Source: an uncultured Bacteroidota bacterium (GTDB lineage: Bacteria; Bacteroidota; Bacteroidia; Chitinophagales; Chitinophagaceae). Taken from it: DNA of 55,082 nucleotides. A program made the position numbers and the translations under genes. The notes below the pieces were generated by a model. It was given only the letters and a program-made list of their open reading frames with translations. It was not told where the DNA came from and searched no databases. Below are positions 1 to 55,082 of this stretch, in pieces (the first letter of the stretch is position 1; each line of letters begins with the position of its first letter). The stretch covers positions 1 to 55,082 of the forward strand of contig CAIYJV010000398.1 in the NCBI GenBank assembly GCA_903926605.1. Reading direction: 5' to 3'.

Positions 1-131
1 AAATTTCATTTAATTCTTAATTACAGATCCTTGATATGCAATGCGCGGATCCCCGATGACCAGGGTCCCAATATCAAAATGAAAATAAATTGCAACGCGG
101 AAATATTTTTTGAACTCTTTGCGCCGAAACC

Positions 132-674
132 ATGCCATTTCACACCATAGAAACCGACCGCCTCAACATAATTCTCCTTAGCCCCGAGGAAATAGCAGAG
201 GTTTTTGGTTCCCGCACTAGGACGGAAGCAAAACTGTTTTTCGGCTTTCGGACCGACGAAGGATACGATGCCGAAAAATATAAGTCAGACCACGGGTACA
301 CGAACTACCGCACAAGGCTCATTAAATTTCTGCTCGTCGAGAAATCAACGGGTATCACGATTGGCACCTGCTCGCTGCACCACTGGTTTCCCGCCGAGTT
401 CCGGTCCGAAATGGGCTACCACATATACCAGGATGAGCACAGGAACAAGGGCTATATGACCGAAGCCGCAGCGGCTGTTATTGCTTACGGATTCCAGGAG
501 TTACGACTCAACAGGATAGAAGCCTGGACTGCGGTTGACAATGCCGAATCCATGCGAGTGCTGGAACGAAACTATTTTAAAAACGAAGGCGTGCTCCGAC
601 AGCGCATTTTCACCGACGGACAATTTAAGGACGCCTTTATATTCGCATTGCTGCGGGATGAATGGAAGGGGTGA
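132..674 (+). CDS. GNAT family N-acetyltransferase (RimJ/RimL-like)
   Basis: A 180-residue protein of the GCN5-related acetyltransferase fold, which moves an acetyl group from acetyl-CoA to an amine. The opening TDRLNIILLSPEE is the first strand and start of the RimJ/RimL-type (Acetyltransf_3) domain. The acetyl-CoA loop is visible as RNKGYMTEAAAAV, followed by the LRLNRIEAWTAVDNAES strand and helix typical of this subfamily. The substrate may be a protein N-terminus or a small molecule; the sequence does not say. The gene stands alone, convergent with the next one, and has no visible Shine-Dalgarno site. The fold is seen clearly; the substrate is unknown. Confidence 0.85.
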   Translation: MPFHTIETDRLNIILLSPEEIAEVFGSRTRTEAKLFFGFRTDEGYDAEKYKSDHGYTNYRTRLIKFLLVEKSTGITIGTCSLHHWFPAEFRSEMGYHIYQDEHRNKGYMTEAAAAVIAYGFQELRLNRIEAWTAVDNAESMRVLERNYFKNEGVLRQRIFTDGQFKDAFIFALLRDEWKG

Positions 675-699
675 CGCACTTTTTATTACGGTCGTTCGG

Positions 700-2457
700 C
701 TAGTTGCGGTTCTGAGGGTTCTCCCATCCCACACCAGACACAGTGACAAAAACTTCGTGTTTGCAGTCAATGATTTTGATAGGATCAACAATTCCAATTT
801 TGTACAAGTTTTCCATTTGTATGTTCGCGCCTCTGTAAAAGAAATCTATTTTATGACATTCAACCTTTTCTTTCAAATCCAGTATCGCGTTCACCGGCCT
901 ACCCAGCGTGTCAAAATAAGCAACCGATGACGTTTTACCATTTCCGTTTTGGATATACCTGACAATATGAAAGTTTTTAACAGAAGCTGTCGACGAAAAT
1001 TGAACCATTACCGGCTTTAAACCTTTATAGTACGCTCGCTCGGCTATTTGGCCAAATTTATTGTAAGCGAACACCTCTCTGCTCGCACCTGTCGATAGTA
1101 TAGCGTCATTACCGTCCTTATCATAATAAGCGCGCTCTATTTGAAGTCCGGCTTCATTGTACTTATTTTTGCTAATGTGGCAACCATTCCATCTGTTCAT
1201 TGCTGTGGTCCCGTCTCGCTCCCAAAAACTCTCCTCCGTAATCTGACCTTGAAAATTATAATAATACCGCCGGACATATACTTTATCTTCAAGGTCTTTG
1301 CTAGGCGCACCTTCGCGGTCGTAAGATGCAGAAAGTACTTTCTGCCCCTTGTTATCATTCAGGTACCGCCATTTATGAATATTGCTCTTGTCTACTGTCG
1401 GCTTTCCGGAAGTGTCATAAAAAGATCTCTCAACCTGCATATTCGCATCGTTGTACACAGTTAATGTTTTAGCAAAACCAGACGAACTTTTCACTGGTCG
1501 TCCGTCCTCATCAAACGTACATTCCGTGACCGCAGAGCCGAATGAATTGTAAGTGTTACGTACCTCTGTAAAATTTGAACTACAATCCTTGGCCTTTAGC
1601 AAAGCTCCCTCTTTGCCGAACAGCACTTTACTGGTCATCAAACCGTTTTGATAATAAAACAACGCCTTATAGGCGCCCAACGAGTTTTTAGCGCTTTCCT
1701 CCGTTCTGTTCCTATAACTAATAGACGTATACTCGTCGTTGGAATCATAGGTGTAATCGGTGATCGCAACACCAAACCTGTTTTCCAGTAATTGCCCGGA
1801 CGTATCAAAGTGTTTCAACGAGAGTATGTTTCCGGTGATATCCCGCTCATAATCGGCTCGAAAACAATCTTCATATCCGGACACCACCGGCACGCCAAGC
1901 CCATCGTAAACCCGGGTGCTTTTGAGAAGGCCAAATCTCTTTGCATCAAAATATCGATCGTATTTTATGGTTGCGAAGCCATAATTGTTCTCAACCGTTT
2001 TTAAGTCTTCCGAAACATAATCCGTGCGGACACACAGACCGCCATCAAAATTTTGTATCACGCCACTGGCCGGTGTATATAGGTTCACGCCATTTTTTAG
2101 GCCGGTTACCAGGTACCGCCCATCCCCTAACGACATATAATGCATAGTCTGAAATGTGCGCTGCCATTGGTTTTTATACATAACAAAACTGATTTTGCCA
2201 TCAACGAAAGTTATATCCACCGATTCCGTTACATATCCGCAACTGTTCACTTCCTCGACCTGCACACCCGTCTCGACCTCCACGATCCGGTAAAACTTCC
2301 GGTAGGCGGTATCTTTAATCGGAACTAATCCCACAACCCTTGTCGGGCACAATTCCCAGCTTTTATAATTACCGGGCACAGCCAGTGCACACCACGATTT
2401 CAAATGGCTGCTACTACACACAAGCATGCAGAAGAAGAGACGAAATATTTTATGCAT
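700..2457 (-). CDS. Exported protein with degenerate YD/RHS-like repeats
   Basis: A 585-residue protein with a hydrophobic N-terminus (residues about 4-25) that reads as a signal peptide. The first 150 residues have no recognised domain. From about residue 180 to the end the chain is built of degenerate repeats of roughly 20-40 residues around Y(D/N)xxGxxxE(R)xxYD(K)xGxP, for example YNEAGLQIERAYYDKDGN and YNFQGQITEESFWERDG. This resembles the beta-hairpin YD repeats of RHS/teneurin shells. No C-terminal toxin domain, RHS core motif or T9SS sorting domain is visible, so a polymorphic toxin is not supported. Alternatives are a MORN/YwqK-like repeat protein. Function unknown; probably periplasmic or surface located. 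Confidence 0.6.
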   Translation of the reverse strand: MHKIFRLFFCMLVCSSSHLKSWCALAVPGNYKSWELCPTRVVGLVPIKDTAYRKFYRIVEVETGVQVEEVNSCGYVTESVDITFVDGKISFVMYKNQWQRTFQTMHYMSLGDGRYLVTGLKNGVNLYTPASGVIQNFDGGLCVRTDYVSEDLKTVENNYGFATIKYDRYFDAKRFGLLKSTRVYDGLGVPVVSGYEDCFRADYERDITGNILSLKHFDTSGQLLENRFGVAITDYTYDSNDEYTSISYRNRTEESAKNSLGAYKALFYYQNGLMTSKVLFGKEGALLKAKDCSSNFTEVRNTYNSFGSAVTECTFDEDGRPVKSSSGFAKTLTVYNDANMQVERSFYDTSGKPTVDKSNIHKWRYLNDNKGQKVLSASYDREGAPSKDLEDKVYVRRYYYNFQGQITEESFWERDGTTAMNRWNGCHISKNKYNEAGLQIERAYYDKDGNDAILSTGASREVFAYNKFGQIAERAYYKGLKPVMVQFSSTASVKNFHIVRYIQNGNGKTSSVAYFDTLGRPVNAILDLKEKVECHKIDFFYRGANIQMENLYKIGIVDPIKIIDCKHEVFVTVSGVGWENPQNRN

Positions 2458-2580
2458 AACGGTTCCGATGGGGGTTGTCAGGCTATTGCTTATTGTTATA
2501 GGTTTTAATAGTATCAGGAGTCCAAAATAAAGTTAGTCAACACAGGCATTCACATACCAGTAGTATCTCGGGTGCTGGCA

Positions 2581-3318
2581 CTATTCCGGATTCAGCATTC
2601 CGAACAATTGCTCACCCTTAGCCCTTAACCCCTTAGACTGGGCAATAGGGGCTTCCAGCATATCATCCCGCAATGCCTCCATGGCTTCAGTAATAAAATC
2701 AGCTAAGGGCATACCCCCATGCGATTGTGTCTTGTCTGCCCGGCGTTGATGGCCCAGTTCTGTATCCGTACTGGGTGGCGCGACTTCAAAAACCTTCACA
2801 TTCGTGTGCCTCATCTGGTAACGCAGCGACAGCGTGAGCGAATGCAAAGCCGCCTTGGTGGCACAATACACAGGCATAAAGGCCAGCGGAACAAAGGCAA
2901 GACCAGACGTGATGTTGATGATCGCTGCCTTTTCCTTCGTTGCCAGATGGGGTGCCAAAAGTGATCCCAGATGCACAGGTGCTATAAAGTTAGTCTCCAC
3001 TTCTTCCCTCAGACTCCCCACATCGGTTGGCTTCGTGAGGTCGGCGGGCAGCTGTATTCCTGCGTTGTTCATCAGGATGTTCATATCCGGATAAGCAGAC
3101 ACCACCCACTCGGCTAGTTCGGTGCGTTGCCTGTCATCGGTCACATCGCAGCGGCGGATAACAACAGAGGGATATTCCCGTTTTATTTGTTCAAGCCTGT
3201 CTTCCCTTCGCCCACAAATGATTACGGTACTGCCGGCTTTCATGAATGCTACCGCAAAAGCCAGCCCTATGCCCGACGTGCCGCCGGTGATCAAAATTGT
3301 GTTACCGGATAATTCCAT
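2581..3318 (-). CDS. Short-chain dehydrogenase/reductase (DltE-like)
   Basis: A 245-residue classical SDR using the start that gives MELSGNTILITGG; a longer reading from 3357 adds 13 residues unlike the family. The NAD(P) site is TGGTSGIG near the N-terminus, followed by the NNAG motif and the catalytic Ser...Tyr-x-x-x-Lys set (ITSG, then YCATK). The sequence pattern is that of the DltE-like oxidoreductases common in Bacteroidota, whose true substrates are mostly unknown; they are not evidence for D-alanylation here because no dlt genes are nearby. A palindromic site lies about 45-60 bases upstream, suggesting a dedicated regulator. A stand-alone gene. Confidence 0.9.
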   Translation of the reverse strand: MELSGNTILITGGTSGIGLAFAVAFMKAGSTVIICGRREDRLEQIKREYPSVVIRRCDVTDDRQRTELAEWVVSAYPDMNILMNNAGIQLPADLTKPTDVGSLREEVETNFIAPVHLGSLLAPHLATKEKAAIINITSGLAFVPLAFMPVYCATKAALHSLTLSLRYQMRHTNVKVFEVAPPSTDTELGHQRRADKTQSHGGMPLADFITEAMEALRDDMLEAPIAQSKGLRAKGEQLFGMLNPE

Positions 3319-3360
3319 GATTTCGAGTTTTTTCCTTGCTAATGTACGACATAGCACAAT

Positions 3361-3375
3361 ACCTAAGCCTTAGGT
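3361..3375. promoter_or_regulatory. Perfect 6+6 palindrome upstream of the SDR gene
   Basis: ACCTAA and TTAGGT form a perfect inverted repeat around a 3-base spacer. It lies 43-57 bases upstream of the SDR start, where a dimeric regulator could bind. No regulator gene is adjacent, so the protein is unknown. Confidence 0.4.
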
Positions 3376-3393
3376 CTGGCCCTTATAACCAAA

Positions 3394-3419
3394 GCGAGCC
3401 GCCCCGGGGGACGGCTCGC
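3394..3419 (-). terminator. Hairpin terminator of the T9SS gene
   Basis: GCGAGCCG pairs with CGGCTCGC around a 10-base GC-rich loop, followed on the minus strand by a short T-rich stretch. It sits just after the stop of the T9SS gene that ends at 3439. Confidence 0.65.
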
Positions 3420-3438
3420 CAACTATCTAAAAACACTA

Positions 3439-5322
3439 CTATCGTACGATCTCGATCTTGCGATTTACGAGGTCGCCGTCAATAACGATAGAAAGCATGT
3501 AGAACCCGTTTGCAATACCTGATGTAGCCACCGGGAACTTCACATCTTGCGACGCTGCATACTCACGATTATACACAATACGGCCGTTCATGTCAGAAAT
3601 GCTTGCATGGAATGGTTTGTTGGACGCTTGGTTGAACACAATATCGAAGTTACCATTACTTGGGTTGGGCACGATACTGATCTGGTCCCTGATATGGCGT
3701 AGGTCGCTGATGCTGAGTGTGGGTGCTTTTATCTGTGCCCACCAGGTATCCCACATATTAGCGGTTGAAGTTACACTCTCCTGGTTGGTCCAGAAGTCAA
3801 GATCGTTGGACGGGTCTATGCAAGTGACCGAATAGTCTCCCCACCTGTTCTTGCCACCACCGAATGTCTGGTAATAGGAGTTAAGCCCGTGCCTGTAGGC
3901 GAACGTAGGGCGAACAGAAGAAGCAGGGTCTCCATGAAAATGATACGCATACACCGCAGCTGGATGTGTGGTCGCACTGAACTGTGAAAAACCAATCAGG
4001 AAGTCATTATTGGCATTTACAGCTATAGAAGGGAATGCATAAAACGTAGCCGCTGTTGCATCGTCAACCAATCCATTTTGCAATGTCATTCCGTACAATG
4101 TGTCGGTCTGCCACCACATTACCGAACTGCGGGTAGGATTGGCGGTAGCGCTATACGGCAGAAAAACGGTTTGCGATGTCCATAAGGTTCCGTTGCGGAA
4201 TACCAGATTGTTTATACGATCGTCGTTAGTTTGTAATTTGTGCGTCGTGCCCACTTGTGGAGCAAAATCACTGCCCGGCAGGGTTCCAGTAGTGTTATTG
4301 GCATAAGAGGACCCACTCCATTTAGTAGAAGTGGTAGGCCACCCTATTTTTGACATCACCGGTGCATTCACAGGACCTGTGATTTCCCATTCCTGAAGCT
4401 GACCTGCATAGTTGTGATAGGTTTCCATCAGGAACATCGTGGGTTCGGTGGCGCTGTAGGTAAGTGCCGGACAAATAGAAAACGATCCACTTTGGTCGAT
4501 CTCCGTATAAGACGCAGTAGTAAGCGCACCGCCGGAACCAGAGGTAAGCGCTGCATAGTCTATTACAAAAACCACTACACCTTCTCCGGTATAGGGTGTA
4601 CTCATGGTAAACTTGTTGCCAGAAATCACAACCCATTTGTTGTTAAAACCTACGCTGGGAAAATCGATCCAGTGCGTAAGCGTAGCATCATAAGTAATGG
4701 AGTATTTATGCCATGTACCCGTAGGATCAGATGTTGCGGATATTGCAATATACATTTTAGACACCACATTCGTGGGCGTGCTTGGGCCTCCGTAGTCTGT
4801 AACCATGATCCATACGTTTTTGTACGGATCATAATGTATACGTGGATCGTAAGTCCCAGATAGTCCCCACCAGTTGTCAAGCGTAAGTGCCGCTGTAACC
4901 AGACCGCCTGTTCTGTTCTGTATCTTCACCTGATAGTTATCGGCTGTTACTACATAATTTCCGTTACCCACGGCACCATGCGTATCTGGGGGTATGTAGT
5001 TACCATTGGTTGTAGTAGACTGAAACGTATCTGCCGGCGAAGGTGAAATGGGCAGTTCGGGTATGCCAGACGTACGCGAAGCATCAAACACCACATATCT
5101 CGAAGCATCGATATCGGGTGTAGCCGGCCTTTCGCTCATTTCTTCATCTTCTTCAGGCGGCAATTTCCGGGCGTCCTTTGTCGGATGCTGTTGATAGTAA
5201 AGCGCTAGTTCTGCAAAGTTGGCGTCACCTTCATATTTCAGCACGCCTTGCCGGGAAGTCTGTGCTCCGGCCAGATTTGCTAACAGCAATCCGCAGGCTG
5301 CACTTAACAATATTTTTTTCAT
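3439..5322 (-). CDS. Secreted T9SS type A sorting domain protein
   Basis: A 627-residue secreted protein. It begins with a clear signal peptide (MKKILLSAACGLLLANLAGA, cut before QTSRQ) and ends with a T9SS type A sorting domain of about 75 residues, starting IVPNPSNGNFDIVF and ending NRKIEIVR. The T9SS moves such proteins across the outer membrane and removes or anchors the C-terminal domain. The region from about residue 100 to 540 is rich in Gly, Thr, Ser and aromatic residues and looks like a beta-propeller or beta-sandwich, with phrases such as PPDTHGAVG and WGDYSVTCIDPSND found in many large Bacteroidota surface proteins. No catalytic motif is visible. Followed by its own hairpin terminator. 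Confidence 0.85.
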   Translation of the reverse strand: MKKILLSAACGLLLANLAGAQTSRQGVLKYEGDANFAELALYYQQHPTKDARKLPPEEDEEMSERPATPDIDASRYVVFDASRTSGIPELPISPSPADTFQSTTTNGNYIPPDTHGAVGNGNYVVTADNYQVKIQNRTGGLVTAALTLDNWWGLSGTYDPRIHYDPYKNVWIMVTDYGGPSTPTNVVSKMYIAISATSDPTGTWHKYSITYDATLTHWIDFPSVGFNNKWVVISGNKFTMSTPYTGEGVVVFVIDYAALTSGSGGALTTASYTEIDQSGSFSICPALTYSATEPTMFLMETYHNYAGQLQEWEITGPVNAPVMSKIGWPTTSTKWSGSSYANNTTGTLPGSDFAPQVGTTHKLQTNDDRINNLVFRNGTLWTSQTVFLPYSATANPTRSSVMWWQTDTLYGMTLQNGLVDDATAATFYAFPSIAVNANNDFLIGFSQFSATTHPAAVYAYHFHGDPASSVRPTFAYRHGLNSYYQTFGGGKNRWGDYSVTCIDPSNDLDFWTNQESVTSTANMWDTWWAQIKAPTLSISDLRHIRDQISIVPNPSNGNFDIVFNQASNKPFHASISDMNGRIVYNREYAASQDVKFPVATSGIANGFYMLSIVIDGDLVNRKIEIVR

Positions 5323-5425
5323 TACGCTGTTTTAAATTATTAATAACGTTCAAAAGTAGTCAATCTCACGAATCCCCGGAAAAAAGTACCGATTTCTAAT
5401 TCAGTATTATTAAAGCTGAATGCCC

Positions 5426-6661
5426 TTATCGGAAGAAAAGTCTGGAGTTGCCCGTGGTACCCAGATTCAGGTTGTTGCGCATCTCCACCGACAAAGCAGA
5501 CTTGTGTAGCATGATCGTCGAGGTCTTGTATTTTAGGTATGCCTTGGTCACATAGATAAAGCCGTTATACTCATTGCCGGTATCCCAGGAGTTTTTTACT
5601 TTATAATATTTTTTATGGTTTTGGTCTTCTGCCACGCCTACTATGTGCATTGCATGGTCATCGGTTGTCTCCAGATTATCAAGCGAGATCTGGCGGAGCT
5701 GGGGAGAAATGTACTTTTCCATTTTCGGACCGGCGAACATACTGTGCCTTTCTGCCGGGCTCATCTCGTCATATTCTTTCTCAGGCACGTATGCTATTCC
5801 GTGGTGCCAACTAAAATAAGGCTCTGAGATATCTGCTTCCCAGGCCACCGTAAAACCACGGCTCAGCGCCCTGTCTACAATATCCGTCAGGTCGTCCATC
5901 TTCACATTATACACCCGGTTAAAGGCCCAGTTGTCGGGCACCAGCAGTGTCATCTCCTTGTACATGGGCTTGTTGATCACAGACGCGAGTTCCACATAAT
6001 CCTCCGGATGTATCCCAACGCACTTGCGCGCAAAGGTGGCCGGATTGTAATTGTGCTGGTCGAAATTAAACTTGTCAGGCGCGTCTCCGATAAAGCTCAC
6101 CATAATGGCATCGAAAGCCTGCCGCCAGTCGCGCGCCAGCCCTGTGGCCGGATTGTCTATGATCTTGTCCAGAAAGCCACGCAGCGCATCGTTCATCTGC
6201 GCAATCTTTTCCGCAGTGATATGAATTCCGTTTCCGGGATATACTGCCTCAGGCATAGCGCCATACAGCGCCAGCATATTCATTACGTCGTGCATCTCAC
6301 CACCTTCGCCCCAGGCTATGCCGCCGTGCATACGAATATAGCTTTCTGCTTTCTCCATATAGGCGCAGCGCAGACTGTATATGCAACTCAGGTCGTATGG
6401 CTTTTTGCCCATGCGCATCATCTCGCTCTCCAGAAACGAATTGGTGGCATAGCTCCAGCACGTACCCTCGCCCTTCTGTGTGCGCACACCTGTATGTTCC
6501 AGCGCCACTACATCCTTAAAGTAGAATTTGGACTTGTCTATTGGTTTCCGCTTCAGGTTCTGCTCGTATCGCCTGATTATTTCATCACGGCCCAAATCGT
6601 GGTCCTGACAAAAAGCGTTCAGGGAAAATAACATGCAAATAAGAAAACCTGTGATCTTCAT
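5426..6661 (-). CDS. Exported C1 family (papain-like/bleomycin hydrolase-type) cysteine peptidase
   Basis: A 411-residue cysteine peptidase. The start at 6661 gives a signal peptide (MKITGFLICMLFSLNAFC); a longer reading from 6739 adds 26 residues that would bury it. The catalytic Cys68 lies in GEGTCWSYATNSF, His336 in DDHAMHIVGV and Asn357 in KVKNSWDTGNEYNG, which is the bleomycin hydrolase/aminopeptidase C arrangement. Those relatives are usually cytoplasmic; the signal peptide here points to a periplasmic or exported form, as often found in Bacteroidota. It lies just downstream of hflX (1 base between the long reading and hflX), so the two may share a transcript. Confidence 0.88.
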   Translation of the reverse strand: MKITGFLICMLFSLNAFCQDHDLGRDEIIRRYEQNLKRKPIDKSKFYFKDVVALEHTGVRTQKGEGTCWSYATNSFLESEMMRMGKKPYDLSCIYSLRCAYMEKAESYIRMHGGIAWGEGGEMHDVMNMLALYGAMPEAVYPGNGIHITAEKIAQMNDALRGFLDKIIDNPATGLARDWRQAFDAIMVSFIGDAPDKFNFDQHNYNPATFARKCVGIHPEDYVELASVINKPMYKEMTLLVPDNWAFNRVYNVKMDDLTDIVDRALSRGFTVAWEADISEPYFSWHHGIAYVPEKEYDEMSPAERHSMFAGPKMEKYISPQLRQISLDNLETTDDHAMHIVGVAEDQNHKKYYKVKNSWDTGNEYNGFIYVTKAYLKYKTSTIMLHKSALSVEMRNNLNLGTTGNSRLFFR

Positions 6662-6740
6662 GCCGGAGACAAATATTTGTAAAAGGCTACAAATGTAAGT
6701 AAGGTTTCTGTATTTGGAAATGTGCATCACCAGTGTCAAC

Positions 6741-7928
6741 TCAATAAAAATTCGTCAGATACGGATACCGCTCTTCATAAAGTTTCTTGACCCGGCCCAG
6801 AATCAGTGCGCGGAGGTTGTCAATGTTCTTACGTTCTGTGGCGGAGATAAATATGGCAGAATTGTTGGTCAACTGCTGCCAGCGGGTGTCTAGCTGTATC
6901 AGCATTTCGTTTTTTACGGACTCATCCAGCCACTCGTCAAACACTGTGGATTCGTACACGTCCATTTTATTAAAGATGGTGATCACCGGCTTGTCAAATG
7001 CCTTAATATCCTGAAGGGTCTTGTTCACCACACCCATCTGGTCTTCGTAACCGGGATGCGAAATATCGACCACATGCAATAGGCAGTCGGCTTCACGCAC
7101 CTCATCCAGGGTGCTCTTGAAACTCTCTACCAGGTGGTGCGGCAACTTGCGGATAAAACCCACCGTATCGCTGAGCAGGAACGGAGTCTGCTCGTACACG
7201 ATCTTTCGGGTCGTGGTGTCCAGTGTGGCAAAGAGTTTGTTTTCTGCAAATACATCCGACTTGCTCAGGATGTTCATGATGGTACTCTTGCCCACATTGG
7301 TATATCCTACCAGTGCTACCCTTATATAGGTGCCCCGCTCTTTACGCTGGGTCACGGCCTGCTTGTCTATTTCGCCCAGGCGCTTGCGCAGCAGGGCGAT
7401 CTTGTCTTTCACAATACGGCGGTCGGTCTCTATTTCGGTTTCCCCGGGACCGCGGCTGCCTATACCACCACCTTGTCTTTCCAGATGTTTCCACATCCCT
7501 TTCAGCCTTGGTAACAGGTACTGATATTGTGCCAGTTCTACCTGCACCTTTGCCGATGCAGTTTTGGCCCTGGCAGCAAATATGTCCAGGATCAGATCGG
7601 TACGGTCTATGGTATTTACCTCCAGCTCGTCCTGTATATTGCCGATCTGGGCACCTGTGAGCTCGTCATCGAATATCACGAGTCCGATACCCTTTGCCTT
7701 TACATATTCCTTTATCTCCGCCAGCTTGCCCTTGCCCACAAACGTCTTGCTGTCGGGATGGGGAAGCTTTTGTATAAATTGCTTCACGGCTATGGTGCCG
7801 GCGGTCTCTGCCAGAAAAGCTAACTCCAGAAGGTATTCTTTCACCTGTGGCTCTGTCTGCTCCTTGTAGACCAGACCCACGATCACGCATTCTGCCTGGC
7901 TGCTTAAACTTAACTTTTGCTCTATCAA
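6741..7928 (-). CDS. hflX: Ribosome-associated GTPase HflX
   Basis: A 395-residue HflX GTPase, which splits or rescues stalled 70S ribosomes under stress such as heat. The N-terminal nucleotide-binding-like domain contains the family signature FVGKGKLAEI, and the glycine-rich linker GGGIGSRGPGETEIETDRR is diagnostic. The G domain shows G1 GYTNVGKST, G3 DTVGF, G4 NKMD and a G5 SA motif. The C-terminus is short, as in other Bacteroidota HflX proteins. It is divergent from clpB, another heat-stress gene, with 226 bases between them. Confidence 0.96.
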   Translation of the reverse strand: MIEQKLSLSSQAECVIVGLVYKEQTEPQVKEYLLELAFLAETAGTIAVKQFIQKLPHPDSKTFVGKGKLAEIKEYVKAKGIGLVIFDDELTGAQIGNIQDELEVNTIDRTDLILDIFAARAKTASAKVQVELAQYQYLLPRLKGMWKHLERQGGGIGSRGPGETEIETDRRIVKDKIALLRKRLGEIDKQAVTQRKERGTYIRVALVGYTNVGKSTIMNILSKSDVFAENKLFATLDTTTRKIVYEQTPFLLSDTVGFIRKLPHHLVESFKSTLDEVREADCLLHVVDISHPGYEDQMGVVNKTLQDIKAFDKPVITIFNKMDVYESTVFDEWLDESVKNEMLIQLDTRWQQLTNNSAIFISATERKNIDNLRALILGRVKKLYEERYPYLTNFY

Positions 7929-7947
7929 TTGTATGGAGTATAAAACA

Positions 7948-7955
7948 CAAAATTA
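7948..7955 (-). promoter_or_regulatory. Candidate -7 box for hflX
   Basis: On the minus strand TAATTTTG matches the Bacteroidota TAnnTTTG -7 consensus 20 bases before the hflX start. This would give a short leader of about 10-15 bases. No good -33 box was recognised. Confidence 0.4.
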
Positions 7956-8154
7956 TTCATTTTTAAGTTGTGAGCGGCAGGAAAAACCCTTCAGCCCTGC
8001 CGGGTGGTCGTAACTGCAAAAATTTCAGGTGCAGGCAGTATAACCAGCCAGATTGTCTATTCACCCACAGATTATATGCCAATATTTCAGATAAATGAAC
8101 GTGGAACGGTTTTTATAGTACACAGGATACCGGGAAAACTCAACCCCCACAATC

Positions 8155-10770
8155 ATGAACTTCAACAATTATACCATCAAGGCCCAGGAAATAGTGCAGA
8201 AAGCGCAGCAACTGGGTTTTGATCTTCAGAACCCACAAGTAGAGACTGCCCATATTCTGAAAGCCCTCCTGAATGATACGGAAGGGCCAATCTCGTACCT
8301 CCTGAAGAAAAACAATGTGAACCTGGTGTTTGTAGAAAGCAAACTGCAGGAACAGATGAGCAAACTGCCCAAACTGAATGGGGGCGAGCCCGCGCAAAGC
8401 ATCAGCAAGGACGCCAACAACGCCCTGATGCGCACCGGCAACATCCTGAAAACCTTTGGCGATGAATTCGTAACACCGGAACACCTGCTCGTAGCGCTGC
8501 TGCAAATGAGTGATGACACCGGCAAGCTGCTGAAGGATGCCGGCCTGACCGAAAAAGGTCTAGTGGCAGCTATTAAAGAACTGCGGAAGGGCAGCACCGT
8601 AAACTCCCAGACATCCGACCAGCAATACAATTCCTTGCAACGGTACGCCAAGAATCTGAACGAACTTGCCAGGGCCGGTAAACTGGACCCTGTGATAGGC
8701 CGTGATGAAGAAATAAGGCGCACACTGCACATATTATCCCGCAGGACTAAGAACAACCCGATACTGGTGGGCGAACCCGGCGTGGGTAAGACCGCGATCG
8801 TAGAAGGACTGGCCCACCGCATCATAAACGGTGACGTACCCGAAAACCTGAAGTCGAAAATAATTTTCGCGCTGGATATGGGCTCGCTGATGGCTGGTGC
8901 CAAGTACCGGGGCGAGTTTGAGGAGCGATTGAAATCGGTGGTGAAAGAGGTGACGGAAAGCGATGGATCGGTGATACTGTTCATAGACGAGATACATACA
9001 CTGATAGGCGCCGGAGCCATGGAGGGCGCTATGGATGCAGCCAACATACTGAAACCCGCACTGGCAAGGGGCGAACTCCGGGCCATTGGCGCAACTACCC
9101 TGAACGAATACCAAAAGTATTTTGAAAAAGACAAGGCTCTGGAACGCCGGTTTCAGAAGGTGTTGGTAGATGAGCCATCTCCGGAAGATGCAATCTCGAT
9201 ACTGCGCGGACTGAAGGATCGCTATGAAAGCCACCACCAGGTGCGCATCAAGGACGAGGCCATCATTGCGGCGGTAGAACTTTCGAGCCGGTATATGACC
9301 GACAGATTCCTGCCGGACAAGGCGATAGACCTGATAGACGAAAGTGCCGCCAAACTGAAGCTGGAACTGAACTCAATGCCCGAAGCGCTGGACGAATTGG
9401 AGCGCAGGATACGCCAGTTGGAAATTGAGCGGGAAGCCATCAAGCGGGAGGACGATAAAGAAAAACTCACGGAACTGAATCGCGAAATTGCGATGCAGAC
9501 CATAGAACGCGATACCCTGAAAGCCAAGTGGCTGGAAGAAAAGGAAATAGTAGATAAGATAAACAAGTCCAAGAACGCCATAGAACAACTGAAGCACGAA
9601 GCCGAGCAGGCCGAACGCGAAGGCAACTACGGACGTGTAGCCGAAATAAGGTATGGAAAAATACAGCAGGAGGAAGCCACCATTGCCCAGATGTCCAAAC
9701 AACTGGACGATATGGATGGCAAGCACAAGCGCCTGCTGAAGGAAGAAGTGGATGCCGAAGATATTGCAGAGAACGTGGCCAAGGCCACTGGCATACCCGT
9801 GCAGCGCATGATGCTGAGCGAACGCGCCAAACTGCTGCATCTGGAAGACGAACTACACAAGCGTGTGGTGGGTCAGGATGAAGCGATAGAAGCCGTAGCC
9901 GACGCTATAAGAAGGGGAAGAGCCGGACTGCAGGACCCTAGAAAACCCATCGGCTCATTCATCTTCCTCGGCACCACGGGTGTCGGCAAGACGGAGCTGG
10001 CCAAGGCGCTGGCCGAGATCCTGTTCGACGACGATTCGATGATGACGCGCATAGACATGAGCGAATACCAGGAGAAACACAGCGTGAGCAGACTGGTGGG
10101 CGCGCCTCCCGGATATGTGGGTTATGAAGAGGGCGGCCAGCTTACGGAGGCCGTACGCAGAAAACCCTATTCCGTGATACTGCTGGACGAAATAGAAAAG
10201 GCGCATCCGGATGTGTTCAACATACTGCTGCAAGTACTGGACGATGGCCGCCTTACCGACAACAAGGGCCGGGTGGTGAACTTTAAGAATACCATCATCA
10301 TCATGACCAGCAACACGGGCAGCCAGATCATACAGGAGAACTTCGCAGAACTGAAGGATACGCAGAACCTGGAAGCCGTGGTAGACGCAACCCGCGAGCA
10401 GGTGATGCAGGTGTTGCGCGAATCTATGCGACCCGAATTCCTGAACCGGATAGACGACGTGATCATGTTTCGTCCGCTGATGCGCAAGGAGATAAGGGGT
10501 ATCATCAAGATACAGCTGGACCACCTGAAAGATCAGCTGGAAGAACAGGGCATCAGACTGGAGTTTACAGACTATGCGCTCGACTACCTGGTGAACAGAG
10601 GATTTGACCCGCAGTACGGCGCAAGACCCTTGAAGAGAGTGATACAAAAAGACATTATAAACTTACTGAGCAAGAAGATAATAGGAGGTGAGATAGATAA
10701 GTCCAAACCTGTGCTGATAGATGTGTTTGACGGAGTAGTGGCGATAAGGAATGATGGGAACGGAAGGTGA
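8155..10770 (+). CDS. clpB: ATP-dependent disaggregase ClpB
   Basis: An 871-residue ClpB, the Hsp100 hexamer that threads aggregated proteins through its pore with DnaK/DnaJ/GrpE. The N domain with two Clp-N repeats spans about residues 1-145. The first AAA+ module has Walker A GEPGVGKT near residue 206 and Walker B VILFIDEIHT. The long coiled-coil middle domain, about residues 400-530, separates ClpB from ClpA and ClpC. The second AAA+ module has GTTGVGKT near 606, YVGYEEGGQLTEAVRRKPY and the C-terminal D2-small domain. Length is normal. No ClpP-binding loop is expected. The gene is single and followed by a strong terminator. Confidence 0.98.
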   Translation: MNFNNYTIKAQEIVQKAQQLGFDLQNPQVETAHILKALLNDTEGPISYLLKKNNVNLVFVESKLQEQMSKLPKLNGGEPAQSISKDANNALMRTGNILKTFGDEFVTPEHLLVALLQMSDDTGKLLKDAGLTEKGLVAAIKELRKGSTVNSQTSDQQYNSLQRYAKNLNELARAGKLDPVIGRDEEIRRTLHILSRRTKNNPILVGEPGVGKTAIVEGLAHRIINGDVPENLKSKIIFALDMGSLMAGAKYRGEFEERLKSVVKEVTESDGSVILFIDEIHTLIGAGAMEGAMDAANILKPALARGELRAIGATTLNEYQKYFEKDKALERRFQKVLVDEPSPEDAISILRGLKDRYESHHQVRIKDEAIIAAVELSSRYMTDRFLPDKAIDLIDESAAKLKLELNSMPEALDELERRIRQLEIEREAIKREDDKEKLTELNREIAMQTIERDTLKAKWLEEKEIVDKINKSKNAIEQLKHEAEQAEREGNYGRVAEIRYGKIQQEEATIAQMSKQLDDMDGKHKRLLKEEVDAEDIAENVAKATGIPVQRMMLSERAKLLHLEDELHKRVVGQDEAIEAVADAIRRGRAGLQDPRKPIGSFIFLGTTGVGKTELAKALAEILFDDDSMMTRIDMSEYQEKHSVSRLVGAPPGYVGYEEGGQLTEAVRRKPYSVILLDEIEKAHPDVFNILLQVLDDGRLTDNKGRVVNFKNTIIIMTSNTGSQIIQENFAELKDTQNLEAVVDATREQVMQVLRESMRPEFLNRIDDVIMFRPLMRKEIRGIIKIQLDHLKDQLEEQGIRLEFTDYALDYLVNRGFDPQYGARPLKRVIQKDIINLLSKKIIGGEIDKSKPVLIDVFDGVVAIRNDGNGR

Positions 10771-10780
10771 GGACGTGTGG

Positions 10781-10824
10781 AAAATGAATAGCCCCCTGAT
10801 GCGAATCGGGGGGCTATTCATTTT
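10781..10824. terminator. Strong bidirectional terminator between clpB and NHL gene
   Basis: A 16-base-pair perfect stem (AAAATGAATAGCCCCC with its complement) surrounds a 12-base loop. A-rich and T-rich flanks on the two sides let it end both clpB on the plus strand and the T9SS gene on the minus strand. Confidence 0.9.
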
Positions 10825-10840
10825 TATGAGATGTAGTTGC

Positions 10841-12694
10841 TTATTCCTTCACAAACTTCCTCGATACTGTGGCGCCGTCGCCGGTAAAGAAGATGTAGTA
10901 GATGCCGGGTGCCAGGCTGCGGATATCCACGTTGAATTCTCTGGCATAAATGGGCTGCCTGTTCACCAATGCCCCCATGCTGGTGGTAAGGGTGTAAGAC
11001 GTAAAGTTTTCGTCCTGCATATTCACGGTCAGTTCTTCACGGGCCGGGTTGGGGAAAATGTTCACAGTGCTTACCGTGCCGGGTACATTGTTGACAATGT
11101 TGGCAGAATCGCAGGCATGTTTTGCCAATACCCAAACAGGATATTTCACGATATAGGTGCCACAGGAATCGGTATAGGTATAGATAACAGTATCCCTGCC
11201 CGCATGCACACCCATTGCCTGACCAGCAGCGTTGATCGTGGCGTTGGTATCAGCCATAGACCAAACACCGCCTGCGAGCGTATCCATCAATTGTGTATTG
11301 TAACCGATACAGATGTATTTCTTACCCACGATCTTCATCATGGTATCGTAGCGATCGTTGCTTATTGCAGTAACCAAAGCAGTAACAGTGGCGGCTCCGC
11401 AGGTATCGGTAACGGTATATTTTACAGTATCCACACCCGGAGAAACAGCATAAATATGACCGCTGGCATCGGCAGTGGTATGACCACCGCTGGTTGTCCA
11501 GACACCACCAGACATAGACGCTGTGAACAAGCTGGATTTGCACGTATTGACATAGGGGAATCCTGAGATTGTGCCAGCGTGCGGTACACAGTGAATAGGA
11601 TTGGTTTTACGAATGCGATGGTTACGGTAGTCGGCAATAAATAGGTCGCCAGCTGCATCTACCGCCACACCCATGGGGTTGTAGATCTCTGCAGATGTAG
11701 AAGGAATATTGTCCCCGTTGTAACCACCTGTACCGGTAGCATCGCCGACTATTGTTTTAATAATGCCTGAAGGTGTCACTACACGGATACGGTTGTTAAG
11801 TACATCAGACATATAGACGTATCCTGAATCATCTACAGCAACGTCCGACGGGTAGTACAATATCACTGAAGAACTTGTGGCTGGAACGCCTTCTCCTCCA
11901 AATCCACCCCCAGTACCGTCTGCTTGGCCAGCAAAATTTGCAATGTTACCTGTAACAGCGTCAACTTTTCTAATTCGATTGTTACCGCCATCTGCAATAA
12001 AAATATTTCCACTACCATCTACTGCCACGCCTCTAAGAAACGTAAAAGTTGCCGAAGTTGCCGGACCACCATCTCCTGTATTTCCAGGACCCATTATACT
12101 ATTCCCAGCAACTGTAGAAATTATCCCTGTTGGAGTGACTTTTCGAACACAATAATTATAATGATCCGCGATATAGAGGTTACCAATTTTATCAAGACAT
12201 ATACCCCAAGGTTCCCAAAGTTCTGCAGCAGTTGCAGGCCCATTGTCACCTGCGTATCCAGCAAGTCCAGTGCCAGCAAAAGTTGTAATGATTCCACTTG
12301 TATTAACCTTCCGAATTCGTTGATTTGAATAGTCAGCAATATATACATTGCCGATGGTATCAACGGCAACGCCGGTAGCAAAGCAAATTTTTGCAGCTGT
12401 GGCTGGCCCATTGTCCCCAGAATAACCAGAACTTCCCGTTCCCGCGACAGTTGAAATAATTCCCGACGTCGAAATTTTTCGTACACGCAAGTTCTGCTCG
12501 TCCATAAAGTACACATTTCCCCATTTATCAACTGCAACAGCGTTGGGTTTGTTAATTTTAGCAGAAGTCGCAGACAAGCCGTCCCCGGAGAATCCAGAAG
12601 TACCATTTCCCGCAATAGTGCTAATACCCACGGTCAATTGCCCAAAACTACAAATAGGCATTAAAAAGAATAAAATGTAGAATGCTTTTTTCAA
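10841..12694 (-). CDS. NHL-repeat beta-propeller protein with T9SS sorting domain
   Basis: A 617-residue secreted protein. A signal peptide (MKKAFYILFFLMPICSFG) is followed by six NHL repeats of about 55-60 residues, each with a GVAVDxxGNVYIAD core and the linker STVAGTGSSGYSGDNGPAT. They form a six-bladed propeller through about residue 370. Two Ig-like or PKD-like segments rich in VxYTxTDTCG follow, then a T9SS domain starting NIFPNPAREELTV and ending SRKFVKE. Such proteins are surface or secreted, with binding rather than catalytic roles. The gene directly abuts the phage tail operon, which is read in the same direction with no strong terminator between them. Confidence 0.88.
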   Translation of the reverse strand: MKKAFYILFFLMPICSFGQLTVGISTIAGNGTSGFSGDGLSATSAKINKPNAVAVDKWGNVYFMDEQNLRVRKISTSGIISTVAGTGSSGYSGDNGPATAAKICFATGVAVDTIGNVYIADYSNQRIRKVNTSGIITTFAGTGLAGYAGDNGPATAAELWEPWGICLDKIGNLYIADHYNYCVRKVTPTGIISTVAGNSIMGPGNTGDGGPATSATFTFLRGVAVDGSGNIFIADGGNNRIRKVDAVTGNIANFAGQADGTGGGFGGEGVPATSSSVILYYPSDVAVDDSGYVYMSDVLNNRIRVVTPSGIIKTIVGDATGTGGYNGDNIPSTSAEIYNPMGVAVDAAGDLFIADYRNHRIRKTNPIHCVPHAGTISGFPYVNTCKSSLFTASMSGGVWTTSGGHTTADASGHIYAVSPGVDTVKYTVTDTCGAATVTALVTAISNDRYDTMMKIVGKKYICIGYNTQLMDTLAGGVWSMADTNATINAAGQAMGVHAGRDTVIYTYTDSCGTYIVKYPVWVLAKHACDSANIVNNVPGTVSTVNIFPNPAREELTVNMQDENFTSYTLTTSMGALVNRQPIYAREFNVDIRSLAPGIYYIFFTGDGATVSRKFVKE

Positions 12695-12809
12695 TGTTTA
12701 GAAATTTTGTTGCCGCAAGTTATAAAAAACAAGAATAATAAATGGAATACGACCCTCAGACGATACACATTTAAATACCCTCTATTTAAAATAAAGCCTA
12801 GAAAATGAT

Positions 12810-13637
12810 TCAGTCTAATGGCAAAACAACGGAGAGGCGGAAATATGCACCTAAAGTGGGTCCTCCATTAACAAAACCAATGTAAACAACACCGCTCGAA
12901 TCAACACATCCGACCAAACTATTTAATATCGTATTCAGTGTGGAACCAGAATCTGAAACTTGATACGGTGTCCAAATTTTTACCAAAAATGGGACTTTAC
13001 TAGATGGTCGGTAGTTAGTAGGCAGTGTGAACATTACGGTTCCGTTTGTTACCGTATCTATATAGTCGATCCCAGATGAAGGACCAGTAGTAACTAAATC
13101 ACCTTTTAAATAAAGTGTGTTGGCCAAATAATCTTTTTTGTAACTAATACTTCCAGAAACCCCCAATCCCGTCAGGTAGCTTGAAAAATTGACTACGGTC
13201 CAGTTGGTTTCGCGGCAGAAGTCCTGAAGGTTGGTGAGTTTGAAAAGTGTGCCGGACTCGGCGGTGGAACTGACCAGTTGTACCAGTCCGGCTACCTGGT
13301 CGTAGATCACTGTGGGTGTGCTGCCATCGTTGAAAGTCAGGGATGTGCCATTCGTCGCGATCTGCACATAGATCGCATGCCCCAGCGCGATTGACCCATA
13401 GGTGCCGCCACCGAAACGCACCAGTGTACTGTTGTAGAGAAACCAACCTGCAGAGACTGTGGTAGTACCGAACGTGGAGGTACTGATCATGCCGGATAGC
13501 CTTACTGCGATATTTGTACCCGGATTCCGGAACCCTATTATGTTGGGCATGACCTCTGTAAATGCTGTCTGTAGGTAGCCAAGCTGGTCCTGCGTAAGGG
13601 GAAATCCTCCGGACTTTGTAAAATCAATTCTTTTCAT
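12810..13637 (-). CDS. Tail fibre-like protein
   Basis: A 275-residue protein at the distal end of the tail operon, where fibres normally lie. It opens with KRIDFTKSGGFPLTQDQL, a short adaptor segment often seen at the N-terminus of Bacteroidota phage fibre and baseplate-appended proteins. The rest is rich in Thr, Ser, Gly and Val with short strands, as expected for a beta-structured trimeric fibre. No chaperone gene follows. The receptor is unknown. The assignment rests on position, composition and the N-terminal segment. Confidence 0.65.
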   Translation of the reverse strand: MKRIDFTKSGGFPLTQDQLGYLQTAFTEVMPNIIGFRNPGTNIAVRLSGMISTSTFGTTTVSAGWFLYNSTLVRFGGGTYGSIALGHAIYVQIATNGTSLTFNDGSTPTVIYDQVAGLVQLVSSTAESGTLFKLTNLQDFCRETNWTVVNFSSYLTGLGVSGSISYKKDYLANTLYLKGDLVTTGPSSGIDYIDTVTNGTVMFTLPTNYRPSSKVPFLVKIWTPYQVSDSGSTLNTILNSLVGCVDSSGVVYIGFVNGGPTLGAYFRLSVVLPLD

Positions 13638-13673
13638 TGGATGTTGTTTTAGAAAAAGGAGTGATGAACGTGA

Positions 13674-14195
13674 TTAGAAGGTCTGTACTGAATAATTGTT
13701 CTTACCGGGCAGCCGGTACTTATCCACCACCGCACGGAGATGGGTGAATTGTCCGGCGGTCAGGGACAGAGATGCGGGAACCATAACGACAAAACAATTG
13801 TCGTCCACACCAACCTCGCTGCCGAGGCAGAGCGGGAGGACCGGCTTAATGCCTGCGGGCGTTGTCTCTGTCACCAAATAGAGTGTTTGCACAGACTGCG
13901 GTGGTATTTCCGTACCCAGGTACAAGGGTATAAAATCGAAATAGGGCGGGTCATCAATATTTATATGGCGCGCAATGGGGTCGAACACATCATTGAGCGC
14001 CGCCTCCACAAAACAAACCTGACCCGAATGGTTGAGGTAGTACAAGTTGTTGCTCCTGTTCGCGTCGAACAGGTTTTTGAGAAACACACAGGGGGCACAC
14101 AGGCACCGAAGCCAGGCCGCTATGACCGGTTGCCGCAAACGGGCCGGAATATTGTAGGTGATAATGCCGGGAATATCCACATCGAACACACTCAT
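13674..14195 (-). CDS. Tail-end/baseplate-associated protein of unknown function
   Basis: A 173-residue protein between the baseplate J-like gene and the fibre, the position held by gpI or Mu gp48-type tail proteins. I do not recognise the sequence directly. It has a helical middle (PVIAAWLRCLCAPCVFLKNLFD) and ends with a segment on how values are retrieved in strands (PLYLGTEIPPQSVQTLYLVT). The start gives MSVFDVDIPGIITYN. It probably links fibre to baseplate; that is inference from gene order. Confidence 0.55.
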   Translation of the reverse strand: MSVFDVDIPGIITYNIPARLRQPVIAAWLRCLCAPCVFLKNLFDANRSNNLYYLNHSGQVCFVEAALNDVFDPIARHINIDDPPYFDFIPLYLGTEIPPQSVQTLYLVTETTPAGIKPVLPLCLGSEVGVDDNCFVVMVPASLSLTAGQFTHLRAVVDKYRLPGKNNYSVQTF

Positions 14196-14219
14196 AATTC
14201 AGAATTTAGAAAGCGAAAA

Positions 14220-15044
14220 CTAACGCGCGATATAGGTGATATTGGCGCTGAAGAAAACCTCGTCGAGTACCATGTAGCCACTGTCTGGCTGGTACTGCAC
14301 CATACAATCTTCATAAGGCGGCGGTCCTGTAAAATAGGCCGATGCTGCAGACACATCTGCGATCTCCACCCCGTCCACGGCCTGCAGTGCCGCCACGAAA
14401 TTGTTGTAAATAAAAATGCCGTTGAAGGGCAGCGTTGCAAGAAATGCCTTCACCGCATCTTTTACAGGTGAGGCGGAAGTACCATCTATACGCGAGCCGT
14501 CTCCGTTGAGGATAAGCGGATCGTAATAAATGGTCATGACCAGCTGAAACACATCGGGCGAAGTGCTGGTGATCTGCAGGCGCACCCCCGCATCCTTCAC
14601 CCGGTGCATATATGCGGTAAGGCTGGTAAGCTGACCGCTGGTAAGGGGCGCAAGGCTACCGGACAGCAGCCGGGCCACCTTGATACGGAGATAATTGCCA
14701 TACTCGACCACAGCCGCATAACTAACCACCAGCACAGACGGATCTGCGGGCGGCACCACGGTATACACATCTGTGTCTGCAGGAAGTGCTACCCCGTACT
14801 GGAACGCCCGGGCCATAGTGGCATACCATTGCAGCGTATGGGGTTTCTGGTTACCTATAATGCCCTGCACCTCGGCTCGGTGGTTGTCGAAATTTGCCTC
14901 CAGTAAATACTGAACCGAGGCGACCACCCATGTCCAGAGCAACCACAGTGCCACATTGCTGGTACTGGAAAGCCCGCTGAGGGTGGTATCTGCGTTTTTG
15001 GCGTCTACGATACTCTGTTGTATCTGCGCAATAGATCTGGCCAT
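14220..15044 (-). CDS. Baseplate J-like protein
   Basis: A 274-residue protein matching the position and general pattern of the baseplate wedge protein J of P2 or gp47 of Mu. It opens with a helical segment (ARSIAQIQQSIVDAKN). The later region contains a DxxTVVPPADP strand set, then AYMHRVKDAGVRLQITSTSPD and the typical J feature VKDAVKAFLATLPFNGIFIYNNFVAALQAVDGV, quoted here only in part. Wedges made by this protein surround the hub. It follows the gp25-like gene in the operon, as in P2-type tails. Confidence 0.75.
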   Translation of the reverse strand: MARSIAQIQQSIVDAKNADTTLSGLSSTSNVALWLLWTWVVASVQYLLEANFDNHRAEVQGIIGNQKPHTLQWYATMARAFQYGVALPADTDVYTVVPPADPSVLVVSYAAVVEYGNYLRIKVARLLSGSLAPLTSGQLTSLTAYMHRVKDAGVRLQITSTSPDVFQLVMTIYYDPLILNGDGSRIDGTSASPVKDAVKAFLATLPFNGIFIYNNFVAALQAVDGVEIADVSAASAYFTGPPPYEDCMVQYQPDSGYMVLDEVFFSANITYIAR

Positions 15045-15100
15045 AAAAAAATCGGGGATTTACTCATTAACACTGGTCCGAAAGCACCTGGCAACGGGTC

Positions 15101-15400
15101 TTAGGGATAATATGCATCGCTCACAATAACACCGGCAGCATCGACCCTGATGCTGTTCACCTGCATGCCATCGCGTGCGAAGCGCAAACTGATCTGCCGG
15201 ATAAGGTCAAAAAAATTCTCGTCGTCCATAAAGTTCCACACACCCACACAAATACCGGGATTCTGGCGGTACTCATCGGGATTGTTCAGCAGCAGTTCTT
15301 TCTGGTGTGCGGACGTACTTTCAACGATCCCGAAGTCGCCGGAGCCGACCCATACATCCCCATCGCTGGTGACCGCAAGGTCCATCATTCGTGTAGCCAT
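15101..15400 (-). CDS. Baseplate wedge protein, gp25/W-like
   Basis: A 99-residue protein with the size and location of the gp25/W (Mu gp46) wedge protein that starts sheath assembly at the baseplate. It reads DLAVTSDGDVWVGSGDFGIVES, a strand arrangement typical of gp46-like proteins, and has a late ISLRFARDGMQV segment. Its neighbours are a J-like gene downstream and the spike upstream, which supports the call. The EPR core motif of T4 gp25 is not obvious, so the subfamily is the Mu-like one. Confidence 0.7.
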   Translation of the reverse strand: MATRMMDLAVTSDGDVWVGSGDFGIVESTSAHQKELLLNNPDEYRQNPGICVGVWNFMDDENFFDLIRQISLRFARDGMQVNSIRVDAAGVIVSDAYYP

Positions 15401-15422
15401 AACATCGCTTGTTTAAAAATTT

Positions 15423-15629
15423 TCAGGAAAGGGAGCCAGCGAATACGCCAGTCACCGCACCGCCTCCCGGTGGTGTGGCCAGTCCGCTGATATAGTTGAT
15501 GGTTGCAGATTCAATGGTAGCTACTATAGCATCTGCAAGAGCCGTTGCCGCAGACAACTGGGCAGCGCTGGGTGTACCCGGATAGTTGGCCAACAGCGCA
15601 TTTTTTATCATTGTATTGCTCAGAGACAT
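15423..15629 (-). CDS. Small baseplate-region protein
   Basis: A 68-residue protein with an amphipathic helix rich in Ala and Ile (SAATALADAIVATIESA) and a Gly/Pro-rich tail. Small proteins of this form are common next to the spike gene in contractile phages, but I cannot name a function. It lies 2 bases after the spike stop and 22 before the gp25-like start, so it is clearly part of the operon. Confidence 0.6.
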   Translation of the reverse strand: MSLSNTMIKNALLANYPGTPSAAQLSAATALADAIVATIESATINYISGLATPPGGGAVTGVFAGSLS

Positions 15630-15631
15630 GG

Positions 15632-16156
15632 TCAGAAAAGAATTTGGTTAAGATCGCTGGCATCTGCAATAAAATCACTCAGGTTTATAGGTATTCCACT
15701 AGGGCCGGTAGCGGTGCTCACAGTCAATGCCTGAATATGGGACAGCAGATTGCCCAAAACAGAAGCCAGGTTTTTCCCGCCGGCCTCCAGGCTGAAACCG
15801 GACGATGTCATATTCAGTGTGGCATTGCCTATTTTTGCCTGTAGCTGGACCAGCTCACTACAGCGCACAATACCCCATTTGCCCGGACCATCTATTGCGG
15901 CCACCCAAACCACACTGCCATCGGCGGGATATTGTACCAGACCGTTTGCATTCATGGTCACACCGTTCAGCATTACGCCGCCCACACCCGTTCCGTCATC
16001 ATCCATCGAACTGAGCGCCACAGCACACACCTGCGCGCTCCTATCCACCGAACCCGGCAATACCGTTCCCGACATGACCGGATAGGCTGAAGATAATTCC
16101 GTGGGCGCTATTATGGCCCTGAGCAGTCGTGCAATTTGTTTTTCCTGCTGTCCCAT
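15632..16156 (-). CDS. Baseplate assembly/spike protein, gpV-like (Mu gp45-like)
   Basis: A 174-residue protein from the ATG at 16156 (MGQQEKQIARLLRAI); a GTG at 16186 would touch the hub stop and is less likely. The central PADGSVVWVAAIDGPGKWGIV region resembles the OB-fold of gpV/gp45 spikes. A helical-repeat C-terminus (NATLNMTSSGFSLEAGGKNL) follows, which is the beta-helix pattern of the piercing tip. The protein punctures the target envelope when the sheath contracts. The iron-binding HxH tip motif is not visible. Confidence 0.7.
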   Translation of the reverse strand: MGQQEKQIARLLRAIIAPTELSSAYPVMSGTVLPGSVDRSAQVCAVALSSMDDDGTGVGGVMLNGVTMNANGLVQYPADGSVVWVAAIDGPGKWGIVRCSELVQLQAKIGNATLNMTSSGFSLEAGGKNLASVLGNLLSHIQALTVSTATGPSGIPINLSDFIADASDLNQILF

Positions 16157-16185
16157 TTGTGTATATAAATAACCCGTTAGCAACA

Positions 16186-17226
16186 CTACACTGAAAACCC
16201 CAGCGCGGGTCCCAGCTCCACTTTTCTACGTGCGCCACCCTTGCCGAATCGTACTTCTGTGCTTTCTACCAGATATGCGCCATTGCGCTCGGGGTAAAGA
16301 TCATCGCGCACTTCCGCGAGCCATCCAGGCGCGCAATAAGGCTCAAGAAATCCGCTTAAGTAACCGGAATATCCTTTGTAATTGGACTGGTACATTTTCT
16401 CGTTGGCAAGCCTGAGCAGTGCAGCGGCGTCGCCAATATTATTCATGATACTTACTTCCTGCCTGGCCCGGCCTTTTTCGTCGGCCTCGCTGAGCACCTG
16501 TGTGCGCACTCCCGTGGCAGAAAAATTGTGGAACACGATCTGTACCGGGTCGCTGGCGGTATGCTCGCGGAGGCCACCATCCCGGAGACAATTGTAACCC
16601 GGGCGATAAAAAACCTTGCCGGAACTGAGTGGATCTTTGCCATGCCGGAGTGGTGTATAAAGCAGCCCCATCCACAGTGTGGAAAAGTCTTTGAAAAATA
16701 CCGACATGGTCTCCTGACTGAATCGCTTTACTGCATCGCAAATCTCGGTTCCGTTCACATGGGTCAGAAGCAGATTCTGCAAGGGCAGATCGTCTGCCAC
16801 CACCACATTGATTGGGATGCCAGCCCCTTTGAATCCCTTGCGGAGATAGGACGCCAGCTGTGTAGAAGACGTGACCTCCAGACTGGCGGACACATCCATA
16901 TCCAACCGCATGACCTGTGAAAGGCCTTCGCATTCTACCTGCAAGGGCATGGACAAAGACCGTCGCCGCACAAAACCACGAAACTCCTGCTGCAGGGACC
17001 CATTGTAGCCGAGGGATATACGGACAGGATCACGATCTGAAATCAGGTCTGCGGACGCCTGGTAATCGCTCACATGGTTGCCGTTACGCACCTTGCAGAT
17101 AGCGGGAATGGTAAGTACCGCGCTATCGCTGTAGGAGTGTACCGACCGACTAATAAGCAGATCGCTCACCCCGCTGAAATGAAAATCGCCGATCTGAATA
17201 TCGCTGTTTAACTCAAAGAAAGCCAT
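16186..17226 (-). CDS. Tail hub protein, gpD/gp44-like
   Basis: A 346-residue protein with the size and order of the baseplate hub (Mu gp44, P2 gpD), which joins the tube to the spike. The C-terminal part has a characteristic gpD-like region with AxLLRLANEKMYQSNYKG and GWLAEVRDDLYPERNGAYLVES. An early FRGFVRRRSLSMPLQVECEG segment fits the hub beta-domain. It precedes the spike gene and follows the gene for a DUF6046-like protein. No lysozyme domain is inserted. Confidence 0.75.
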   Translation of the reverse strand: MAFFELNSDIQIGDFHFSGVSDLLISRSVHSYSDSAVLTIPAICKVRNGNHVSDYQASADLISDRDPVRISLGYNGSLQQEFRGFVRRRSLSMPLQVECEGLSQVMRLDMDVSASLEVTSSTQLASYLRKGFKGAGIPINVVVADDLPLQNLLLTHVNGTEICDAVKRFSQETMSVFFKDFSTLWMGLLYTPLRHGKDPLSSGKVFYRPGYNCLRDGGLREHTASDPVQIVFHNFSATGVRTQVLSEADEKGRARQEVSIMNNIGDAAALLRLANEKMYQSNYKGYSGYLSGFLEPYCAPGWLAEVRDDLYPERNGAYLVESTEVRFGKGGARRKVELGPALGFSV

Positions 17227-17250
17227 GTATTGTTTTGCTTTATCGTATGC

Positions 17251-17874
17251 TCAGGAATCTTGTGCTACCAGGCTGAAAGGCTCATCGCTTACGCAGACCA
17301 GCTCAAAAGGACGTATGTGTTTTACCCCCGTGAGCGCAGGAAAAGAAAGCTCCCGCAACACCACATTGTCACTGCCGCTCCTGTCGGGATGCAGCAGGAA
17401 CAGGTCGGTGAGCGCACACTTGAGACTAACAGGCAAATTGGCTTCGAACAAGTCTCGCAGTCGGGCCGTTTCCTGTTCCGGGAAGTTATTCCCGGAGCCT
17501 GCCAGAAATCCCTTGATCCGGATAACGTAATCCTGAATATTGATCAATTCCTTCACTGTACCCCGGCGCTCCGTTAGTGGCGTCTCCACAATCGTTTTTC
17601 TGCCAGAGACCGAGACCACGCAATAGGGAAGCATCCAGTCCCGGCGTTCCACAGTGCTACCTGCATCTGCAGACACCGAATAAGTAAATGTTACCGGCAG
17701 AAAGACTTCCCTGCCTGCCGCGTCTGCCGCATAATAGGGGCTTCCCAACATTCCCGATGAAAGGCGGGAAGAGGGGCTATCTCCGGAAACAAGCTTGAAA
17801 TCCGGATCGAAAGCCTTACTGCGGTATCCGAAAGCCTCAACGAAAAGATCTGCGAGCGAAAAACTGATCTCCAT
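17251..17874 (-). CDS. Tail protein, DUF6046-like
   Basis: A 207-residue protein between the tape-measure position and the hub. This position in Mu-like and P2-like tails is held by gpU/gp43-type or LysM-containing tube-initiation proteins. The sequence has paired strand motifs, such as VFLPVTFTYSVSADAG and RDWMLPYCVVSVSGRKTIVET, ending in PFELVCVSDEPFSLV. I recall this pattern from DUF6046 proteins of Bacteroidota phages, but that is memory rather than a search. No LysM motif is visible. Confidence 0.6.
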   Translation of the reverse strand: MEISFSLADLFVEAFGYRSKAFDPDFKLVSGDSPSSRLSSGMLGSPYYAADAAGREVFLPVTFTYSVSADAGSTVERRDWMLPYCVVSVSGRKTIVETPLTERRGTVKELINIQDYVIRIKGFLAGSGNNFPEQETARLRDLFEANLPVSLKCALTDLFLLHPDRSGSDNVVLRELSFPALTGVKHIRPFELVCVSDEPFSLVAQDS

Positions 17875-17892
17875 ATTCTATTGTGTTTTGTG

Positions 17893-19059
17893 CTAAGAAG
17901 TGCTTGCGGTGCGGAGGATGCGCAACAAGGCCTCCCGCACGCGTGGTTCAAATTCTGTTTCCCATTCGGCAGCCGAGCCCACCATTACAGACTCTGTCTG
18001 AAAAAGTGGCGCACTGAAATTGATGACCGGGTTTACTTGATTGCTGCCGGCACCCGCCTGTGGGCTATCTCGATGGAACAACCGGCTCCAAAAACCGGGC
18101 GCGACCGGCACATCCACTTGCGGATCGGTACCTGTCCACGCTGCCCCCCTTTGAAAACCCTGTGCTTCGGTGGTGCCCGACCAGGGACCGGAGTCCATTT
18201 CCAGCAAATTATCCTTTATCGGAATGTCCGCCCATCCTTCAGCTGATTGATGAGCGATGTTCAGGATGCACATAACGAAAGCCTTATCAAAAACGTGTCT
18301 GTGATGAAAGAATTCCGGATCACCTAGTGGCAGGGAACCTATATCAGTTAAGCCATCTACTTCCGTGAAACTGCTTTTGTGATGACCGAATTCATGATTT
18401 CCGGAACTACCGGATAAAGCCAACGAACTATTTGAAAAAGCAATGTTCGCCCCTACTCTTCCCACAAAATCCTGAACGCCCAAAGCAGGCCCCAGTCCAA
18501 TAGTTGGATGGTATGCAGAAGAAACGTCAGACCGGGCATCCACTCGGTACGGGAGAATTCCATCATGGCAAAACGGCGACGTGTATAGCGCCAGCTCAAG
18601 TGCATCGGAAGACTCCCCGTTGCGAGTGTGCAACTTATCACTTCTGTCGGTTGTCCCAAACACTTTGTTTGCCTGCCCGGGGTCCACTGAACGCTTATCC
18701 TGCAAAGCGACACGCTGCAGCAACCCACCAACTGACCACAAAATATTCGGGGCCATTGCTTGCTCTTCACCAGCCGATCTGGTTGTGCTGCCAGCAACCG
18801 GCGCGATACCACTTCCACTATACCCGGAATCAGAGACAGAAGGAGAACCGAATCGCTCACCCAATTGACGTACAAAAGCAGTGTTCCAAGTACCGCCATC
18901 CCACATTGGCCAAAGCACGGACGACAGACCTGACAGCGGTTGGCAGTAGGCTGCGACATCGTCTTTTCTCCACAGCTGAAACGGCAATTGCCTCCAGACA
19001 ACAATGCCCGGATCTTCAGTTGGCGCACCATCAAGCGATTTATGGTGTTCTCGTGTCAT
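17893..19059 (-). CDS. Short protein in the tape-measure position
   Basis: A 388-residue protein between the tail chaperone and the hub genes, exactly where the tape-measure protein should be. The C-terminus, from NPVINFSAPLFQTESV to EPRVREALLRILRTAS, has the strand-then-helix ending seen in many tape-measure proteins. Otherwise it is odd: no long coiled coil, no clear membrane segment, rich in Gly, Ser, His and Trp. Mu gp42 and P2 gpT are about 690 and 815 residues. At roughly 0.15 nm per residue it would set a tail of at most about 58 nm. It may be a shortened tape measure or a decayed gene with an open frame. Confidence 0.5.
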   Translation of the reverse strand: MTREHHKSLDGAPTEDPGIVVWRQLPFQLWRKDDVAAYCQPLSGLSSVLWPMWDGGTWNTAFVRQLGERFGSPSVSDSGYSGSGIAPVAGSTTRSAGEEQAMAPNILWSVGGLLQRVALQDKRSVDPGQANKVFGTTDRSDKLHTRNGESSDALELALYTSPFCHDGILPYRVDARSDVSSAYHPTIGLGPALGVQDFVGRVGANIAFSNSSLALSGSSGNHEFGHHKSSFTEVDGLTDIGSLPLGDPEFFHHRHVFDKAFVMCILNIAHQSAEGWADIPIKDNLLEMDSGPWSGTTEAQGFQRGAAWTGTDPQVDVPVAPGFWSRLFHRDSPQAGAGSNQVNPVINFSAPLFQTESVMVGSAAEWETEFEPRVREALLRILRTASTS

Positions 19060-19100
19060 TTGAAATCTGATGTGGTTGGAAGTGAAAAAATCTGATCATC

Positions 19101-19286
19101 CTATCTGCCCGAAAATGGACTGTTCATCTCCTGCTCTCTGCCCAGCAGGTAACGCAAATGTCCAAGCCGCAGGGCAAACTCCCGGTCGCTTGCGACAGCC
19201 TGGTTGAAACCCGGCATATAACGATACAACAGGCTTTCGGCAAAACCCAGGGAATCCAGAGCCGGCTTGCTGAATTCCCTTATAAG
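19101..19286 (-). CDS. Tail chaperone C-terminal extension made by -1 frameshift
   Basis: Read in the -1 frame after the slip site, this segment gives 61 residues: LIREFSKPALDSL near its start, then a MPGFNQAVASDREFAL segment and an ELM-like polar end (REQEMNSPFSGR). It has no early ATG, GTG or TTG start in frame. The frame is open through the overlap. The fusion would be about 164 residues (103+61), like gpGT or Mu gp41/42. It ends 41 bases before the tape-measure-position gene. The product is inferred from the slippery site and coding-like composition. Confidence 0.8.
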   Translation of the reverse strand, partial: LIREFSKPALDSLGFAESLLYRYMPGFNQAVASDREFALRLGHLRYLLGREQEMNSPFSGR

Positions 19287-19594
19287 TTTCCCAGCGATGC
19301 CGGGACGCCGTTCATTTTTTGCCGCAACTGAATAGCCGCGCCAATAAACATGGCATCGTTGGTAAGCACCTCGCGGCTTCCAAACAGGAAGAGCAGATCT
19401 GCAAATTTTTCGGCAACGGCCAGCGGCCGCTGCGGGTCGGCCACGGCCAGTGACGCATTCACATCGTGGCGGGTGGGCTCACGGAAATAGGCAATGTGGT
19501 CCTGCACCTTGATAAAGAATAACCCTGTCGGATTCTCGCGTTTCATTTTTGTAATGAGGTCTTCATCCGCCAACCCAATAAGTTGCTTGTTCAT
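19280..19594 (-). CDS. Tail assembly chaperone (gpG/gp41-like), zero-frame product
   Basis: A 104-residue protein after the tube gene and before the tape-measure position, the place of gpG-type tail assembly chaperones. It reads DLITKMKRENPTGLFFIKV and AVAEKFADLLFLFG, and ends MNGVPASLGNL. Near its 3' end the heptamer GGGAAAC lies in the correct phase (G GGA AAC), followed at once by TTA TAA. A -1 slip would bypass the stop and add 61 residues. The short product is predicted to coat the tape measure, and the long one to link it to the tube during assembly. Confidence 0.85.
   Translation of the reverse strand: MNKQLIGLADEDLITKMKRENPTGLFFIKVQDHIAYFREPTRHDVNASLAVADPQRPLAVAEKFADLLFLFGSREVLTNDAMFIGAAIQLRQKMNGVPASLGNL
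19286..19292 (-). promoter_or_regulatory. -1 ribosomal frameshift slippery site GGGAAAC
   Basis: On the minus strand GGGAAAC sits in zero frame as G GGA AAC, matching X XXY YYZ. The zero-frame stop follows two codons later at 19280-19282. A single -1 slip enters the frame that continues to 19101. Confidence 0.85.
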
Positions 19595-19615
19595 ATTCTG
19601 ATTGATTTATGGATT

Positions 19616-20047
19616 TTACAAACTGGTCATGTTCAGGAAAAGGAAGGGCAGCTCTACCTCCATTTCGGTGGCGCCTTGCTCCCAGCCCTTGTCGTAGTTA
19701 CTTACCTCGCACCCTACCAGCACATCGGTCTGTGGCGGACGCACACCCTTGGCTTTGTAATACACGACCACATCAAAAACGAGATCGGTGATGTCGCGAC
19801 CGCCGGCAGTCACTGCGGCGGCATTCATCGCGTCAATAGCGCTTTTCAGCACATGCAGTGTGCCGGCGGGTCGCCTGTTGCCGGACTGAATGGAGACAGG
19901 ATCGTCGCCTCCTGCATACAAGTGCTTTTTCTCTGTTTTTACGCCATATTTCAGGCCGCGTATTTTAGTGAGCTGAGCCCCCGAAACCGAAATGGTCATA
20001 TCGGCCCACTCGCACTCCTTACTGTCGAAAAAATTAATGCTTGCCAT
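19616..20047 (-). CDS. Tail tube protein
   Basis: A 143-residue protein directly after the sheath gene, the usual tube position in contractile tails. It reads ADMTISVSGAQLTKIRGLKYG and later VFDVVVYYKAKGVRPPQTDVLVG, and finishes with EMEVELPFLFLNMTSL. This alternating strand pattern fits the tube fold built of stacked hexamers. It is preceded by sheath and followed by the frameshifted chaperone, so the order sheath-tube-chaperone supports the call. Confidence 0.8.
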   Translation of the reverse strand: MASINFFDSKECEWADMTISVSGAQLTKIRGLKYGVKTEKKHLYAGGDDPVSIQSGNRRPAGTLHVLKSAIDAMNAAAVTAGGRDITDLVFDVVVYYKAKGVRPPQTDVLVGCEVSNYDKGWEQGATEMEVELPFLFLNMTSL

Positions 20048-20095
20048 AAAGTGATTTTAAAAGATTGAGAAAATTTCAGACAACTGCGCAGAAGA

Positions 20096-21265
20096 TCATG
20101 CTTCAAACCCAAGGCTGATCACGATGTCGCTGCTGTAGCCCACAGGCCTTATTTTCAGTACCACGTTGAGCATGCTGGTCGACAGTATGTTCTGGTCCGG
20201 ATCTATAAAACAGTCTACGCCGCTGCACTCGTTGTTGGCGACCATGTTGTTGGAGATCATGTTGATGATCTGCTGCTGCAGCCATGCCGCAAAACCGGGA
20301 TCAATGGTACCGTCGGACGCTACGGGCACCTCGTCGTCCACCTCCTGCACAAAAACGGCATAGGCCAGCACCTGCGCTTTGTCTATCACCCTGCCTCTGG
20401 CAAGGAAGTGGTAATCATCGGTCAGCGCACTGCAGGTGTCATCACCGCTAAGGTAGTATCCGCCTACGTTGGGATAGGTAGTCCAGGTGATATAGCCAGC
20501 ATCGGCGATCAGCGTATCGTCGCCGGGCACGGTCTCCAACGCCGCTGAGCGCAGAAAGGCCGCGCTGTTGGACATAGCGCCCGTTCGAACACGGCTCAGT
20601 TTTCGCATCACGGGTATGGACGCGAGCCGCCCCAATACAAGGCCCACACAGGCGCCGGAATCGGAGTAGGCAATATCCGTGTCGCCAATAAGAATGGCAG
20701 TACGGCTGTTGGTGGTTCCGGCAGTCAGTACTTCAAGGTCTGCAGGTAAACCGGTGTAGCTTGTGCCGCCCAGGATGGCCCTGAAAGGTTTCTGCTCACT
20801 GGCGAAGGCCCCTGCCATGATGTCCATATTGTCTCGTGCACTCAACACAGCATTGTTGATACCGTGCGTGACAGACGCCACAACGACAAGGGTGTCATCA
20901 GACAGCACACCCAGTATTTTTATCGCACCTCCGGCGAAATCAAGAAGGGCCCTTGCACCCAGTTCGTTGGTCATTTCGCACATATCGTCTATCGCCTGAG
21001 TAGACTCAGTGAGCAACAGGTACAACTTTGCGCCTGTTCCGGCTTCGTTATAAAACTCTGTAACCTGACGGAATGCGAATGGGTTGCTGGCCTTGGTTAT
21101 ACCTGCAACACCCAACGCCGCCAGCGATGTGATGAGGACAGGGGTATTGAGCGAGTAGCCTCCGCCGTCCGGCTGACCGGTCATCACCAGGCCCGCCACC
21201 CCATCGGCAGTGGCGAGTGTAGCCCCCAACTGTCCGTCCTGCAATCTGATATTTACTTGTCCCAT
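20096..21265 (-). CDS. Contractile tail sheath protein (DUF2586-like)
   Basis: A 389-residue sheath subunit, shorter than P2 or Mu sheath proteins (396 and 495 residues), of the DUF2586 type common in Bacteroidota phages. The N-terminus is QVNIRLQDGQLGATLATADG. The conserved C-terminal part includes DDYHFLARGRVIDKAQVLAYAVF and ends with RPVGYSSDIVISLGFEA, which forms the inter-subunit strands that link the contracting mesh. The presence of a sheath makes this tail myovirus-like. Confidence 0.85.
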   Translation of the reverse strand: MGQVNIRLQDGQLGATLATADGVAGLVMTGQPDGGGYSLNTPVLITSLAALGVAGITKASNPFAFRQVTEFYNEAGTGAKLYLLLTESTQAIDDMCEMTNELGARALLDFAGGAIKILGVLSDDTLVVVASVTHGINNAVLSARDNMDIMAGAFASEQKPFRAILGGTSYTGLPADLEVLTAGTTNSRTAILIGDTDIAYSDSGACVGLVLGRLASIPVMRKLSRVRTGAMSNSAAFLRSAALETVPGDDTLIADAGYITWTTYPNVGGYYLSGDDTCSALTDDYHFLARGRVIDKAQVLAYAVFVQEVDDEVPVASDGTIDPGFAAWLQQQIINMISNNMVANNECSGVDCFIDPDQNILSTSMLNVVLKIRPVGYSSDIVISLGFEA

Positions 21266-21315
21266 AAAAAATTGATTTTAGTCGTTTGAAAAATGCATTT
21301 ATACCGGCTGATCAT

Positions 21316-21579
21316 CTATTGTCCGGCTGCCGCCGCAGTGCTCGCGGTGCCGGTGTCGCCATGGGTCGACTTCTCCGGTTCTGCTGTGATCTGTGCTTCA
21401 TAGTCCGCCCGGGATATGCGCGTCACCAAGTCGCTTTTGCCCTGCTTCTTCAAGTTGGCGGCCTGCAACTGTGCTTCGTGCTGTGTGAAGAAAGCAGCAC
21501 CATTGCTGGTGAAAAAGAATTCGGTGACATTTTTGTGTGCCGGATTCCGGAAGTAACGTTTCTGAGATTCTGTTATCAT
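21316..21579 (-). CDS. Small protein upstream of the tail sheath gene
   Basis: An 87-residue protein with a central segment FFFTSNGAAFFTQHEAQLQA, a helical middle and a low-complexity Ala/Thr/Gly tail (TGTASTAAAAGQ). Similar small proteins precede the sheath gene in Mu-like phages, in the position of Mu gp38, but I do not recognise a defined function. It is in the tail operon, 50 bases upstream of the sheath start. Confidence 0.6.
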   Translation of the reverse strand: MITESQKRYFRNPAHKNVTEFFFTSNGAAFFTQHEAQLQAANLKKQGKSDLVTRISRADYEAQITAEPEKSTHGDTGTASTAAAAGQ

Positions 21580-21618
21580 AACATTTGTTTTTGATTGCCA
21601 TCCATTAAAAAATAAGGG

Positions 21619-22077
21619 TCATACGAGTACATAACCCGCCTGGTCCGTTTGTTTGTCATCTACCTTGCTGCGCAATTCTCTTACTGTATACCCCAAAGTC
21701 ATCTGAAAATGCGGTCTGTCTTTCAGCGTGTGCCAGTCCCCGCCCCACTCTATACCGTGTGTCTGCGCAAATGGCTTCAGCTTTGCCATGTCATAGTTCC
21801 AGTCTACTGTCTTCCCGTCTGCGTCCAGCACGGCCAGATCTATAGCAAGGCCGTAATTGTGATAACTGGCTCCCCCCGGCGCATTGGTCACTTTCTTACC
21901 CGGCCGGGTCCTGCCTGTTTCGTACAGCCGTTGCTGCTCTTCTATGGTTCTCAAGCCCTGAGTGATCCGCAAAGTGATTCCCAGGCCTTCTTCGCACGCA
22001 TTTATAAAATCCCTGAACACGGTCTTCACGGCCGGATGCAGCGCTGCGAGCCGGTTCTCACTTATTTTGTCCTTCAT
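21619..22077 (-). CDS. M15 family peptidase, phage endolysin-like
   Basis: A 152-residue zinc peptidase of the L-alanyl-D-glutamate endopeptidase kind (M15C; Ply500 and CwlK-like). The zinc ligands lie in SYHNYGLAIDLA, which gives HxxxxxxD, and in the PHF of DRPHFQMTLGY, with the preceding WGGDWHT segment. The enzyme cuts the peptide stem of peptidoglycan. It follows four small membrane-type genes, so the set looks like a lysis cassette. A structural role at the tail tip is the alternative. No signal peptide, so it needs a holin or other route. Confidence 0.85.
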   Translation of the reverse strand: MKDKISENRLAALHPAVKTVFRDFINACEEGLGITLRITQGLRTIEEQQRLYETGRTRPGKKVTNAPGGASYHNYGLAIDLAVLDADGKTVDWNYDMAKLKPFAQTHGIEWGGDWHTLKDRPHFQMTLGYTVRELRSKVDDKQTDQAGYVLV

Positions 22078-22088
22078 GGCACAAACGG

Positions 22089-22364
22089 TTAAATTACTTT
22101 CTTAGCCTCGGTTATCAGATCCCGAAGCGCACTATGCAGGGAGTCCAGGGTCACCTCTCCTCTGGTGGCAAATTCATTCAGCTGTGCCAGGAGTCCGGAC
22201 TTGAGTTCGTTGCTTATCGTTGCATCGCGCAATATTTGTTGCACCACAATGCGAAACTCATAATCCGTTAGTTTCTCAGCGGGTGCGAGTGTACGCTCTG
22301 CTCCATACCCGCACATAAAACCGGTCATAAATGCCAGCGCTACAAAAACGATGATCATATTCAT
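22089..22364 (-). CDS. Small membrane-anchored protein in lysis-like cassette
   Basis: A 91-residue protein with one N-terminal hydrophobic segment (MIIVFVALAFMTGFMCGY) and a helical soluble part. It overlaps the upstream gene by 4 bases and ends 11 bases before the M15 peptidase. It may work in lysis; I do not recognise a family. Confidence 0.6.
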   Translation of the reverse strand: MNMIIVFVALAFMTGFMCGYGAERTLAPAEKLTDYEFRIVVQQILRDATISNELKSGLLAQLNEFATRGEVTLDSLHSALRDLITEAKKVI

Positions 22365-22924
22365 AAGAATAGTTTTTTAAAATAGTGAGTGATTAACAGC
22401 CTGATCAGCCAGACAAGACCCGCCAGCGCCAGTATGTTTTTTACAAAAACAATTATTCCGTCGTACCATTTGCCTTGCCGCGCCTGCACTGTGTTCTTTA
22501 CTTCGTGCGATGATATGCGGTGGGATTTATTGATCTCCCTGAGATCGTATTCCGACGACAGCGATCCGGACAAATTGCGGATCACCTTTGTCAGGCTGTC
22601 CCACTTACAGTCTACAGTATTACCGCGAATCAGCAACCGCATGGGTCCTTGTTTTATTAAGGTATCATGCCAAACTGTGGTCAGCTCTCCCCCGGACATT
22701 CCGATCAGGGTATCGCGTACCCAGGACGAGTCTTTCTGTACCAATGTATCATGTACCAGGATACTGCTGGTCACCGAATCGCGCACCTCCAACTCTGAAA
22801 TCTTTCCGTGCCGGGATATAAGGCAGCCACCGGTGGCGATATCCAGGCCCATAATTACCAGCCATATCAGTACCAGACGGCCGGGCCTGTCTGAAAGCAC
22901 CGTCTGTTTTCGTTTGTTCCACAT
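22361..22924 (-). CDS. Membrane protein of unknown function in lysis-like cassette
   Basis: A 187-residue protein with hydrophobic segments at both ends: residues about 17-34 (LVLIWLVIMGLDIATG) and about 158-180 (IIVFVKNILALAGLVWLIRLL). The loop between has repeated VRDS/VRDT and HDTL segments that suggest a beta-rich or elongated domain outside the cytoplasm. A lipobox-like TGGC follows the first segment but is a poor match. It could be a spanin-like or anchor protein; that is only inference from neighbours. It overlaps the next gene by 4 bases. Confidence 0.55.
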   Translation of the reverse strand: MWNKRKQTVLSDRPGRLVLIWLVIMGLDIATGGCLISRHGKISELEVRDSVTSSILVHDTLVQKDSSWVRDTLIGMSGGELTTVWHDTLIKQGPMRLLIRGNTVDCKWDSLTKVIRNLSGSLSSEYDLREINKSHRISSHEVKNTVQARQGKWYDGIIVFVKNILALAGLVWLIRLLITHYFKKLFL

Positions 22925-22943
22925 ACAATAGTTGTTGTTGCGT

Positions 22944-23201
22944 TTAAGATTTTCCAGACAGCATTCTGCCTATTACCTCGTCTTTTGACTTGCTTCCAGC
23001 ACTGCTGCCCCAGTCATAACCCACTATATGCAACATCACCGAAATAATACCCGTTAGTATCATGCTTATTCCATCCGGGTTCTTTCCGGAAACCATGCAG
23101 TAGATCCCGATGGCTCCCAGCATCAGTAAACAAATGCAGAGCACGATCATCCTGACAATTTTATCAAAGCCGGGACTGGCGGCTGTTTCTATCCAATTCA
23201 T
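22944..23201 (-). CDS. Small two-helix membrane protein, holin candidate
   Basis: An 85-residue protein from the ATG at 23201 (MNWIETAASPG); a longer reading from 23306 adds 35 residues that run into the preceding gene's 3' end. Two hydrophobic segments (MIVLCICLLMLGAIGIYCMV and ISMILTGIISVMLHIV) joined by a short GKNPDG turn fit a class II holin. The charged C-terminus (KSKDEVIGRM) also fits. It belongs to the cassette before the M15 peptidase. Confidence 0.6.
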   Translation of the reverse strand: MNWIETAASPGFDKIVRMIVLCICLLMLGAIGIYCMVSGKNPDGISMILTGIISVMLHIVGYDWGSSAGSKSKDEVIGRMLSGKS

Positions 23202-23220
23202 ACAGATTTGCTTTTGGGGG

Positions 23221-23493
23221 TTACAAATATCCTTTCTCGCGCCTGCGTTCGGCAAGCCATGCGGCCTCATCGTCGGTAAGGGCGTAAAGCCTGCGTCTCT
23301 TGTCACGCGCTTGCTTCAGTTTCCAGTGTATTTTCAAACAATAGTCTACGATCGCCAGTACGGCTACGATCATGGACAATACTAGCGCTACAGTCTCATA
23401 ACGGAAAGCCACCAGCAACATGGGCGACCAGCTCCCTGCCAGCAGGAGAATTCCGTGCACGTCGTGATTCACAAAAAAGGATGGTTGTTTCAT
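23221..23493 (-). CDS. Small membrane protein, second holin candidate
   Basis: A 90-residue protein with two hydrophobic segments (about residues 13-29 and 33-50, VALVLSMIVAVLAIVDY) and a very basic C-terminal helix (KLKQARDKRRRLYAL). It is the first gene after the terminator-like structure behind the capsid gene. Holin or anti-holin is plausible; the sequence does not prove it. Confidence 0.55.
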   Translation of the reverse strand: MKQPSFFVNHDVHGILLLAGSWSPMLLVAFRYETVALVLSMIVAVLAIVDYCLKIHWKLKQARDKRRRLYALTDDEAAWLAERRREKGYL

Positions 23494-23506
23494 CTGGCTT
23501 CGAGTT

Positions 23507-23595
23507 TTAAAAAAGACAAAAGGCTTGCCCGGACATGACCCTGTTGTTCATGAAAGTGCTTGTCCGCGACAGCGGTTTGGCCTGCCGGGCAAGCC
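23507..23595 (-). terminator. Branched terminator-like RNA structure after the capsid gene
   Basis: On the minus strand an 11-base stem (GGCTTGCCCGG with CCGGGCAAGCC) encloses 52 bases containing two further hairpins: CCGC-tgtc-GCGG and CATGA with TCATG around a 9-base loop. A T-rich run follows directly (TTTTGTCTTTTTT). This is a three-way junction with a terminator tail, about 20 bases after the capsid stop. Confidence 0.7.
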
Positions 23596-23615
23596 AGTTG
23601 TCCCTTATGTGTTCG

Positions 23616-24743
23616 CTATGCCGCGGCCTGTACCACCGCGATTATATTTTCCTCGTTGGCCCTGCGAATGCGGGCACCCATGCGCTGGAGGAAGGAGAAC
23701 AGATCTCCGTAATACACGGGCGAGTCGGCCTGGCTGAAGAACTTCGTGGGCCCCTTTGCGCGACCCACCGCATTTTTTTGCCAGAAAATACCTGCGGCAT
23801 TGTCAGTAGCCGCACCACTTGTTCCGTATGCATTCAGCACAGGCGTACCCGCATTGTTGTAGGTTACCACATTCGCACGCCTGAATATTTTAAACCCGAG
23901 TATCTCTTTCAGCTCATTGGTGTTGGCGTCGAACAAAACAGAGCTGTCGCGGTATTTGCTGATGATCAGGTCGTCCACCAGCTCGCTGTACATATCTACG
24001 TCCAGTATGCCATAGCGGTCCGACCGGCTCACGTTGGCTTTGTCCATTTTCGTAGCAATGGCTTTCAAGTCATACAAACCAAACTTCAGTCTGTCACCGG
24101 TAGCACTCGGTGTATGGGCCGCTACCGCCAGGGGCGTAGCAGTGGGATCATTGTTTGGTATACCTGTAGTGCGCACAATGTTCGCGGCTGGAGCCCATTT
24201 GGTGAGGATATAGTCGGCTATCACTTCGTTCAGGCTCTCTTCATGTTCCATTAGCACGCTCTCGCGTTTGTCGTACGACAACTCCACCAGGTCCGCGTTG
24301 GGAATAAGGATCGGGTCACTGGTATACACGTCCAGATTGTAGGTGATGTCGGTGTCGGTACGCTGTACCACCGTAGCGGGCAGCGACGACCTGTTCACTT
24401 GTATGTTGGCTTTGACGCCTGCCTGCGGTATGTGCACCACCTTGCCGCCCAGCACATATTGGCTTTCATCAACCGATGCCAGCAGGAATTCATTGTTCCG
24501 GAACAGATTTCCTTCTATGTGGTTTTCCCATATCTCTTTCTGCACACCACACACGGCTGCGCCAGCGGATGCCACAACCGGAGCCGGCAAAATAAACGAC
24601 AGTGCATACAGCCCTACAGCTACCATTCCCAGCATACCTGCTGGTACATGCAGCGCAGTAGCGCCAATACCCGCAAAACCATATAGGCAAACCGCGACCA
24701 TTGCTGCGGCGAGTAAACCACTCCACTTCAGTTTTCTTTTCAT
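23616..24743 (-). CDS. Major capsid protein with hydrophobic N-terminus
   Basis: A 375-residue protein. From about residue 70 it reads like Bacteroidota phage capsid proteins: QKEIWENHIEGNLFRNNEFL, GGKVVHIPQAG, then LVELSYDKRESVLMEHEESL and the C-terminal YYGDLFSFLQRMGARIRR. The first 60 residues are unusually hydrophobic, with two membrane-like stretches (LLAAAMVAVCLYGFAGIG and MLGMVAVGLYALSFILPA). They may be a scaffold-like delta segment removed by the protease encoded just upstream, or a membrane-targeting part. The gene has a terminator behind it, as expected for a highly made product. Confidence 0.85.
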   Translation of the reverse strand: MKRKLKWSGLLAAAMVAVCLYGFAGIGATALHVPAGMLGMVAVGLYALSFILPAPVVASAGAAVCGVQKEIWENHIEGNLFRNNEFLLASVDESQYVLGGKVVHIPQAGVKANIQVNRSSLPATVVQRTDTDITYNLDVYTSDPILIPNADLVELSYDKRESVLMEHEESLNEVIADYILTKWAPAANIVRTTGIPNNDPTATPLAVAAHTPSATGDRLKFGLYDLKAIATKMDKANVSRSDRYGILDVDMYSELVDDLIISKYRDSSVLFDANTNELKEILGFKIFRRANVVTYNNAGTPVLNAYGTSGAATDNAAGIFWQKNAVGRAKGPTKFFSQADSPVYYGDLFSFLQRMGARIRRANEENIIAVVQAAA

Positions 24744-24791
24744 TTTTTTGGATTTTTGTTTGAAATTTAAATTGAGAATTATTCAGCCCGT

Positions 24792-25805
24792 TCACACGTT
24801 GGCAGGGGCCTTTCCAAATTTCCGTTGGTACTTTTCCTTGTAAAGACCGGGGGCCTTTTCTAAAAGCAGCACCAGTTTATCTGCTTTGTCCAGTTCGTCG
24901 TAAGACATATCTGACAGGTCCCTGATCTCATCCGGAATTTTACCAAGCCGTTCCGCGATAGACTGATAGACAGGGAAAGATCCTACCAGCTTGCCCAGTG
25001 CCTCAGGGTTGTCTGTAAAGTGCAATTCCAGTTCAGCCTTTGCGGCTTGCGTCAACCGACCATCATTCAGTCCGCGCTCCAGTATTTCCTTCACTTCATT
25101 CATGCGGACCTGCTTGTTCGCAGCATCAATTTCCAGCCGCAGTTTGTTACCGCTTTCTTTCATTTCACGAAGCCTGCGGACGATGTTGCCCTCGTCATGA
25201 ACATCACCCAGGTCCAGCATTTCCAGAACCTCATTTGTCAGTGTCAGTTCCACTTTCTTAAAACCTCCATCTGCTATTCTGGGTTCTGCTATTTCATCTG
25301 ATTTGCTTTTGCGGCGGCTCCCGGCAACTCCCGACCGGCCCATAAGGTCCTGCACAGTGATTATTGACCCGTCGCTATCGGCAAGCTCCGTACGAAAAGC
25401 CTCCCTGTTGCCCGGATTGTCTACGAGGCTGCATTCCTTGTTATACCACTTGTCCACCACCACCACGTCTTCCTGTCCGTTGCCTGACTCTTCTGCGTGA
25501 AATTCAAGCACCACTATATTGCCCAGAGAAGCAGCATTCAGGAATCCTTCTTCTATTTCAGTCACGGTCCGTTCACCCCTTGGATGTTCCAGATTCACCA
25601 CGGGCTTGCCCAATATGCGGTCTCCGTCTATCCTTACTTCATCCCAACGTACCAATACGCCATCTTCTTGTTCATGCCCGTAATAGCCGATTGGATTTTT
25701 CAGAAATTCTTCGATCAGGTAACCCGATGTCACCAGGCGAAACCCATATACATTCACGCTGCTGTCGGACAACACAAAATCGAGGTCTATTTTTTTTGAA
25801 GCCAT
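24792..25805 (-). CDS. Prohead protease fused to scaffold domain
   Basis: A 337-residue protein. The first 170 residues look like an HK97/S78-type prohead protease: FVLSDSSVNVYGFRLVTSG, then the region with Ser in GFLNAASLGNIVVLEF. The remaining half is charged and helical (EMKESGNKLRLEIDAANKQV, KAELELHF), as in an internal scaffold. Proteases of this type mature the capsid by trimming the capsid N-terminus and scaffold. It is the first large gene of the minus arm, 48 bases before the capsid gene. Confidence 0.75.
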   Translation of the reverse strand: MASKKIDLDFVLSDSSVNVYGFRLVTSGYLIEEFLKNPIGYYGHEQEDGVLVRWDEVRIDGDRILGKPVVNLEHPRGERTVTEIEEGFLNAASLGNIVVLEFHAEESGNGQEDVVVVDKWYNKECSLVDNPGNREAFRTELADSDGSIITVQDLMGRSGVAGSRRKSKSDEIAEPRIADGGFKKVELTLTNEVLEMLDLGDVHDEGNIVRRLREMKESGNKLRLEIDAANKQVRMNEVKEILERGLNDGRLTQAAKAELELHFTDNPEALGKLVGSFPVYQSIAERLGKIPDEIRDLSDMSYDELDKADKLVLLLEKAPGLYKEKYQRKFGKAPANV

Positions 25806-25957
25806 GATTTCTTTTTTTTGTTTGTGATCACCGGGAGATTTTTATTACATTTTGTTTCAGGATAGCCGGATGCCTCTGGTGGTGGCTTGGGCTTTCTTGC
25901 GCCTCTTGTTTTCGCAGTCTTCTTACTGGTGCATGCATACTGTTTCATACTGCTCAT
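25787..25957 (-). CDS. Small basic protein at the head of the minus arm
   Basis: A 56-residue reading from the ATG at 25957 (MSSMKQYACTSKK), very rich in Lys and Pro (KTRGARKPKPPPEA, NKKKKSWLQKK). A purine-rich GGAAAGAAG precedes the start. It overlaps the protease start by 19 bases, so coupling is possible. I recognise no family; a TTG start at 25978 would add 7 residues. A DNA-binding role is only a guess from its charge. Confidence 0.4.
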   Translation of the reverse strand: MSSMKQYACTSKKTAKTRGARKPKPPPEASGYPETKCNKNLPVITNKKKKSWLQKK

Positions 25958-26020
25958 TTTCGCTTCTTTCCGACACAAAATTCACACACAAAATCACCCT
26001 CAACAAATCACGATTCCGCA

Positions 26021-26063
26021 GTGATACAAGCCCTGTGCCACTACGATACCGTTATTGTATCGT
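26021..26063. promoter_or_regulatory. Operator-like inverted repeat in the divergent control region
   Basis: ACGATAC and GTATCGT (26043-26049 and 26057-26063) form a perfect 7-base inverted repeat around a 7-base spacer. A further half-site, GTGATAC, lies at 26021-26027. The site sits between the two divergent arms. A weak -7-like TAAAATTTG follows it toward the terminase gene. A regulator of particle expression could bind here; none is encoded in the locus. Confidence 0.5.
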
Positions 26064-26162
26064 CATAAAATTTGCGCCCCCGACAAGCCTTTTTTAGTGC
26101 CGAATTTTGTGTGGAAATACGCTGGAATACGGCGTTTAGAAACACAATCCGCACAGGTGATC

Positions 26163-27725
26163 ATGGCGACAAGAAACAAGAACTGGAACCTATTGCAGGC
26201 CGCACGAGGTGTGAAGGGAAAGCACGAACCGTCAGAGGCCGAATACGACAAAAATCGTCGCGTAAAAAACCTTGAAAAAGACCCAGAAGCATGGTTCAGA
26301 TACTATTTCGAAGACTTCTGCACTTCCCCCGCCGCCGACTTTCACATAGCCGCTACCCACAGATTACTGCAGCACGAAGAATGGTTTGAAGTACGAGCCT
26401 GGAGCAGAGAATTGGCCAAGTCATCACGCACCATGATGGAAGTGCTCTACCTCACGCTGGTGGGCTATCCCGAAAACGAAAAAATTAAACTTCCTCGCAA
26501 AACGAAAAAAGCCACGGTTAAAAAAAATCTCCGTCGCACAAAATCAAACGTACTGCTCATTTCCAACTCACTCGAAAACGCGAAACGACTGCTGGATCCG
26601 TATCGCGCAAATTTTGAACAAAATGAAAAAATCAAAAAAGACTATGGCATCCAGGAAAAACAAGGCTCCTGGTCGGCAGATGAATTTGTTACGGTGTCGG
26701 GAGTCTCGTTCAGGGCCATAGGTGCCGGACAGTCGCCACGCGGCACACGAAACCAGGCCAAACGCCCCGACCTCATCCTGTTCGACGATGTGGACACCGA
26801 CGAAGATTGCCGCAACCCGGAAGTCATTCAAAAACGATGGAAATGGATACAGGAGGCAGTGATCCCAACACGATCGGTATCCGGCCCATTGCTCATCCTG
26901 TTCTGCGGCAACATCATAGCACAGGACTGTTGCGTACTAAGGGCTACAAAATTTGCCGATCATACCGACACCGTCAATATCCGAAACGAACAGGGCTTGT
27001 CTACCTGGCCCGAAAAAAACAAAGAGTCCGATATAGACAGGGTGCTTAGTCTGATATCCCTTTCGTCTGCGCAAAAGGAGTATTTCAATAATCCGGTCTC
27101 TGAAGGTGCGGTATTTTCCAGTATTACCTACAAGCCCTGCTTGTTATTGTCCGAATATGACAAACTGGTGTGCTACACCGACCCCAGCTACAAGGAGTCC
27201 AGGAACAATGACTTCAAGGCAACGGTGCTGTGCGGACGGAAGGGCGACGAATTCCACATCCTGAAAGCCTTTGTGTTCCAGGGCACCGTCGCGAGGATGA
27301 TAGACGCGCACTATGAGATCATGGACTATGTGGGAAACGCCAATTGTTATTACTTTCTGGAGCAGGTTTTTTTACAGGAAATGTTCTTGCAGGAGTTTTA
27401 CGAAGCTGGGAAACAGCGCGGACGTATGGTTCCGGTCACCGGGGACAAGCGCGCGAAACCGGACAAATACATGCGCATCGAGTCACTCCTGGAGCCACTG
27501 TGTCGAAACGGAAAACTTTTTCTGAACGACGCAGAGCGAAACACATCCGGGATGCGGGTACTGGAGCAGCAGTTTCTTGCTTTCGGGCCCGGAAGCAATG
27601 CGCATGACGACGGGCCGGATGCCGTAGAAGGCGCCATCTGGATCATCAACAACAAATCTGCAATTCCGGCCACACAACACATCGGTTTGATTGGCCGAAC
27701 CCGGCACGATTCCAAATTCTTTTAA
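26163..27725 (+). CDS. terL: Large terminase subunit
   Basis: A 520-residue packaging motor. The start at 26163 gives MATRNKNWNLL and has AGGTGA 3 bases before it; a longer reading from 26055 adds 36 unlikely residues. Walker A is a deviant type (SRELAKSSRTMM), Walker B is RPDLILFDDVD. The nuclease domain has Asp in CYTDPSYKESRNNDFKA, acidic YYFLEQVFLQE and the third acidic site HDDGPDAVEGA. All catalytic acids are present, so packaging activity is plausible. No small terminase is beside it. It opens the plus arm. Confidence 0.9.
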   Translation: MATRNKNWNLLQAARGVKGKHEPSEAEYDKNRRVKNLEKDPEAWFRYYFEDFCTSPAADFHIAATHRLLQHEEWFEVRAWSRELAKSSRTMMEVLYLTLVGYPENEKIKLPRKTKKATVKKNLRRTKSNVLLISNSLENAKRLLDPYRANFEQNEKIKKDYGIQEKQGSWSADEFVTVSGVSFRAIGAGQSPRGTRNQAKRPDLILFDDVDTDEDCRNPEVIQKRWKWIQEAVIPTRSVSGPLLILFCGNIIAQDCCVLRATKFADHTDTVNIRNEQGLSTWPEKNKESDIDRVLSLISLSSAQKEYFNNPVSEGAVFSSITYKPCLLLSEYDKLVCYTDPSYKESRNNDFKATVLCGRKGDEFHILKAFVFQGTVARMIDAHYEIMDYVGNANCYYFLEQVFLQEMFLQEFYEAGKQRGRMVPVTGDKRAKPDKYMRIESLLEPLCRNGKLFLNDAERNTSGMRVLEQQFLAFGPGSNAHDDGPDAVEGAIWIINNKSAIPATQHIGLIGRTRHDSKFF

Positions 27726-27765
27726 TCGGTACTCACAATTCACTCAAAATAAAAAAACGATCATT

Positions 27766-28212
27766 ATGGCATACACTCCCATAGTTACTACAGCCGACCT
27801 CCATACGCACATCTATGATGAGCAACTGGACGAAATAACCAGAGACGATGGTGGCATATTAGCCGGAAAGGCACTGGACATCGCTTTCGACGAAGTGAAA
27901 GCATATCTGAGCCGTTTCGACCTGCTGGCATTGTTCGGCAGCTCGGAACAGGATGTCTCCGCATCCGTCTCCGATGAATTTCTCAAAAACCTGATCAAGG
28001 ACATTGCCGTCTGGCAGATCATCAAACTAGGCAACCCATCCATAAACTACGACCACAGCCGGTGGTGCTACGAGGCAGCTTTGTCGACCCTTGAAAAAAT
28101 TCAGGCAGCCGGTATCACACCTCAAAACTGGCCGCTCATGGCCGCCGCATCGCCCCAATCCGACGTCACCGTACAAAGCTCCAGCACACCACTGCGCAAC
28201 AACTATTATTGA
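27766..28212 (+). CDS. Head-tail connector-like protein (DUF1320/Mu gp36-like)
   Basis: A 148-residue protein from the ATG at 27766 (MAYTPIVTTADLHTHI). The pattern ITTxDLxxxIYxEQLDEITRDD, then a KALDIAFDEVKAYLSRFDL helix and VWQIIKLGNPSI, matches gp36-like adaptors of Mu-type phages. These form a ring between portal and tail. A longer reading from 27691 would overlap the terminase and is unlikely. No Shine-Dalgarno site precedes it. Confidence 0.75.
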   Translation: MAYTPIVTTADLHTHIYDEQLDEITRDDGGILAGKALDIAFDEVKAYLSRFDLLALFGSSEQDVSASVSDEFLKNLIKDIAVWQIIKLGNPSINYDHSRWCYEAALSTLEKIQAAGITPQNWPLMAAASPQSDVTVQSSSTPLRNNYY

Positions 28213-28239
28213 TTTACAGCACTTCTAAAAAAACACTTT

Positions 28240-29460
28240 ATGGCAACAACAATCTCATCCGCAAAAAAAACAAAGCAACCGAACGGACAGCCCGGAAAAC
28301 CTGGCGTGAACAAGGAAAACCAAACTATTTATGCCGACAATCCGATCGTGGGCGGCGAGGAAAAACTGGTCATCAACGAACTGCAGATACGGCAGGTGGT
28401 GCGAACGTCCTCAGACATCCGAAACTGGCGCTCTGCGCTCAACGCAGCCGAATCCCGCTACTTCCCCAACCGCACCTGGCTCTACAACCTTTACGAAGAG
28501 GTAGTACTGGACGGCCACTTGTCGGGCATTATGCAGAAACGTATAGACACCGTACTGAACAAATCTCTGCTGTATAAGGATTCCGAAGGCAGGGAGGTGG
28601 CGGCAATGAACGCATGCATCGCCTCCCGCCAGTTCCGTAAAGTGCTGCAGTACATCATGGAGACCGTTTTCTGGGGCGTGAGCGGTATGGAGTTCATACC
28701 CGGAGCGGTACTACAGGTTCGCTCCATTCCGCGCAAACACATCAAGACCAAAACCCAGCTCATTTCGTTCGAGGAAAATGTTCAGGACGAGGGAATAGAT
28801 TATACGAAGCTGGACAATGTATGGATCACCGGCGAAGCAGAAGACCTGGGGCTTCTGAACAAATGCGTCCCCTATGTCTTGTACAAACGGGGGTTATTTG
28901 CAGACTGGGCCCAGTTCATCGAGATATTCGGTCAGCCAGTGCGCATTGCACGCTATGATGTATTTGACAACAACACGCGGGATGCACTGATGGAAACACT
29001 GGAGAAAGCAGGCTCGTCGCTGGCGCTGCTCATTCCCAAAACAGCCGATTTCGAGATCATGGACGGCAAAACGGCCAACGCAAACGGTGAACTGCAGTAT
29101 ACCTTTAAAGAGTCCTGCAACCAGGAACTGTCCATCATCGTACTGGGAAATACAGAAACCACTTCGGGCTCCAACGGCGCCGGGTCGCAGGCTAAAGCAA
29201 AAACTCACCTCGAGCAGCAGCAGCAAATATCCAGATATGACATTGCCTACCTCACGTCCATGCTCAACGAACCTGCATTCTCCAGAATTCTGGCCTCTTA
29301 TGGATTGCCAGTTTGCACGGGTGGTTACTTCGAGATCAGCCGCGATATTGATATAGACTTCCTGACTGCCCGGAAAGAAATTGACCTCGCTATACGGAAT
29401 GCCGGCATAGCCCTTTCCGACGAATATTTCTACCAGACTTACTCCATCCCACGCCCCTGA
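28240..29460 (+). CDS. Portal protein (DUF935, Mu gp29-like)
   Basis: A 406-residue portal of the Mu gp29 (DUF935) family, the dodecameric ring through which DNA enters and leaves the head. The family pattern is clear in WLYNLYEEVVLDGHLSGIMQKR, the strand region FWGVSGMEFIPG and GLFADWAQFIEIFGQPVRIARY. It ends DYSIPRP-like (QTYSIPRP). The first 50 residues are polar and unconserved. It is 27 bases after the gp36-like gene. Confidence 0.88.
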   Translation: MATTISSAKKTKQPNGQPGKPGVNKENQTIYADNPIVGGEEKLVINELQIRQVVRTSSDIRNWRSALNAAESRYFPNRTWLYNLYEEVVLDGHLSGIMQKRIDTVLNKSLLYKDSEGREVAAMNACIASRQFRKVLQYIMETVFWGVSGMEFIPGAVLQVRSIPRKHIKTKTQLISFEENVQDEGIDYTKLDNVWITGEAEDLGLLNKCVPYVLYKRGLFADWAQFIEIFGQPVRIARYDVFDNNTRDALMETLEKAGSSLALLIPKTADFEIMDGKTANANGELQYTFKESCNQELSIIVLGNTETTSGSNGAGSQAKAKTHLEQQQQISRYDIAYLTSMLNEPAFSRILASYGLPVCTGGYFEISRDIDIDFLTARKEIDLAIRNAGIALSDEYFYQTYSIPRP

Positions 29461-29507
29461 ACGAATGCCGCGTCACGCCTTTTTACGTACTTTAAAAATA
29501 ACGCCTT

Positions 29508-30071
29508 ATGATCAGCCCCACCGCCAATTTGCTGCTTGGTCTCCGCGACACGATTTCCAACCTCGCCGACCCCGATGGAAAAAAATACTTCAGCTTCACA
29601 GATCAGGAAACCGGCCAGTTAGAACAGGCAGGCAATAGCTCACGATATCCCATCACCTTTCCCTGTGTCCTAATTGACTTTGAAGAGATACGTTTTACTG
29701 CGGCCTCAGACCATGTGCAGTCCGGTTTGTGTACCGTATGCCTCAAGGTAGCGTTCCCGCCCAATAGTGCTTCGGATTCAATGGTACCGGATGCCTATCT
29801 GAAAAAGGCACTGTATTATTACGATCTGGAACAAATCCTGTACCTCGCACTGCAGGGAAAACCGCCCACGCTTCCCGACTCAGGCGGGGCCGACCTGCTG
29901 AAAGATATCTATGGTAATTTCAACCGCATATCGGCTTCCACGATAAAACGTAAGGATGCCTTACGGGTGCGATTGCTGCGATTTGAGATCCGTTACGACG
30001 ACTATTCAGCCAAACCCGGATACAGTCTGCACCCAGCCGCATGGGATATTTCCACCGGCATTCAGTTATAA
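29508..30071 (+). CDS. Tail completion/terminator-like protein
   Basis: A 187-residue protein after the portal gene. It opens with a helix (LLLGLRDTISNLADPDG) and then strands (YPITFPCVLIDFEEIRFTA, GLCTVCLKVAF), a layout seen in tail-terminator and Mu gp37-type proteins that cap the tube. I cannot separate these from sequence alone. It closes the plus arm and is followed by a hairpin. Confidence 0.6.
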   Translation: MISPTANLLLGLRDTISNLADPDGKKYFSFTDQETGQLEQAGNSSRYPITFPCVLIDFEEIRFTAASDHVQSGLCTVCLKVAFPPNSASDSMVPDAYLKKALYYYDLEQILYLALQGKPPTLPDSGGADLLKDIYGNFNRISASTIKRKDALRVRLLRFEIRYDDYSAKPGYSLHPAAWDISTGIQL

Positions 30072-30082
30072 ACAGAGTGGAG

Positions 30083-30107
30083 CCCCCGGCCTAAATGGCC
30101 GGGGGTT
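30083..30107 (+). terminator. Hairpin at the end of the plus arm
   Basis: CCCCCGGCC pairs with GGCCGGGGG around a TAAAT loop, then TTGCT. The T-tract is weak but the stem is strong. It lies 11 bases after the last plus-arm stop, marking the likely locus edge. Confidence 0.75.
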
Positions 30108-30132
30108 GCTCAGAAATTTTGTAAATTGCCCT

Positions 30133-30498
30133 ATGGAATCGAAAAGCACGCTGGTTTTGGGCGCATCCGAAAATCCCGATCGCTACAGCAATATGGCCAT
30201 AAAAGCCTTGCTCGAAAAAGGACATACGGTCTTTGCTATCGGAAACCGCGCCGGAAAAGTCGGATCGGTGACTATCGCAAATTCGCTGCTGCCACTGGAC
30301 CATGTAGATACCGTGACCATGTACCTGGGTGCCCGAAACCAATTGCCCTATTATGAGTATATCCAATCGTTGAAACCAAGAAGAATAATATTTAACCCCG
30401 GAGCCGAAAACGACGATCTGGCACAGATAGCCGAAAAAAACGGGATAGACGTTTGGGAAGCCTGCACATTGGTCATGCTTCGAACAGGTCAATATTAA
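30133..30498 (+). CDS. CoA-binding domain protein
   Basis: A 121-residue single-domain Rossmann protein of the CoA-binding (YccU-like) family. It opens TLVLGASENPDRYSNMAIKAL, with the GASxNPxRYS motif, and ends with WEACTLVMLRTGQY. A longer reading from 29956 overlaps the phage gene and is unsupported. The role of these proteins is not settled. The first cellular gene after the phage locus. Confidence 0.88.
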   Translation: MESKSTLVLGASENPDRYSNMAIKALLEKGHTVFAIGNRAGKVGSVTIANSLLPLDHVDTVTMYLGARNQLPYYEYIQSLKPRRIIFNPGAENDDLAQIAEKNGIDVWEACTLVMLRTGQY

Positions 30499-30524
30499 AC
30501 ATCCAAAAAAAGCTTCATTTGTCC

Positions 30525-30893
30525 ATGCTGATAAACTACACAACCGGAATACCCACCGCAGTAAAACGCAGACTGATGCTCACTTTGGCTGTACTTTCTC
30601 TTTCAGCCGGGCCGGGGTGGTGTCAGACATTGAAGGGCCATGTGACCGACGAAAAAGAACGTCCCCTAAATCACGTCCACATTCAGTTGCTGCGCGATGG
30701 CAAACAACGCTACAGATGCTATACCAACAAAAAAGGAAATTATCAGGTTTGGCCGGTTGATCCGGGCTATTACCAGGCACTTGTTACTGTAGAAGGTTAC
30801 GACAGGTTAGTTCGCGACATAAATCTGAAACGAACAGACAGCAGCATCATAAACTTCAGCCTTCACAAAAAACCCGGTCTACTTGCCCGCTGA
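30525..30893 (+). CDS. Small exported protein with CarboxypepD_reg-like domain
   Basis: A 122-residue protein. After a hydrophobic signal region (LMLTLAVLSLSAGPGWCQ) comes one carboxypeptidase regulatory-like beta-sandwich: LKGHVTDEKERPLNHVHIQL, ... YTNKKGNYQVWPVDPGYYQA, LVTVEGYDRLVRDI. Such domains are common as N-terminal parts of TonB receptors; here it stands alone. The start may also be at 30576 (MLTLAVL). It is 2 bases before the next gene, so they are probably cotranscribed. Confidence 0.75.
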   Translation: MLINYTTGIPTAVKRRLMLTLAVLSLSAGPGWCQTLKGHVTDEKERPLNHVHIQLLRDGKQRYRCYTNKKGNYQVWPVDPGYYQALVTVEGYDRLVRDINLKRTDSSIINFSLHKKPGLLAR

Positions 30894-30895
30894 TT

Positions 30896-31333
30896 ATGAT
30901 ACCTCTGGACTTTTCTGGCATTGCCCTCGACATTCGTCACACCGGCGAGAACACCACAGTTTTTGACCCGGTACGCAAAAAATGGATCTTGCTCACGCCC
31001 GAAGAGCAGGTGCGTCAATATCTTATTCAATACCTCATTTCGGTGATGAATTATCCACCAGGGCTGTTTTCTGTAGAAAAGTCTATTGCCGTGGGGAAAC
31101 GTACCAAGCGATTCGATCTCGTGATATTCGACCGTGCGCACCAACCCTGGATGCTGGCCGAGTGCAAGGCGCCCGGTGTACCTGTTACTACAAAGGCCCT
31201 GCATCAGTTACTCAACTACCATTCTGTAATCAGGTGCAGATATTGGCTGCTTACCAACGGTCATCAGACCTTTTGTGCCGACGCTTCTGATCTTTCTGCA
31301 GCAAACTGGCTTCCAGCGCTGCCTTCTTTTTAG
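30896..31333 (+). CDS. HsdR N-terminal-like nuclease-fold protein
   Basis: A 145-residue stand-alone protein resembling the N-terminal part of type I restriction HsdR subunits (HSDR_N_2). The PD-(D/E)xK core is visible as FDLVIFDRAHQ and AECKAP, with Q in the following helix (ALHQLLNYH). Single-domain forms are widespread in Bacteroidota next to housekeeping genes, without HsdM or HsdS; none is seen here either. So it is not evidence for a restriction system. Its 3' end overlaps the convergent CtpA gene by 83 bases. Confidence 0.85.
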   Translation: MIPLDFSGIALDIRHTGENTTVFDPVRKKWILLTPEEQVRQYLIQYLISVMNYPPGLFSVEKSIAVGKRTKRFDLVIFDRAHQPWMLAECKAPGVPVTTKALHQLLNYHSVIRCRYWLLTNGHQTFCADASDLSAANWLPALPSF

Positions 31334-32987
31334 GTGCGACCACAGATTCTTTTAGCAGACTTTCATAGGTCCCGTTTTTCAACACCTCCAGCGATTTCCG
31401 AACCATTTCATCTTCCGTCAGCATTACTGCATAATAGCCGTTGTCGTGAAATATCAGCCTGGCTATTTGCGCTTTCAACTGCGTCTTAAAATACCCCATG
31501 TGTTCCCTGCTCCGCAACAGCTTCCAGACACTGGGTTGGTCTTTTGGCTTTATCAGTCTTACAAATTGACGAAACATTGCTTCCTCACCGTGAAAACGTT
31601 GCTGAAAATCATCCGTATTTTTAAAATTCATTTCACGCCGGTGCTGCATAAAATAGTCCCAGGTGGCCGTTTTGGTTTCCTGACTATATACCAATGCAGA
31701 CAGCGCAGCCGATGTTTTAGTGGTATCATAGGGCACATAAATATCCGGCTTAATACCCCCACCACCGAAAACCACCCGTTTGCTGGCTGTGTAAAACGGC
31801 AGCGTGTCAGACTTAAATTCGTCGGGCTTTCCGGTCAGCTCACCCGAACGGTATCTGTTTTCAAAATCTTCCTGGTATGCAGACCTGCCATTGGCGAACG
31901 AACGCTGTATACACCGTCCCGATGGGGTGTAGTACTTGGCAATGGTAAGCCTGAGTCCCCCGCCGTCGGCAAGTGCGTACTGCTCCTGCACCAACCCTTT
32001 CCCAAAACTACGGCGACCTACTATCAACCCCCTGTCCCAGTCCTGTACTGCACCCGCCAGTATTTCACTTGCCGAGGCCGAGCGCTCATCAATCAGTATC
32101 ACCAGCCTGCCCGTTTCAAATTTGCCCGGTTCTCCCGCCCGGTAATCGGTGCGCGCCGAGTGAAGTCCACGGGTGTAAACAATAAGTTTTTTATCGTTCA
32201 GAAACTCGTCGGCTATCGACGTGGCCGCTTCCAGATAGCCGCCTGGATTGTCCCTCAGGTCTACCACCATTTGCTGTGCACCCTGATCCAGCAAGGCTTT
32301 CAGTGCCTTTTTGAACTCACTCGTCGTCTTGCCGCCAAATTTGTTGATTTTTATATACCCGGTTGTCCTATCGAGCATAATGTTGGCTTCCACGCTGTTT
32401 ATTGCAATTACACCCCTGGTTATCGGCACTTGTTGTAGTTCTGCCCGTACCGGGTCTCTGAAGGTTACCAATACCCTGGTCTTTTGTTTGCCCCGCAGCA
32501 GATGCACTATCTGGTCTGTGGTTATGTGCCTGCCTGCTACCAGACTATCGCCCACTCTGATCATTTGCGCGCCTACTATCACACCCGCATTACTGGCCGG
32601 GCCACCCTCTATCACTGCCGTCACCTGTATGGTGTCGCGCACAATGGCAAACTCCACCCCTATACCCGAAAACGTACCCTCCAGATCATCATTTTCCCCC
32701 TCCACATCATCGGGCGGAATATAGATCGTGTGCGGATCCAGATTGCGCAATATGCCACCAACAGCATTCTGGTACATTGCATTGCCGCTTACAGTATCTA
32801 CATATTTTTCATTTACCAGATCTATTATTTCTTCCAGCCGGTCATTACGCTGCAGCACGGTGATCACATCGCGTTTGTTACGCAACGAATCTCTCAGGTT
32901 GAACCCGAGCACCATACCCACAACCATAACTAAAGAGAAAAACAATGGAGCCCAAACCGCATGCCTTTCGCTGTCATTTCTATTCAT
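31251..32987 (-). CDS. S41 family C-terminal processing peptidase (CtpA-like)
   Basis: A 578-residue periplasmic protease from the ATG at 32987; a reading from 33008 adds 7 residues. An N-terminal membrane segment (FFSLVMVVGMVLGF) anchors it. A PDZ domain with GIGVEF and GGPASNAGV is followed by the S41 catalytic core: YLEAATSIADEFL, the Ser in RSASASEILAGAVQDW and the Lys in GRRSFGKGLVQ. Such enzymes degrade or trim periplasmic proteins. The C-terminal 150 residues are helical and charged. The tail overlaps the convergent neighbour. Confidence 0.93.
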   Translation of the reverse strand: MNRNDSERHAVWAPLFFSLVMVVGMVLGFNLRDSLRNKRDVITVLQRNDRLEEIIDLVNEKYVDTVSGNAMYQNAVGGILRNLDPHTIYIPPDDVEGENDDLEGTFSGIGVEFAIVRDTIQVTAVIEGGPASNAGVIVGAQMIRVGDSLVAGRHITTDQIVHLLRGKQKTRVLVTFRDPVRAELQQVPITRGVIAINSVEANIMLDRTTGYIKINKFGGKTTSEFKKALKALLDQGAQQMVVDLRDNPGGYLEAATSIADEFLNDKKLIVYTRGLHSARTDYRAGEPGKFETGRLVILIDERSASASEILAGAVQDWDRGLIVGRRSFGKGLVQEQYALADGGGLRLTIAKYYTPSGRCIQRSFANGRSAYQEDFENRYRSGELTGKPDEFKSDTLPFYTASKRVVFGGGGIKPDIYVPYDTTKTSAALSALVYSQETKTATWDYFMQHRREMNFKNTDDFQQRFHGEEAMFRQFVRLIKPKDQPSVWKLLRSREHMGYFKTQLKAQIARLIFHDNGYYAVMLTEDEMVRKSLEVLKNGTYESLLKESVVAPKKKAALEASLLQKDQKRRHKRSDDRW

Positions 32988-33172
32988 ACTGGTCTTCACA
33001 CAATGCAAAGTTACAACATACTGTCAGGGATTATTATTTTTACTACCTTTAAGCGGGGGAGCAGCAATAATTTCGCATGGTGTTAACGAAGCATATTCAG
33101 AGAAACCTTCTATATATTCACCTATTATAAAACGATAAAAGTGGTTTGAGACCTCAAAAAAAGATTTTAGAA

Positions 33173-34480
33173 ATGCACCGAAACGAGACAGTCCTGAATG
33201 CTGCATTAAAATATTTTTTATTGTTTTTACCAATAATATTTTATTTTATTTTCCTCAACCATTATGCACTCAACCTGCCTTACCACGACGACTACCTGGC
33301 CATTTTAGATTTCCTGAACAACTTTTCTTCGGCTGGTTTGGCCGAGCGGTGTGGCTTACTCCTTCAGCAATATAACGAACACAGACTACTTTCCGGACGC
33401 ATCACTTATGCCGTTTACTATCTTGTTACCGGACATATTAATTTTAAAGACCTCATTTTTATTGGCAACCTGCAATTGGTGGGTATATTCCTGATCCTGC
33501 TGGCATTTGTAAAAAAACTGGCCGGCGACCATTGGTTCTGGCCCGGCATGATCCTATCCCTTAGCCTGTTCGATATCTCAGGCTATGAAAACACTTTCTG
33601 GGCCATGGCGTGCAACAGCAATTACGGCGTGGCATTCCTTTTCCTCCTGAGCCTATACCTTTATGACTCTGCCCACAGCAGATACTGGATCGCTGCTTTT
33701 GTTGTTCAGGCTATCGCCACTTTTTCAAATGGCAATGGCATACTTGCATCTTTGTGTCTGGCAGCCTTCACTCTATTTTCCGGGAACCGGATTAAAATGA
33801 GTCTTGGGCTTGCCTGTTTTTTGGTGTTCACTCCACTCTATTTTTTTCACTATACACATAGCGCCGGGCAAAAGCACCCAAATACGCCCGGTCATATCAT
33901 CACAGGCATCTACGGCTTCATGGGTGCCCATTTCACTTTTAATCGCATACGGTATGGTTATTATATGTTCCGATTGGCGTCACTCGGCGTTCTGGGGTCG
34001 TTGCTTTTTGCATTCCCCTACAGTAAAAAACTAACCGACTACAAGCCGTACCTGCCGTTGCTGGCCACTCTGGGCTTTTTAATATCAACGTTTGGGGTTA
34101 CCAGTCTGTACAGGTATTGCATTCAGTATATACCAAGCCGCTATTTGGTTTACTCCCATATTTGTTTTGCCATCGCAGTGCTATTCTTGTTGGTACGATT
34201 ACAATTTTCGAGGTGGCGCGTACCCGTCACTGCCACTTGTGCCGCCATTGCAGTGGTAGGTATGTGCCTTAATTATTACAACTGCCTGGGGAAAGTAAGG
34301 GAAAACCGCAAAGACATAATAAATCACGAATATTACATTGGAGGCGGTATATGGGAACCAACCGAAGAAGTCAAGGGGAAAGCCATAAGCGACCGTGCCT
34401 GCAAACTGGGTATCTACTGCCAGGGAAACGAACGAATCAACTATAAATTGACCGCTCCGGATCGCATTCATCAAAATTAA
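33173..34480 (+). CDS. Polytopic membrane protein, GT-C-like
   Basis: A 435-residue protein with about 10-11 membrane segments from the ATG at 33173 (MHRNETVLNAALKYFLLF). The first large loop holds an acidic pair (YHDDYLAILDF), the position of the catalytic Asp in GT-C sugar transferases, but no family motif is sure. A polar C-terminal tail with several Cys residues follows. Close to the sugar epimerase and glycosyltransferase operon, it may transfer or flip polyprenyl-linked sugars; that is inference. Confidence 0.65.
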   Translation: MHRNETVLNAALKYFLLFLPIIFYFIFLNHYALNLPYHDDYLAILDFLNNFSSAGLAERCGLLLQQYNEHRLLSGRITYAVYYLVTGHINFKDLIFIGNLQLVGIFLILLAFVKKLAGDHWFWPGMILSLSLFDISGYENTFWAMACNSNYGVAFLFLLSLYLYDSAHSRYWIAAFVVQAIATFSNGNGILASLCLAAFTLFSGNRIKMSLGLACFLVFTPLYFFHYTHSAGQKHPNTPGHIITGIYGFMGAHFTFNRIRYGYYMFRLASLGVLGSLLFAFPYSKKLTDYKPYLPLLATLGFLISTFGVTSLYRYCIQYIPSRYLVYSHICFAIAVLFLLVRLQFSRWRVPVTATCAAIAVVGMCLNYYNCLGKVRENRKDIINHEYYIGGGIWEPTEEVKGKAISDRACKLGIYCQGNERINYKLTAPDRIHQN

Positions 34481-34534
34481 CCTCCAATTAAAAAATAACA
34501 AAATACAACGTTAAGTAACTCTGCCCGAAACAAG

Positions 34535-34542
34535 TATCTTTG
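34535..34542 (+). promoter_or_regulatory. -7 box for the epimerase/glycosyltransferase operon
   Basis: TATCTTTG is a perfect TAnnTTTG match 56 bases before the GTG start of the first epimerase gene. The -33 box is poor (TTAAG). It probably starts the three-gene operon. Confidence 0.55.
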
Positions 34543-34597
34543 CCGGGTTTTAGTTCAGACTTCAACTTACTTTAATACATAAAACCAGAAACAAAAA

Positions 34598-35674
34598 GTG
34601 AATTCATTTTCAATCCTTATTACCGGCGGCTGTGGCTTTGTGGGGTCCAACCTCTGCCTGCTGCTTAAGAAGAAGTATCCGGACTACCAGATTCTGGCTG
34701 TAGATAATTTGAAGCGCAGAGGGTCAGAACTCAATATAGCGCGTCTCAAGCAGGCTGGTATTGCTTTCATACATGGAGATATACGTAACCCGGAAGATCT
34801 TGCCGCACTGGAAGGAAATTTTGATTATGTGATTGACGCAGCAGCCGAACCATCGGTAATGGCCGGAATGGGAGCCACTTTCAGCTATGTGGTGAATACA
34901 AACCTTACCGGCACCATAAATACGCTCGAATTCGCGGCCAAAAAAGGTGCCAAGTTCATATTCCTTTCTACCAGCAGGGTATACCCAATCAGCTACCTGG
35001 AGCAAATAAACTATACCGAAGGCCCTACCCGTTTCGTACTGTCAGAAAACCAGGCACTTCCGGGAATTTCACCCCGCGGCGTGGCCGAAAATTTTCCGCT
35101 CGACAGGGCCCGTTCCGTATATGGCGCCACCAAACTGGCATCGGAACTCATGCTGGAGGAATTTCGCGAGTTTTTTGGCGTAGACTATGTCATCAACAGG
35201 TGCGGGGTGATCGCAGGTCCCTACCAAATGGGAAAGGTAGACCAGGGCGTAATTACGCTTTGGATGGCCCGCCACTACTGGAAAAAGAACATTGCCTATT
35301 TTGGCTACGGAGGTACGGGGAAACAAGTGCGCGATGCCCTGCATATCCTGGACCTTTTTGACCTGATCGATTACGAACTCCACAACTTCAGCGTGGTATC
35401 GGGCAAAGTCCTCAATGCCGGCGGCGGTGCAGACATCAGCGTATCGCTATTGGAACTGACCGGGCTCTGTGCCAGCATAACCGGCAACAACGTGGCGGCG
35501 GAAAAAAGTCCGGAAAACCGTCGTGGCGACATACCATTGTATATCACCGACAATACCATGATCACCGCACTCACCGGTTGGAAACCCAAGAGAACCGTAG
35601 TGGACATACTTACTGACATTTATAACTGGATACACGAAAACGAAAGCAGTCTCGAACCAATACTTAACTCATGA
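34598..35674 (+). CDS. NAD-dependent sugar epimerase/dehydratase (CDP-paratose 2-epimerase-like)
   Basis: A 358-residue extended SDR starting at GTG. The NAD site is [12 protein letters not shown], and the catalytic Tyr-x-x-x-Lys is SVYGATK. A VxNVGG-type end ([13 protein letters not shown]) and a [10 protein letters not shown]-like segment are typical of UDP- or CDP-sugar epimerases. The sequence pattern resembles CDP-paratose 2-epimerases, but substrate specificity cannot be read. It overlaps the next gene by 4 bases (ATGA), so coupling is likely. Confidence 0.85.
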
Positions 35675-36732
35675 AAATAGCACTTATCAGCGGATCTAAT
35701 GGCCTAATCGGCAGCGAAAGCGTGAGCTTTCTGGCCGACAAAATGGACCTTGTAATTGGAATAGACAACGACCAGAGGGCCTACTTCTTCGGGCCCGAGG
35801 CGTCTACAAAATGGAAACGCACCGAACAGGAAGAAAAATACGCTAACTACAAGCATTACAATGTAGATATCCGGAATTATGCTGAATTAGAAACCATTTT
35901 TGCACAATACGGAAACGATATCGCCATTGTGGTGCATACAGCAGCTCAACCCAGTCACGACTGGGCAGCAAAGGAGCCATTGACCGACTTTACGATCAAC
36001 GCCAACGGCACGCTGAATTTCCTGGAACTGACCAGGCTGCATTGCCCCAAAGCTGTATTCATATTTACTTCTACCAACAAGGTATATGGCGATACGCCCA
36101 ATTTCCTGCCACTCGTGGAGTTGGAAAAAAGGTGGGAAATAGCCGAGTCTCACCCCTGGTACAAAGAGGGTATTGACGAGACCATGAGCATTGACAACTC
36201 CAAGCACTCTATTTTCGGCGCTTCAAAAGTGGCGGCCGACGTGATGGTGCAGGAATATGGCAAGTACTTTGGCATGCATACCGCCGTGTTCCGTGGCGGA
36301 TGCCTTACCGGCCCCAACCATTCCGGTGCACAGTTGCACGGTTTTCTGTCATACCTTATGAAGTGCGCTATTACCGGAAACGGATATACCATTTTCGGGT
36401 ACAAGGGCAAACAGGTGCGCGACAATATACACGCGTGGGACCTTGTCAATATGTTCTGGAATTTTTATCAGGCTCCGCGCAGCGGCGAAGTGTATAATGC
36501 TGGTGGCGGTCGTTTCAGCAACTGCTCGATGATCGAAGCTATCGAGATCTGTGAAAAAATAACCGGCAACAAAATGAACTATTCCTATTCCGACCAGAAC
36601 CGCTCCGGAGACCATATCTGGTACATATCAGACGTATCCAAGTTCAAGGCGCACTACCCAGGATGGGAATATAAATATGACCTCGAGGTAACGCTCGAGC
36701 AGATTTTCAACAATATGAAAAACAGGGTGTAG
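35671..36732 (+). CDS. Second NAD-dependent epimerase-like protein with Tyr-to-Phe active site
   Basis: A 353-residue extended SDR of the same family as its neighbour. The NAD site is [12 protein letters not shown]. The catalytic Tyr is replaced by Phe: IFGASK instead of YGxSK. Long conserved stretches ([31 protein letters not shown]) are those of a known CDP-tyvelose-epimerase-like subgroup in which I recall Phe also being common. It may work with the intact neighbour, be regulatory, or use another acid-base residue. The two genes share a 4-base overlap. Confidence 0.85.
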
Positions 36733-36734
36733 CG

Positions 36735-37475
36735 ATGAAATTAAGCGTAGTCATCCCTGCATACAACGAAGCACTTAATATTCCGGACACGGTTAATGCC
36801 TTCTACAACAAACTGAAGGAACATGGCATTGAAAACGAAATATTGGTCATCAACGACAACTCGAAAGACAATACGGTCGAGGTGATCGAAGAATTACAGA
36901 AAACCGTACCCACGCTTCGCACGCTGGTAAATCCGCCTCCGCACAACGGGTTCGGCTTTGCCGTGCGTAAAGGACTTGAGAATTTTTCGGGCGATTGCGT
37001 AGCCATCGTTATGGCCGATCTTTCTGACTCCCCCGACGACCTGGTGAAATTCTACAACACAATGGTTACCCAAAAAGTAGACTGCGTGTTTGGCAACCGT
37101 TTTGCAAAAGGCGGCAAGGTGATAGATTACCCCAAAAACAAACTCTACCTGAACCGGTTTGTCAATAACATGATCAGCTTTGTGTTCAACTTCAAGTACA
37201 ACGACTGTACCAACGCCTTTAAGTTGTATTCCCGGCAGGCTATGGAGGGACTTAAGCCATTTATGTCGCCGCACTTTAACCTTACAGTCGAATTGCCGCT
37301 CAAAGCCCTTGTACGCGGGTATTCATTTGCCGTTGTTCCCAATTCATGGCAAAACAGAAAACATGGCACATCCAATCTCAAAATAAAAGAGATGGGGAGC
37401 CGCTACTTTTTTATCGTGCTCTATTGCTTCATCGAGAAATTCTTCAGCCGCGGAGATTTTAAGAAGAAGTGGTAA
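36735..37475 (+). CDS. GT2 family glycosyltransferase (dolichyl-phosphate-mannose-synthase-like)
   Basis: A 246-residue GT-A enzyme. It starts SVVIPAYNEALNI, has the nucleotide-sugar Asp in ILVINDNSKDNTV and the metal-binding set in VMADLSDSPDDL. The pattern and the late GTSNLKIKEMGSRY segment match polyprenyl-phosphate mannose or glucose synthases. No C-terminal membrane helices. It would load a sugar onto a lipid carrier for the GT-C enzyme encoded downstream. It follows the epimerase stop by 2 bases. Confidence 0.9.
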   Translation: MKLSVVIPAYNEALNIPDTVNAFYNKLKEHGIENEILVINDNSKDNTVEVIEELQKTVPTLRTLVNPPPHNGFGFAVRKGLENFSGDCVAIVMADLSDSPDDLVKFYNTMVTQKVDCVFGNRFAKGGKVIDYPKNKLYLNRFVNNMISFVFNFKYNDCTNAFKLYSRQAMEGLKPFMSPHFNLTVELPLKALVRGYSFAVVPNSWQNRKHGTSNLKIKEMGSRYFFIVLYCFIEKFFSRGDFKKKW

Positions 37476-37501
37476 AGGTGCATTCCCAGCCAAACAATTT
37501 T

Positions 37502-37530
37502 AAAAGTACCCAGAACGGGTACTTTTTTTT
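37502..37530 (+). terminator. Intrinsic terminator after the glycosyltransferase
   Basis: AAAAGTACCC pairs with GGGTACTTTT around AGAAC, with eight T residues at the end. It closes the epimerase-GT2 operon before the membrane glycosyltransferase gene. Confidence 0.92.
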
Positions 37531-37589
37531 GTGCGATTTGGATCGCAAATAATATATTGTACTTTTCGAATTCTACTAATCAATGGAAA

Positions 37590-39014
37590 ATGAGCAGCAC
37601 CCTTTACGGAACTGTACTGCTGGCGTTGTGGGCGGGAATTTTCACCGTTTCCATTTGGAATTCCCGGAAGGGAAATCCGGCAATCGCATTGGCGTTATTG
37701 ATGCTGATGGGATTTGTTTTGCGGATGTATTGTGCATCGGACCTTTTTTTACACGACTGGGACGAACGCTACCATGCGCTTGTGGCCAAACACATGGCAT
37801 GCCATTTTCTCCAGCCTACCTTGTACGACAATCCTATTCTGCCCTACAGTATACCGGAATGGACGAACAATCACGTCTGGTTGCACAAACAACCAATGGC
37901 ACTTTGGTTAATAGCCTTAAGTTTAAAAACATTCGGACTTCATCCTTTTGTGGTACGACTACCCTCAATCCTACTTTCTACCCTGGGTATAAAATTGATG
38001 TACGACATTGCCGCCGGTATGTTTGACCGATCTGTGGCATTTTATTCGGCATTTTTGTTTGCCACAAATGGTCTGATACTTGATCTTGTTGCCGGACGGG
38101 GCGCAACCGACCATGTGGACAGCATTTTTCTGTTTTTTGTTTTAGCAACTGTTTGGTGCATGGTAAAATTCGCATTGCGTGGCAAAGTGCTTTTTTTGTT
38201 GCTTGCCGGATGCGCCCTCGGTCTCGCTGTTTTAACCAAGTGGATTACGGCTTTCCTCGTATTACTCTTGTTTGTGCAAATGCTTTGGGGCAAACAAAAA
38301 CCTACCAAGGTACTTGCAAACTTGTTGATGATCACAGCAGTGGCGTCGGCTGTTTTTCTACCGTGGCAGTTTTACATTTTCAGCCATTATCCCCGGGAAG
38401 CCGCATGGGAATTTCAATACAACGGACGACATTTTTCGGAAGTGCTGGAAAATCAGAAAGGGGATATTTTTTATCATTTTAACTATCTGCGTGTCAATTA
38501 TGGTGAACTTATCTACCTGCCTGTCGTGTTACTTACGCTTACTGCATTACGCACCCAAAGGCGCAACCTCCTGATTCTGTTCACTTGGTTCTGGGCACCA
38601 TTTTTGTTTTATACTCTTGCAGCTACAAAAATGCCAGCTTACACACTAATAGCAGCACCGTCAATTTTTATGATAACTGCAGTTTACTTCTGCCGTTGGT
38701 TCAACTTCAAGTCTGAAATAAAATGGAAACACTATCTCGCCCGGGTTATTGCCTATGGTCTGTTACTCCTGCCGGTTCGCTATTCTCTTGAAAGAATAAA
38801 ACCATTTGCACCAGTGTCAGAGTCAGAGTGGAATAAGCAAATAAACAGATTTGCGGAATTCTCGCTGAACAATACAAAAACAGTGATTTTAAACTGTCCG
38901 CATGCAATAGAAATGATGTTTGCCACCGACTGTATTTGTTACGACAACACACCTGATTCCACGACCATAAACAAGCTGAAAGAATCAGGATATACCACAA
39001 TTATCTTTCACTGA
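37590..39014 (+). CDS. ArnT/PMT-like GT-C membrane glycosyltransferase
   Basis: A 474-residue polytopic enzyme from the ATG at 37590 (MSSTLYGTVLLALW). The first periplasmic loop contains LHDWDERYHALVAKHM, the Asp-Glu motif of the PMT_2/ArnT family. About 10-11 membrane segments follow, then a small soluble C-terminus (TVILNCPHAIEMMF). It moves a sugar from polyprenyl phosphate to lipid A, protein or another acceptor. Its neighbours suggest the sugar is made by the upstream operon. A terminator separates it from them. Confidence 0.88.
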   Translation: MSSTLYGTVLLALWAGIFTVSIWNSRKGNPAIALALLMLMGFVLRMYCASDLFLHDWDERYHALVAKHMACHFLQPTLYDNPILPYSIPEWTNNHVWLHKQPMALWLIALSLKTFGLHPFVVRLPSILLSTLGIKLMYDIAAGMFDRSVAFYSAFLFATNGLILDLVAGRGATDHVDSIFLFFVLATVWCMVKFALRGKVLFLLLAGCALGLAVLTKWITAFLVLLLFVQMLWGKQKPTKVLANLLMITAVASAVFLPWQFYIFSHYPREAAWEFQYNGRHFSEVLENQKGDIFYHFNYLRVNYGELIYLPVVLLTLTALRTQRRNLLILFTWFWAPFLFYTLAATKMPAYTLIAAPSIFMITAVYFCRWFNFKSEIKWKHYLARVIAYGLLLLPVRYSLERIKPFAPVSESEWNKQINRFAEFSLNNTKTVILNCPHAIEMMFATDCICYDNTPDSTTINKLKESGYTTIIFH

Positions 39015-39089
39015 CCAGGAGCAGTATGGAGGAAATAAAGACATTTCAGCCGGAATTGAGGAAACCCAAAAAATGACTTGCATTCTTCT

Positions 39090-39206
39090 TCACACAGAAT
39101 GACTCATGGCTACTGCAACGGTATCTACCAAAGCCTTCGCATTAACTGGTGTCAGTTGCTCTTTGGCTGGATTGCCAATAGAAATATCAGCATAGATCAG
39201 CCACAT
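39090..39206 (-). pseudogene. Possible remnant of a small coding region
   Basis: Within a 367-base gene-poor stretch (39015-39381) the minus strand reads MWLIYADISIGNPAKEQLTP and continues to AVAMSHSV, 38 codons, with protein-like composition. It looks like the C-terminal end of a decayed gene rather than a full gene. The rest of the stretch is AT-rich, with repeats of AAAATTATAAAA near 39212-39237, and no other feature was seen. Confidence 0.3.
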
Positions 39207-39381
39207 ATAACAAAATTATAAAAATAAAATTATAAAATACCTCTTGTAAATTATAATTCATTTTTTACTTCTGAGACTTGTTCAACGCTTGCGAAGTTGA
39301 AATTTAAAGATTCCGGCAACCCCGGGGCTCCATACGCTCCCACCATCAAAATCAGTGTCACCCCCTCTTCTACATGAACCG

Positions 39382-40422
39382 CTATTTCCCGCCTATATTG
39401 GCAAGCTGTCCGCAGGCGGCATCTATGTCTCGACCACGGCTGCGCCTGATGCGTACATTGACACGCTTGGATTCCAGGTACTCAGAGAACTCTGTGATCG
39501 TGTCTTCATCGGGTTTCACGAAGCTTGCCTGTTCGATGGGGTTGTATTCTATCAGGTTTATAAGATCTACCGGAATCTGGCGGTATAGTTTCACCAGTTC
39601 TTCTGCGTCTTTAAGACTATCATTAAAATTGCGGAACAGGATATACTCCAACGTGATCTCGCCACCGGTGGCTTTGTAAAAATAGTTCAGCGCCTCGGTC
39701 AGACTTATCAGATTGTTGGTGTCGTTGATAGGCATTATCTCCTTGCGCTTGCGGTCGTTGGGGGCATGCAGAGAAAGTGCCAGTTTAAATTTTGCCTGAT
39801 CGTCGCCCAGCTGTTTTATCATTTTGGCAACGCCGGCAGTAGAAACGGTGATGCGTTTCTGGCTCATGGCCAGCCCGCCTTTCGGGTCAGAGATCTTGTC
39901 TATCGCGCTCATTACGTTTTTGTAGTTCAGCAGCGGCTCACCCATGCCCATGAACACGATATTGGTAAGCTTGCGGCCCTGCTGTTGCAACGCCTGTTCG
40001 TTCAGCAATACCACTTCGTCATATATCTCATCGAAGTCCAGATTGCGCTTCCTGCCCATATAGCCGGTGGCGCAAAACTTGCATGACAACGAGCAACCCA
40101 CCTGGCTGGACACACAGGCAGTGGTACGCAACTCTGTAGGTATCAGCACACTTTCAACAAAATAACCATCGTGCAGTTCGAGCCTGTTTTTAATGGTACC
40201 ATCCTCGCTATGCTGGGAATGGTGGATCTTTACCTTGGGAATAAAATAGGTCTCAGACAATTTCTCACGCAGCGACTTAGACAAATTGGTCATAGACTGG
40301 ATATCGCCGGCAAATTTTTCCCACATCCATTCGTACACCTGTTTGGCGCGGAATTTGGGTTCACCCAAGGTCGCCATCAGTTTTTCCAGATCGGCCAGAG
40401 TCAGCTCACGCAGATTTTTCAT
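39382..40422 (-). CDS. rlmN: Dual-specificity 23S rRNA/tRNA methyltransferase RlmN
   Basis: A 346-residue radical SAM methyltransferase that methylates A2503 of 23S rRNA and A37 of some tRNAs. The cluster motif is C110-SLS-C114-KF-C117. The C-terminal Cys337 (DAACGQLAN) carries the methyl group, and FMGMGEPLLN and ALSLHAP are family motifs. The start at 40422 gives MKNLRELTLADLEKL; the longer reading from 40458 lies upstream of a -7 box and is unlikely. A separate gene. Confidence 0.97.
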   Translation of the reverse strand: MKNLRELTLADLEKLMATLGEPKFRAKQVYEWMWEKFAGDIQSMTNLSKSLREKLSETYFIPKVKIHHSQHSEDGTIKNRLELHDGYFVESVLIPTELRTTACVSSQVGCSLSCKFCATGYMGRKRNLDFDEIYDEVVLLNEQALQQQGRKLTNIVFMGMGEPLLNYKNVMSAIDKISDPKGGLAMSQKRITVSTAGVAKMIKQLGDDQAKFKLALSLHAPNDRKRKEIMPINDTNNLISLTEALNYFYKATGGEITLEYILFRNFNDSLKDAEELVKLYRQIPVDLINLIEYNPIEQASFVKPDEDTITEFSEYLESKRVNVRIRRSRGRDIDAACGQLANIGGK

Positions 40423-40426
40423 GGTG

Positions 40427-40434
40427 CAAAGGTA
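40427..40434 (-). promoter_or_regulatory. -7 box touching the rlmN start
   Basis: On the minus strand TACCTTTG is a perfect TAnnTTTG, followed by CACC and then ATG. The transcript would start at or within a few bases of the start codon, giving a leaderless or nearly leaderless mRNA. Confidence 0.55.
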
Positions 40435-40471
40435 CGGGATACTGTCGGCAGGTGACACCTACCCTGCTATT

Positions 40472-40966
40472 TTAACGCAGGATTGGCAACGCGTACACAA
40501 AATCATTCATAAAATATCCCGAACCTATGTCTATATCTTCTTCCCGGATCCGCGTAAACCCGTATGCCTCGTAGAAACGAATGGCATTGTGGTTGTACCT
40601 GTTCACGTTCAGGGTCAACTCTGTAATGCCGCGTTCACGAAGCAACGAAACGAGGTGGTTCAGCACATAGCGGCCGGCGCCTTTGCCCTGACATTCGGGA
40701 ATAACATATAGTTTGTGCAGCTTGAAAGAACCTGACCCAATTGGAGATACGGCCGCAAAAACAACCGGCACCTCCCCGTCATGACATAGGAAAAACTCCT
40801 GCCCCTCGATCGTCATCTGTGTTTCCAGATTTTGGGGTGTGTAAAACAGACTCAGCATATAGTCTACCTGCTCGCGACCGAGAATGGGTACATAAGTAGG
40901 TATCCAGGCGTGGGCTGCCATACTGCGGATGATGGGAATATCGCTGAGGGCAGCGCTACGTATCAT
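40472..40966 (-). CDS. GNAT family N-acetyltransferase
   Basis: A 164-residue GCN5-type acetyltransferase from the ATG at 40966 (MIRSAALSDIPIIRSM); an ATG 9 bases upstream is equally possible, and the longest reading starts at 40993. The acetyl-CoA loop is VIPECQGKGAGRYVLNHL, in the R/Q-x-x-G-x-G/A form, and LNVNRYNHNAIRFYEAYGF is the typical last part. The substrate is unknown. It is divergent from the small gene at 41210. Confidence 0.88.
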   Translation of the reverse strand: MIRSAALSDIPIIRSMAAHAWIPTYVPILGREQVDYMLSLFYTPQNLETQMTIEGQEFFLCHDGEVPVVFAAVSPIGSGSFKLHKLYVIPECQGKGAGRYVLNHLVSLLRERGITELTLNVNRYNHNAIRFYEAYGFTRIREEDIDIGSGYFMNDFVYALPILR

Positions 40967-41209
40967 AAAAGCCATGATAATTCCGGTTTTCACAGTTCTT
41001 TGTTGCCCCGGCAGTGTTCATAAAGCCTGCGTTACAAGGCAATTCCATAGGGGGCAGAACCGGCAGTAAATATCCTAAATTTCCGCTAGTGCCGCATCAT
41101 TGGGCGTGTGGTAGCTACTTGTTTTTTGCCATTTTAGACGATGTATTCTCAGCCCCGGCACAAACAATGTTTTGGCCGGGTGCGGGAAATAGTCTAACTT
41201 AACGCAGAT

Positions 41210-41449
41210 ATGCAAGAATTAGAACGCGTTTTTTCAAAGGTGAAGGCCTATACCCGCAAGGTACACGCAAAAGGATTTGTGAGTTTTGAAACAGTGGCCG
41301 TGGAGGCCGGAGTATCGAGGGCCGAACTAAGAGAACACCTGGAAAAACTAAAGAAAATGAAACTGATCACCTATTCGGCTACCGGAGCCTGTTTTTTGCT
41401 GGTTACCAAGCTGGGTATGTCTACCGAACATCTGGCACCACAGAGTTAG
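41210..41449 (+). CDS. Small winged-helix-like protein
   Basis: A 79-residue protein with a helix-turn-helix pattern (FVSFETVAVEAGVSRAELREHL) and a following strand pair (KLITYSATGACFLLVT) that fits a winged helix. It may bind DNA as a dimer. Nothing nearby shows its target. Preceded by a gap of 216 bases with no other gene. Confidence 0.6.
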   Translation: MQELERVFSKVKAYTRKVHAKGFVSFETVAVEAGVSRAELREHLEKLKKMKLITYSATGACFLLVTKLGMSTEHLAPQS

Positions 41450-41542
41450 CGCTACGAGCATTGTAAATTTACCAGGATACTGCCACCGCTGCCCTGGTGT
41501 GCCATTGCCTGTGTGCAGGTTGCCTGATGCCTGCGCAAAATA

Positions 41543-42742
41543 TCAGTTGTGCCACTCTTTTTTCAACGCTTCTGCGACATCGTCTTCCGACCTGAATTTT
41601 GAGTGGCATTGCTTCCCGTTTTTCGTTCCTTCAAAGCCACTTTCTATTTTAGTTTTGGCTTCCGGGATCCGCCTGAGTTGGCCTGGCATGGGTTTGAGCA
41701 CATTATCGTATACCCGGTTGTAGTACATGGTCCCACCCGGTTCGGTGGCCGTGGCCATGATCACCAGTTCCTTGGTCTGGTCGCTGTCTGCATTGGCAAA
41801 AAAGACTTTTCCCAATTTTACCTGTTTTCCATCATTCGAAAACGAGTCTATCAGTATGCGCTTGTAGTAGTTGTCGGCGGTAGGCATAAATATATAGGCC
41901 AGCGTGCGGTAGCAGTCTTTGGGAGTTGCGCCCTCGTCACCTACATAATACCTCTGGTTGTAGAAAGCGATAATTCCCGGATTTTCGCTCCACTCGGATG
42001 TTTCCATGATCTTCGACTTCAGCTCGGTGGTAAATTCGGTATACAGCGGCCGTGCACGTACCACAAACTGCAAGGTCGGTTCACCCGGCAATCGCTTCAC
42101 CACTGTTCCGGGCACAGCCACATTCTGAATGGCTTCTTCCGCACTTGAAATAAACCGATCGGTATAATTTTCTAAACACTTTTTAATACGCTTGTCCCAA
42201 AGCGTCTGCTTTTGCACATCGTCCCGACCTTCGGGGTTTACCTCTCCGTCATAAGTTTTCTGAGTCTGGTCGTATTTCGCGATCAGATCGTTAGAAATTT
42301 TGTCTATCTCTTCCTGATACTTATCCTGACTATAGTCTCGTGATGACAGCAGATCCTGAAGCAGGTGTGCATAAATAAGTGCTATGTCATAATGGTCCTG
42401 TTCGTGGATCTGCACATAATAGGAATGCTCCTCGTTTGACGGCTTGCGCACAAAGGCCCGGCTTTGAAAAGCGCACTTGATATGAAAATGAAATTTCACC
42501 CTGCCATTCTCCACTTTGCCACTATCGGCTTTGAAATAGATCGCCGGACTTACATAGGCTTCGGCCTGCAGATTTCGTGCTGCCAGTGCTGCCGCATGCT
42601 CCTTGTCTTCCTTACCCTTAAAATCATCCCAGGTCAGCGTGCGGTAATTTACGGTAAAGCCCTCCGGGGCTATCCATTCAGATTGCGCGTGTAGCGCAGG
42701 CGCGCAGCAGATCATGATCGCTGCAATGATTAGATGTTTCAT
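41543..42742 (-). CDS. Exported DUF922-like protein with HExxH-type motif
   Basis: A 399-residue protein with a signal peptide (MKHLIIAAIMICCAPALHA). The N-terminal domain shows LTWDDFKGK and the histidine motif HEQDHYDIALIYAHLL, as in DUF922 proteins, which are suspected zinc peptidases. The remaining 220 residues are unlike the family and may bind a partner; they include TATEPGGTMYYNRVYDN. Probably periplasmic. No confirmed activity. Confidence 0.7.
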   Translation of the reverse strand: MKHLIIAAIMICCAPALHAQSEWIAPEGFTVNYRTLTWDDFKGKEDKEHAAALAARNLQAEAYVSPAIYFKADSGKVENGRVKFHFHIKCAFQSRAFVRKPSNEEHSYYVQIHEQDHYDIALIYAHLLQDLLSSRDYSQDKYQEEIDKISNDLIAKYDQTQKTYDGEVNPEGRDDVQKQTLWDKRIKKCLENYTDRFISSAEEAIQNVAVPGTVVKRLPGEPTLQFVVRARPLYTEFTTELKSKIMETSEWSENPGIIAFYNQRYYVGDEGATPKDCYRTLAYIFMPTADNYYKRILIDSFSNDGKQVKLGKVFFANADSDQTKELVIMATATEPGGTMYYNRVYDNVLKPMPGQLRRIPEAKTKIESGFEGTKNGKQCHSKFRSEDDVAEALKKEWHN

Positions 42743-43167
42743 TGGAATAAACAGCCTGATTTGGGAAAAGTCAAAACTCTAAGGTGCCAGTCAGCATCGC
42801 TCATAAAATTAATTTTTCTGAAGGAAAAAGCAAAATGGAACCAGGGTGCAACCATCGGGTAGCGAAACTGAACCACAAACAACTGGTGCATATCATAACA
42901 ATATATCAGGACCGGAAAGTAGCTGGTTTGGGCTTTGAATTCTGGTCGGAGGCTTGTGGGCCTCAGGCAACATGATATCCGTGGAACAACGGCGGCGGTG
43001 ATGACTGATCTACCTACGGCTAGCCTGCTTCAGCAATTGTATTTTGTGTACCGAACGGGTCCTGCCGGTCGGTAGGAGGTCCTTTAAGATCAGGAGACAC
43101 GGAGCTGCTGACGTTCACTTGCGCACCCTGACACTCAGATACCTAACCTCTTAAAGCAGCCGCGGCA
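42743..43167. other. Gene-poor stretch
   Basis: No gene is supported in these 425 bases. A plus-strand reading of 46 codons from 42835 exists but shows no conservation signal I can recognise. A CCTGCCGG-rich segment near 43051 recalls the short repeat also found at 45541 and 53634. Confidence 0.5.
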
Positions 43168-43929
43168 TTACACTGTTATTTGCTCGCCGGCAGGTTCATT
43201 TTCTGCATCGGCAGTAGCGGTACCCTGGAGCACAAACAACTTGTCTGCCCTGGACTTTCGCTTCCTGATAACAGACTTTGAAACAAACCCGATAAGCACA
43301 TAGCTAAGGCCAGACAGGCTTAAGAAGTACCGGATAGGTATAGCAGCAACGAAAATGGATAACAGCCCCACGGCAGCCACGCTATAGTTTCGGTACATAT
43401 AAGTTATGGTCTCGAAGGACTCCCTATCGGTGAGTTTGAGATGCGCACGGCGCTGATTGGCGTGCCAGTACATGATACCCAGGAGTAACCGTATTACAAT
43501 GAACCCGCCCCCGAAAATAAAAAGGAGTTGCTGCATTTGGTTCCCGTTTATTTCGCTAAAAGATTTAAACAAAATAGTAAACAAAAACTTGAGCGGATAC
43601 ACAAAAAACAAAACCGCAAAAAGCAACATGGCATTCAACTTTATGGTCATTTCATCGTGAAGTCCATAACGACGAAAATACTGGTTTTGCTCGCTCCAGA
43701 TTCCAAAAAACAACATAAAACAAACAGCAAAGGGCACGAACCCGCGCAGCGAAACCAATAGCTCGTCAAAACTCTTGGGCACATCCATTGAAACAGCCAG
43801 CAGTGTAATGGCCAGGGCAAATACAGCATCGCTGATTCCTTCAATTCGGGTTATCTCATGTCCCCTCCAGGCAATAACATCTCTTTGTTCAGAATCTGCG
43901 TGAAGGAAAATATTTCTCAGGGTTATCAT
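43168..43929 (-). CDS. TMEM175-like potassium channel protein
   Basis: A 253-residue membrane protein of the bacterial TMEM175 (DUF1211) family, tetrameric potassium channels without the usual selectivity filter. The diagnostic motif is in RIEGISDAVFALAITLLAV, the R-x-x-x-x-S-D sequence of the first helix. About six hydrophobic segments follow. The C-terminus is charged and soluble. A single gene divergent from the GumN-like gene, with 256 bases between. Confidence 0.88.
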   Translation of the reverse strand: MITLRNIFLHADSEQRDVIAWRGHEITRIEGISDAVFALAITLLAVSMDVPKSFDELLVSLRGFVPFAVCFMLFFGIWSEQNQYFRRYGLHDEMTIKLNAMLLFAVLFFVYPLKFLFTILFKSFSEINGNQMQQLLFIFGGGFIVIRLLLGIMYWHANQRRAHLKLTDRESFETITYMYRNYSVAAVGLLSIFVAAIPIRYFLSLSGLSYVLIGFVSKSVIRKRKSRADKLFVLQGTATADAENEPAGEQITV

Positions 43930-43962
43930 TTTACAGGTATAAACAAATAAAATTTATAGCAA

Positions 43963-43970
43963 CAAATATA
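43963..43970 (-). promoter_or_regulatory. -7 box of the TMEM175-like gene
   Basis: On the minus strand TATATTTG matches TAnnTTTG, 33 bases before the start. A leader of about 25-30 bases would follow. No firm -33 box. Confidence 0.5.
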
Positions 43971-44126
43971 CATTAGCCCAGTCTAATACACTCGCAATTT
44001 ATCTGAATACAATTTATCCTTACGGGACAGCCAATCCGCATCACTCAGCGCATTTTAATGTGGCGAACTGACCAAAATCAACTCACAGATTGCTATATAA
44101 CATAGGTGAAAATTTGGCACTGTTGC

Positions 44127-44151
44127 TATTTTTGCGTATATTTTAATACGC
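44127..44151 (+). promoter_or_regulatory. -7 box and short hairpin before the GumN-like gene
   Basis: TATTTTTG (44127-44134) matches TAnnTTTG, 51 bases before the start. Overlapping its end, GCGTAT and ATACGC (44134-44151) make a 6-base inverted repeat at the expected transcript start. It may be a regulator site or a leader hairpin. Confidence 0.5.
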
Positions 44152-44185
44152 GATACATCACAACCTATTACAACAAGCTATAGCC

Positions 44186-45361
44186 ATGAAAAAAATTATT
44201 ACCAGCCTTTTCCTGCTTTTCCTGCCCGGCCTCGCCCCGGCAAACTATGCGGCCCCGGCTGCCGACACCACAAAATCTATTATCTGGGAAGTTTCCGGCA
44301 ATGGACTGGCATCGCCGTCTTACCTGTTCGGCATTCTGCACCTCATTTGTCCGGAAGACTATGTCTGGACGGGTGTGATGCGCGACGCATTCCACAAAAG
44401 CAAACTCCTGTGCTTTGCAGAGCACATGAAAGAAACGTCGGGCATGAACGAACATGTACTTGCAGACACCACCGGTAAGAAGATAAGGGACTACTTCAGC
44501 CCCAAAGACTATGAGGATGTGAGAGCCTATTTTTTAAGACGTGCCAATATAAACCTGGACACCAAACAAAACTTCAATATCTCTACCATGATAGCCTGGC
44601 TTATCAAGGCCGATCTGGGGTGTCAGGACCCGGTAGCCTACGAAACCCGCATAAACAGGCTGGCCACGAATGAAGGAAAGAAAATAAAAATTATAGACGA
44701 CGATGTAGAAGAAGCCGGATCGCTGGAAGAAATGCCGGCAGAGAAAATAGTGGCCAAAGCCATTGCCAGGGCTCATGGCGACTCTGCAGCCAGGGTAGAG
44801 TTGAAAAAACTGATCGAGACCTTTAAACAACAGGACCAGATGAAGCTACGCGAAATGCTATCGCACCTCGGCTACTACATGGGCGAGACCAAGCTGGACG
44901 AAGAGAACGACAAGTGGATGCCGCACATAGAGCGCCTGATGAAGGAGCAACCTGTATTTTTCGTTTTTGGCGCGGCACACCTGGGTGGCGAGCACGGACT
45001 CATATCCATGCTGCGCCAGAAAGGGTTTACCGTAAAGCCATCGGGTCTGGAGGATACCGCATCGGTACTTGATGTGCTGCCGAAACGCGCCGTGGATCTG
45101 ACCCAATATGCCGCGGAACATCTGAAACTGCCTCAAAAACTAATAGACCGCCATTTGGATGGCTATGTGACCATAAAACTGAGGGTTACCGAAACCGGGA
45201 AAATAAAACAATGTTCTGTGGCCTATGGCCTGCACCCAAAATGCAATAAGCTGGTCTTGAAAATGATAAAAAAGATGCCGCCCTACAAGCCTGGAATTAA
45301 AAAAGGAAAACCCGCCGAATACTGGATCATGGAGAAGGTGATCATCCGTACGGGTGGCTAA
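44186..45361 (+). CDS. TraB/GumN family protein fused to TonB C-terminal-like domain
   Basis: A 391-residue exported protein. A signal peptide (MKKIITSLFLLFLPGLAPA) precedes a TraB/GumN domain (about residues 30-290): the ends SYLFGILHLI and FFVFGAAHLGGEHGLISML hold the conserved Gly-His pairs of this suspected metalloprotease-like fold. The last 75 residues (HLDGYVTIKLRVTETGKIKQ to MEKVIIRTGG) read as a TonB C-terminal-type beta domain, as in periplasmic energy transducers. A fusion of this sort is unusual to me. Likely periplasmic. Confidence 0.75.
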   Translation: MKKIITSLFLLFLPGLAPANYAAPAADTTKSIIWEVSGNGLASPSYLFGILHLICPEDYVWTGVMRDAFHKSKLLCFAEHMKETSGMNEHVLADTTGKKIRDYFSPKDYEDVRAYFLRRANINLDTKQNFNISTMIAWLIKADLGCQDPVAYETRINRLATNEGKKIKIIDDDVEEAGSLEEMPAEKIVAKAIARAHGDSAARVELKKLIETFKQQDQMKLREMLSHLGYYMGETKLDEENDKWMPHIERLMKEQPVFFVFGAAHLGGEHGLISMLRQKGFTVKPSGLEDTASVLDVLPKRAVDLTQYAAEHLKLPQKLIDRHLDGYVTIKLRVTETGKIKQCSVAYGLHPKCNKLVLKMIKKMPPYKPGIKKGKPAEYWIMEKVIIRTGG

Positions 45362-45520
45362 CACAAAGGAGTGCACATTCAACCTGGTCAGGTACTAAAG
45401 ACAGATCGTTTTGAGACGGGGATATTTCCTATCGCTGGCAAACAAGAAATGTTGATCCACTTAATTCCAATCTGATTCTGACCGTATGGCGGCAAGGTGA
45501 ACAAGCAGCGACCCTGGGTC

Positions 45521-45553
45521 TTTGAATTCCGTAGTACGTTCTGCCTGCCGGTA
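45521..45553. repeat. Short dispersed repeat, copy A
   Basis: TTTGAATTCCGT, 8 variable bases, then CTGCCTGCCGGTA. The same two blocks with the same spacing occur at 53614-53646. It lies in a 358-base gene-free stretch (45362-45719), which also holds a perfect 10-base inverted repeat, GCTAAAACGG/CCGTTTTAGC, at 45604-45631. Confidence 0.6.
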
Positions 45554-45719
45554 AGCGGATCAGGCGCGTATGAAATGACAAGGTAGTGGTGGTACTGGCA
45601 TTTGCTAAAACGGGCTATTGACCGTTTTAGCCGACCCGAAAAAATGAAGTAATTTGTCCAAATTCCTCAAGTTATAAGGCGCTAAGACCTTGCAGAAAAT
45701 TAATGCCAAATACACGCCC

Positions 45720-46067
45720 ATGTATGTTAAAGCCCGACCATGGGACCAGATTGAGTTGTTCTACACCGATCTTCTTAAACATAACTGGGACGTTGGCAGA
45801 ATGGTAGATTTGATACGCCACATAAAATCAACAGGGCTATCCGAAAGGCTTTTTGGTTTTACGAGTTTGGATATTCTGCACATCAGTATTTATGATCCCC
45901 TTGTTTGGGGCACTGAAACTTTGTGTATAAAATATTGCGGTGAAAAGGAAGGGTGGGGTTTTAAATACTTGTCGAAGCCGTTTCAGCCACTGACATTTGA
46001 ACGAAAGTACCCAGCAGACAAAGGGATTGAAAATTTTGACCAATTTAATAAAATGATAAATTGGTAA
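45720..46067 (+). CDS. Hypothetical protein
   Basis: A 115-residue protein from the ATG at 45720 (MYVKARPWDQIELFY); a TTG 30 bases upstream is possible. It is soluble and aromatic-rich, with LDILHISIYDPLVWGTETL and GWGFKYLSKPFQP. I recognise no family. The lone gene lies between two gene-poor stretches with repeats, so it may be an acquired gene. Alternatives include an immunity-type protein; no partner toxin is visible. Confidence 0.6.
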   Translation: MYVKARPWDQIELFYTDLLKHNWDVGRMVDLIRHIKSTGLSERLFGFTSLDILHISIYDPLVWGTETLCIKYCGEKEGWGFKYLSKPFQPLTFERKYPADKGIENFDQFNKMINW

Positions 46068-46236
46068 GGAACGGAGAGGGCCGTGAACATGTGGGCTTTT
46101 CACCGCAAGCAGAATAAAGTGGTTTGTAATAAGAAATATTTTCACACGCGATTCAAACTGGATAATCAATCGACAGCTACAAAAAGTCACCCTAAAAATA
46201 TCGCCAACGGACAAAGGGTTATGGTGGGACGATAGA

Positions 46237-47481
46237 TCAATATTTCAGGAACTTCCTAATTTCGGTGCCATTAATTTCGACAAAATAAATACCGCGGTGC
46301 AGTGCAGAAATATCGACCTTCACCTGGCTATCGAGGGTGTTGTTTGCGAATACAATCTGTCCTAAAATATTAGTGATCCTGAGTTTCGTTATCGTACCGG
46401 TTGAGAATATGTTGAGTACGTCGGTTGCGGGATTGGGATACACTGAAGTGACTACGGCAGGGTAGGCCAGCGATGGTATACCTGTGGGTATATGGCTGGA
46501 AATAAATGTCCCGAATGCATTTGGGCTAGACCCGGTGGCTATAGATATGGTGGCTGTTACAGTGTCGATGGCTGTGCTGATTTCGTTTACTGAGCATCCG
46601 TTGATGTTTGCTACATAGACCTTAGAACCATCGAAACTGGCAGACATTCCAGCCGGCGACACTCCGACAGGAATTGTGCTGATCACGGCTTTTGTGGTGG
46701 TATTTATTACGTTCACGGTGTTGTCGACCTGATTGGCTACGTAAACCTTACTGCCGTCCGGGGTTATGGTGATGCCATAAGGGAAGGCACCCACAGCGAT
46801 GTTGTCGGTAACGACGTTTGTGGTGGTATTGATAACCCGCACTGAGCGGTCCTGCGTGTGAGAAACGAACACCATGCTGCCGTCAGGGCTCACGACGATA
46901 CCGGTAGGTTGAATGCCTACGGAGATAGTGGTGAGGACTGTGTCTGCCAAGGTATTGATAACGCTAACTGTGTTTGCTAATGAATTGGCCACGTACACCC
47001 TGCTTCCGTCGGGACTCACACAAATTCCGTACGGGGACTTGCCTACGTGAATGGTCTGAACCACAGCGTTGGTGATAGTATTGATGACACTCACGGTGGT
47101 GTCGGCCATATTAGCGACGTAAATTTTGGCGCCATCATTGGTCACGCAAATGCCATAGGGCTGATGCCCTACACCGACAGTAACCAAGACCGAGTCAGTG
47201 ACGGTATTGATCACGCTTACAAAGTTTCCACCTAAGTTGGTGACGTACACCCTGCCGCCATCCTGACTAGTTGCCACCGCGAAGGCACCCACACATGGAA
47301 TATTATGAATGACGGTATTGGTTGACAAACTAATCACAGACACATTGTTTGTGGCCATGTTGGTGATATAAGCGGTCTGCGCCGAGAGCGGGGAGCCCGC
47401 AAAGAGCAGCGCAAGGAATAGCGGCAGTAGCGACTTTACAGGATTCACCGATATTGTGTAGTACACGTTGGTGTGTTTCAT
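46237..47481 (-). CDS. YVTN seven-repeat beta-propeller protein with T9SS domain
   Basis: A 414-residue secreted protein from the ATG at 47481; a longer reading from 47619 would hide the signal peptide (LLPLFLALLFAGSPLSA). Seven 42-residue YVTN repeats, each GSKVYVAN...NTVSVINTxT...VxTIxVGxxPxGI, form a complete seven-bladed propeller. The end is a T9SS domain from SVYPNPATDVLNIFS to IRKFLKY. Related archaeal and bacterial proteins are surface layers or binders. Followed by a 55-base gap before the next T9SS gene, so the two are probably cotranscribed. Confidence 0.88.
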   Translation of the reverse strand: MKHTNVYYTISVNPVKSLLPLFLALLFAGSPLSAQTAYITNMATNNVSVISLSTNTVIHNIPCVGAFAVATSQDGGRVYVTNLGGNFVSVINTVTDSVLVTVGVGHQPYGICVTNDGAKIYVANMADTTVSVINTITNAVVQTIHVGKSPYGICVSPDGSRVYVANSLANTVSVINTLADTVLTTISVGIQPTGIVVSPDGSMVFVSHTQDRSVRVINTTTNVVTDNIAVGAFPYGITITPDGSKVYVANQVDNTVNVINTTTKAVISTIPVGVSPAGMSASFDGSKVYVANINGCSVNEISTAIDTVTATISIATGSSPNAFGTFISSHIPTGIPSLAYPAVVTSVYPNPATDVLNIFSTGTITKLRITNILGQIVFANNTLDSQVKVDISALHRGIYFVEINGTEIRKFLKY

Positions 47482-47536
47482 TGTGTTTTTATCGGTGATT
47501 ATAGTGCTGATTCCGCACTTTGAAAAATGTGAGTGC

Positions 47537-48808
47537 TTATTGTTTAATAAACCTGTGTGTCGCCGTATTTGAACTGTTTCTGATTTTGTAGAAATAGAGC
47601 CCGGAGGGGAGGTCTCCAATATCCAGCAGGATCTTGTTAGCTGTGGTAAATGTGCATTTTACATCGAATTCCGTGCCTACCATGCTGTATACGACCACGG
47701 TGGTGGCAGCAAGGTCGGTCGCGGCTGCAGTGATGTTTAGTACACTGGTGGCAGGGTTGGGATAAGCAAAACCAAACTGGCTGCCAATGAGACTGTTTAC
47801 TTCAGACGGTGGATAGCCATACTTAATAATACCGCCGTTTGAGCCGACAGCATAACCGTTGGTCTCTGATGTGAAATACATGCTCATTATACTGTCGCGA
47901 GGTGTGATCTCTTTATTCCAATTGCTACCGCCATCGGTAGATTTGAACAATTTTCCACCAACGCCAGTGCAGTCGTAGCTACCACCGAGGTTATAAGTTG
48001 TGTTGGCGTTTACCAAAAATAAACGATACCCTCCATTGATACTGTCTGACGAAACAGAGGAGAAAACAGGCAGCCAGTTGGTCCCCGCATCCGTGGTCTT
48101 CCAAATCTCACCAAGTGCGGCACCAGAATTACAACCTCCCGCACCTACGAATCCGGTATCGGAATTAAGGAACGAAACACCTGACATCCAAAAATGTGTC
48201 AGACTGTCCAGAACGCTCCATGTGTCGCCGCCATCGGTAGTTTTGAGTACATGACCGTCATTGCGGGTTGCATACCCAACGGAATGGGTAGGAAAGCTGA
48301 AATAGCTTATCCATAAAGCACTTGAATATACGGTGTCCCAAGTGGCTCCACCGTTGTGCGTCTTCAATATTTTGCTGTTGCACATTGTAGGATAAATGGG
48401 AGGGTTGTAATCGCCCATTGCTATTAATCCGGTGTCGGCACTTAGAAACCACGTACCATATGTTTTTTTGTCGGTAATATTTGGGCCAATGTTGCTCCAT
48501 GTGCTGCCGCCGTCGGTAGTTTTCAGAATGACACCGCTGACAAAACCGCTGACAAAACCGGTATCGGCATTGATAAACCTAACGTTGAGGTAGTAGTTGG
48601 CGAATCCGGTAGTGAGCGGTAGCCAGTTAGTGCCGCCATCGGTGGTTTTAAGCACGGTATTCCACCCGCAGGCATAACCAATGTCGTTGTTCACAAAATA
48701 CACATCATCAAGTGTTGAGTCAGTACCACTATTTTGTACGAACCAAGATTGTGCAATGCTGAAATGGCCGGAGCAGATCGCAACGATAATGAGTATAAGT
48801 CTTTTCAT
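47537..48808 (-). CDS. BNR/YCF48-like repeat protein with T9SS domain
   Basis: A 423-residue secreted protein with signal peptide MKRLILIIVAICSGHFSIA. It contains six or more Asp-box type repeats of LKTTDGGTNW/FKSTDGGSNW form with YCF48-like strands such as DVYFVNNDIGYACG. These make a propeller as in photosystem assembly factor YCF48 and in sialidases, but no catalytic residues are seen. It ends with a T9SS domain, FAYPNPATSVLNITAA to THRFIKQ. A 12-base tandem repeat at about 48533-48557 encodes a duplicated GFVS. Confidence 0.85.
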   Translation of the reverse strand: MKRLILIIVAICSGHFSIAQSWFVQNSGTDSTLDDVYFVNNDIGYACGWNTVLKTTDGGTNWLPLTTGFANYYLNVRFINADTGFVSGFVSGVILKTTDGGSTWSNIGPNITDKKTYGTWFLSADTGLIAMGDYNPPIYPTMCNSKILKTHNGGATWDTVYSSALWISYFSFPTHSVGYATRNDGHVLKTTDGGDTWSVLDSLTHFWMSGVSFLNSDTGFVGAGGCNSGAALGEIWKTTDAGTNWLPVFSSVSSDSINGGYRLFLVNANTTYNLGGSYDCTGVGGKLFKSTDGGSNWNKEITPRDSIMSMYFTSETNGYAVGSNGGIIKYGYPPSEVNSLIGSQFGFAYPNPATSVLNITAAATDLAATTVVVYSMVGTEFDVKCTFTTANKILLDIGDLPSGLYFYKIRNSSNTATHRFIKQ

Positions 48809-49032
48809 GATAAACAGTTTTAATTTAAAAACGAAATAAATAAAAATATTGCTTTATCAGACTGATTGCAAATAGGTAGATGGTTGATTGTAGTCAGGAG
48901 GGCTGGGTTGCCCACAGACTTGTTTCGGGTGGGCCCGTACAATAAGTTCGGCGACTGAAACCAGGAAAGCTATAGGGATGAGTACCAATATTGTTAGAAA
49001 CAAGCTGGTTGATTACCTTTAAGCTATAGAAC

Positions 49033-50169
49033 TTGAAAACACTATTTCTATTTTTAGCACTTGTTTTTGCCGTCGCTGCGAATGCGCAGATAAAGGTAAC
49101 TTCAACGGCTGTACCGGGATATGTGACTTTATATGCGCAGTTTACAGACACGGATGCATACGTTAATCCGGGTGTGATGGCCGATGACCAGTATTCAGAT
49201 ACAATCGGGCTGGGTTTCAATTTTAATTTTTACGGTTCAAATTATTCCAGCTGTGTGATAGGGGATAATGGCAATATTTGTTTTGAACTGAGCAAGGCTA
49301 AAAGTTATGATCAATGGCAAATAACGGGTCCGCTGTTGGGAGATACCTCAATGCGCAATACGATATGCGCTCCGTGGGGTGATCTGGATCCCGGCGATCA
49401 TTTTATTAGCACTAAGGGTGTGGCTCCGAACCGGGAGTTTGTGGTTTTTAATTGCGAGGCATGGGTATACTTTTGTTACTGGATGCTCGCCTCGTCGGTC
49501 GTGGTGCTACATGAGACTACGAATCTGGTGGATGTGTATATTGGGCATCATAGTTATTGCCCGGGATGGAATGGTGGCTATGGTATAGTGGGTATACAAA
49601 ATGCTACCGGCACAGCCGCCACAGTGGCTCCCGGCAGGGACTATCCAGTGACCTGGGACGGAAAATATGAAGCATACAGGTTTACTCCGGTTTTGGGTGG
49701 AGTCTCTTATACGGTGGATACGATACCCTATGATTCGGTGCCCTATCCCGCTTCGCTGACGTCGTTTTGCTGGTATGAAACAATCTCCGGTACAAGCTGG
49801 GGATGCGGTAACTCGGTGACCCTGAACCCCACAGAGCCAGCATTGGAATATACGGTGTATGCGATTGCTTGCGGGGACACTTTTACACATTTGAGTTTTT
49901 GGGTGGACACTAACGGGATTGTGAACGAGGTTCCTTTGGTGATGGATAACTCGAAGTACGTGGTTTACCCAAATCCGGCATCCAACACCATTACAATTTC
50001 GGGAACGGCACCGCTAAATTCGGTAGTGATAACCAATCTGACTGGCGAAGTTATATTTAGAAGCTATGAGGTAACCAGACGGATGGCGGTGAATGTGGCA
50101 ATGCTACCGGCAGGAATGTATTTTGTACAGATGAACGGAACGGAGGTAGAGCGGTTTATGAAGCGGTAG
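49033..50169 (+). CDS. Secreted T9SS protein starting at TTG
   Basis: A 378-residue secreted protein. The only start that gives the signal peptide (MKTLFLFLALVFAVAANA) is TTG; the next in-frame ATG is about 55 codons later. The body is beta-rich (LGFNFNFYGSNYSSCVIGDNG) with a sequence of the nidogen-like/PA14-free type seen in many Bacteroidota extracellular proteins, then a T9SS domain starting YVVYPNPASNTITIS. A -7-like TACCTTTA lies upstream. The domain is not certain. Confidence 0.85.
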   Translation: MKTLFLFLALVFAVAANAQIKVTSTAVPGYVTLYAQFTDTDAYVNPGVMADDQYSDTIGLGFNFNFYGSNYSSCVIGDNGNICFELSKAKSYDQWQITGPLLGDTSMRNTICAPWGDLDPGDHFISTKGVAPNREFVVFNCEAWVYFCYWMLASSVVVLHETTNLVDVYIGHHSYCPGWNGGYGIVGIQNATGTAATVAPGRDYPVTWDGKYEAYRFTPVLGGVSYTVDTIPYDSVPYPASLTSFCWYETISGTSWGCGNSVTLNPTEPALEYTVYAIACGDTFTHLSFWVDTNGIVNEVPLVMDNSKYVVYPNPASNTITISGTAPLNSVVITNLTGEVIFRSYEVTRRMAVNVAMLPAGMYFVQMNGTEVERFMKR

Positions 50170-50191
50170 TGATGTTGCGGAGTTTATGCAA

Positions 50192-51064
50192 TTATTTATG
50201 TCCTTCAAATTCTTTCCGAAGCGTTTCAATGTCGTCATAAAATGATTGTTTGTCCATAAAAGCAGATGGATCGCACCCACTGCCGGACTTGTGTTTTTCG
50301 ATCATATTGAACTGACTGGCGTGGGATGCAAGCCATAAATCGAATTTCAGGTTTTTCATTGCATTCAGCGTGTATGCGTAGTCTTTGGCAATGTTGGGAT
50401 AAGCAGGAATGTCGGAGAACTTTTTGTCTGTAATGACGGTAGGCATATTGGCAATAAGAACGGTGTATTTTCGAGCCTTGTCCTGCACGTCTAACATATA
50501 GCTACAGGAGCCTTTTGTATGACCGGGATGATGTAGCATTTTCAACTTCATCCCACCCAATTCTATTATATCCCCATCGTGTAGCGTCCTGTCAACCGAA
50601 ACAGGTTCGAACACCGTTTCGGCTCCGTTGAGGCTGTAGTCGGAACGACCGCCGTCGGCCACGCTGGGCGCATCACCTTCATCCGCCATCATTTTGGCAC
50701 CAGTGTGCTTTTTTATAGCAGCCATCGCGCCGAGATGGTCATAATGCGCCTGGGTAGTTAAAAGGATTTTTATGTCAGTCAGTTTAAAACCCAAAGACTC
50801 GACACTTGCCTTGATGCTTTGCTCGGAAGACGCGAGTCCGGTATTGATGAGTATGTTTCCCGCTGGTGTTACGATAAGGTAAGAAGCGAGGTCGCAAGTA
50901 CCCACATAGTAGAGGTTGCCCACAATTTGAAACGGCGGATAGGGTCGCGACCACTCGGGATGTGAGGCGGTAGCGGGTTCAACAACTGTTTGAGCCACTG
51001 CCAAATAGCAGGAACCTATCAGGCAAATAAGCAACAGCGCTTTTTTCGTGATCGGAAAAAACAT
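50192..51064 (-). CDS. Subclass B3 metallo-beta-lactamase, GOB-like
   Basis: A 290-residue secreted zinc hydrolase with a signal peptide ending near CYLAVAQ. The zinc motif is Gln-Ala-His-Tyr-Asp-His (QAHYDHLGA), with Gln where most B3 enzymes have His, as in GOB enzymes from Elizabethkingia. The later ligands lie in LHHPGHTKGSC and in LASHASQF. The shared stretches IVGNLYYVGTCDLASYLI and VLIANMPTVITDKKFSD are close to GOB as I recall it. The role in antibiotic breakdown is likely but not shown. It is a chromosomal single gene with no mobile element beside it. Confidence 0.9.
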   Translation of the reverse strand: MFFPITKKALLLICLIGSCYLAVAQTVVEPATASHPEWSRPYPPFQIVGNLYYVGTCDLASYLIVTPAGNILINTGLASSEQSIKASVESLGFKLTDIKILLTTQAHYDHLGAMAAIKKHTGAKMMADEGDAPSVADGGRSDYSLNGAETVFEPVSVDRTLHDGDIIELGGMKLKMLHHPGHTKGSCSYMLDVQDKARKYTVLIANMPTVITDKKFSDIPAYPNIAKDYAYTLNAMKNLKFDLWLASHASQFNMIEKHKSGSGCDPSAFMDKQSFYDDIETLRKEFEGHK

Positions 51065-51251
51065 AAAGGAGATTATTCTGTCTTTAAAAAGAGTAATGTA
51101 AACTTAGTGACTTTTTGCGACCACCGACAACACAGAAACGGAGATACCCACCCGGATTCAAAAATTAGCGTTAGCTTGCTTCCACATTTTACCTCCGCAT
51201 TGTGTTTTTAAAACCTCATCGTGCAGAACCATAACGGCGATTTGCCCCTGC

Positions 51252-51845
51252 ATGAACGACAAATTTGAGGAACTCATAGAAAGCTATATTACGCACAAGG
51301 TGGGCATATCCGACCATTTCTTAAGTGGTGCGCTTGCCGGATTGTTGCAGGCTCATATAGCCAGATTGAATAAAGACGGGAATATGAAACCAGCCGGAAC
51401 CGGCAATGATCAGCTACTGCAGCATGACAGAAGTGTGCGCAGCGACAAGATCCACTGGATAGACAAAAAAAGTAAACAGCAGGATGAGTTGGGCTTCCTG
51501 GACTATATCGAGGATTTTATAGACTACCTCAACAGGACCTGCTATACGGGGATTAATGCATACGAGTTTCACTACGCACTCTACGAAACTGGTGCCGGCT
51601 ATCAAAAACACGTTGATCAGTTCAGGAGTAACGACAATAGAAAGTTTACGTGCATCAGCTACCTGAACGACAACTGGACAGAGGCGGACGGTGGCGCATT
51701 GTGGGTGTATCATGACGACGAAATACAGAAGATACTCCCGACAAACAGGAAGACCGTATTTTTCAATAGCAGCGAACTACCCCACGAAGTGAGGATCGCG
51801 CACCGCAGCCGTATGAGTGTGACGGGATGGCTGAAACGGGTGTGA
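51252..51845 (+). CDS. 2-oxoglutarate/Fe(II) dioxygenase (prolyl hydroxylase-like)
   Basis: A 197-residue cupin-type dioxygenase. The iron ligands are His120 and Asp122 (YQKHVDQF) and His178 (ELPHEV). Arg187, in RSRMSVTGW, binds 2-oxoglutarate. This is the EGL-9/PHD-like layout of bacterial prolyl hydroxylases, which modify proteins such as EF-Tu, though the substrate is unknown. The sequence GGALWVYHDDE supports the family. A single gene. Confidence 0.88.
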   Translation: MNDKFEELIESYITHKVGISDHFLSGALAGLLQAHIARLNKDGNMKPAGTGNDQLLQHDRSVRSDKIHWIDKKSKQQDELGFLDYIEDFIDYLNRTCYTGINAYEFHYALYETGAGYQKHVDQFRSNDNRKFTCISYLNDNWTEADGGALWVYHDDEIQKILPTNRKTVFFNSSELPHEVRIAHRSRMSVTGWLKRV

Positions 51846-51995
51846 CCGCTATGCGAAAGTCCCGCCGATAGCTCACAATGCGTATTTTATAAATCTGGCA
51901 AAACCGCTGGCGCGGAGGGCGGGAAAAAGGGGAGATTTAGCAATAGTATATTGATGCCGTCGGAGATTGTGTTTATTGTTGCTTCCCCTAGTCAT

Positions 51996-52065
51996 GCGGC
52001 ACATTAGGAAGAACGGTAGAAGGATTGACCTCTGGAATTTTCCCACCTTTCAAATTTTGAATTCC
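51996..52065. repeat. Direct repeat, copy 1, flanking the Fic gene
   Basis: About 70 bases from GCGGCACATTAGGAAGAACG onward. By hand count it matches 53554-53623 at 64 of 70 positions. It lies 215 bases before the Fic gene. The surrounding stretch 51846-52182 has no gene. Confidence 0.8.
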
Positions 52066-52182
52066 TTTCTCCGAACGGCAAGTACAATTTGACTCGGGCT
52101 ACCCTGTAGAAAACCCACGCCAGACAGGTAAGTCGGTGATTTTGTTTGCTGCGGACTCAAAAGTGGAGCATTTTTTAAACCA

Positions 52183-52280
52183 TGCGTAGAATAATGGTCT
52201 TATTCTACGCAAAAAATGCGTTAATTATCTTTACTTTGCGTAGAATAACAGCTATATTAAACGCAAAATATGCGTAGAAA
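52183..52280 (+). promoter_or_regulatory. Repeated operator-like sites at the Fic promoter
   Basis: TGCGTAGAATAA occurs at 52183-52194, inverted at 52200-52211 and again at 52237-52248. A degenerate inverted half (TTAAACGCA) ends at 52265 and TGCGTAGAAA lies at 52271-52280, directly against the ATG. The first pair is a perfect 12-base inverted repeat with a 5-base spacer. This is a multi-site operator; autoregulation by the Fic protein's C-terminal domain is plausible. Confidence 0.75.
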
Positions 52281-53375
52281 ATGAACGAATATATATATCA
52301 AAATACTAACTGGCCTAAATTCAATTGGGATAGTGAGCGACTGACAAGCTTGCTGGCAACTGTAAGAAACAAGCAAGGCAGGCTTATGGGGCGTATGGAA
52401 TCGTTAGGGTTTGATTTGAAGTCTGAGGCTATTTTAAGCACGCTCACACTCGATATTATTAAATCGAATGAGATTGAAGGAGCGATATTGAATCCACAAC
52501 AAGTCCGTTCTTCTTTAGCCAGGCGTTTAGGTATGGAAATTGGCGGACTGGTTCCATCTGATCGCAATATTGATGGTGTAGTGGAAATGATGCTTGATGC
52601 TACACAGAAATATAAAGACCCGCTTACGGGTGATCGTTTATTTGGCTGGCATACTTGTATGTTTCCATCTGGACGTAGTGGTATGTATAAAATTACTGCA
52701 GGCAACTGGCGTACAGATATTATGCAGGTTGTTTCCGGTGGCATGGGTCATGAAAAACTACATTTTGAAGCACCTGCCGCCGACACACTTGAAAAAGAAA
52801 TGAAACTGTTTTTTGATTGGTTTAATAGTGAAATGAGTTTTGACCCAGTAATAAAAGCTGCGATTGCTCATTTCTGGTTTGTCACTATTCACCCTTTCGA
52901 AGATGGCAATGGCAGAATAGGAAGGGCAATATTGGATATGCAGCTTGCTCGTGCCGATGAAAGCCACCAAAGGTTTTATAGCATGTCTGCTCAAATTCAG
53001 AAGGAGCGTAATTCTTACTATGATATTCTTGAGCTATCACAGAAAGGGGATTTGAACATTACTAAATGGCTTGAATGGTTCCTTCAATGCCTTGACAGGG
53101 CTTTAAATGCCACTGATGAAATACTGGCAACTGTTTTGACCAAAGCAAAGTTTTGGGAATTGCATGCTCATTCTGGATTCAACACCAGACAAAACCTTAT
53201 GCTCCGCAAAATGCTTGACGGCTTTGATGGAAAAACAACCACGGTTAAATGGGCGAAAATTGCAAAATGTTCACATGATTCCGCATTAAGAGACATTCAG
53301 GATTTGCTAGATAAAGAGGTATTGATTAAAGAAGATGCAGGTGGGCGAAGTACAAGCTATTTCTTAAAAATTTAA
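52281..53375 (+). CDS. Fic family AMPylase-like protein with DUF4172 and C-terminal winged helix
   Basis: A 364-residue protein. The N-terminus (about residues 1-90) has the DUF4172 pattern and the inhibitory helix motif S62-NEI-E66-G67, which blocks ATP binding in class II Fic proteins. The full active-site motif is His204 in HPFEDGNGRIGR. The last 90 residues (TVKWAKIAKCSHDSALRDI) look like a winged helix, fit for DNA binding. Intact and inhibited Fic enzymes add AMP to target proteins. AT-richer than the nearby core genes and bracketed by direct repeats, so probably acquired. Confidence 0.92.
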   Translation: MNEYIYQNTNWPKFNWDSERLTSLLATVRNKQGRLMGRMESLGFDLKSEAILSTLTLDIIKSNEIEGAILNPQQVRSSLARRLGMEIGGLVPSDRNIDGVVEMMLDATQKYKDPLTGDRLFGWHTCMFPSGRSGMYKITAGNWRTDIMQVVSGGMGHEKLHFEAPAADTLEKEMKLFFDWFNSEMSFDPVIKAAIAHFWFVTIHPFEDGNGRIGRAILDMQLARADESHQRFYSMSAQIQKERNSYYDILELSQKGDLNITKWLEWFLQCLDRALNATDEILATVLTKAKFWELHAHSGFNTRQNLMLRKMLDGFDGKTTTVKWAKIAKCSHDSALRDIQDLLDKEVLIKEDAGGRSTSYFLKI

Positions 53376-53553
53376 TTTCACTTTAATCCAAAATTCGCGA
53401 ACATAGCTTTTGTTTTAGCACTTCCATAATTTGTAATGCAGTATTTCAATTGGCCTGCATTCATTGCCCGAGACTTGTTCAATATATTTTTTTACACTGA
53501 TCCGGAAGTTTTGAAAACTTGAAAATTTTTATTTGATGAAAGTATTGATTTTT

Positions 53554-53623
53554 GCGACACATTAGGAAGAACGGCAGAAGAATTGACCTCTTGAATTTTC
53601 CCACCTTTCATACTTTGAATTCC
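53554..53623. repeat. Direct repeat, copy 2, flanking the Fic gene
   Basis: The second copy of the 70-base repeat, 179 bases after the Fic stop. Its last part continues into the short dispersed repeat (CTGCCTGCCGGTA ends at 53646). The copy is in the same orientation as copy 1. Confidence 0.8.
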
Positions 53624-53655
53624 GTTCGGAGACCTGCCTGCCGGTAGGTAACTAC

Positions 53656-55080
53656 TTAGGCCAAAGTTAGGAACACTCTGTTTTCTTTAAGAATTTCTGG
53701 GCTCTTCAAATAGGGAACTACTTTCTCGGCGGAAAGCCATCCAAATAAATTATCAATGCAGACATGATGCATTTCGCCTTCAACGTTGAAAACCCTATAA
53801 ACTTGATAATTAGATTTATTTCCAAGAAAATGCGTCCATTCATCTTTAGTTAAATAAAAGGTGGGCTTTAAACGAGGTGTGCCTTTACACTCAATGATCT
53901 GTTTTATTTTACCATCTTCGTCAAGTAATTCAAAATCATGAGGGGAATAACTTTCACCATTCTTGTTCAGCCACACTACTTTTTCTGATCCAAAATGTTC
54001 CTCAAGATATTTACAAATGTAAGATTCGCTTTTTAGTCTTATTTCTTCGCTGTATTCCTCGTCTATTGTCAGTGTTGTAGAATCAACACCTGACTCAAGT
54101 AAATCATTTAGTCGAACAAGCTCCTTGATTTTTGATATTTCAGAAAGTAGGTTTTGACTATTAATTATTTGTTCCTTTAATTTCGATTCCAAGTCACCAA
54201 GGTGAACTGACACATTTGCTTTATTACTTTCTTTCTTAACCGCTTCAATTTTATCTTTTAAATTTTGGATCGTTTGATCTTGCTGAATGTTTGACAACTT
54301 GTTTACAGGTTCGCTCTGAACTTTTTTGATTGGCTGAACGACAGTATTGCCGATAGGTTTGGGTATAACAGTTGGCTTAGATTGGGATACAGTAGAACGA
54401 ACAGGCTGGGAACTTACCGCTGGTTGAGATTGGATATTTTTTATACTCTCCTCCAGGACTTTTGCCTTAAGAGGAGCTAAAGCAACCTTTAATTCAGAAG
54501 GACTGAATTTAGACGAGTTGAGATTAATATAACCTCCATTTGCTATTTCTTTTGTTTTAGCTTCGGCAGTTTCATTTTGAGCAACCCCAACTATAAATAT
54601 TTTGCATGAAATCCCTTTTAATGAAGATGCGTTTTTTGCAGCTAATCGATAATCGCCATCCCCATTTTCCTCTCCATCTGTTAAAAGGATAATTTTACGA
54701 TCATGGTTAGGATATTGTTCTAAATCCGCAATCGCCGCATTAATTGCCGCTGTTATTGGCGTGCCTCCCATAGGAGGATCTTCCAAAGCGCTTACCGCAT
54801 CTTCAATTTTTGATTTGATATATTTTCCTTGATAAATAACTGGAGTTTGAATTCCCTTTTGAACTAATTGACCTTCAGCTTCCTCAATATCGGTTCTAAA
54901 AGTTCTAATAAACATTGAAGAACAGTAATCAATTGTCGGGATAATATCGGATAGCAATAGTTTTTTTATCAATGACATCCGGGTTAAACCATCAATCAAG
55001 TATTTTCCTTCATCATCTTTAGCACCTTTCATATAACCCATGCTACCTGATGCGTCAATGAGTATTTCGACAATTGAATC
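53656..55080 (-). CDS. von Willebrand A domain protein with NO VEIN-like nuclease-type C-terminus (partial)
   Basis: The gene runs off the window edge, so the N-terminus is missing. At least 474 residues are coded. The vWA MIDAS is visible: DASGSMG near the edge, Thr in GGTPITAAI and Asp in LLTDGEENGDGD. A Pro/Ser/Gln-rich linker and a coiled coil follow (about residues 250-320). The last 130 residues contain SPHDFELLDEDGKIKQ and IIECKGTPRL, a PD-(D/E)xK-like pair typical of the DUF3883/NO VEIN domain. Such mixtures occur in phage defence proteins. The exact system cannot be told because its partners lie outside. Confidence 0.7.
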   Translation of the reverse strand, partial: DSIVEILIDASGSMGYMKGAKDDEGKYLIDGLTRMSLIKKLLLSDIIPTIDYCSSMFIRTFRTDIEEAEGQLVQKGIQTPVIYQGKYIKSKIEDAVSALEDPPMGGTPITAAINAAIADLEQYPNHDRKIILLTDGEENGDGDYRLAAKNASSLKGISCKIFIVGVAQNETAEAKTKEIANGGYINLNSSKFSPSELKVALAPLKAKVLEESIKNIQSQPAVSSQPVRSTVSQSKPTVIPKPIGNTVVQPIKKVQSEPVNKLSNIQQDQTIQNLKDKIEAVKKESNKANVSVHLGDLESKLKEQIINSQNLLSEISKIKELVRLNDLLESGVDSTTLTIDEEYSEEIRLKSESYICKYLEEHFGSEKVVWLNKNGESYSPHDFELLDEDGKIKQIIECKGTPRLKPTFYLTKDEWTHFLGNKSNYQVYRVFNVEGEMHHVCIDNLFGWLSAEKVVPYLKSPEILKENRVFLTLA

Positions 55081-55082
55081 CA

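Follow-up and report, generated by a model that had tools for sequence, protein, structure and literature searches.

The window analyzed here, a stretch of 55,082 nucleotides from an uncultured bacterium of the Chitinophagaceae (contig CAIYJV010000398.1), harbors between positions 12810 and 30071 the complete gene set of a contractile particle, i.e., protease, capsid, portal, large terminase, sheath, tube, baseplate, fiber, and lysis genes. The interpretation that we favor, with a probability of roughly 0.5, is that this cluster represents a second, independent domestication, in which the host has kept, as a particle factory, the structural part of a Mu-type element without transposase; the regulatory part probably lies on another contig (C109) of the same genome. 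A sister system in neighboring genera, hereafter lineage A, is dispersed over several chromosomal sites, follows the host in its inheritance, and stays intact under selection; it is a candidate Mu-derived, contractile gene transfer agent (GTA) and would be the first in the Bacteroidota. More tentatively, at somewhat less than even odds, we propose a new GTA family of the Chitinophagaceae, the first of that phylum and the first built on a Mu-type contractile phage, with up to four loci connected by operators that co-evolve and by a DnaA-domain counterpart of GafA; the window would then hold the second independent domestication of that phage family, in a genome without the common version.

Gene Content and Organization of the Cluster

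The cluster consists of about 23 genes, and all the frames, once re-read, resulted to be intact. The minus strand (12810–25805) runs from the fiber to the protease, and the plus strand (26055–30071) carries the terminase large subunit (TerL), the gp36-like, the portal, and the tail-terminator-like genes:

12810..13637, minus: tail fiber/tip protein (g01), closing the tail operon; conserved at the end of the block in 16 genomes, weak match to phrog_8092
13674..14195, minus: baseplate protein (g02); family at the same position in 19 genomes
14220..15044, minus: baseplate protein (g03, P2 J-like position); phrog_38413, 1.5e-56; 20 genomes
15101..15400, minus: small baseplate wedge protein (g04, gp25-like position), function by position only; 15 genomes
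15423..15629, minus: small protein of the baseplate region (g05), present in few relatives
15632..16186, minus: spike-like protein (g06), function by size and position; 16 genomes
16186..17226, minus: baseplate hub (g07); phrog_4930, 5e-37
17251..17874, minus: DUF6046 hub-associated protein (g08); PF19512, 4e-25, and phrog_5233
17893..19059, minus: short gene in the tape-measure position (g09, 388 aa), assigned by position and by a C-terminal E.LLR.L.SA ending as in the tape-measure proteins of relatives
19280..19594, minus: tail assembly protein (g10); phrog_19076, 1.5e-9; 20 genomes
19616..20047, minus: tail tube (g11); phrog_4579 tail protein, next after the sheath in 21 genomes
20096..21265, minus: contractile tail sheath (g12, DUF2586); PF10758, 7.5e-47, and Foldseek matches to pyocin and phage sheaths
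21316..21579, minus: small protein (g13), homologues in four genomes
21619..22077, minus: M15 peptidase endolysin (g14); PF13539, 5e-14, and phrog_2649, 4e-37
22089..22924, minus: membrane/spanin-like lysis genes (g15–g16), by N-terminal signal or lipoprotein-like and transmembrane stretches and by position
22944..23493, minus: holin-like membrane proteins (g17–g18), with transmembrane stretches and homologues in complete prophages
23616..24743, minus: major capsid protein (g19), its N-terminal 65 aa or so forming a hydrophobic leader; phrog_267, 4e-35; PDB 9jwb, 2.6e-10
24792..25805, minus: Mu-I-like prohead protease/scaffold (g20); PF10123, 0.002, and phrog_11321, 1e-40
25806..26054, no strand: intergenic, divergent promoter region of the capsid-tail and packaging operons
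26055..27725, plus: TerL (g21), motifs intact by alignment; phrog_38, 1e-71
27691..28212, plus: Mu gp36-like adaptor (g22); PF07030, 6e-5
28240..29460, plus: Mu-type portal, short form (g23, 406 aa); Portal_Mu PF06074, 4e-60
29508..30071, plus: tail-terminator-like protein (g24) directly 3' of the portal, Mu F and G being absent; phrog_6911, 5e-16

Head, packaging, and contractile tail genes had already been proposed by an earlier reading of this DNA (the sequence-only reading); profile matches and the re-read frames agree with it, and the Mu-like origin that it suggested is clear. The cluster that it delimited stands as well, except that the right edge is at 30071 rather than 30107 and that the frames are about 23 instead of about 21. 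A host CoA-binding gene begins at about 30126, and the flanks, as previously described, are ordinary Chitinophagaceae genes (HflX, ClpB, T9SS proteins, and an S41 peptidase).

The best PDB matches of the sheath model are contractile sheaths (R2 pyocin 3j9q, E 1.2e-8; Foldseek), and the profile of g19 matches the solved major capsid protein 9jwb. The leader of the latter is common to the prophages and missing in most lineage A copies; the AlphaFold prediction of the capsid including the leader had a pLDDT of 38, and the model was set aside. The catalytic residues of the terminase, claimed to be intact, are indeed kept (SRELAKS, LILFDDVD, YTDPSY, and HDDGPDA), and the alignment revealed the same motifs in a relative. 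Two proteins are shorter than those of complete prophages: the portal (406 versus 430–480 aa) and the product of g09 (388 versus 545–730 aa), whose shortness had been pointed out before and fits the reduction pattern.

The cluster lacks a transposase, a repressor, replication genes, and a small terminase (TerS), and probing the 55 kb by tblastn did not retrieve any match for TerS, MuA, MuB, Mu F, Mu G, Dam, Gam, or Mor-like proteins, in agreement with the absence of small terminase, transposase, and replication genes reported earlier for the locus. The early region adjoining the late genes and the Mu F and G head genes, which characterize a complete Mu-like prophage, are thus missing from the window. 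The presence of capsid, portal, terminase, and protease distinguishes the cluster from an R-type tailocin, i.e., a tail without head and packaging genes.

Regulatory Genes in the Rest of the Genome

The absence of a repressor holds for the window and not for the genome, since contig C109 carries a transposase-free module with an S24 repressor, p114, Gam, and a Mor-like gene; the same four genes lie near the cluster of G124, the closest relative of the window copy. No match for a Mu-type transposase was found anywhere in this genome, so that no MuA with its ATPase, typical of complete Mu-like prophages, is detectable. The search for TerS outside the window gave no clear candidate; contigs C212 and C66 were considered and discarded, their weak matches being to a multi-copy TerS-like family. 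Neither a DnaA box nor an inverted-repeat operator was recognized in the divergent promoter (25806..26054), and no operator common to this region and the control region of C109 was found, their similarity not exceeding that of shuffled sequences.

The window copy would therefore be endogenized in more than one locus, as GTAs often are, with a structural cluster and an unlinked repressor-Gam-Mor contig; the draft state of the genome (426 contigs) weakens this evidence, and C109 could be misbinned or part of another remnant.

Lineage A in Neighboring Genera

Lineage A occurs in at least four genera and is distributed over up to four chromosomal loci, 14–125 kb apart; its packaging and capsid-tail blocks are separated by 14–125 kb or lie on different contigs, and its main block adjoins mreD-mreC-mreB-carB in two genera. 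The capsid gene is harbored by four out of four genomes of the window genus, lineage A accounting for three, and by 28 out of 35 and 9 out of 11 genomes in two other genera. The tree of block 1 has 7/7 splits in common with the host tree (Mantel 0.92; 0/2000 permutations) and that of the regulatory module 6/7; block 2 differs in one split, well supported on the host side, which suggests that some exchange is possible.

In close pairs, dN/dS is 0.01 for the capsid, 0.04 for the sheath, 0–0.02 for the tube, and 0.16 for the hub, with dS close to that of the flanking genes. Transposases are absent from lineage A and were found only in genomes also holding a complete prophage. A module of S24 repressor, MuB-like ATPase, DnaA-domain protein, p105, and Gam is conserved in 16 genomes, and unlinked promoters carry common, species-specific operators that match within their own genome (0/20000 permutations). 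Exact DnaA boxes were found in 8 of about 30 lineage A promoters versus 12/338 background upstream regions, and hence are not universal.

Conservation at one site together with a dN/dS well below 1 had been proposed as a check of domestication. Lineage A passes it (mreDCB-carB site, dN/dS 0.01–0.16), whereas the window copy does not, having a lineage-specific site and no close relative for dN/dS. A GTA-like domestication of this particle type within the family is thus well supported.

Origin of the Window Copy

That all four genomes of the genus carry the capsid gene suggested orthology between the window copy and the vertically inherited cluster, an idea abandoned in the light of capsid trees, identity tables, and AU tests. 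The copy is equidistant (about 46% median identity) from lineage A, from G124, and from a complete Mu-like prophage; a single clade of lineage A and G000 was rejected for the portal (p 2e-5), and one also including G124 for both portal (p 0.03) and TerL (p 4e-37). Capsid, portal, and TerL are therefore not orthologous to those of lineage A, and the window copy, judged from these comparisons, stands beside lineage A as a derivative of its own, not within it, and is possibly the more recent one.

Some of these features are what the main rival would predict, namely that the copy is a Mu-like prophage trimmed by deletion (early region, Dam, Mu F, and Mu G), with no selected function, frames still intact owing to recent loss, and C109 genes representing a rearranged piece or the leftover of another prophage. 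The capsid and further genes of the window cluster with prophages that carry a transposase, the GC content of the cluster is 3–5 points above that of its flanks, as in many prophages, and its site is lineage-specific; the lack of a clear TerS and of a close relative for dN/dS points in the same direction. The f2HSDR-S41 pair is kept in relatives with a different left neighbor in each, so that no single ancestral empty site can be defined. However, no structural, packaging, or lysis gene is broken, although entire functional classes have disappeared; G124 and the vertically inherited lineage A lack those classes too (transposase, Dam, Mu F, and Mu G), and regulators have been retained without a transposase. 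On balance, we consider simple trimming rather unlikely. The sequence-only reading had also taken a transposase just beyond the locus in relatives as an argument against domestication, but this does not apply, the complete transposase-bearing prophages being separate copies at other sites.

According to the domestication that we favor, DNA damage or stress would relieve the LexA/CI-type repressor, and the Mor-like protein (in lineage A, also the DnaA-domain protein) would activate both divergent operons, the one for capsid, tail, and lysis and the one for packaging. Gam would shield DNA ends and, since the element has no transposase for its own amplification, chromosomal DNA would be loaded into the small heads by the terminase; upon lysis, the short contractile tails would deliver it. 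Such a function would presumably keep the window copy under selection.

Comparison with Related Phages and Known Gene Transfer Agents

Complete Mu-like prophages of the Chitinophagaceae (G198b, G244b, G193b, G287b, G143, and G283) share with the window the gene order and homologues of nearly all the structural genes; they differ in carrying, besides MuA and MuB, a repressor, TerS, homologues of Mu F and G and, in most cases, Dam, and their portal and tape measure are longer. GenBank also contains transposable phages from Bacteroides, Porphyromonas gingivalis, and Flavobacterium, with identities of 44% for TerL, 43% for the capsid, and 33% for the portal; these are complete phages or prophages, whose sheath is only 23–33% identical or absent.

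PBSX-like defective phages and R-type tailocins are likewise reduced chromosomal phage loci with a contractile tail and lysis genes; tailocins lack head genes, and PBSX is set beside the window by description, not by sequence. A PBSX-type weapon, packaging host DNA incidentally and using its tail to kill competitors rather than to transfer genes, would account for the contractile tail, the lysis genes, and the S24-type repressor, which suggest inducible lysis, and one relative within the Chitinophagaceae (G009) harbors a tailocin-like, headless version of the same tail, without capsid, portal, and terminase. Nevertheless, lineage A keeps capsid and packaging genes with the tail, and its capsid is among the most constrained proteins; a pure tail weapon would not need it, which makes this explanation improbable. 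It is very improbable that the element still moves, mobilized in a satellite-like manner by the transposase or integrase of another phage acting in trans: the sites do differ among species of the window genus, but the genome has no Mu-type transposase match, no mobility gene lies beside any reduced cluster that was read, and lineage A, being dispersed, cannot move in one transfer event.

GTAs are defined by tailed-phage (Caudoviricetes) proteins, endogenized genes, often in multiple loci, mostly vertical inheritance, packaging of mostly random host DNA, an own genome that is not fully packageable, and delivery to other cells (PMC9662315). The Mu-type portal, terminase, capsid, and contractile sheath of the window are of tailed-phage origin; endogenization in multiple loci is evident in lineage A, where the dispersion would rule out full packaging of its own genome, and co-diversification with the host was found for lineage A and not for the window copy.

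Three independent GTA groups were evaluated when GTAs were formally recognized, and the BhGTA cluster, of 16.3 kb, is similar in size to that of the window (PMC9662315). In RcGTA, a rhodogtaviriformid, the particle genes occupy five loci, and GafA, an activator with a DnaA-like DNA-binding domain, binds 75–125 bp upstream of terS (PMC9662315, PMC6363796, PMC9638019). Rhodogtaviriformids (Rhodobacter capsulatus, and CcGTA of Caulobacter) resemble lineage A in their phage-derived, multi-locus particle genes, vertical inheritance, lysis genes, and lack of mobility genes. Lineage A has a DnaA-domain protein, a possible analogue of GafA, and, in some genomes, DnaA boxes about 115 bp upstream of terS; the window copy has neither the protein nor the boxes. 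RcGTA is not Mu-derived and its tail is non-contractile, whereas a Mu-type head, a contractile sheath, an S24 repressor, a MuB-like ATPase, and Gam are found here, in Bacteroidota. BaGTA (Bartonella) and BhGTA/VSH-1 (Brachyspira) are also independent domestications of tailed phages, but from other ancestors and with tails reported as non-contractile.

A literature search did not retrieve any paper treating gene transfer agents and Chitinophagaceae together, the most relevant one on Bacteroidota concerning lateral transduction. A Mu-derived, contractile, vertically inherited GTA, if true, would represent an independent origin in another phylum, in which transposase, Dam, Mu F, and Mu G were repeatedly discarded and terminase, capsid, sheath, lysis, Gam, and repressor kept. 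Parallel reductions in two lineages, with complete relatives in some of the same genomes, would make the steps from phage to GTA directly readable, and the cultured environmental strain Flavipsychrobacter stenotrophus RB1R16, which carries lineage A along with a complete Mu-like prophage, makes the GTA reading testable.

Content and Setting of the Particle Locus

The window is a single 55,082-base contig (C398) of the G000 assembly (3.97 Mb, 426 contigs, 97% complete). The host is a Chitinophagaceae-type Bacteroidota, with T9SS sorting domains encoded in the locus flanks, and its named relatives are Flavipsychrobacter, Taibaiella, and Chitinophagaceae MAGs. All frames between 12810 and 30071 are particle genes:

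12810-30071, minus strand: protease, capsid, lysis genes, sheath, tube, chaperone-like gene, short tape-measure-position gene, hub, baseplate, fibre
12810-30071, plus strand: TerL, gp36-like adaptor, Mu portal, tail-terminator-like gene (g24)

The predicted structure model of the sheath matched contractile sheaths, and the capsid profile matched one solved capsid structure. Probing the 55-kb window for TerS, MuA, MuB, Mu F, Mu G, Dam, Gam, and Mor-like proteins did not retrieve any match. The copy is a reduced form, with a portal of 406 aa and a tape-measure-position gene of 388 aa; the usual tail length being 0.15 nm per tape-measure residue, the latter suggests a tail of about 58 nm. The GC content of the cluster is 0.51 vs 0.48 and 0.46 in the flanks, and to its right lies the f2HSDR-S41 pair, which is kept in relatives without phage genes at that place.

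Ahead of the conserved MAIQ start, the capsid has an N-terminal leader (24540-24743) containing two hydrophobic stretches. Similar leaders (also capsid genes of L148, L146, and L152) occur in G124, the genome holding the closest relative of the window copy, and in several Mu-like prophages. In G124, the sheath gene (L063, 16338-17681) also has a hydrophobic N-terminal extension resembling that of the capsid.

Complete Prophages and Reduced Clusters

Capsid-profile matches were found in 40 out of 396 family genomes; capsid relatives occur in all four genomes of the window genus and in 28/35 and 9/11 genomes of two other genera. Reading 20-80 kb around these matches separated two kinds of elements. 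Complete Mu-like prophages (G244b, G198b, G287b, G193b, G143, G283, and G339) carry TerS, Mu F, Mu G, mostly Dam, and early regions, with portals of 445-480 aa and tape measures of 545-730 aa; a transposase, a MuB-like ATPase, and a repressor are visible in several of them. The clusters of lineage A, a particle system of neighbouring genera, lack transposase, Mu F, Mu G, and Dam; their portals are mostly short (353-382 aa, with upper values of 404-421 aa in some called frames), as are most tape-measure-position genes (287-490 aa). Most lineage-A capsids start directly at MAIQ, with no leader.

Probable Domestication of Lineage A

After the last lineage-A tail gene, ten genomes belonging to two genera have mreD, mreC, and mreB (families F16, F17, and F20), and then usually carB. 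The TerS-TerL-gp36-portal-g24 block adjoins the capsid-tail block in some genomes, lies 125 kb (G248), 86 kb (G324), or about 20-24 kb (G398, G198, and G116) away in others, and is on a separate contig in G003 and G287; the relatives being mostly MAGs, linkage or absence may be wrong in single cases. A third, regulatory locus, surrounded by host genes in 16 genomes (a few lacking one gene), contains an S24/LexA-type repressor and, in divergent orientation to it, a MuB-like ATPase, together with a Bac_DnaA_C protein, p105, and Mu Gam; a Mor-like gene often represents a fourth. Transposase matches are confined to genomes also holding a complete or near-complete prophage copy, and cluster GC tracks host GC from 0.35 to 0.55.

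The tree built from ten capsid-tail proteins has 7/7 splits in common with the mreBCD+carB tree (0/2000 permutations matched; Mantel 0.92); the regulatory module shares 6/7 and the packaging block 5/6. Since between-species dS is often saturated, dN/dS is given for close pairs alone: G002 vs G003 yielded 0.010 for the capsid, 0.038 for the sheath, 0.00 for the tube, 0.078 for the protease, 0.157 for the hub, and 0.42 for the tape-measure-position gene, and G089 vs G171 yielded 0.010 (capsid), 0.042 (sheath), and 0.017 (tube). In close pairs, dS in particle genes resembles that of flanking genes.

In several genomes one inverted repeat recurs at the promoters of both separated blocks, with a sequence particular to each genome (clearest in G244, G321, G417, G398, G419, and G291; absent between the block promoters of G287, G116, G089, and others). 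With the core promoter removed, own pairs scored a mean of 35.6 vs 21.1 for cross pairs (0/20000 permutations). G398 and G244 weigh most, since their blocks lie about 24 and 13 kb apart, the others being mostly closer (G417 about 1 kb; several 2-13 kb).

One protein of the conserved module matches the DnaA DNA-binding domain (PF08299, with E-values down to 1e-14). Four genomes have the exact DnaA box TTATCCACA about 115 bp upstream of terS and three have it 138-139 bp upstream of the protease gene, G244 and G321 at both promoters; the protein may bind these boxes. GafA, the activator of RcGTA, likewise carries a DnaA-like DNA-binding domain, and its binding site lies 75-125 bp upstream of terS (PMC6363796, PMC9638019); the apparent parallel concerns domain type and site position.

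Place, dispersal, inheritance, selection, operator wiring, and the restriction of transposase to prophage-bearing genomes make it about 90% likely that lineage A is domesticated.

Status of the Window Copy

G000 proteins have a median identity of 45.5-47% with those of G124, G291, and G001 and of 45.5% with those of prophage G198b, vs 55-65% within lineage A across those same genera. In capsid trees G000 groups with G124 outside lineage A; AU tests rejected the union of A, G000, and G124 (portal p 0.03, TerL p 4e-37) and, for the portal, that of A and G000 alone (p 2e-5). These data, together with its own site and GC, rule out membership in lineage A and, with the mosaicism of its genes, identify the window copy as a separate reduced derivative.

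The odds that this derivative is itself domesticated, with a GTA-like role, appear marginally better than even. In favour are the intact frames throughout, the absence of the functional classes that lineage A has also lost, the lack of any transposase match in the G000 genome, and the G000 contig C109, possibly misbinned, where S24 repressor, p114, Gam (PF07352 5e-24), and Mor-like genes adjoin a host gene; the same four lie near the G124 cluster (capsid identity 75%). Site, GC, mosaicism, and the failure to find a TerS for this copy count against it. That it is a trimmed prophage, as the sequence-only reading had also proposed, is a less probable explanation, and a PBSX-type weapon is improbable.

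If the particle works as its parts suggest, SOS-type inactivation of the S24 repressor would let the Mor-like protein activate the divergent operons, and Gam would protect DNA ends. TerL would package chromosomal DNA by a headful mode, as proposed because no transposition amplifies the element; the M15 endolysin, with spanin-like and holin-like genes, would lyse the cell, and the short contractile tail would inject the DNA.

Related Loci

TerS-like helix-turn-helix proteins form a multi-copy family (frames of 170-419 aa, outside phage loci) in G000 (C212:5449-5871 and C66:19609-20034), G248, G291, G089, and G124. In one complete prophage, the Mu F-like protein (L147:371-1618) has at its C-terminus a PBECR2 nuclease-like domain (PF18810 6e-11), possibly a cargo toxin; reduced elements lack the gene for the Mu F-like protein. 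Near mreBCD, G096:C3 (L075 13100-18000) holds a truncated block (protease, capsid, lysis, and broken sheath) and C36 a second, divergent copy, possibly reflecting decay following replacement. Many 'viral' contigs in IMG/VR (L219, L223-L225, L228, L229, L231, L233, and L234; about 11-14 kb) contain the protease-to-baseplate block alone and no terminase, a pattern to be expected if domesticated blocks had been cut out of chromosomes and filed as viruses. Finally, an 8-Mb Chitinophagaceae genome harbors a headless version (G009:C51; L012 3196-19620) with sheath, tube, 572-aa tape measure, hub, baseplate, amidase, holin, fibres, tail terminator, and Mor-like gene, and no match to capsid, portal, or terminase in the locus; judging from its genes, it is a putative tailocin-like locus of the same phage family as the window particle.
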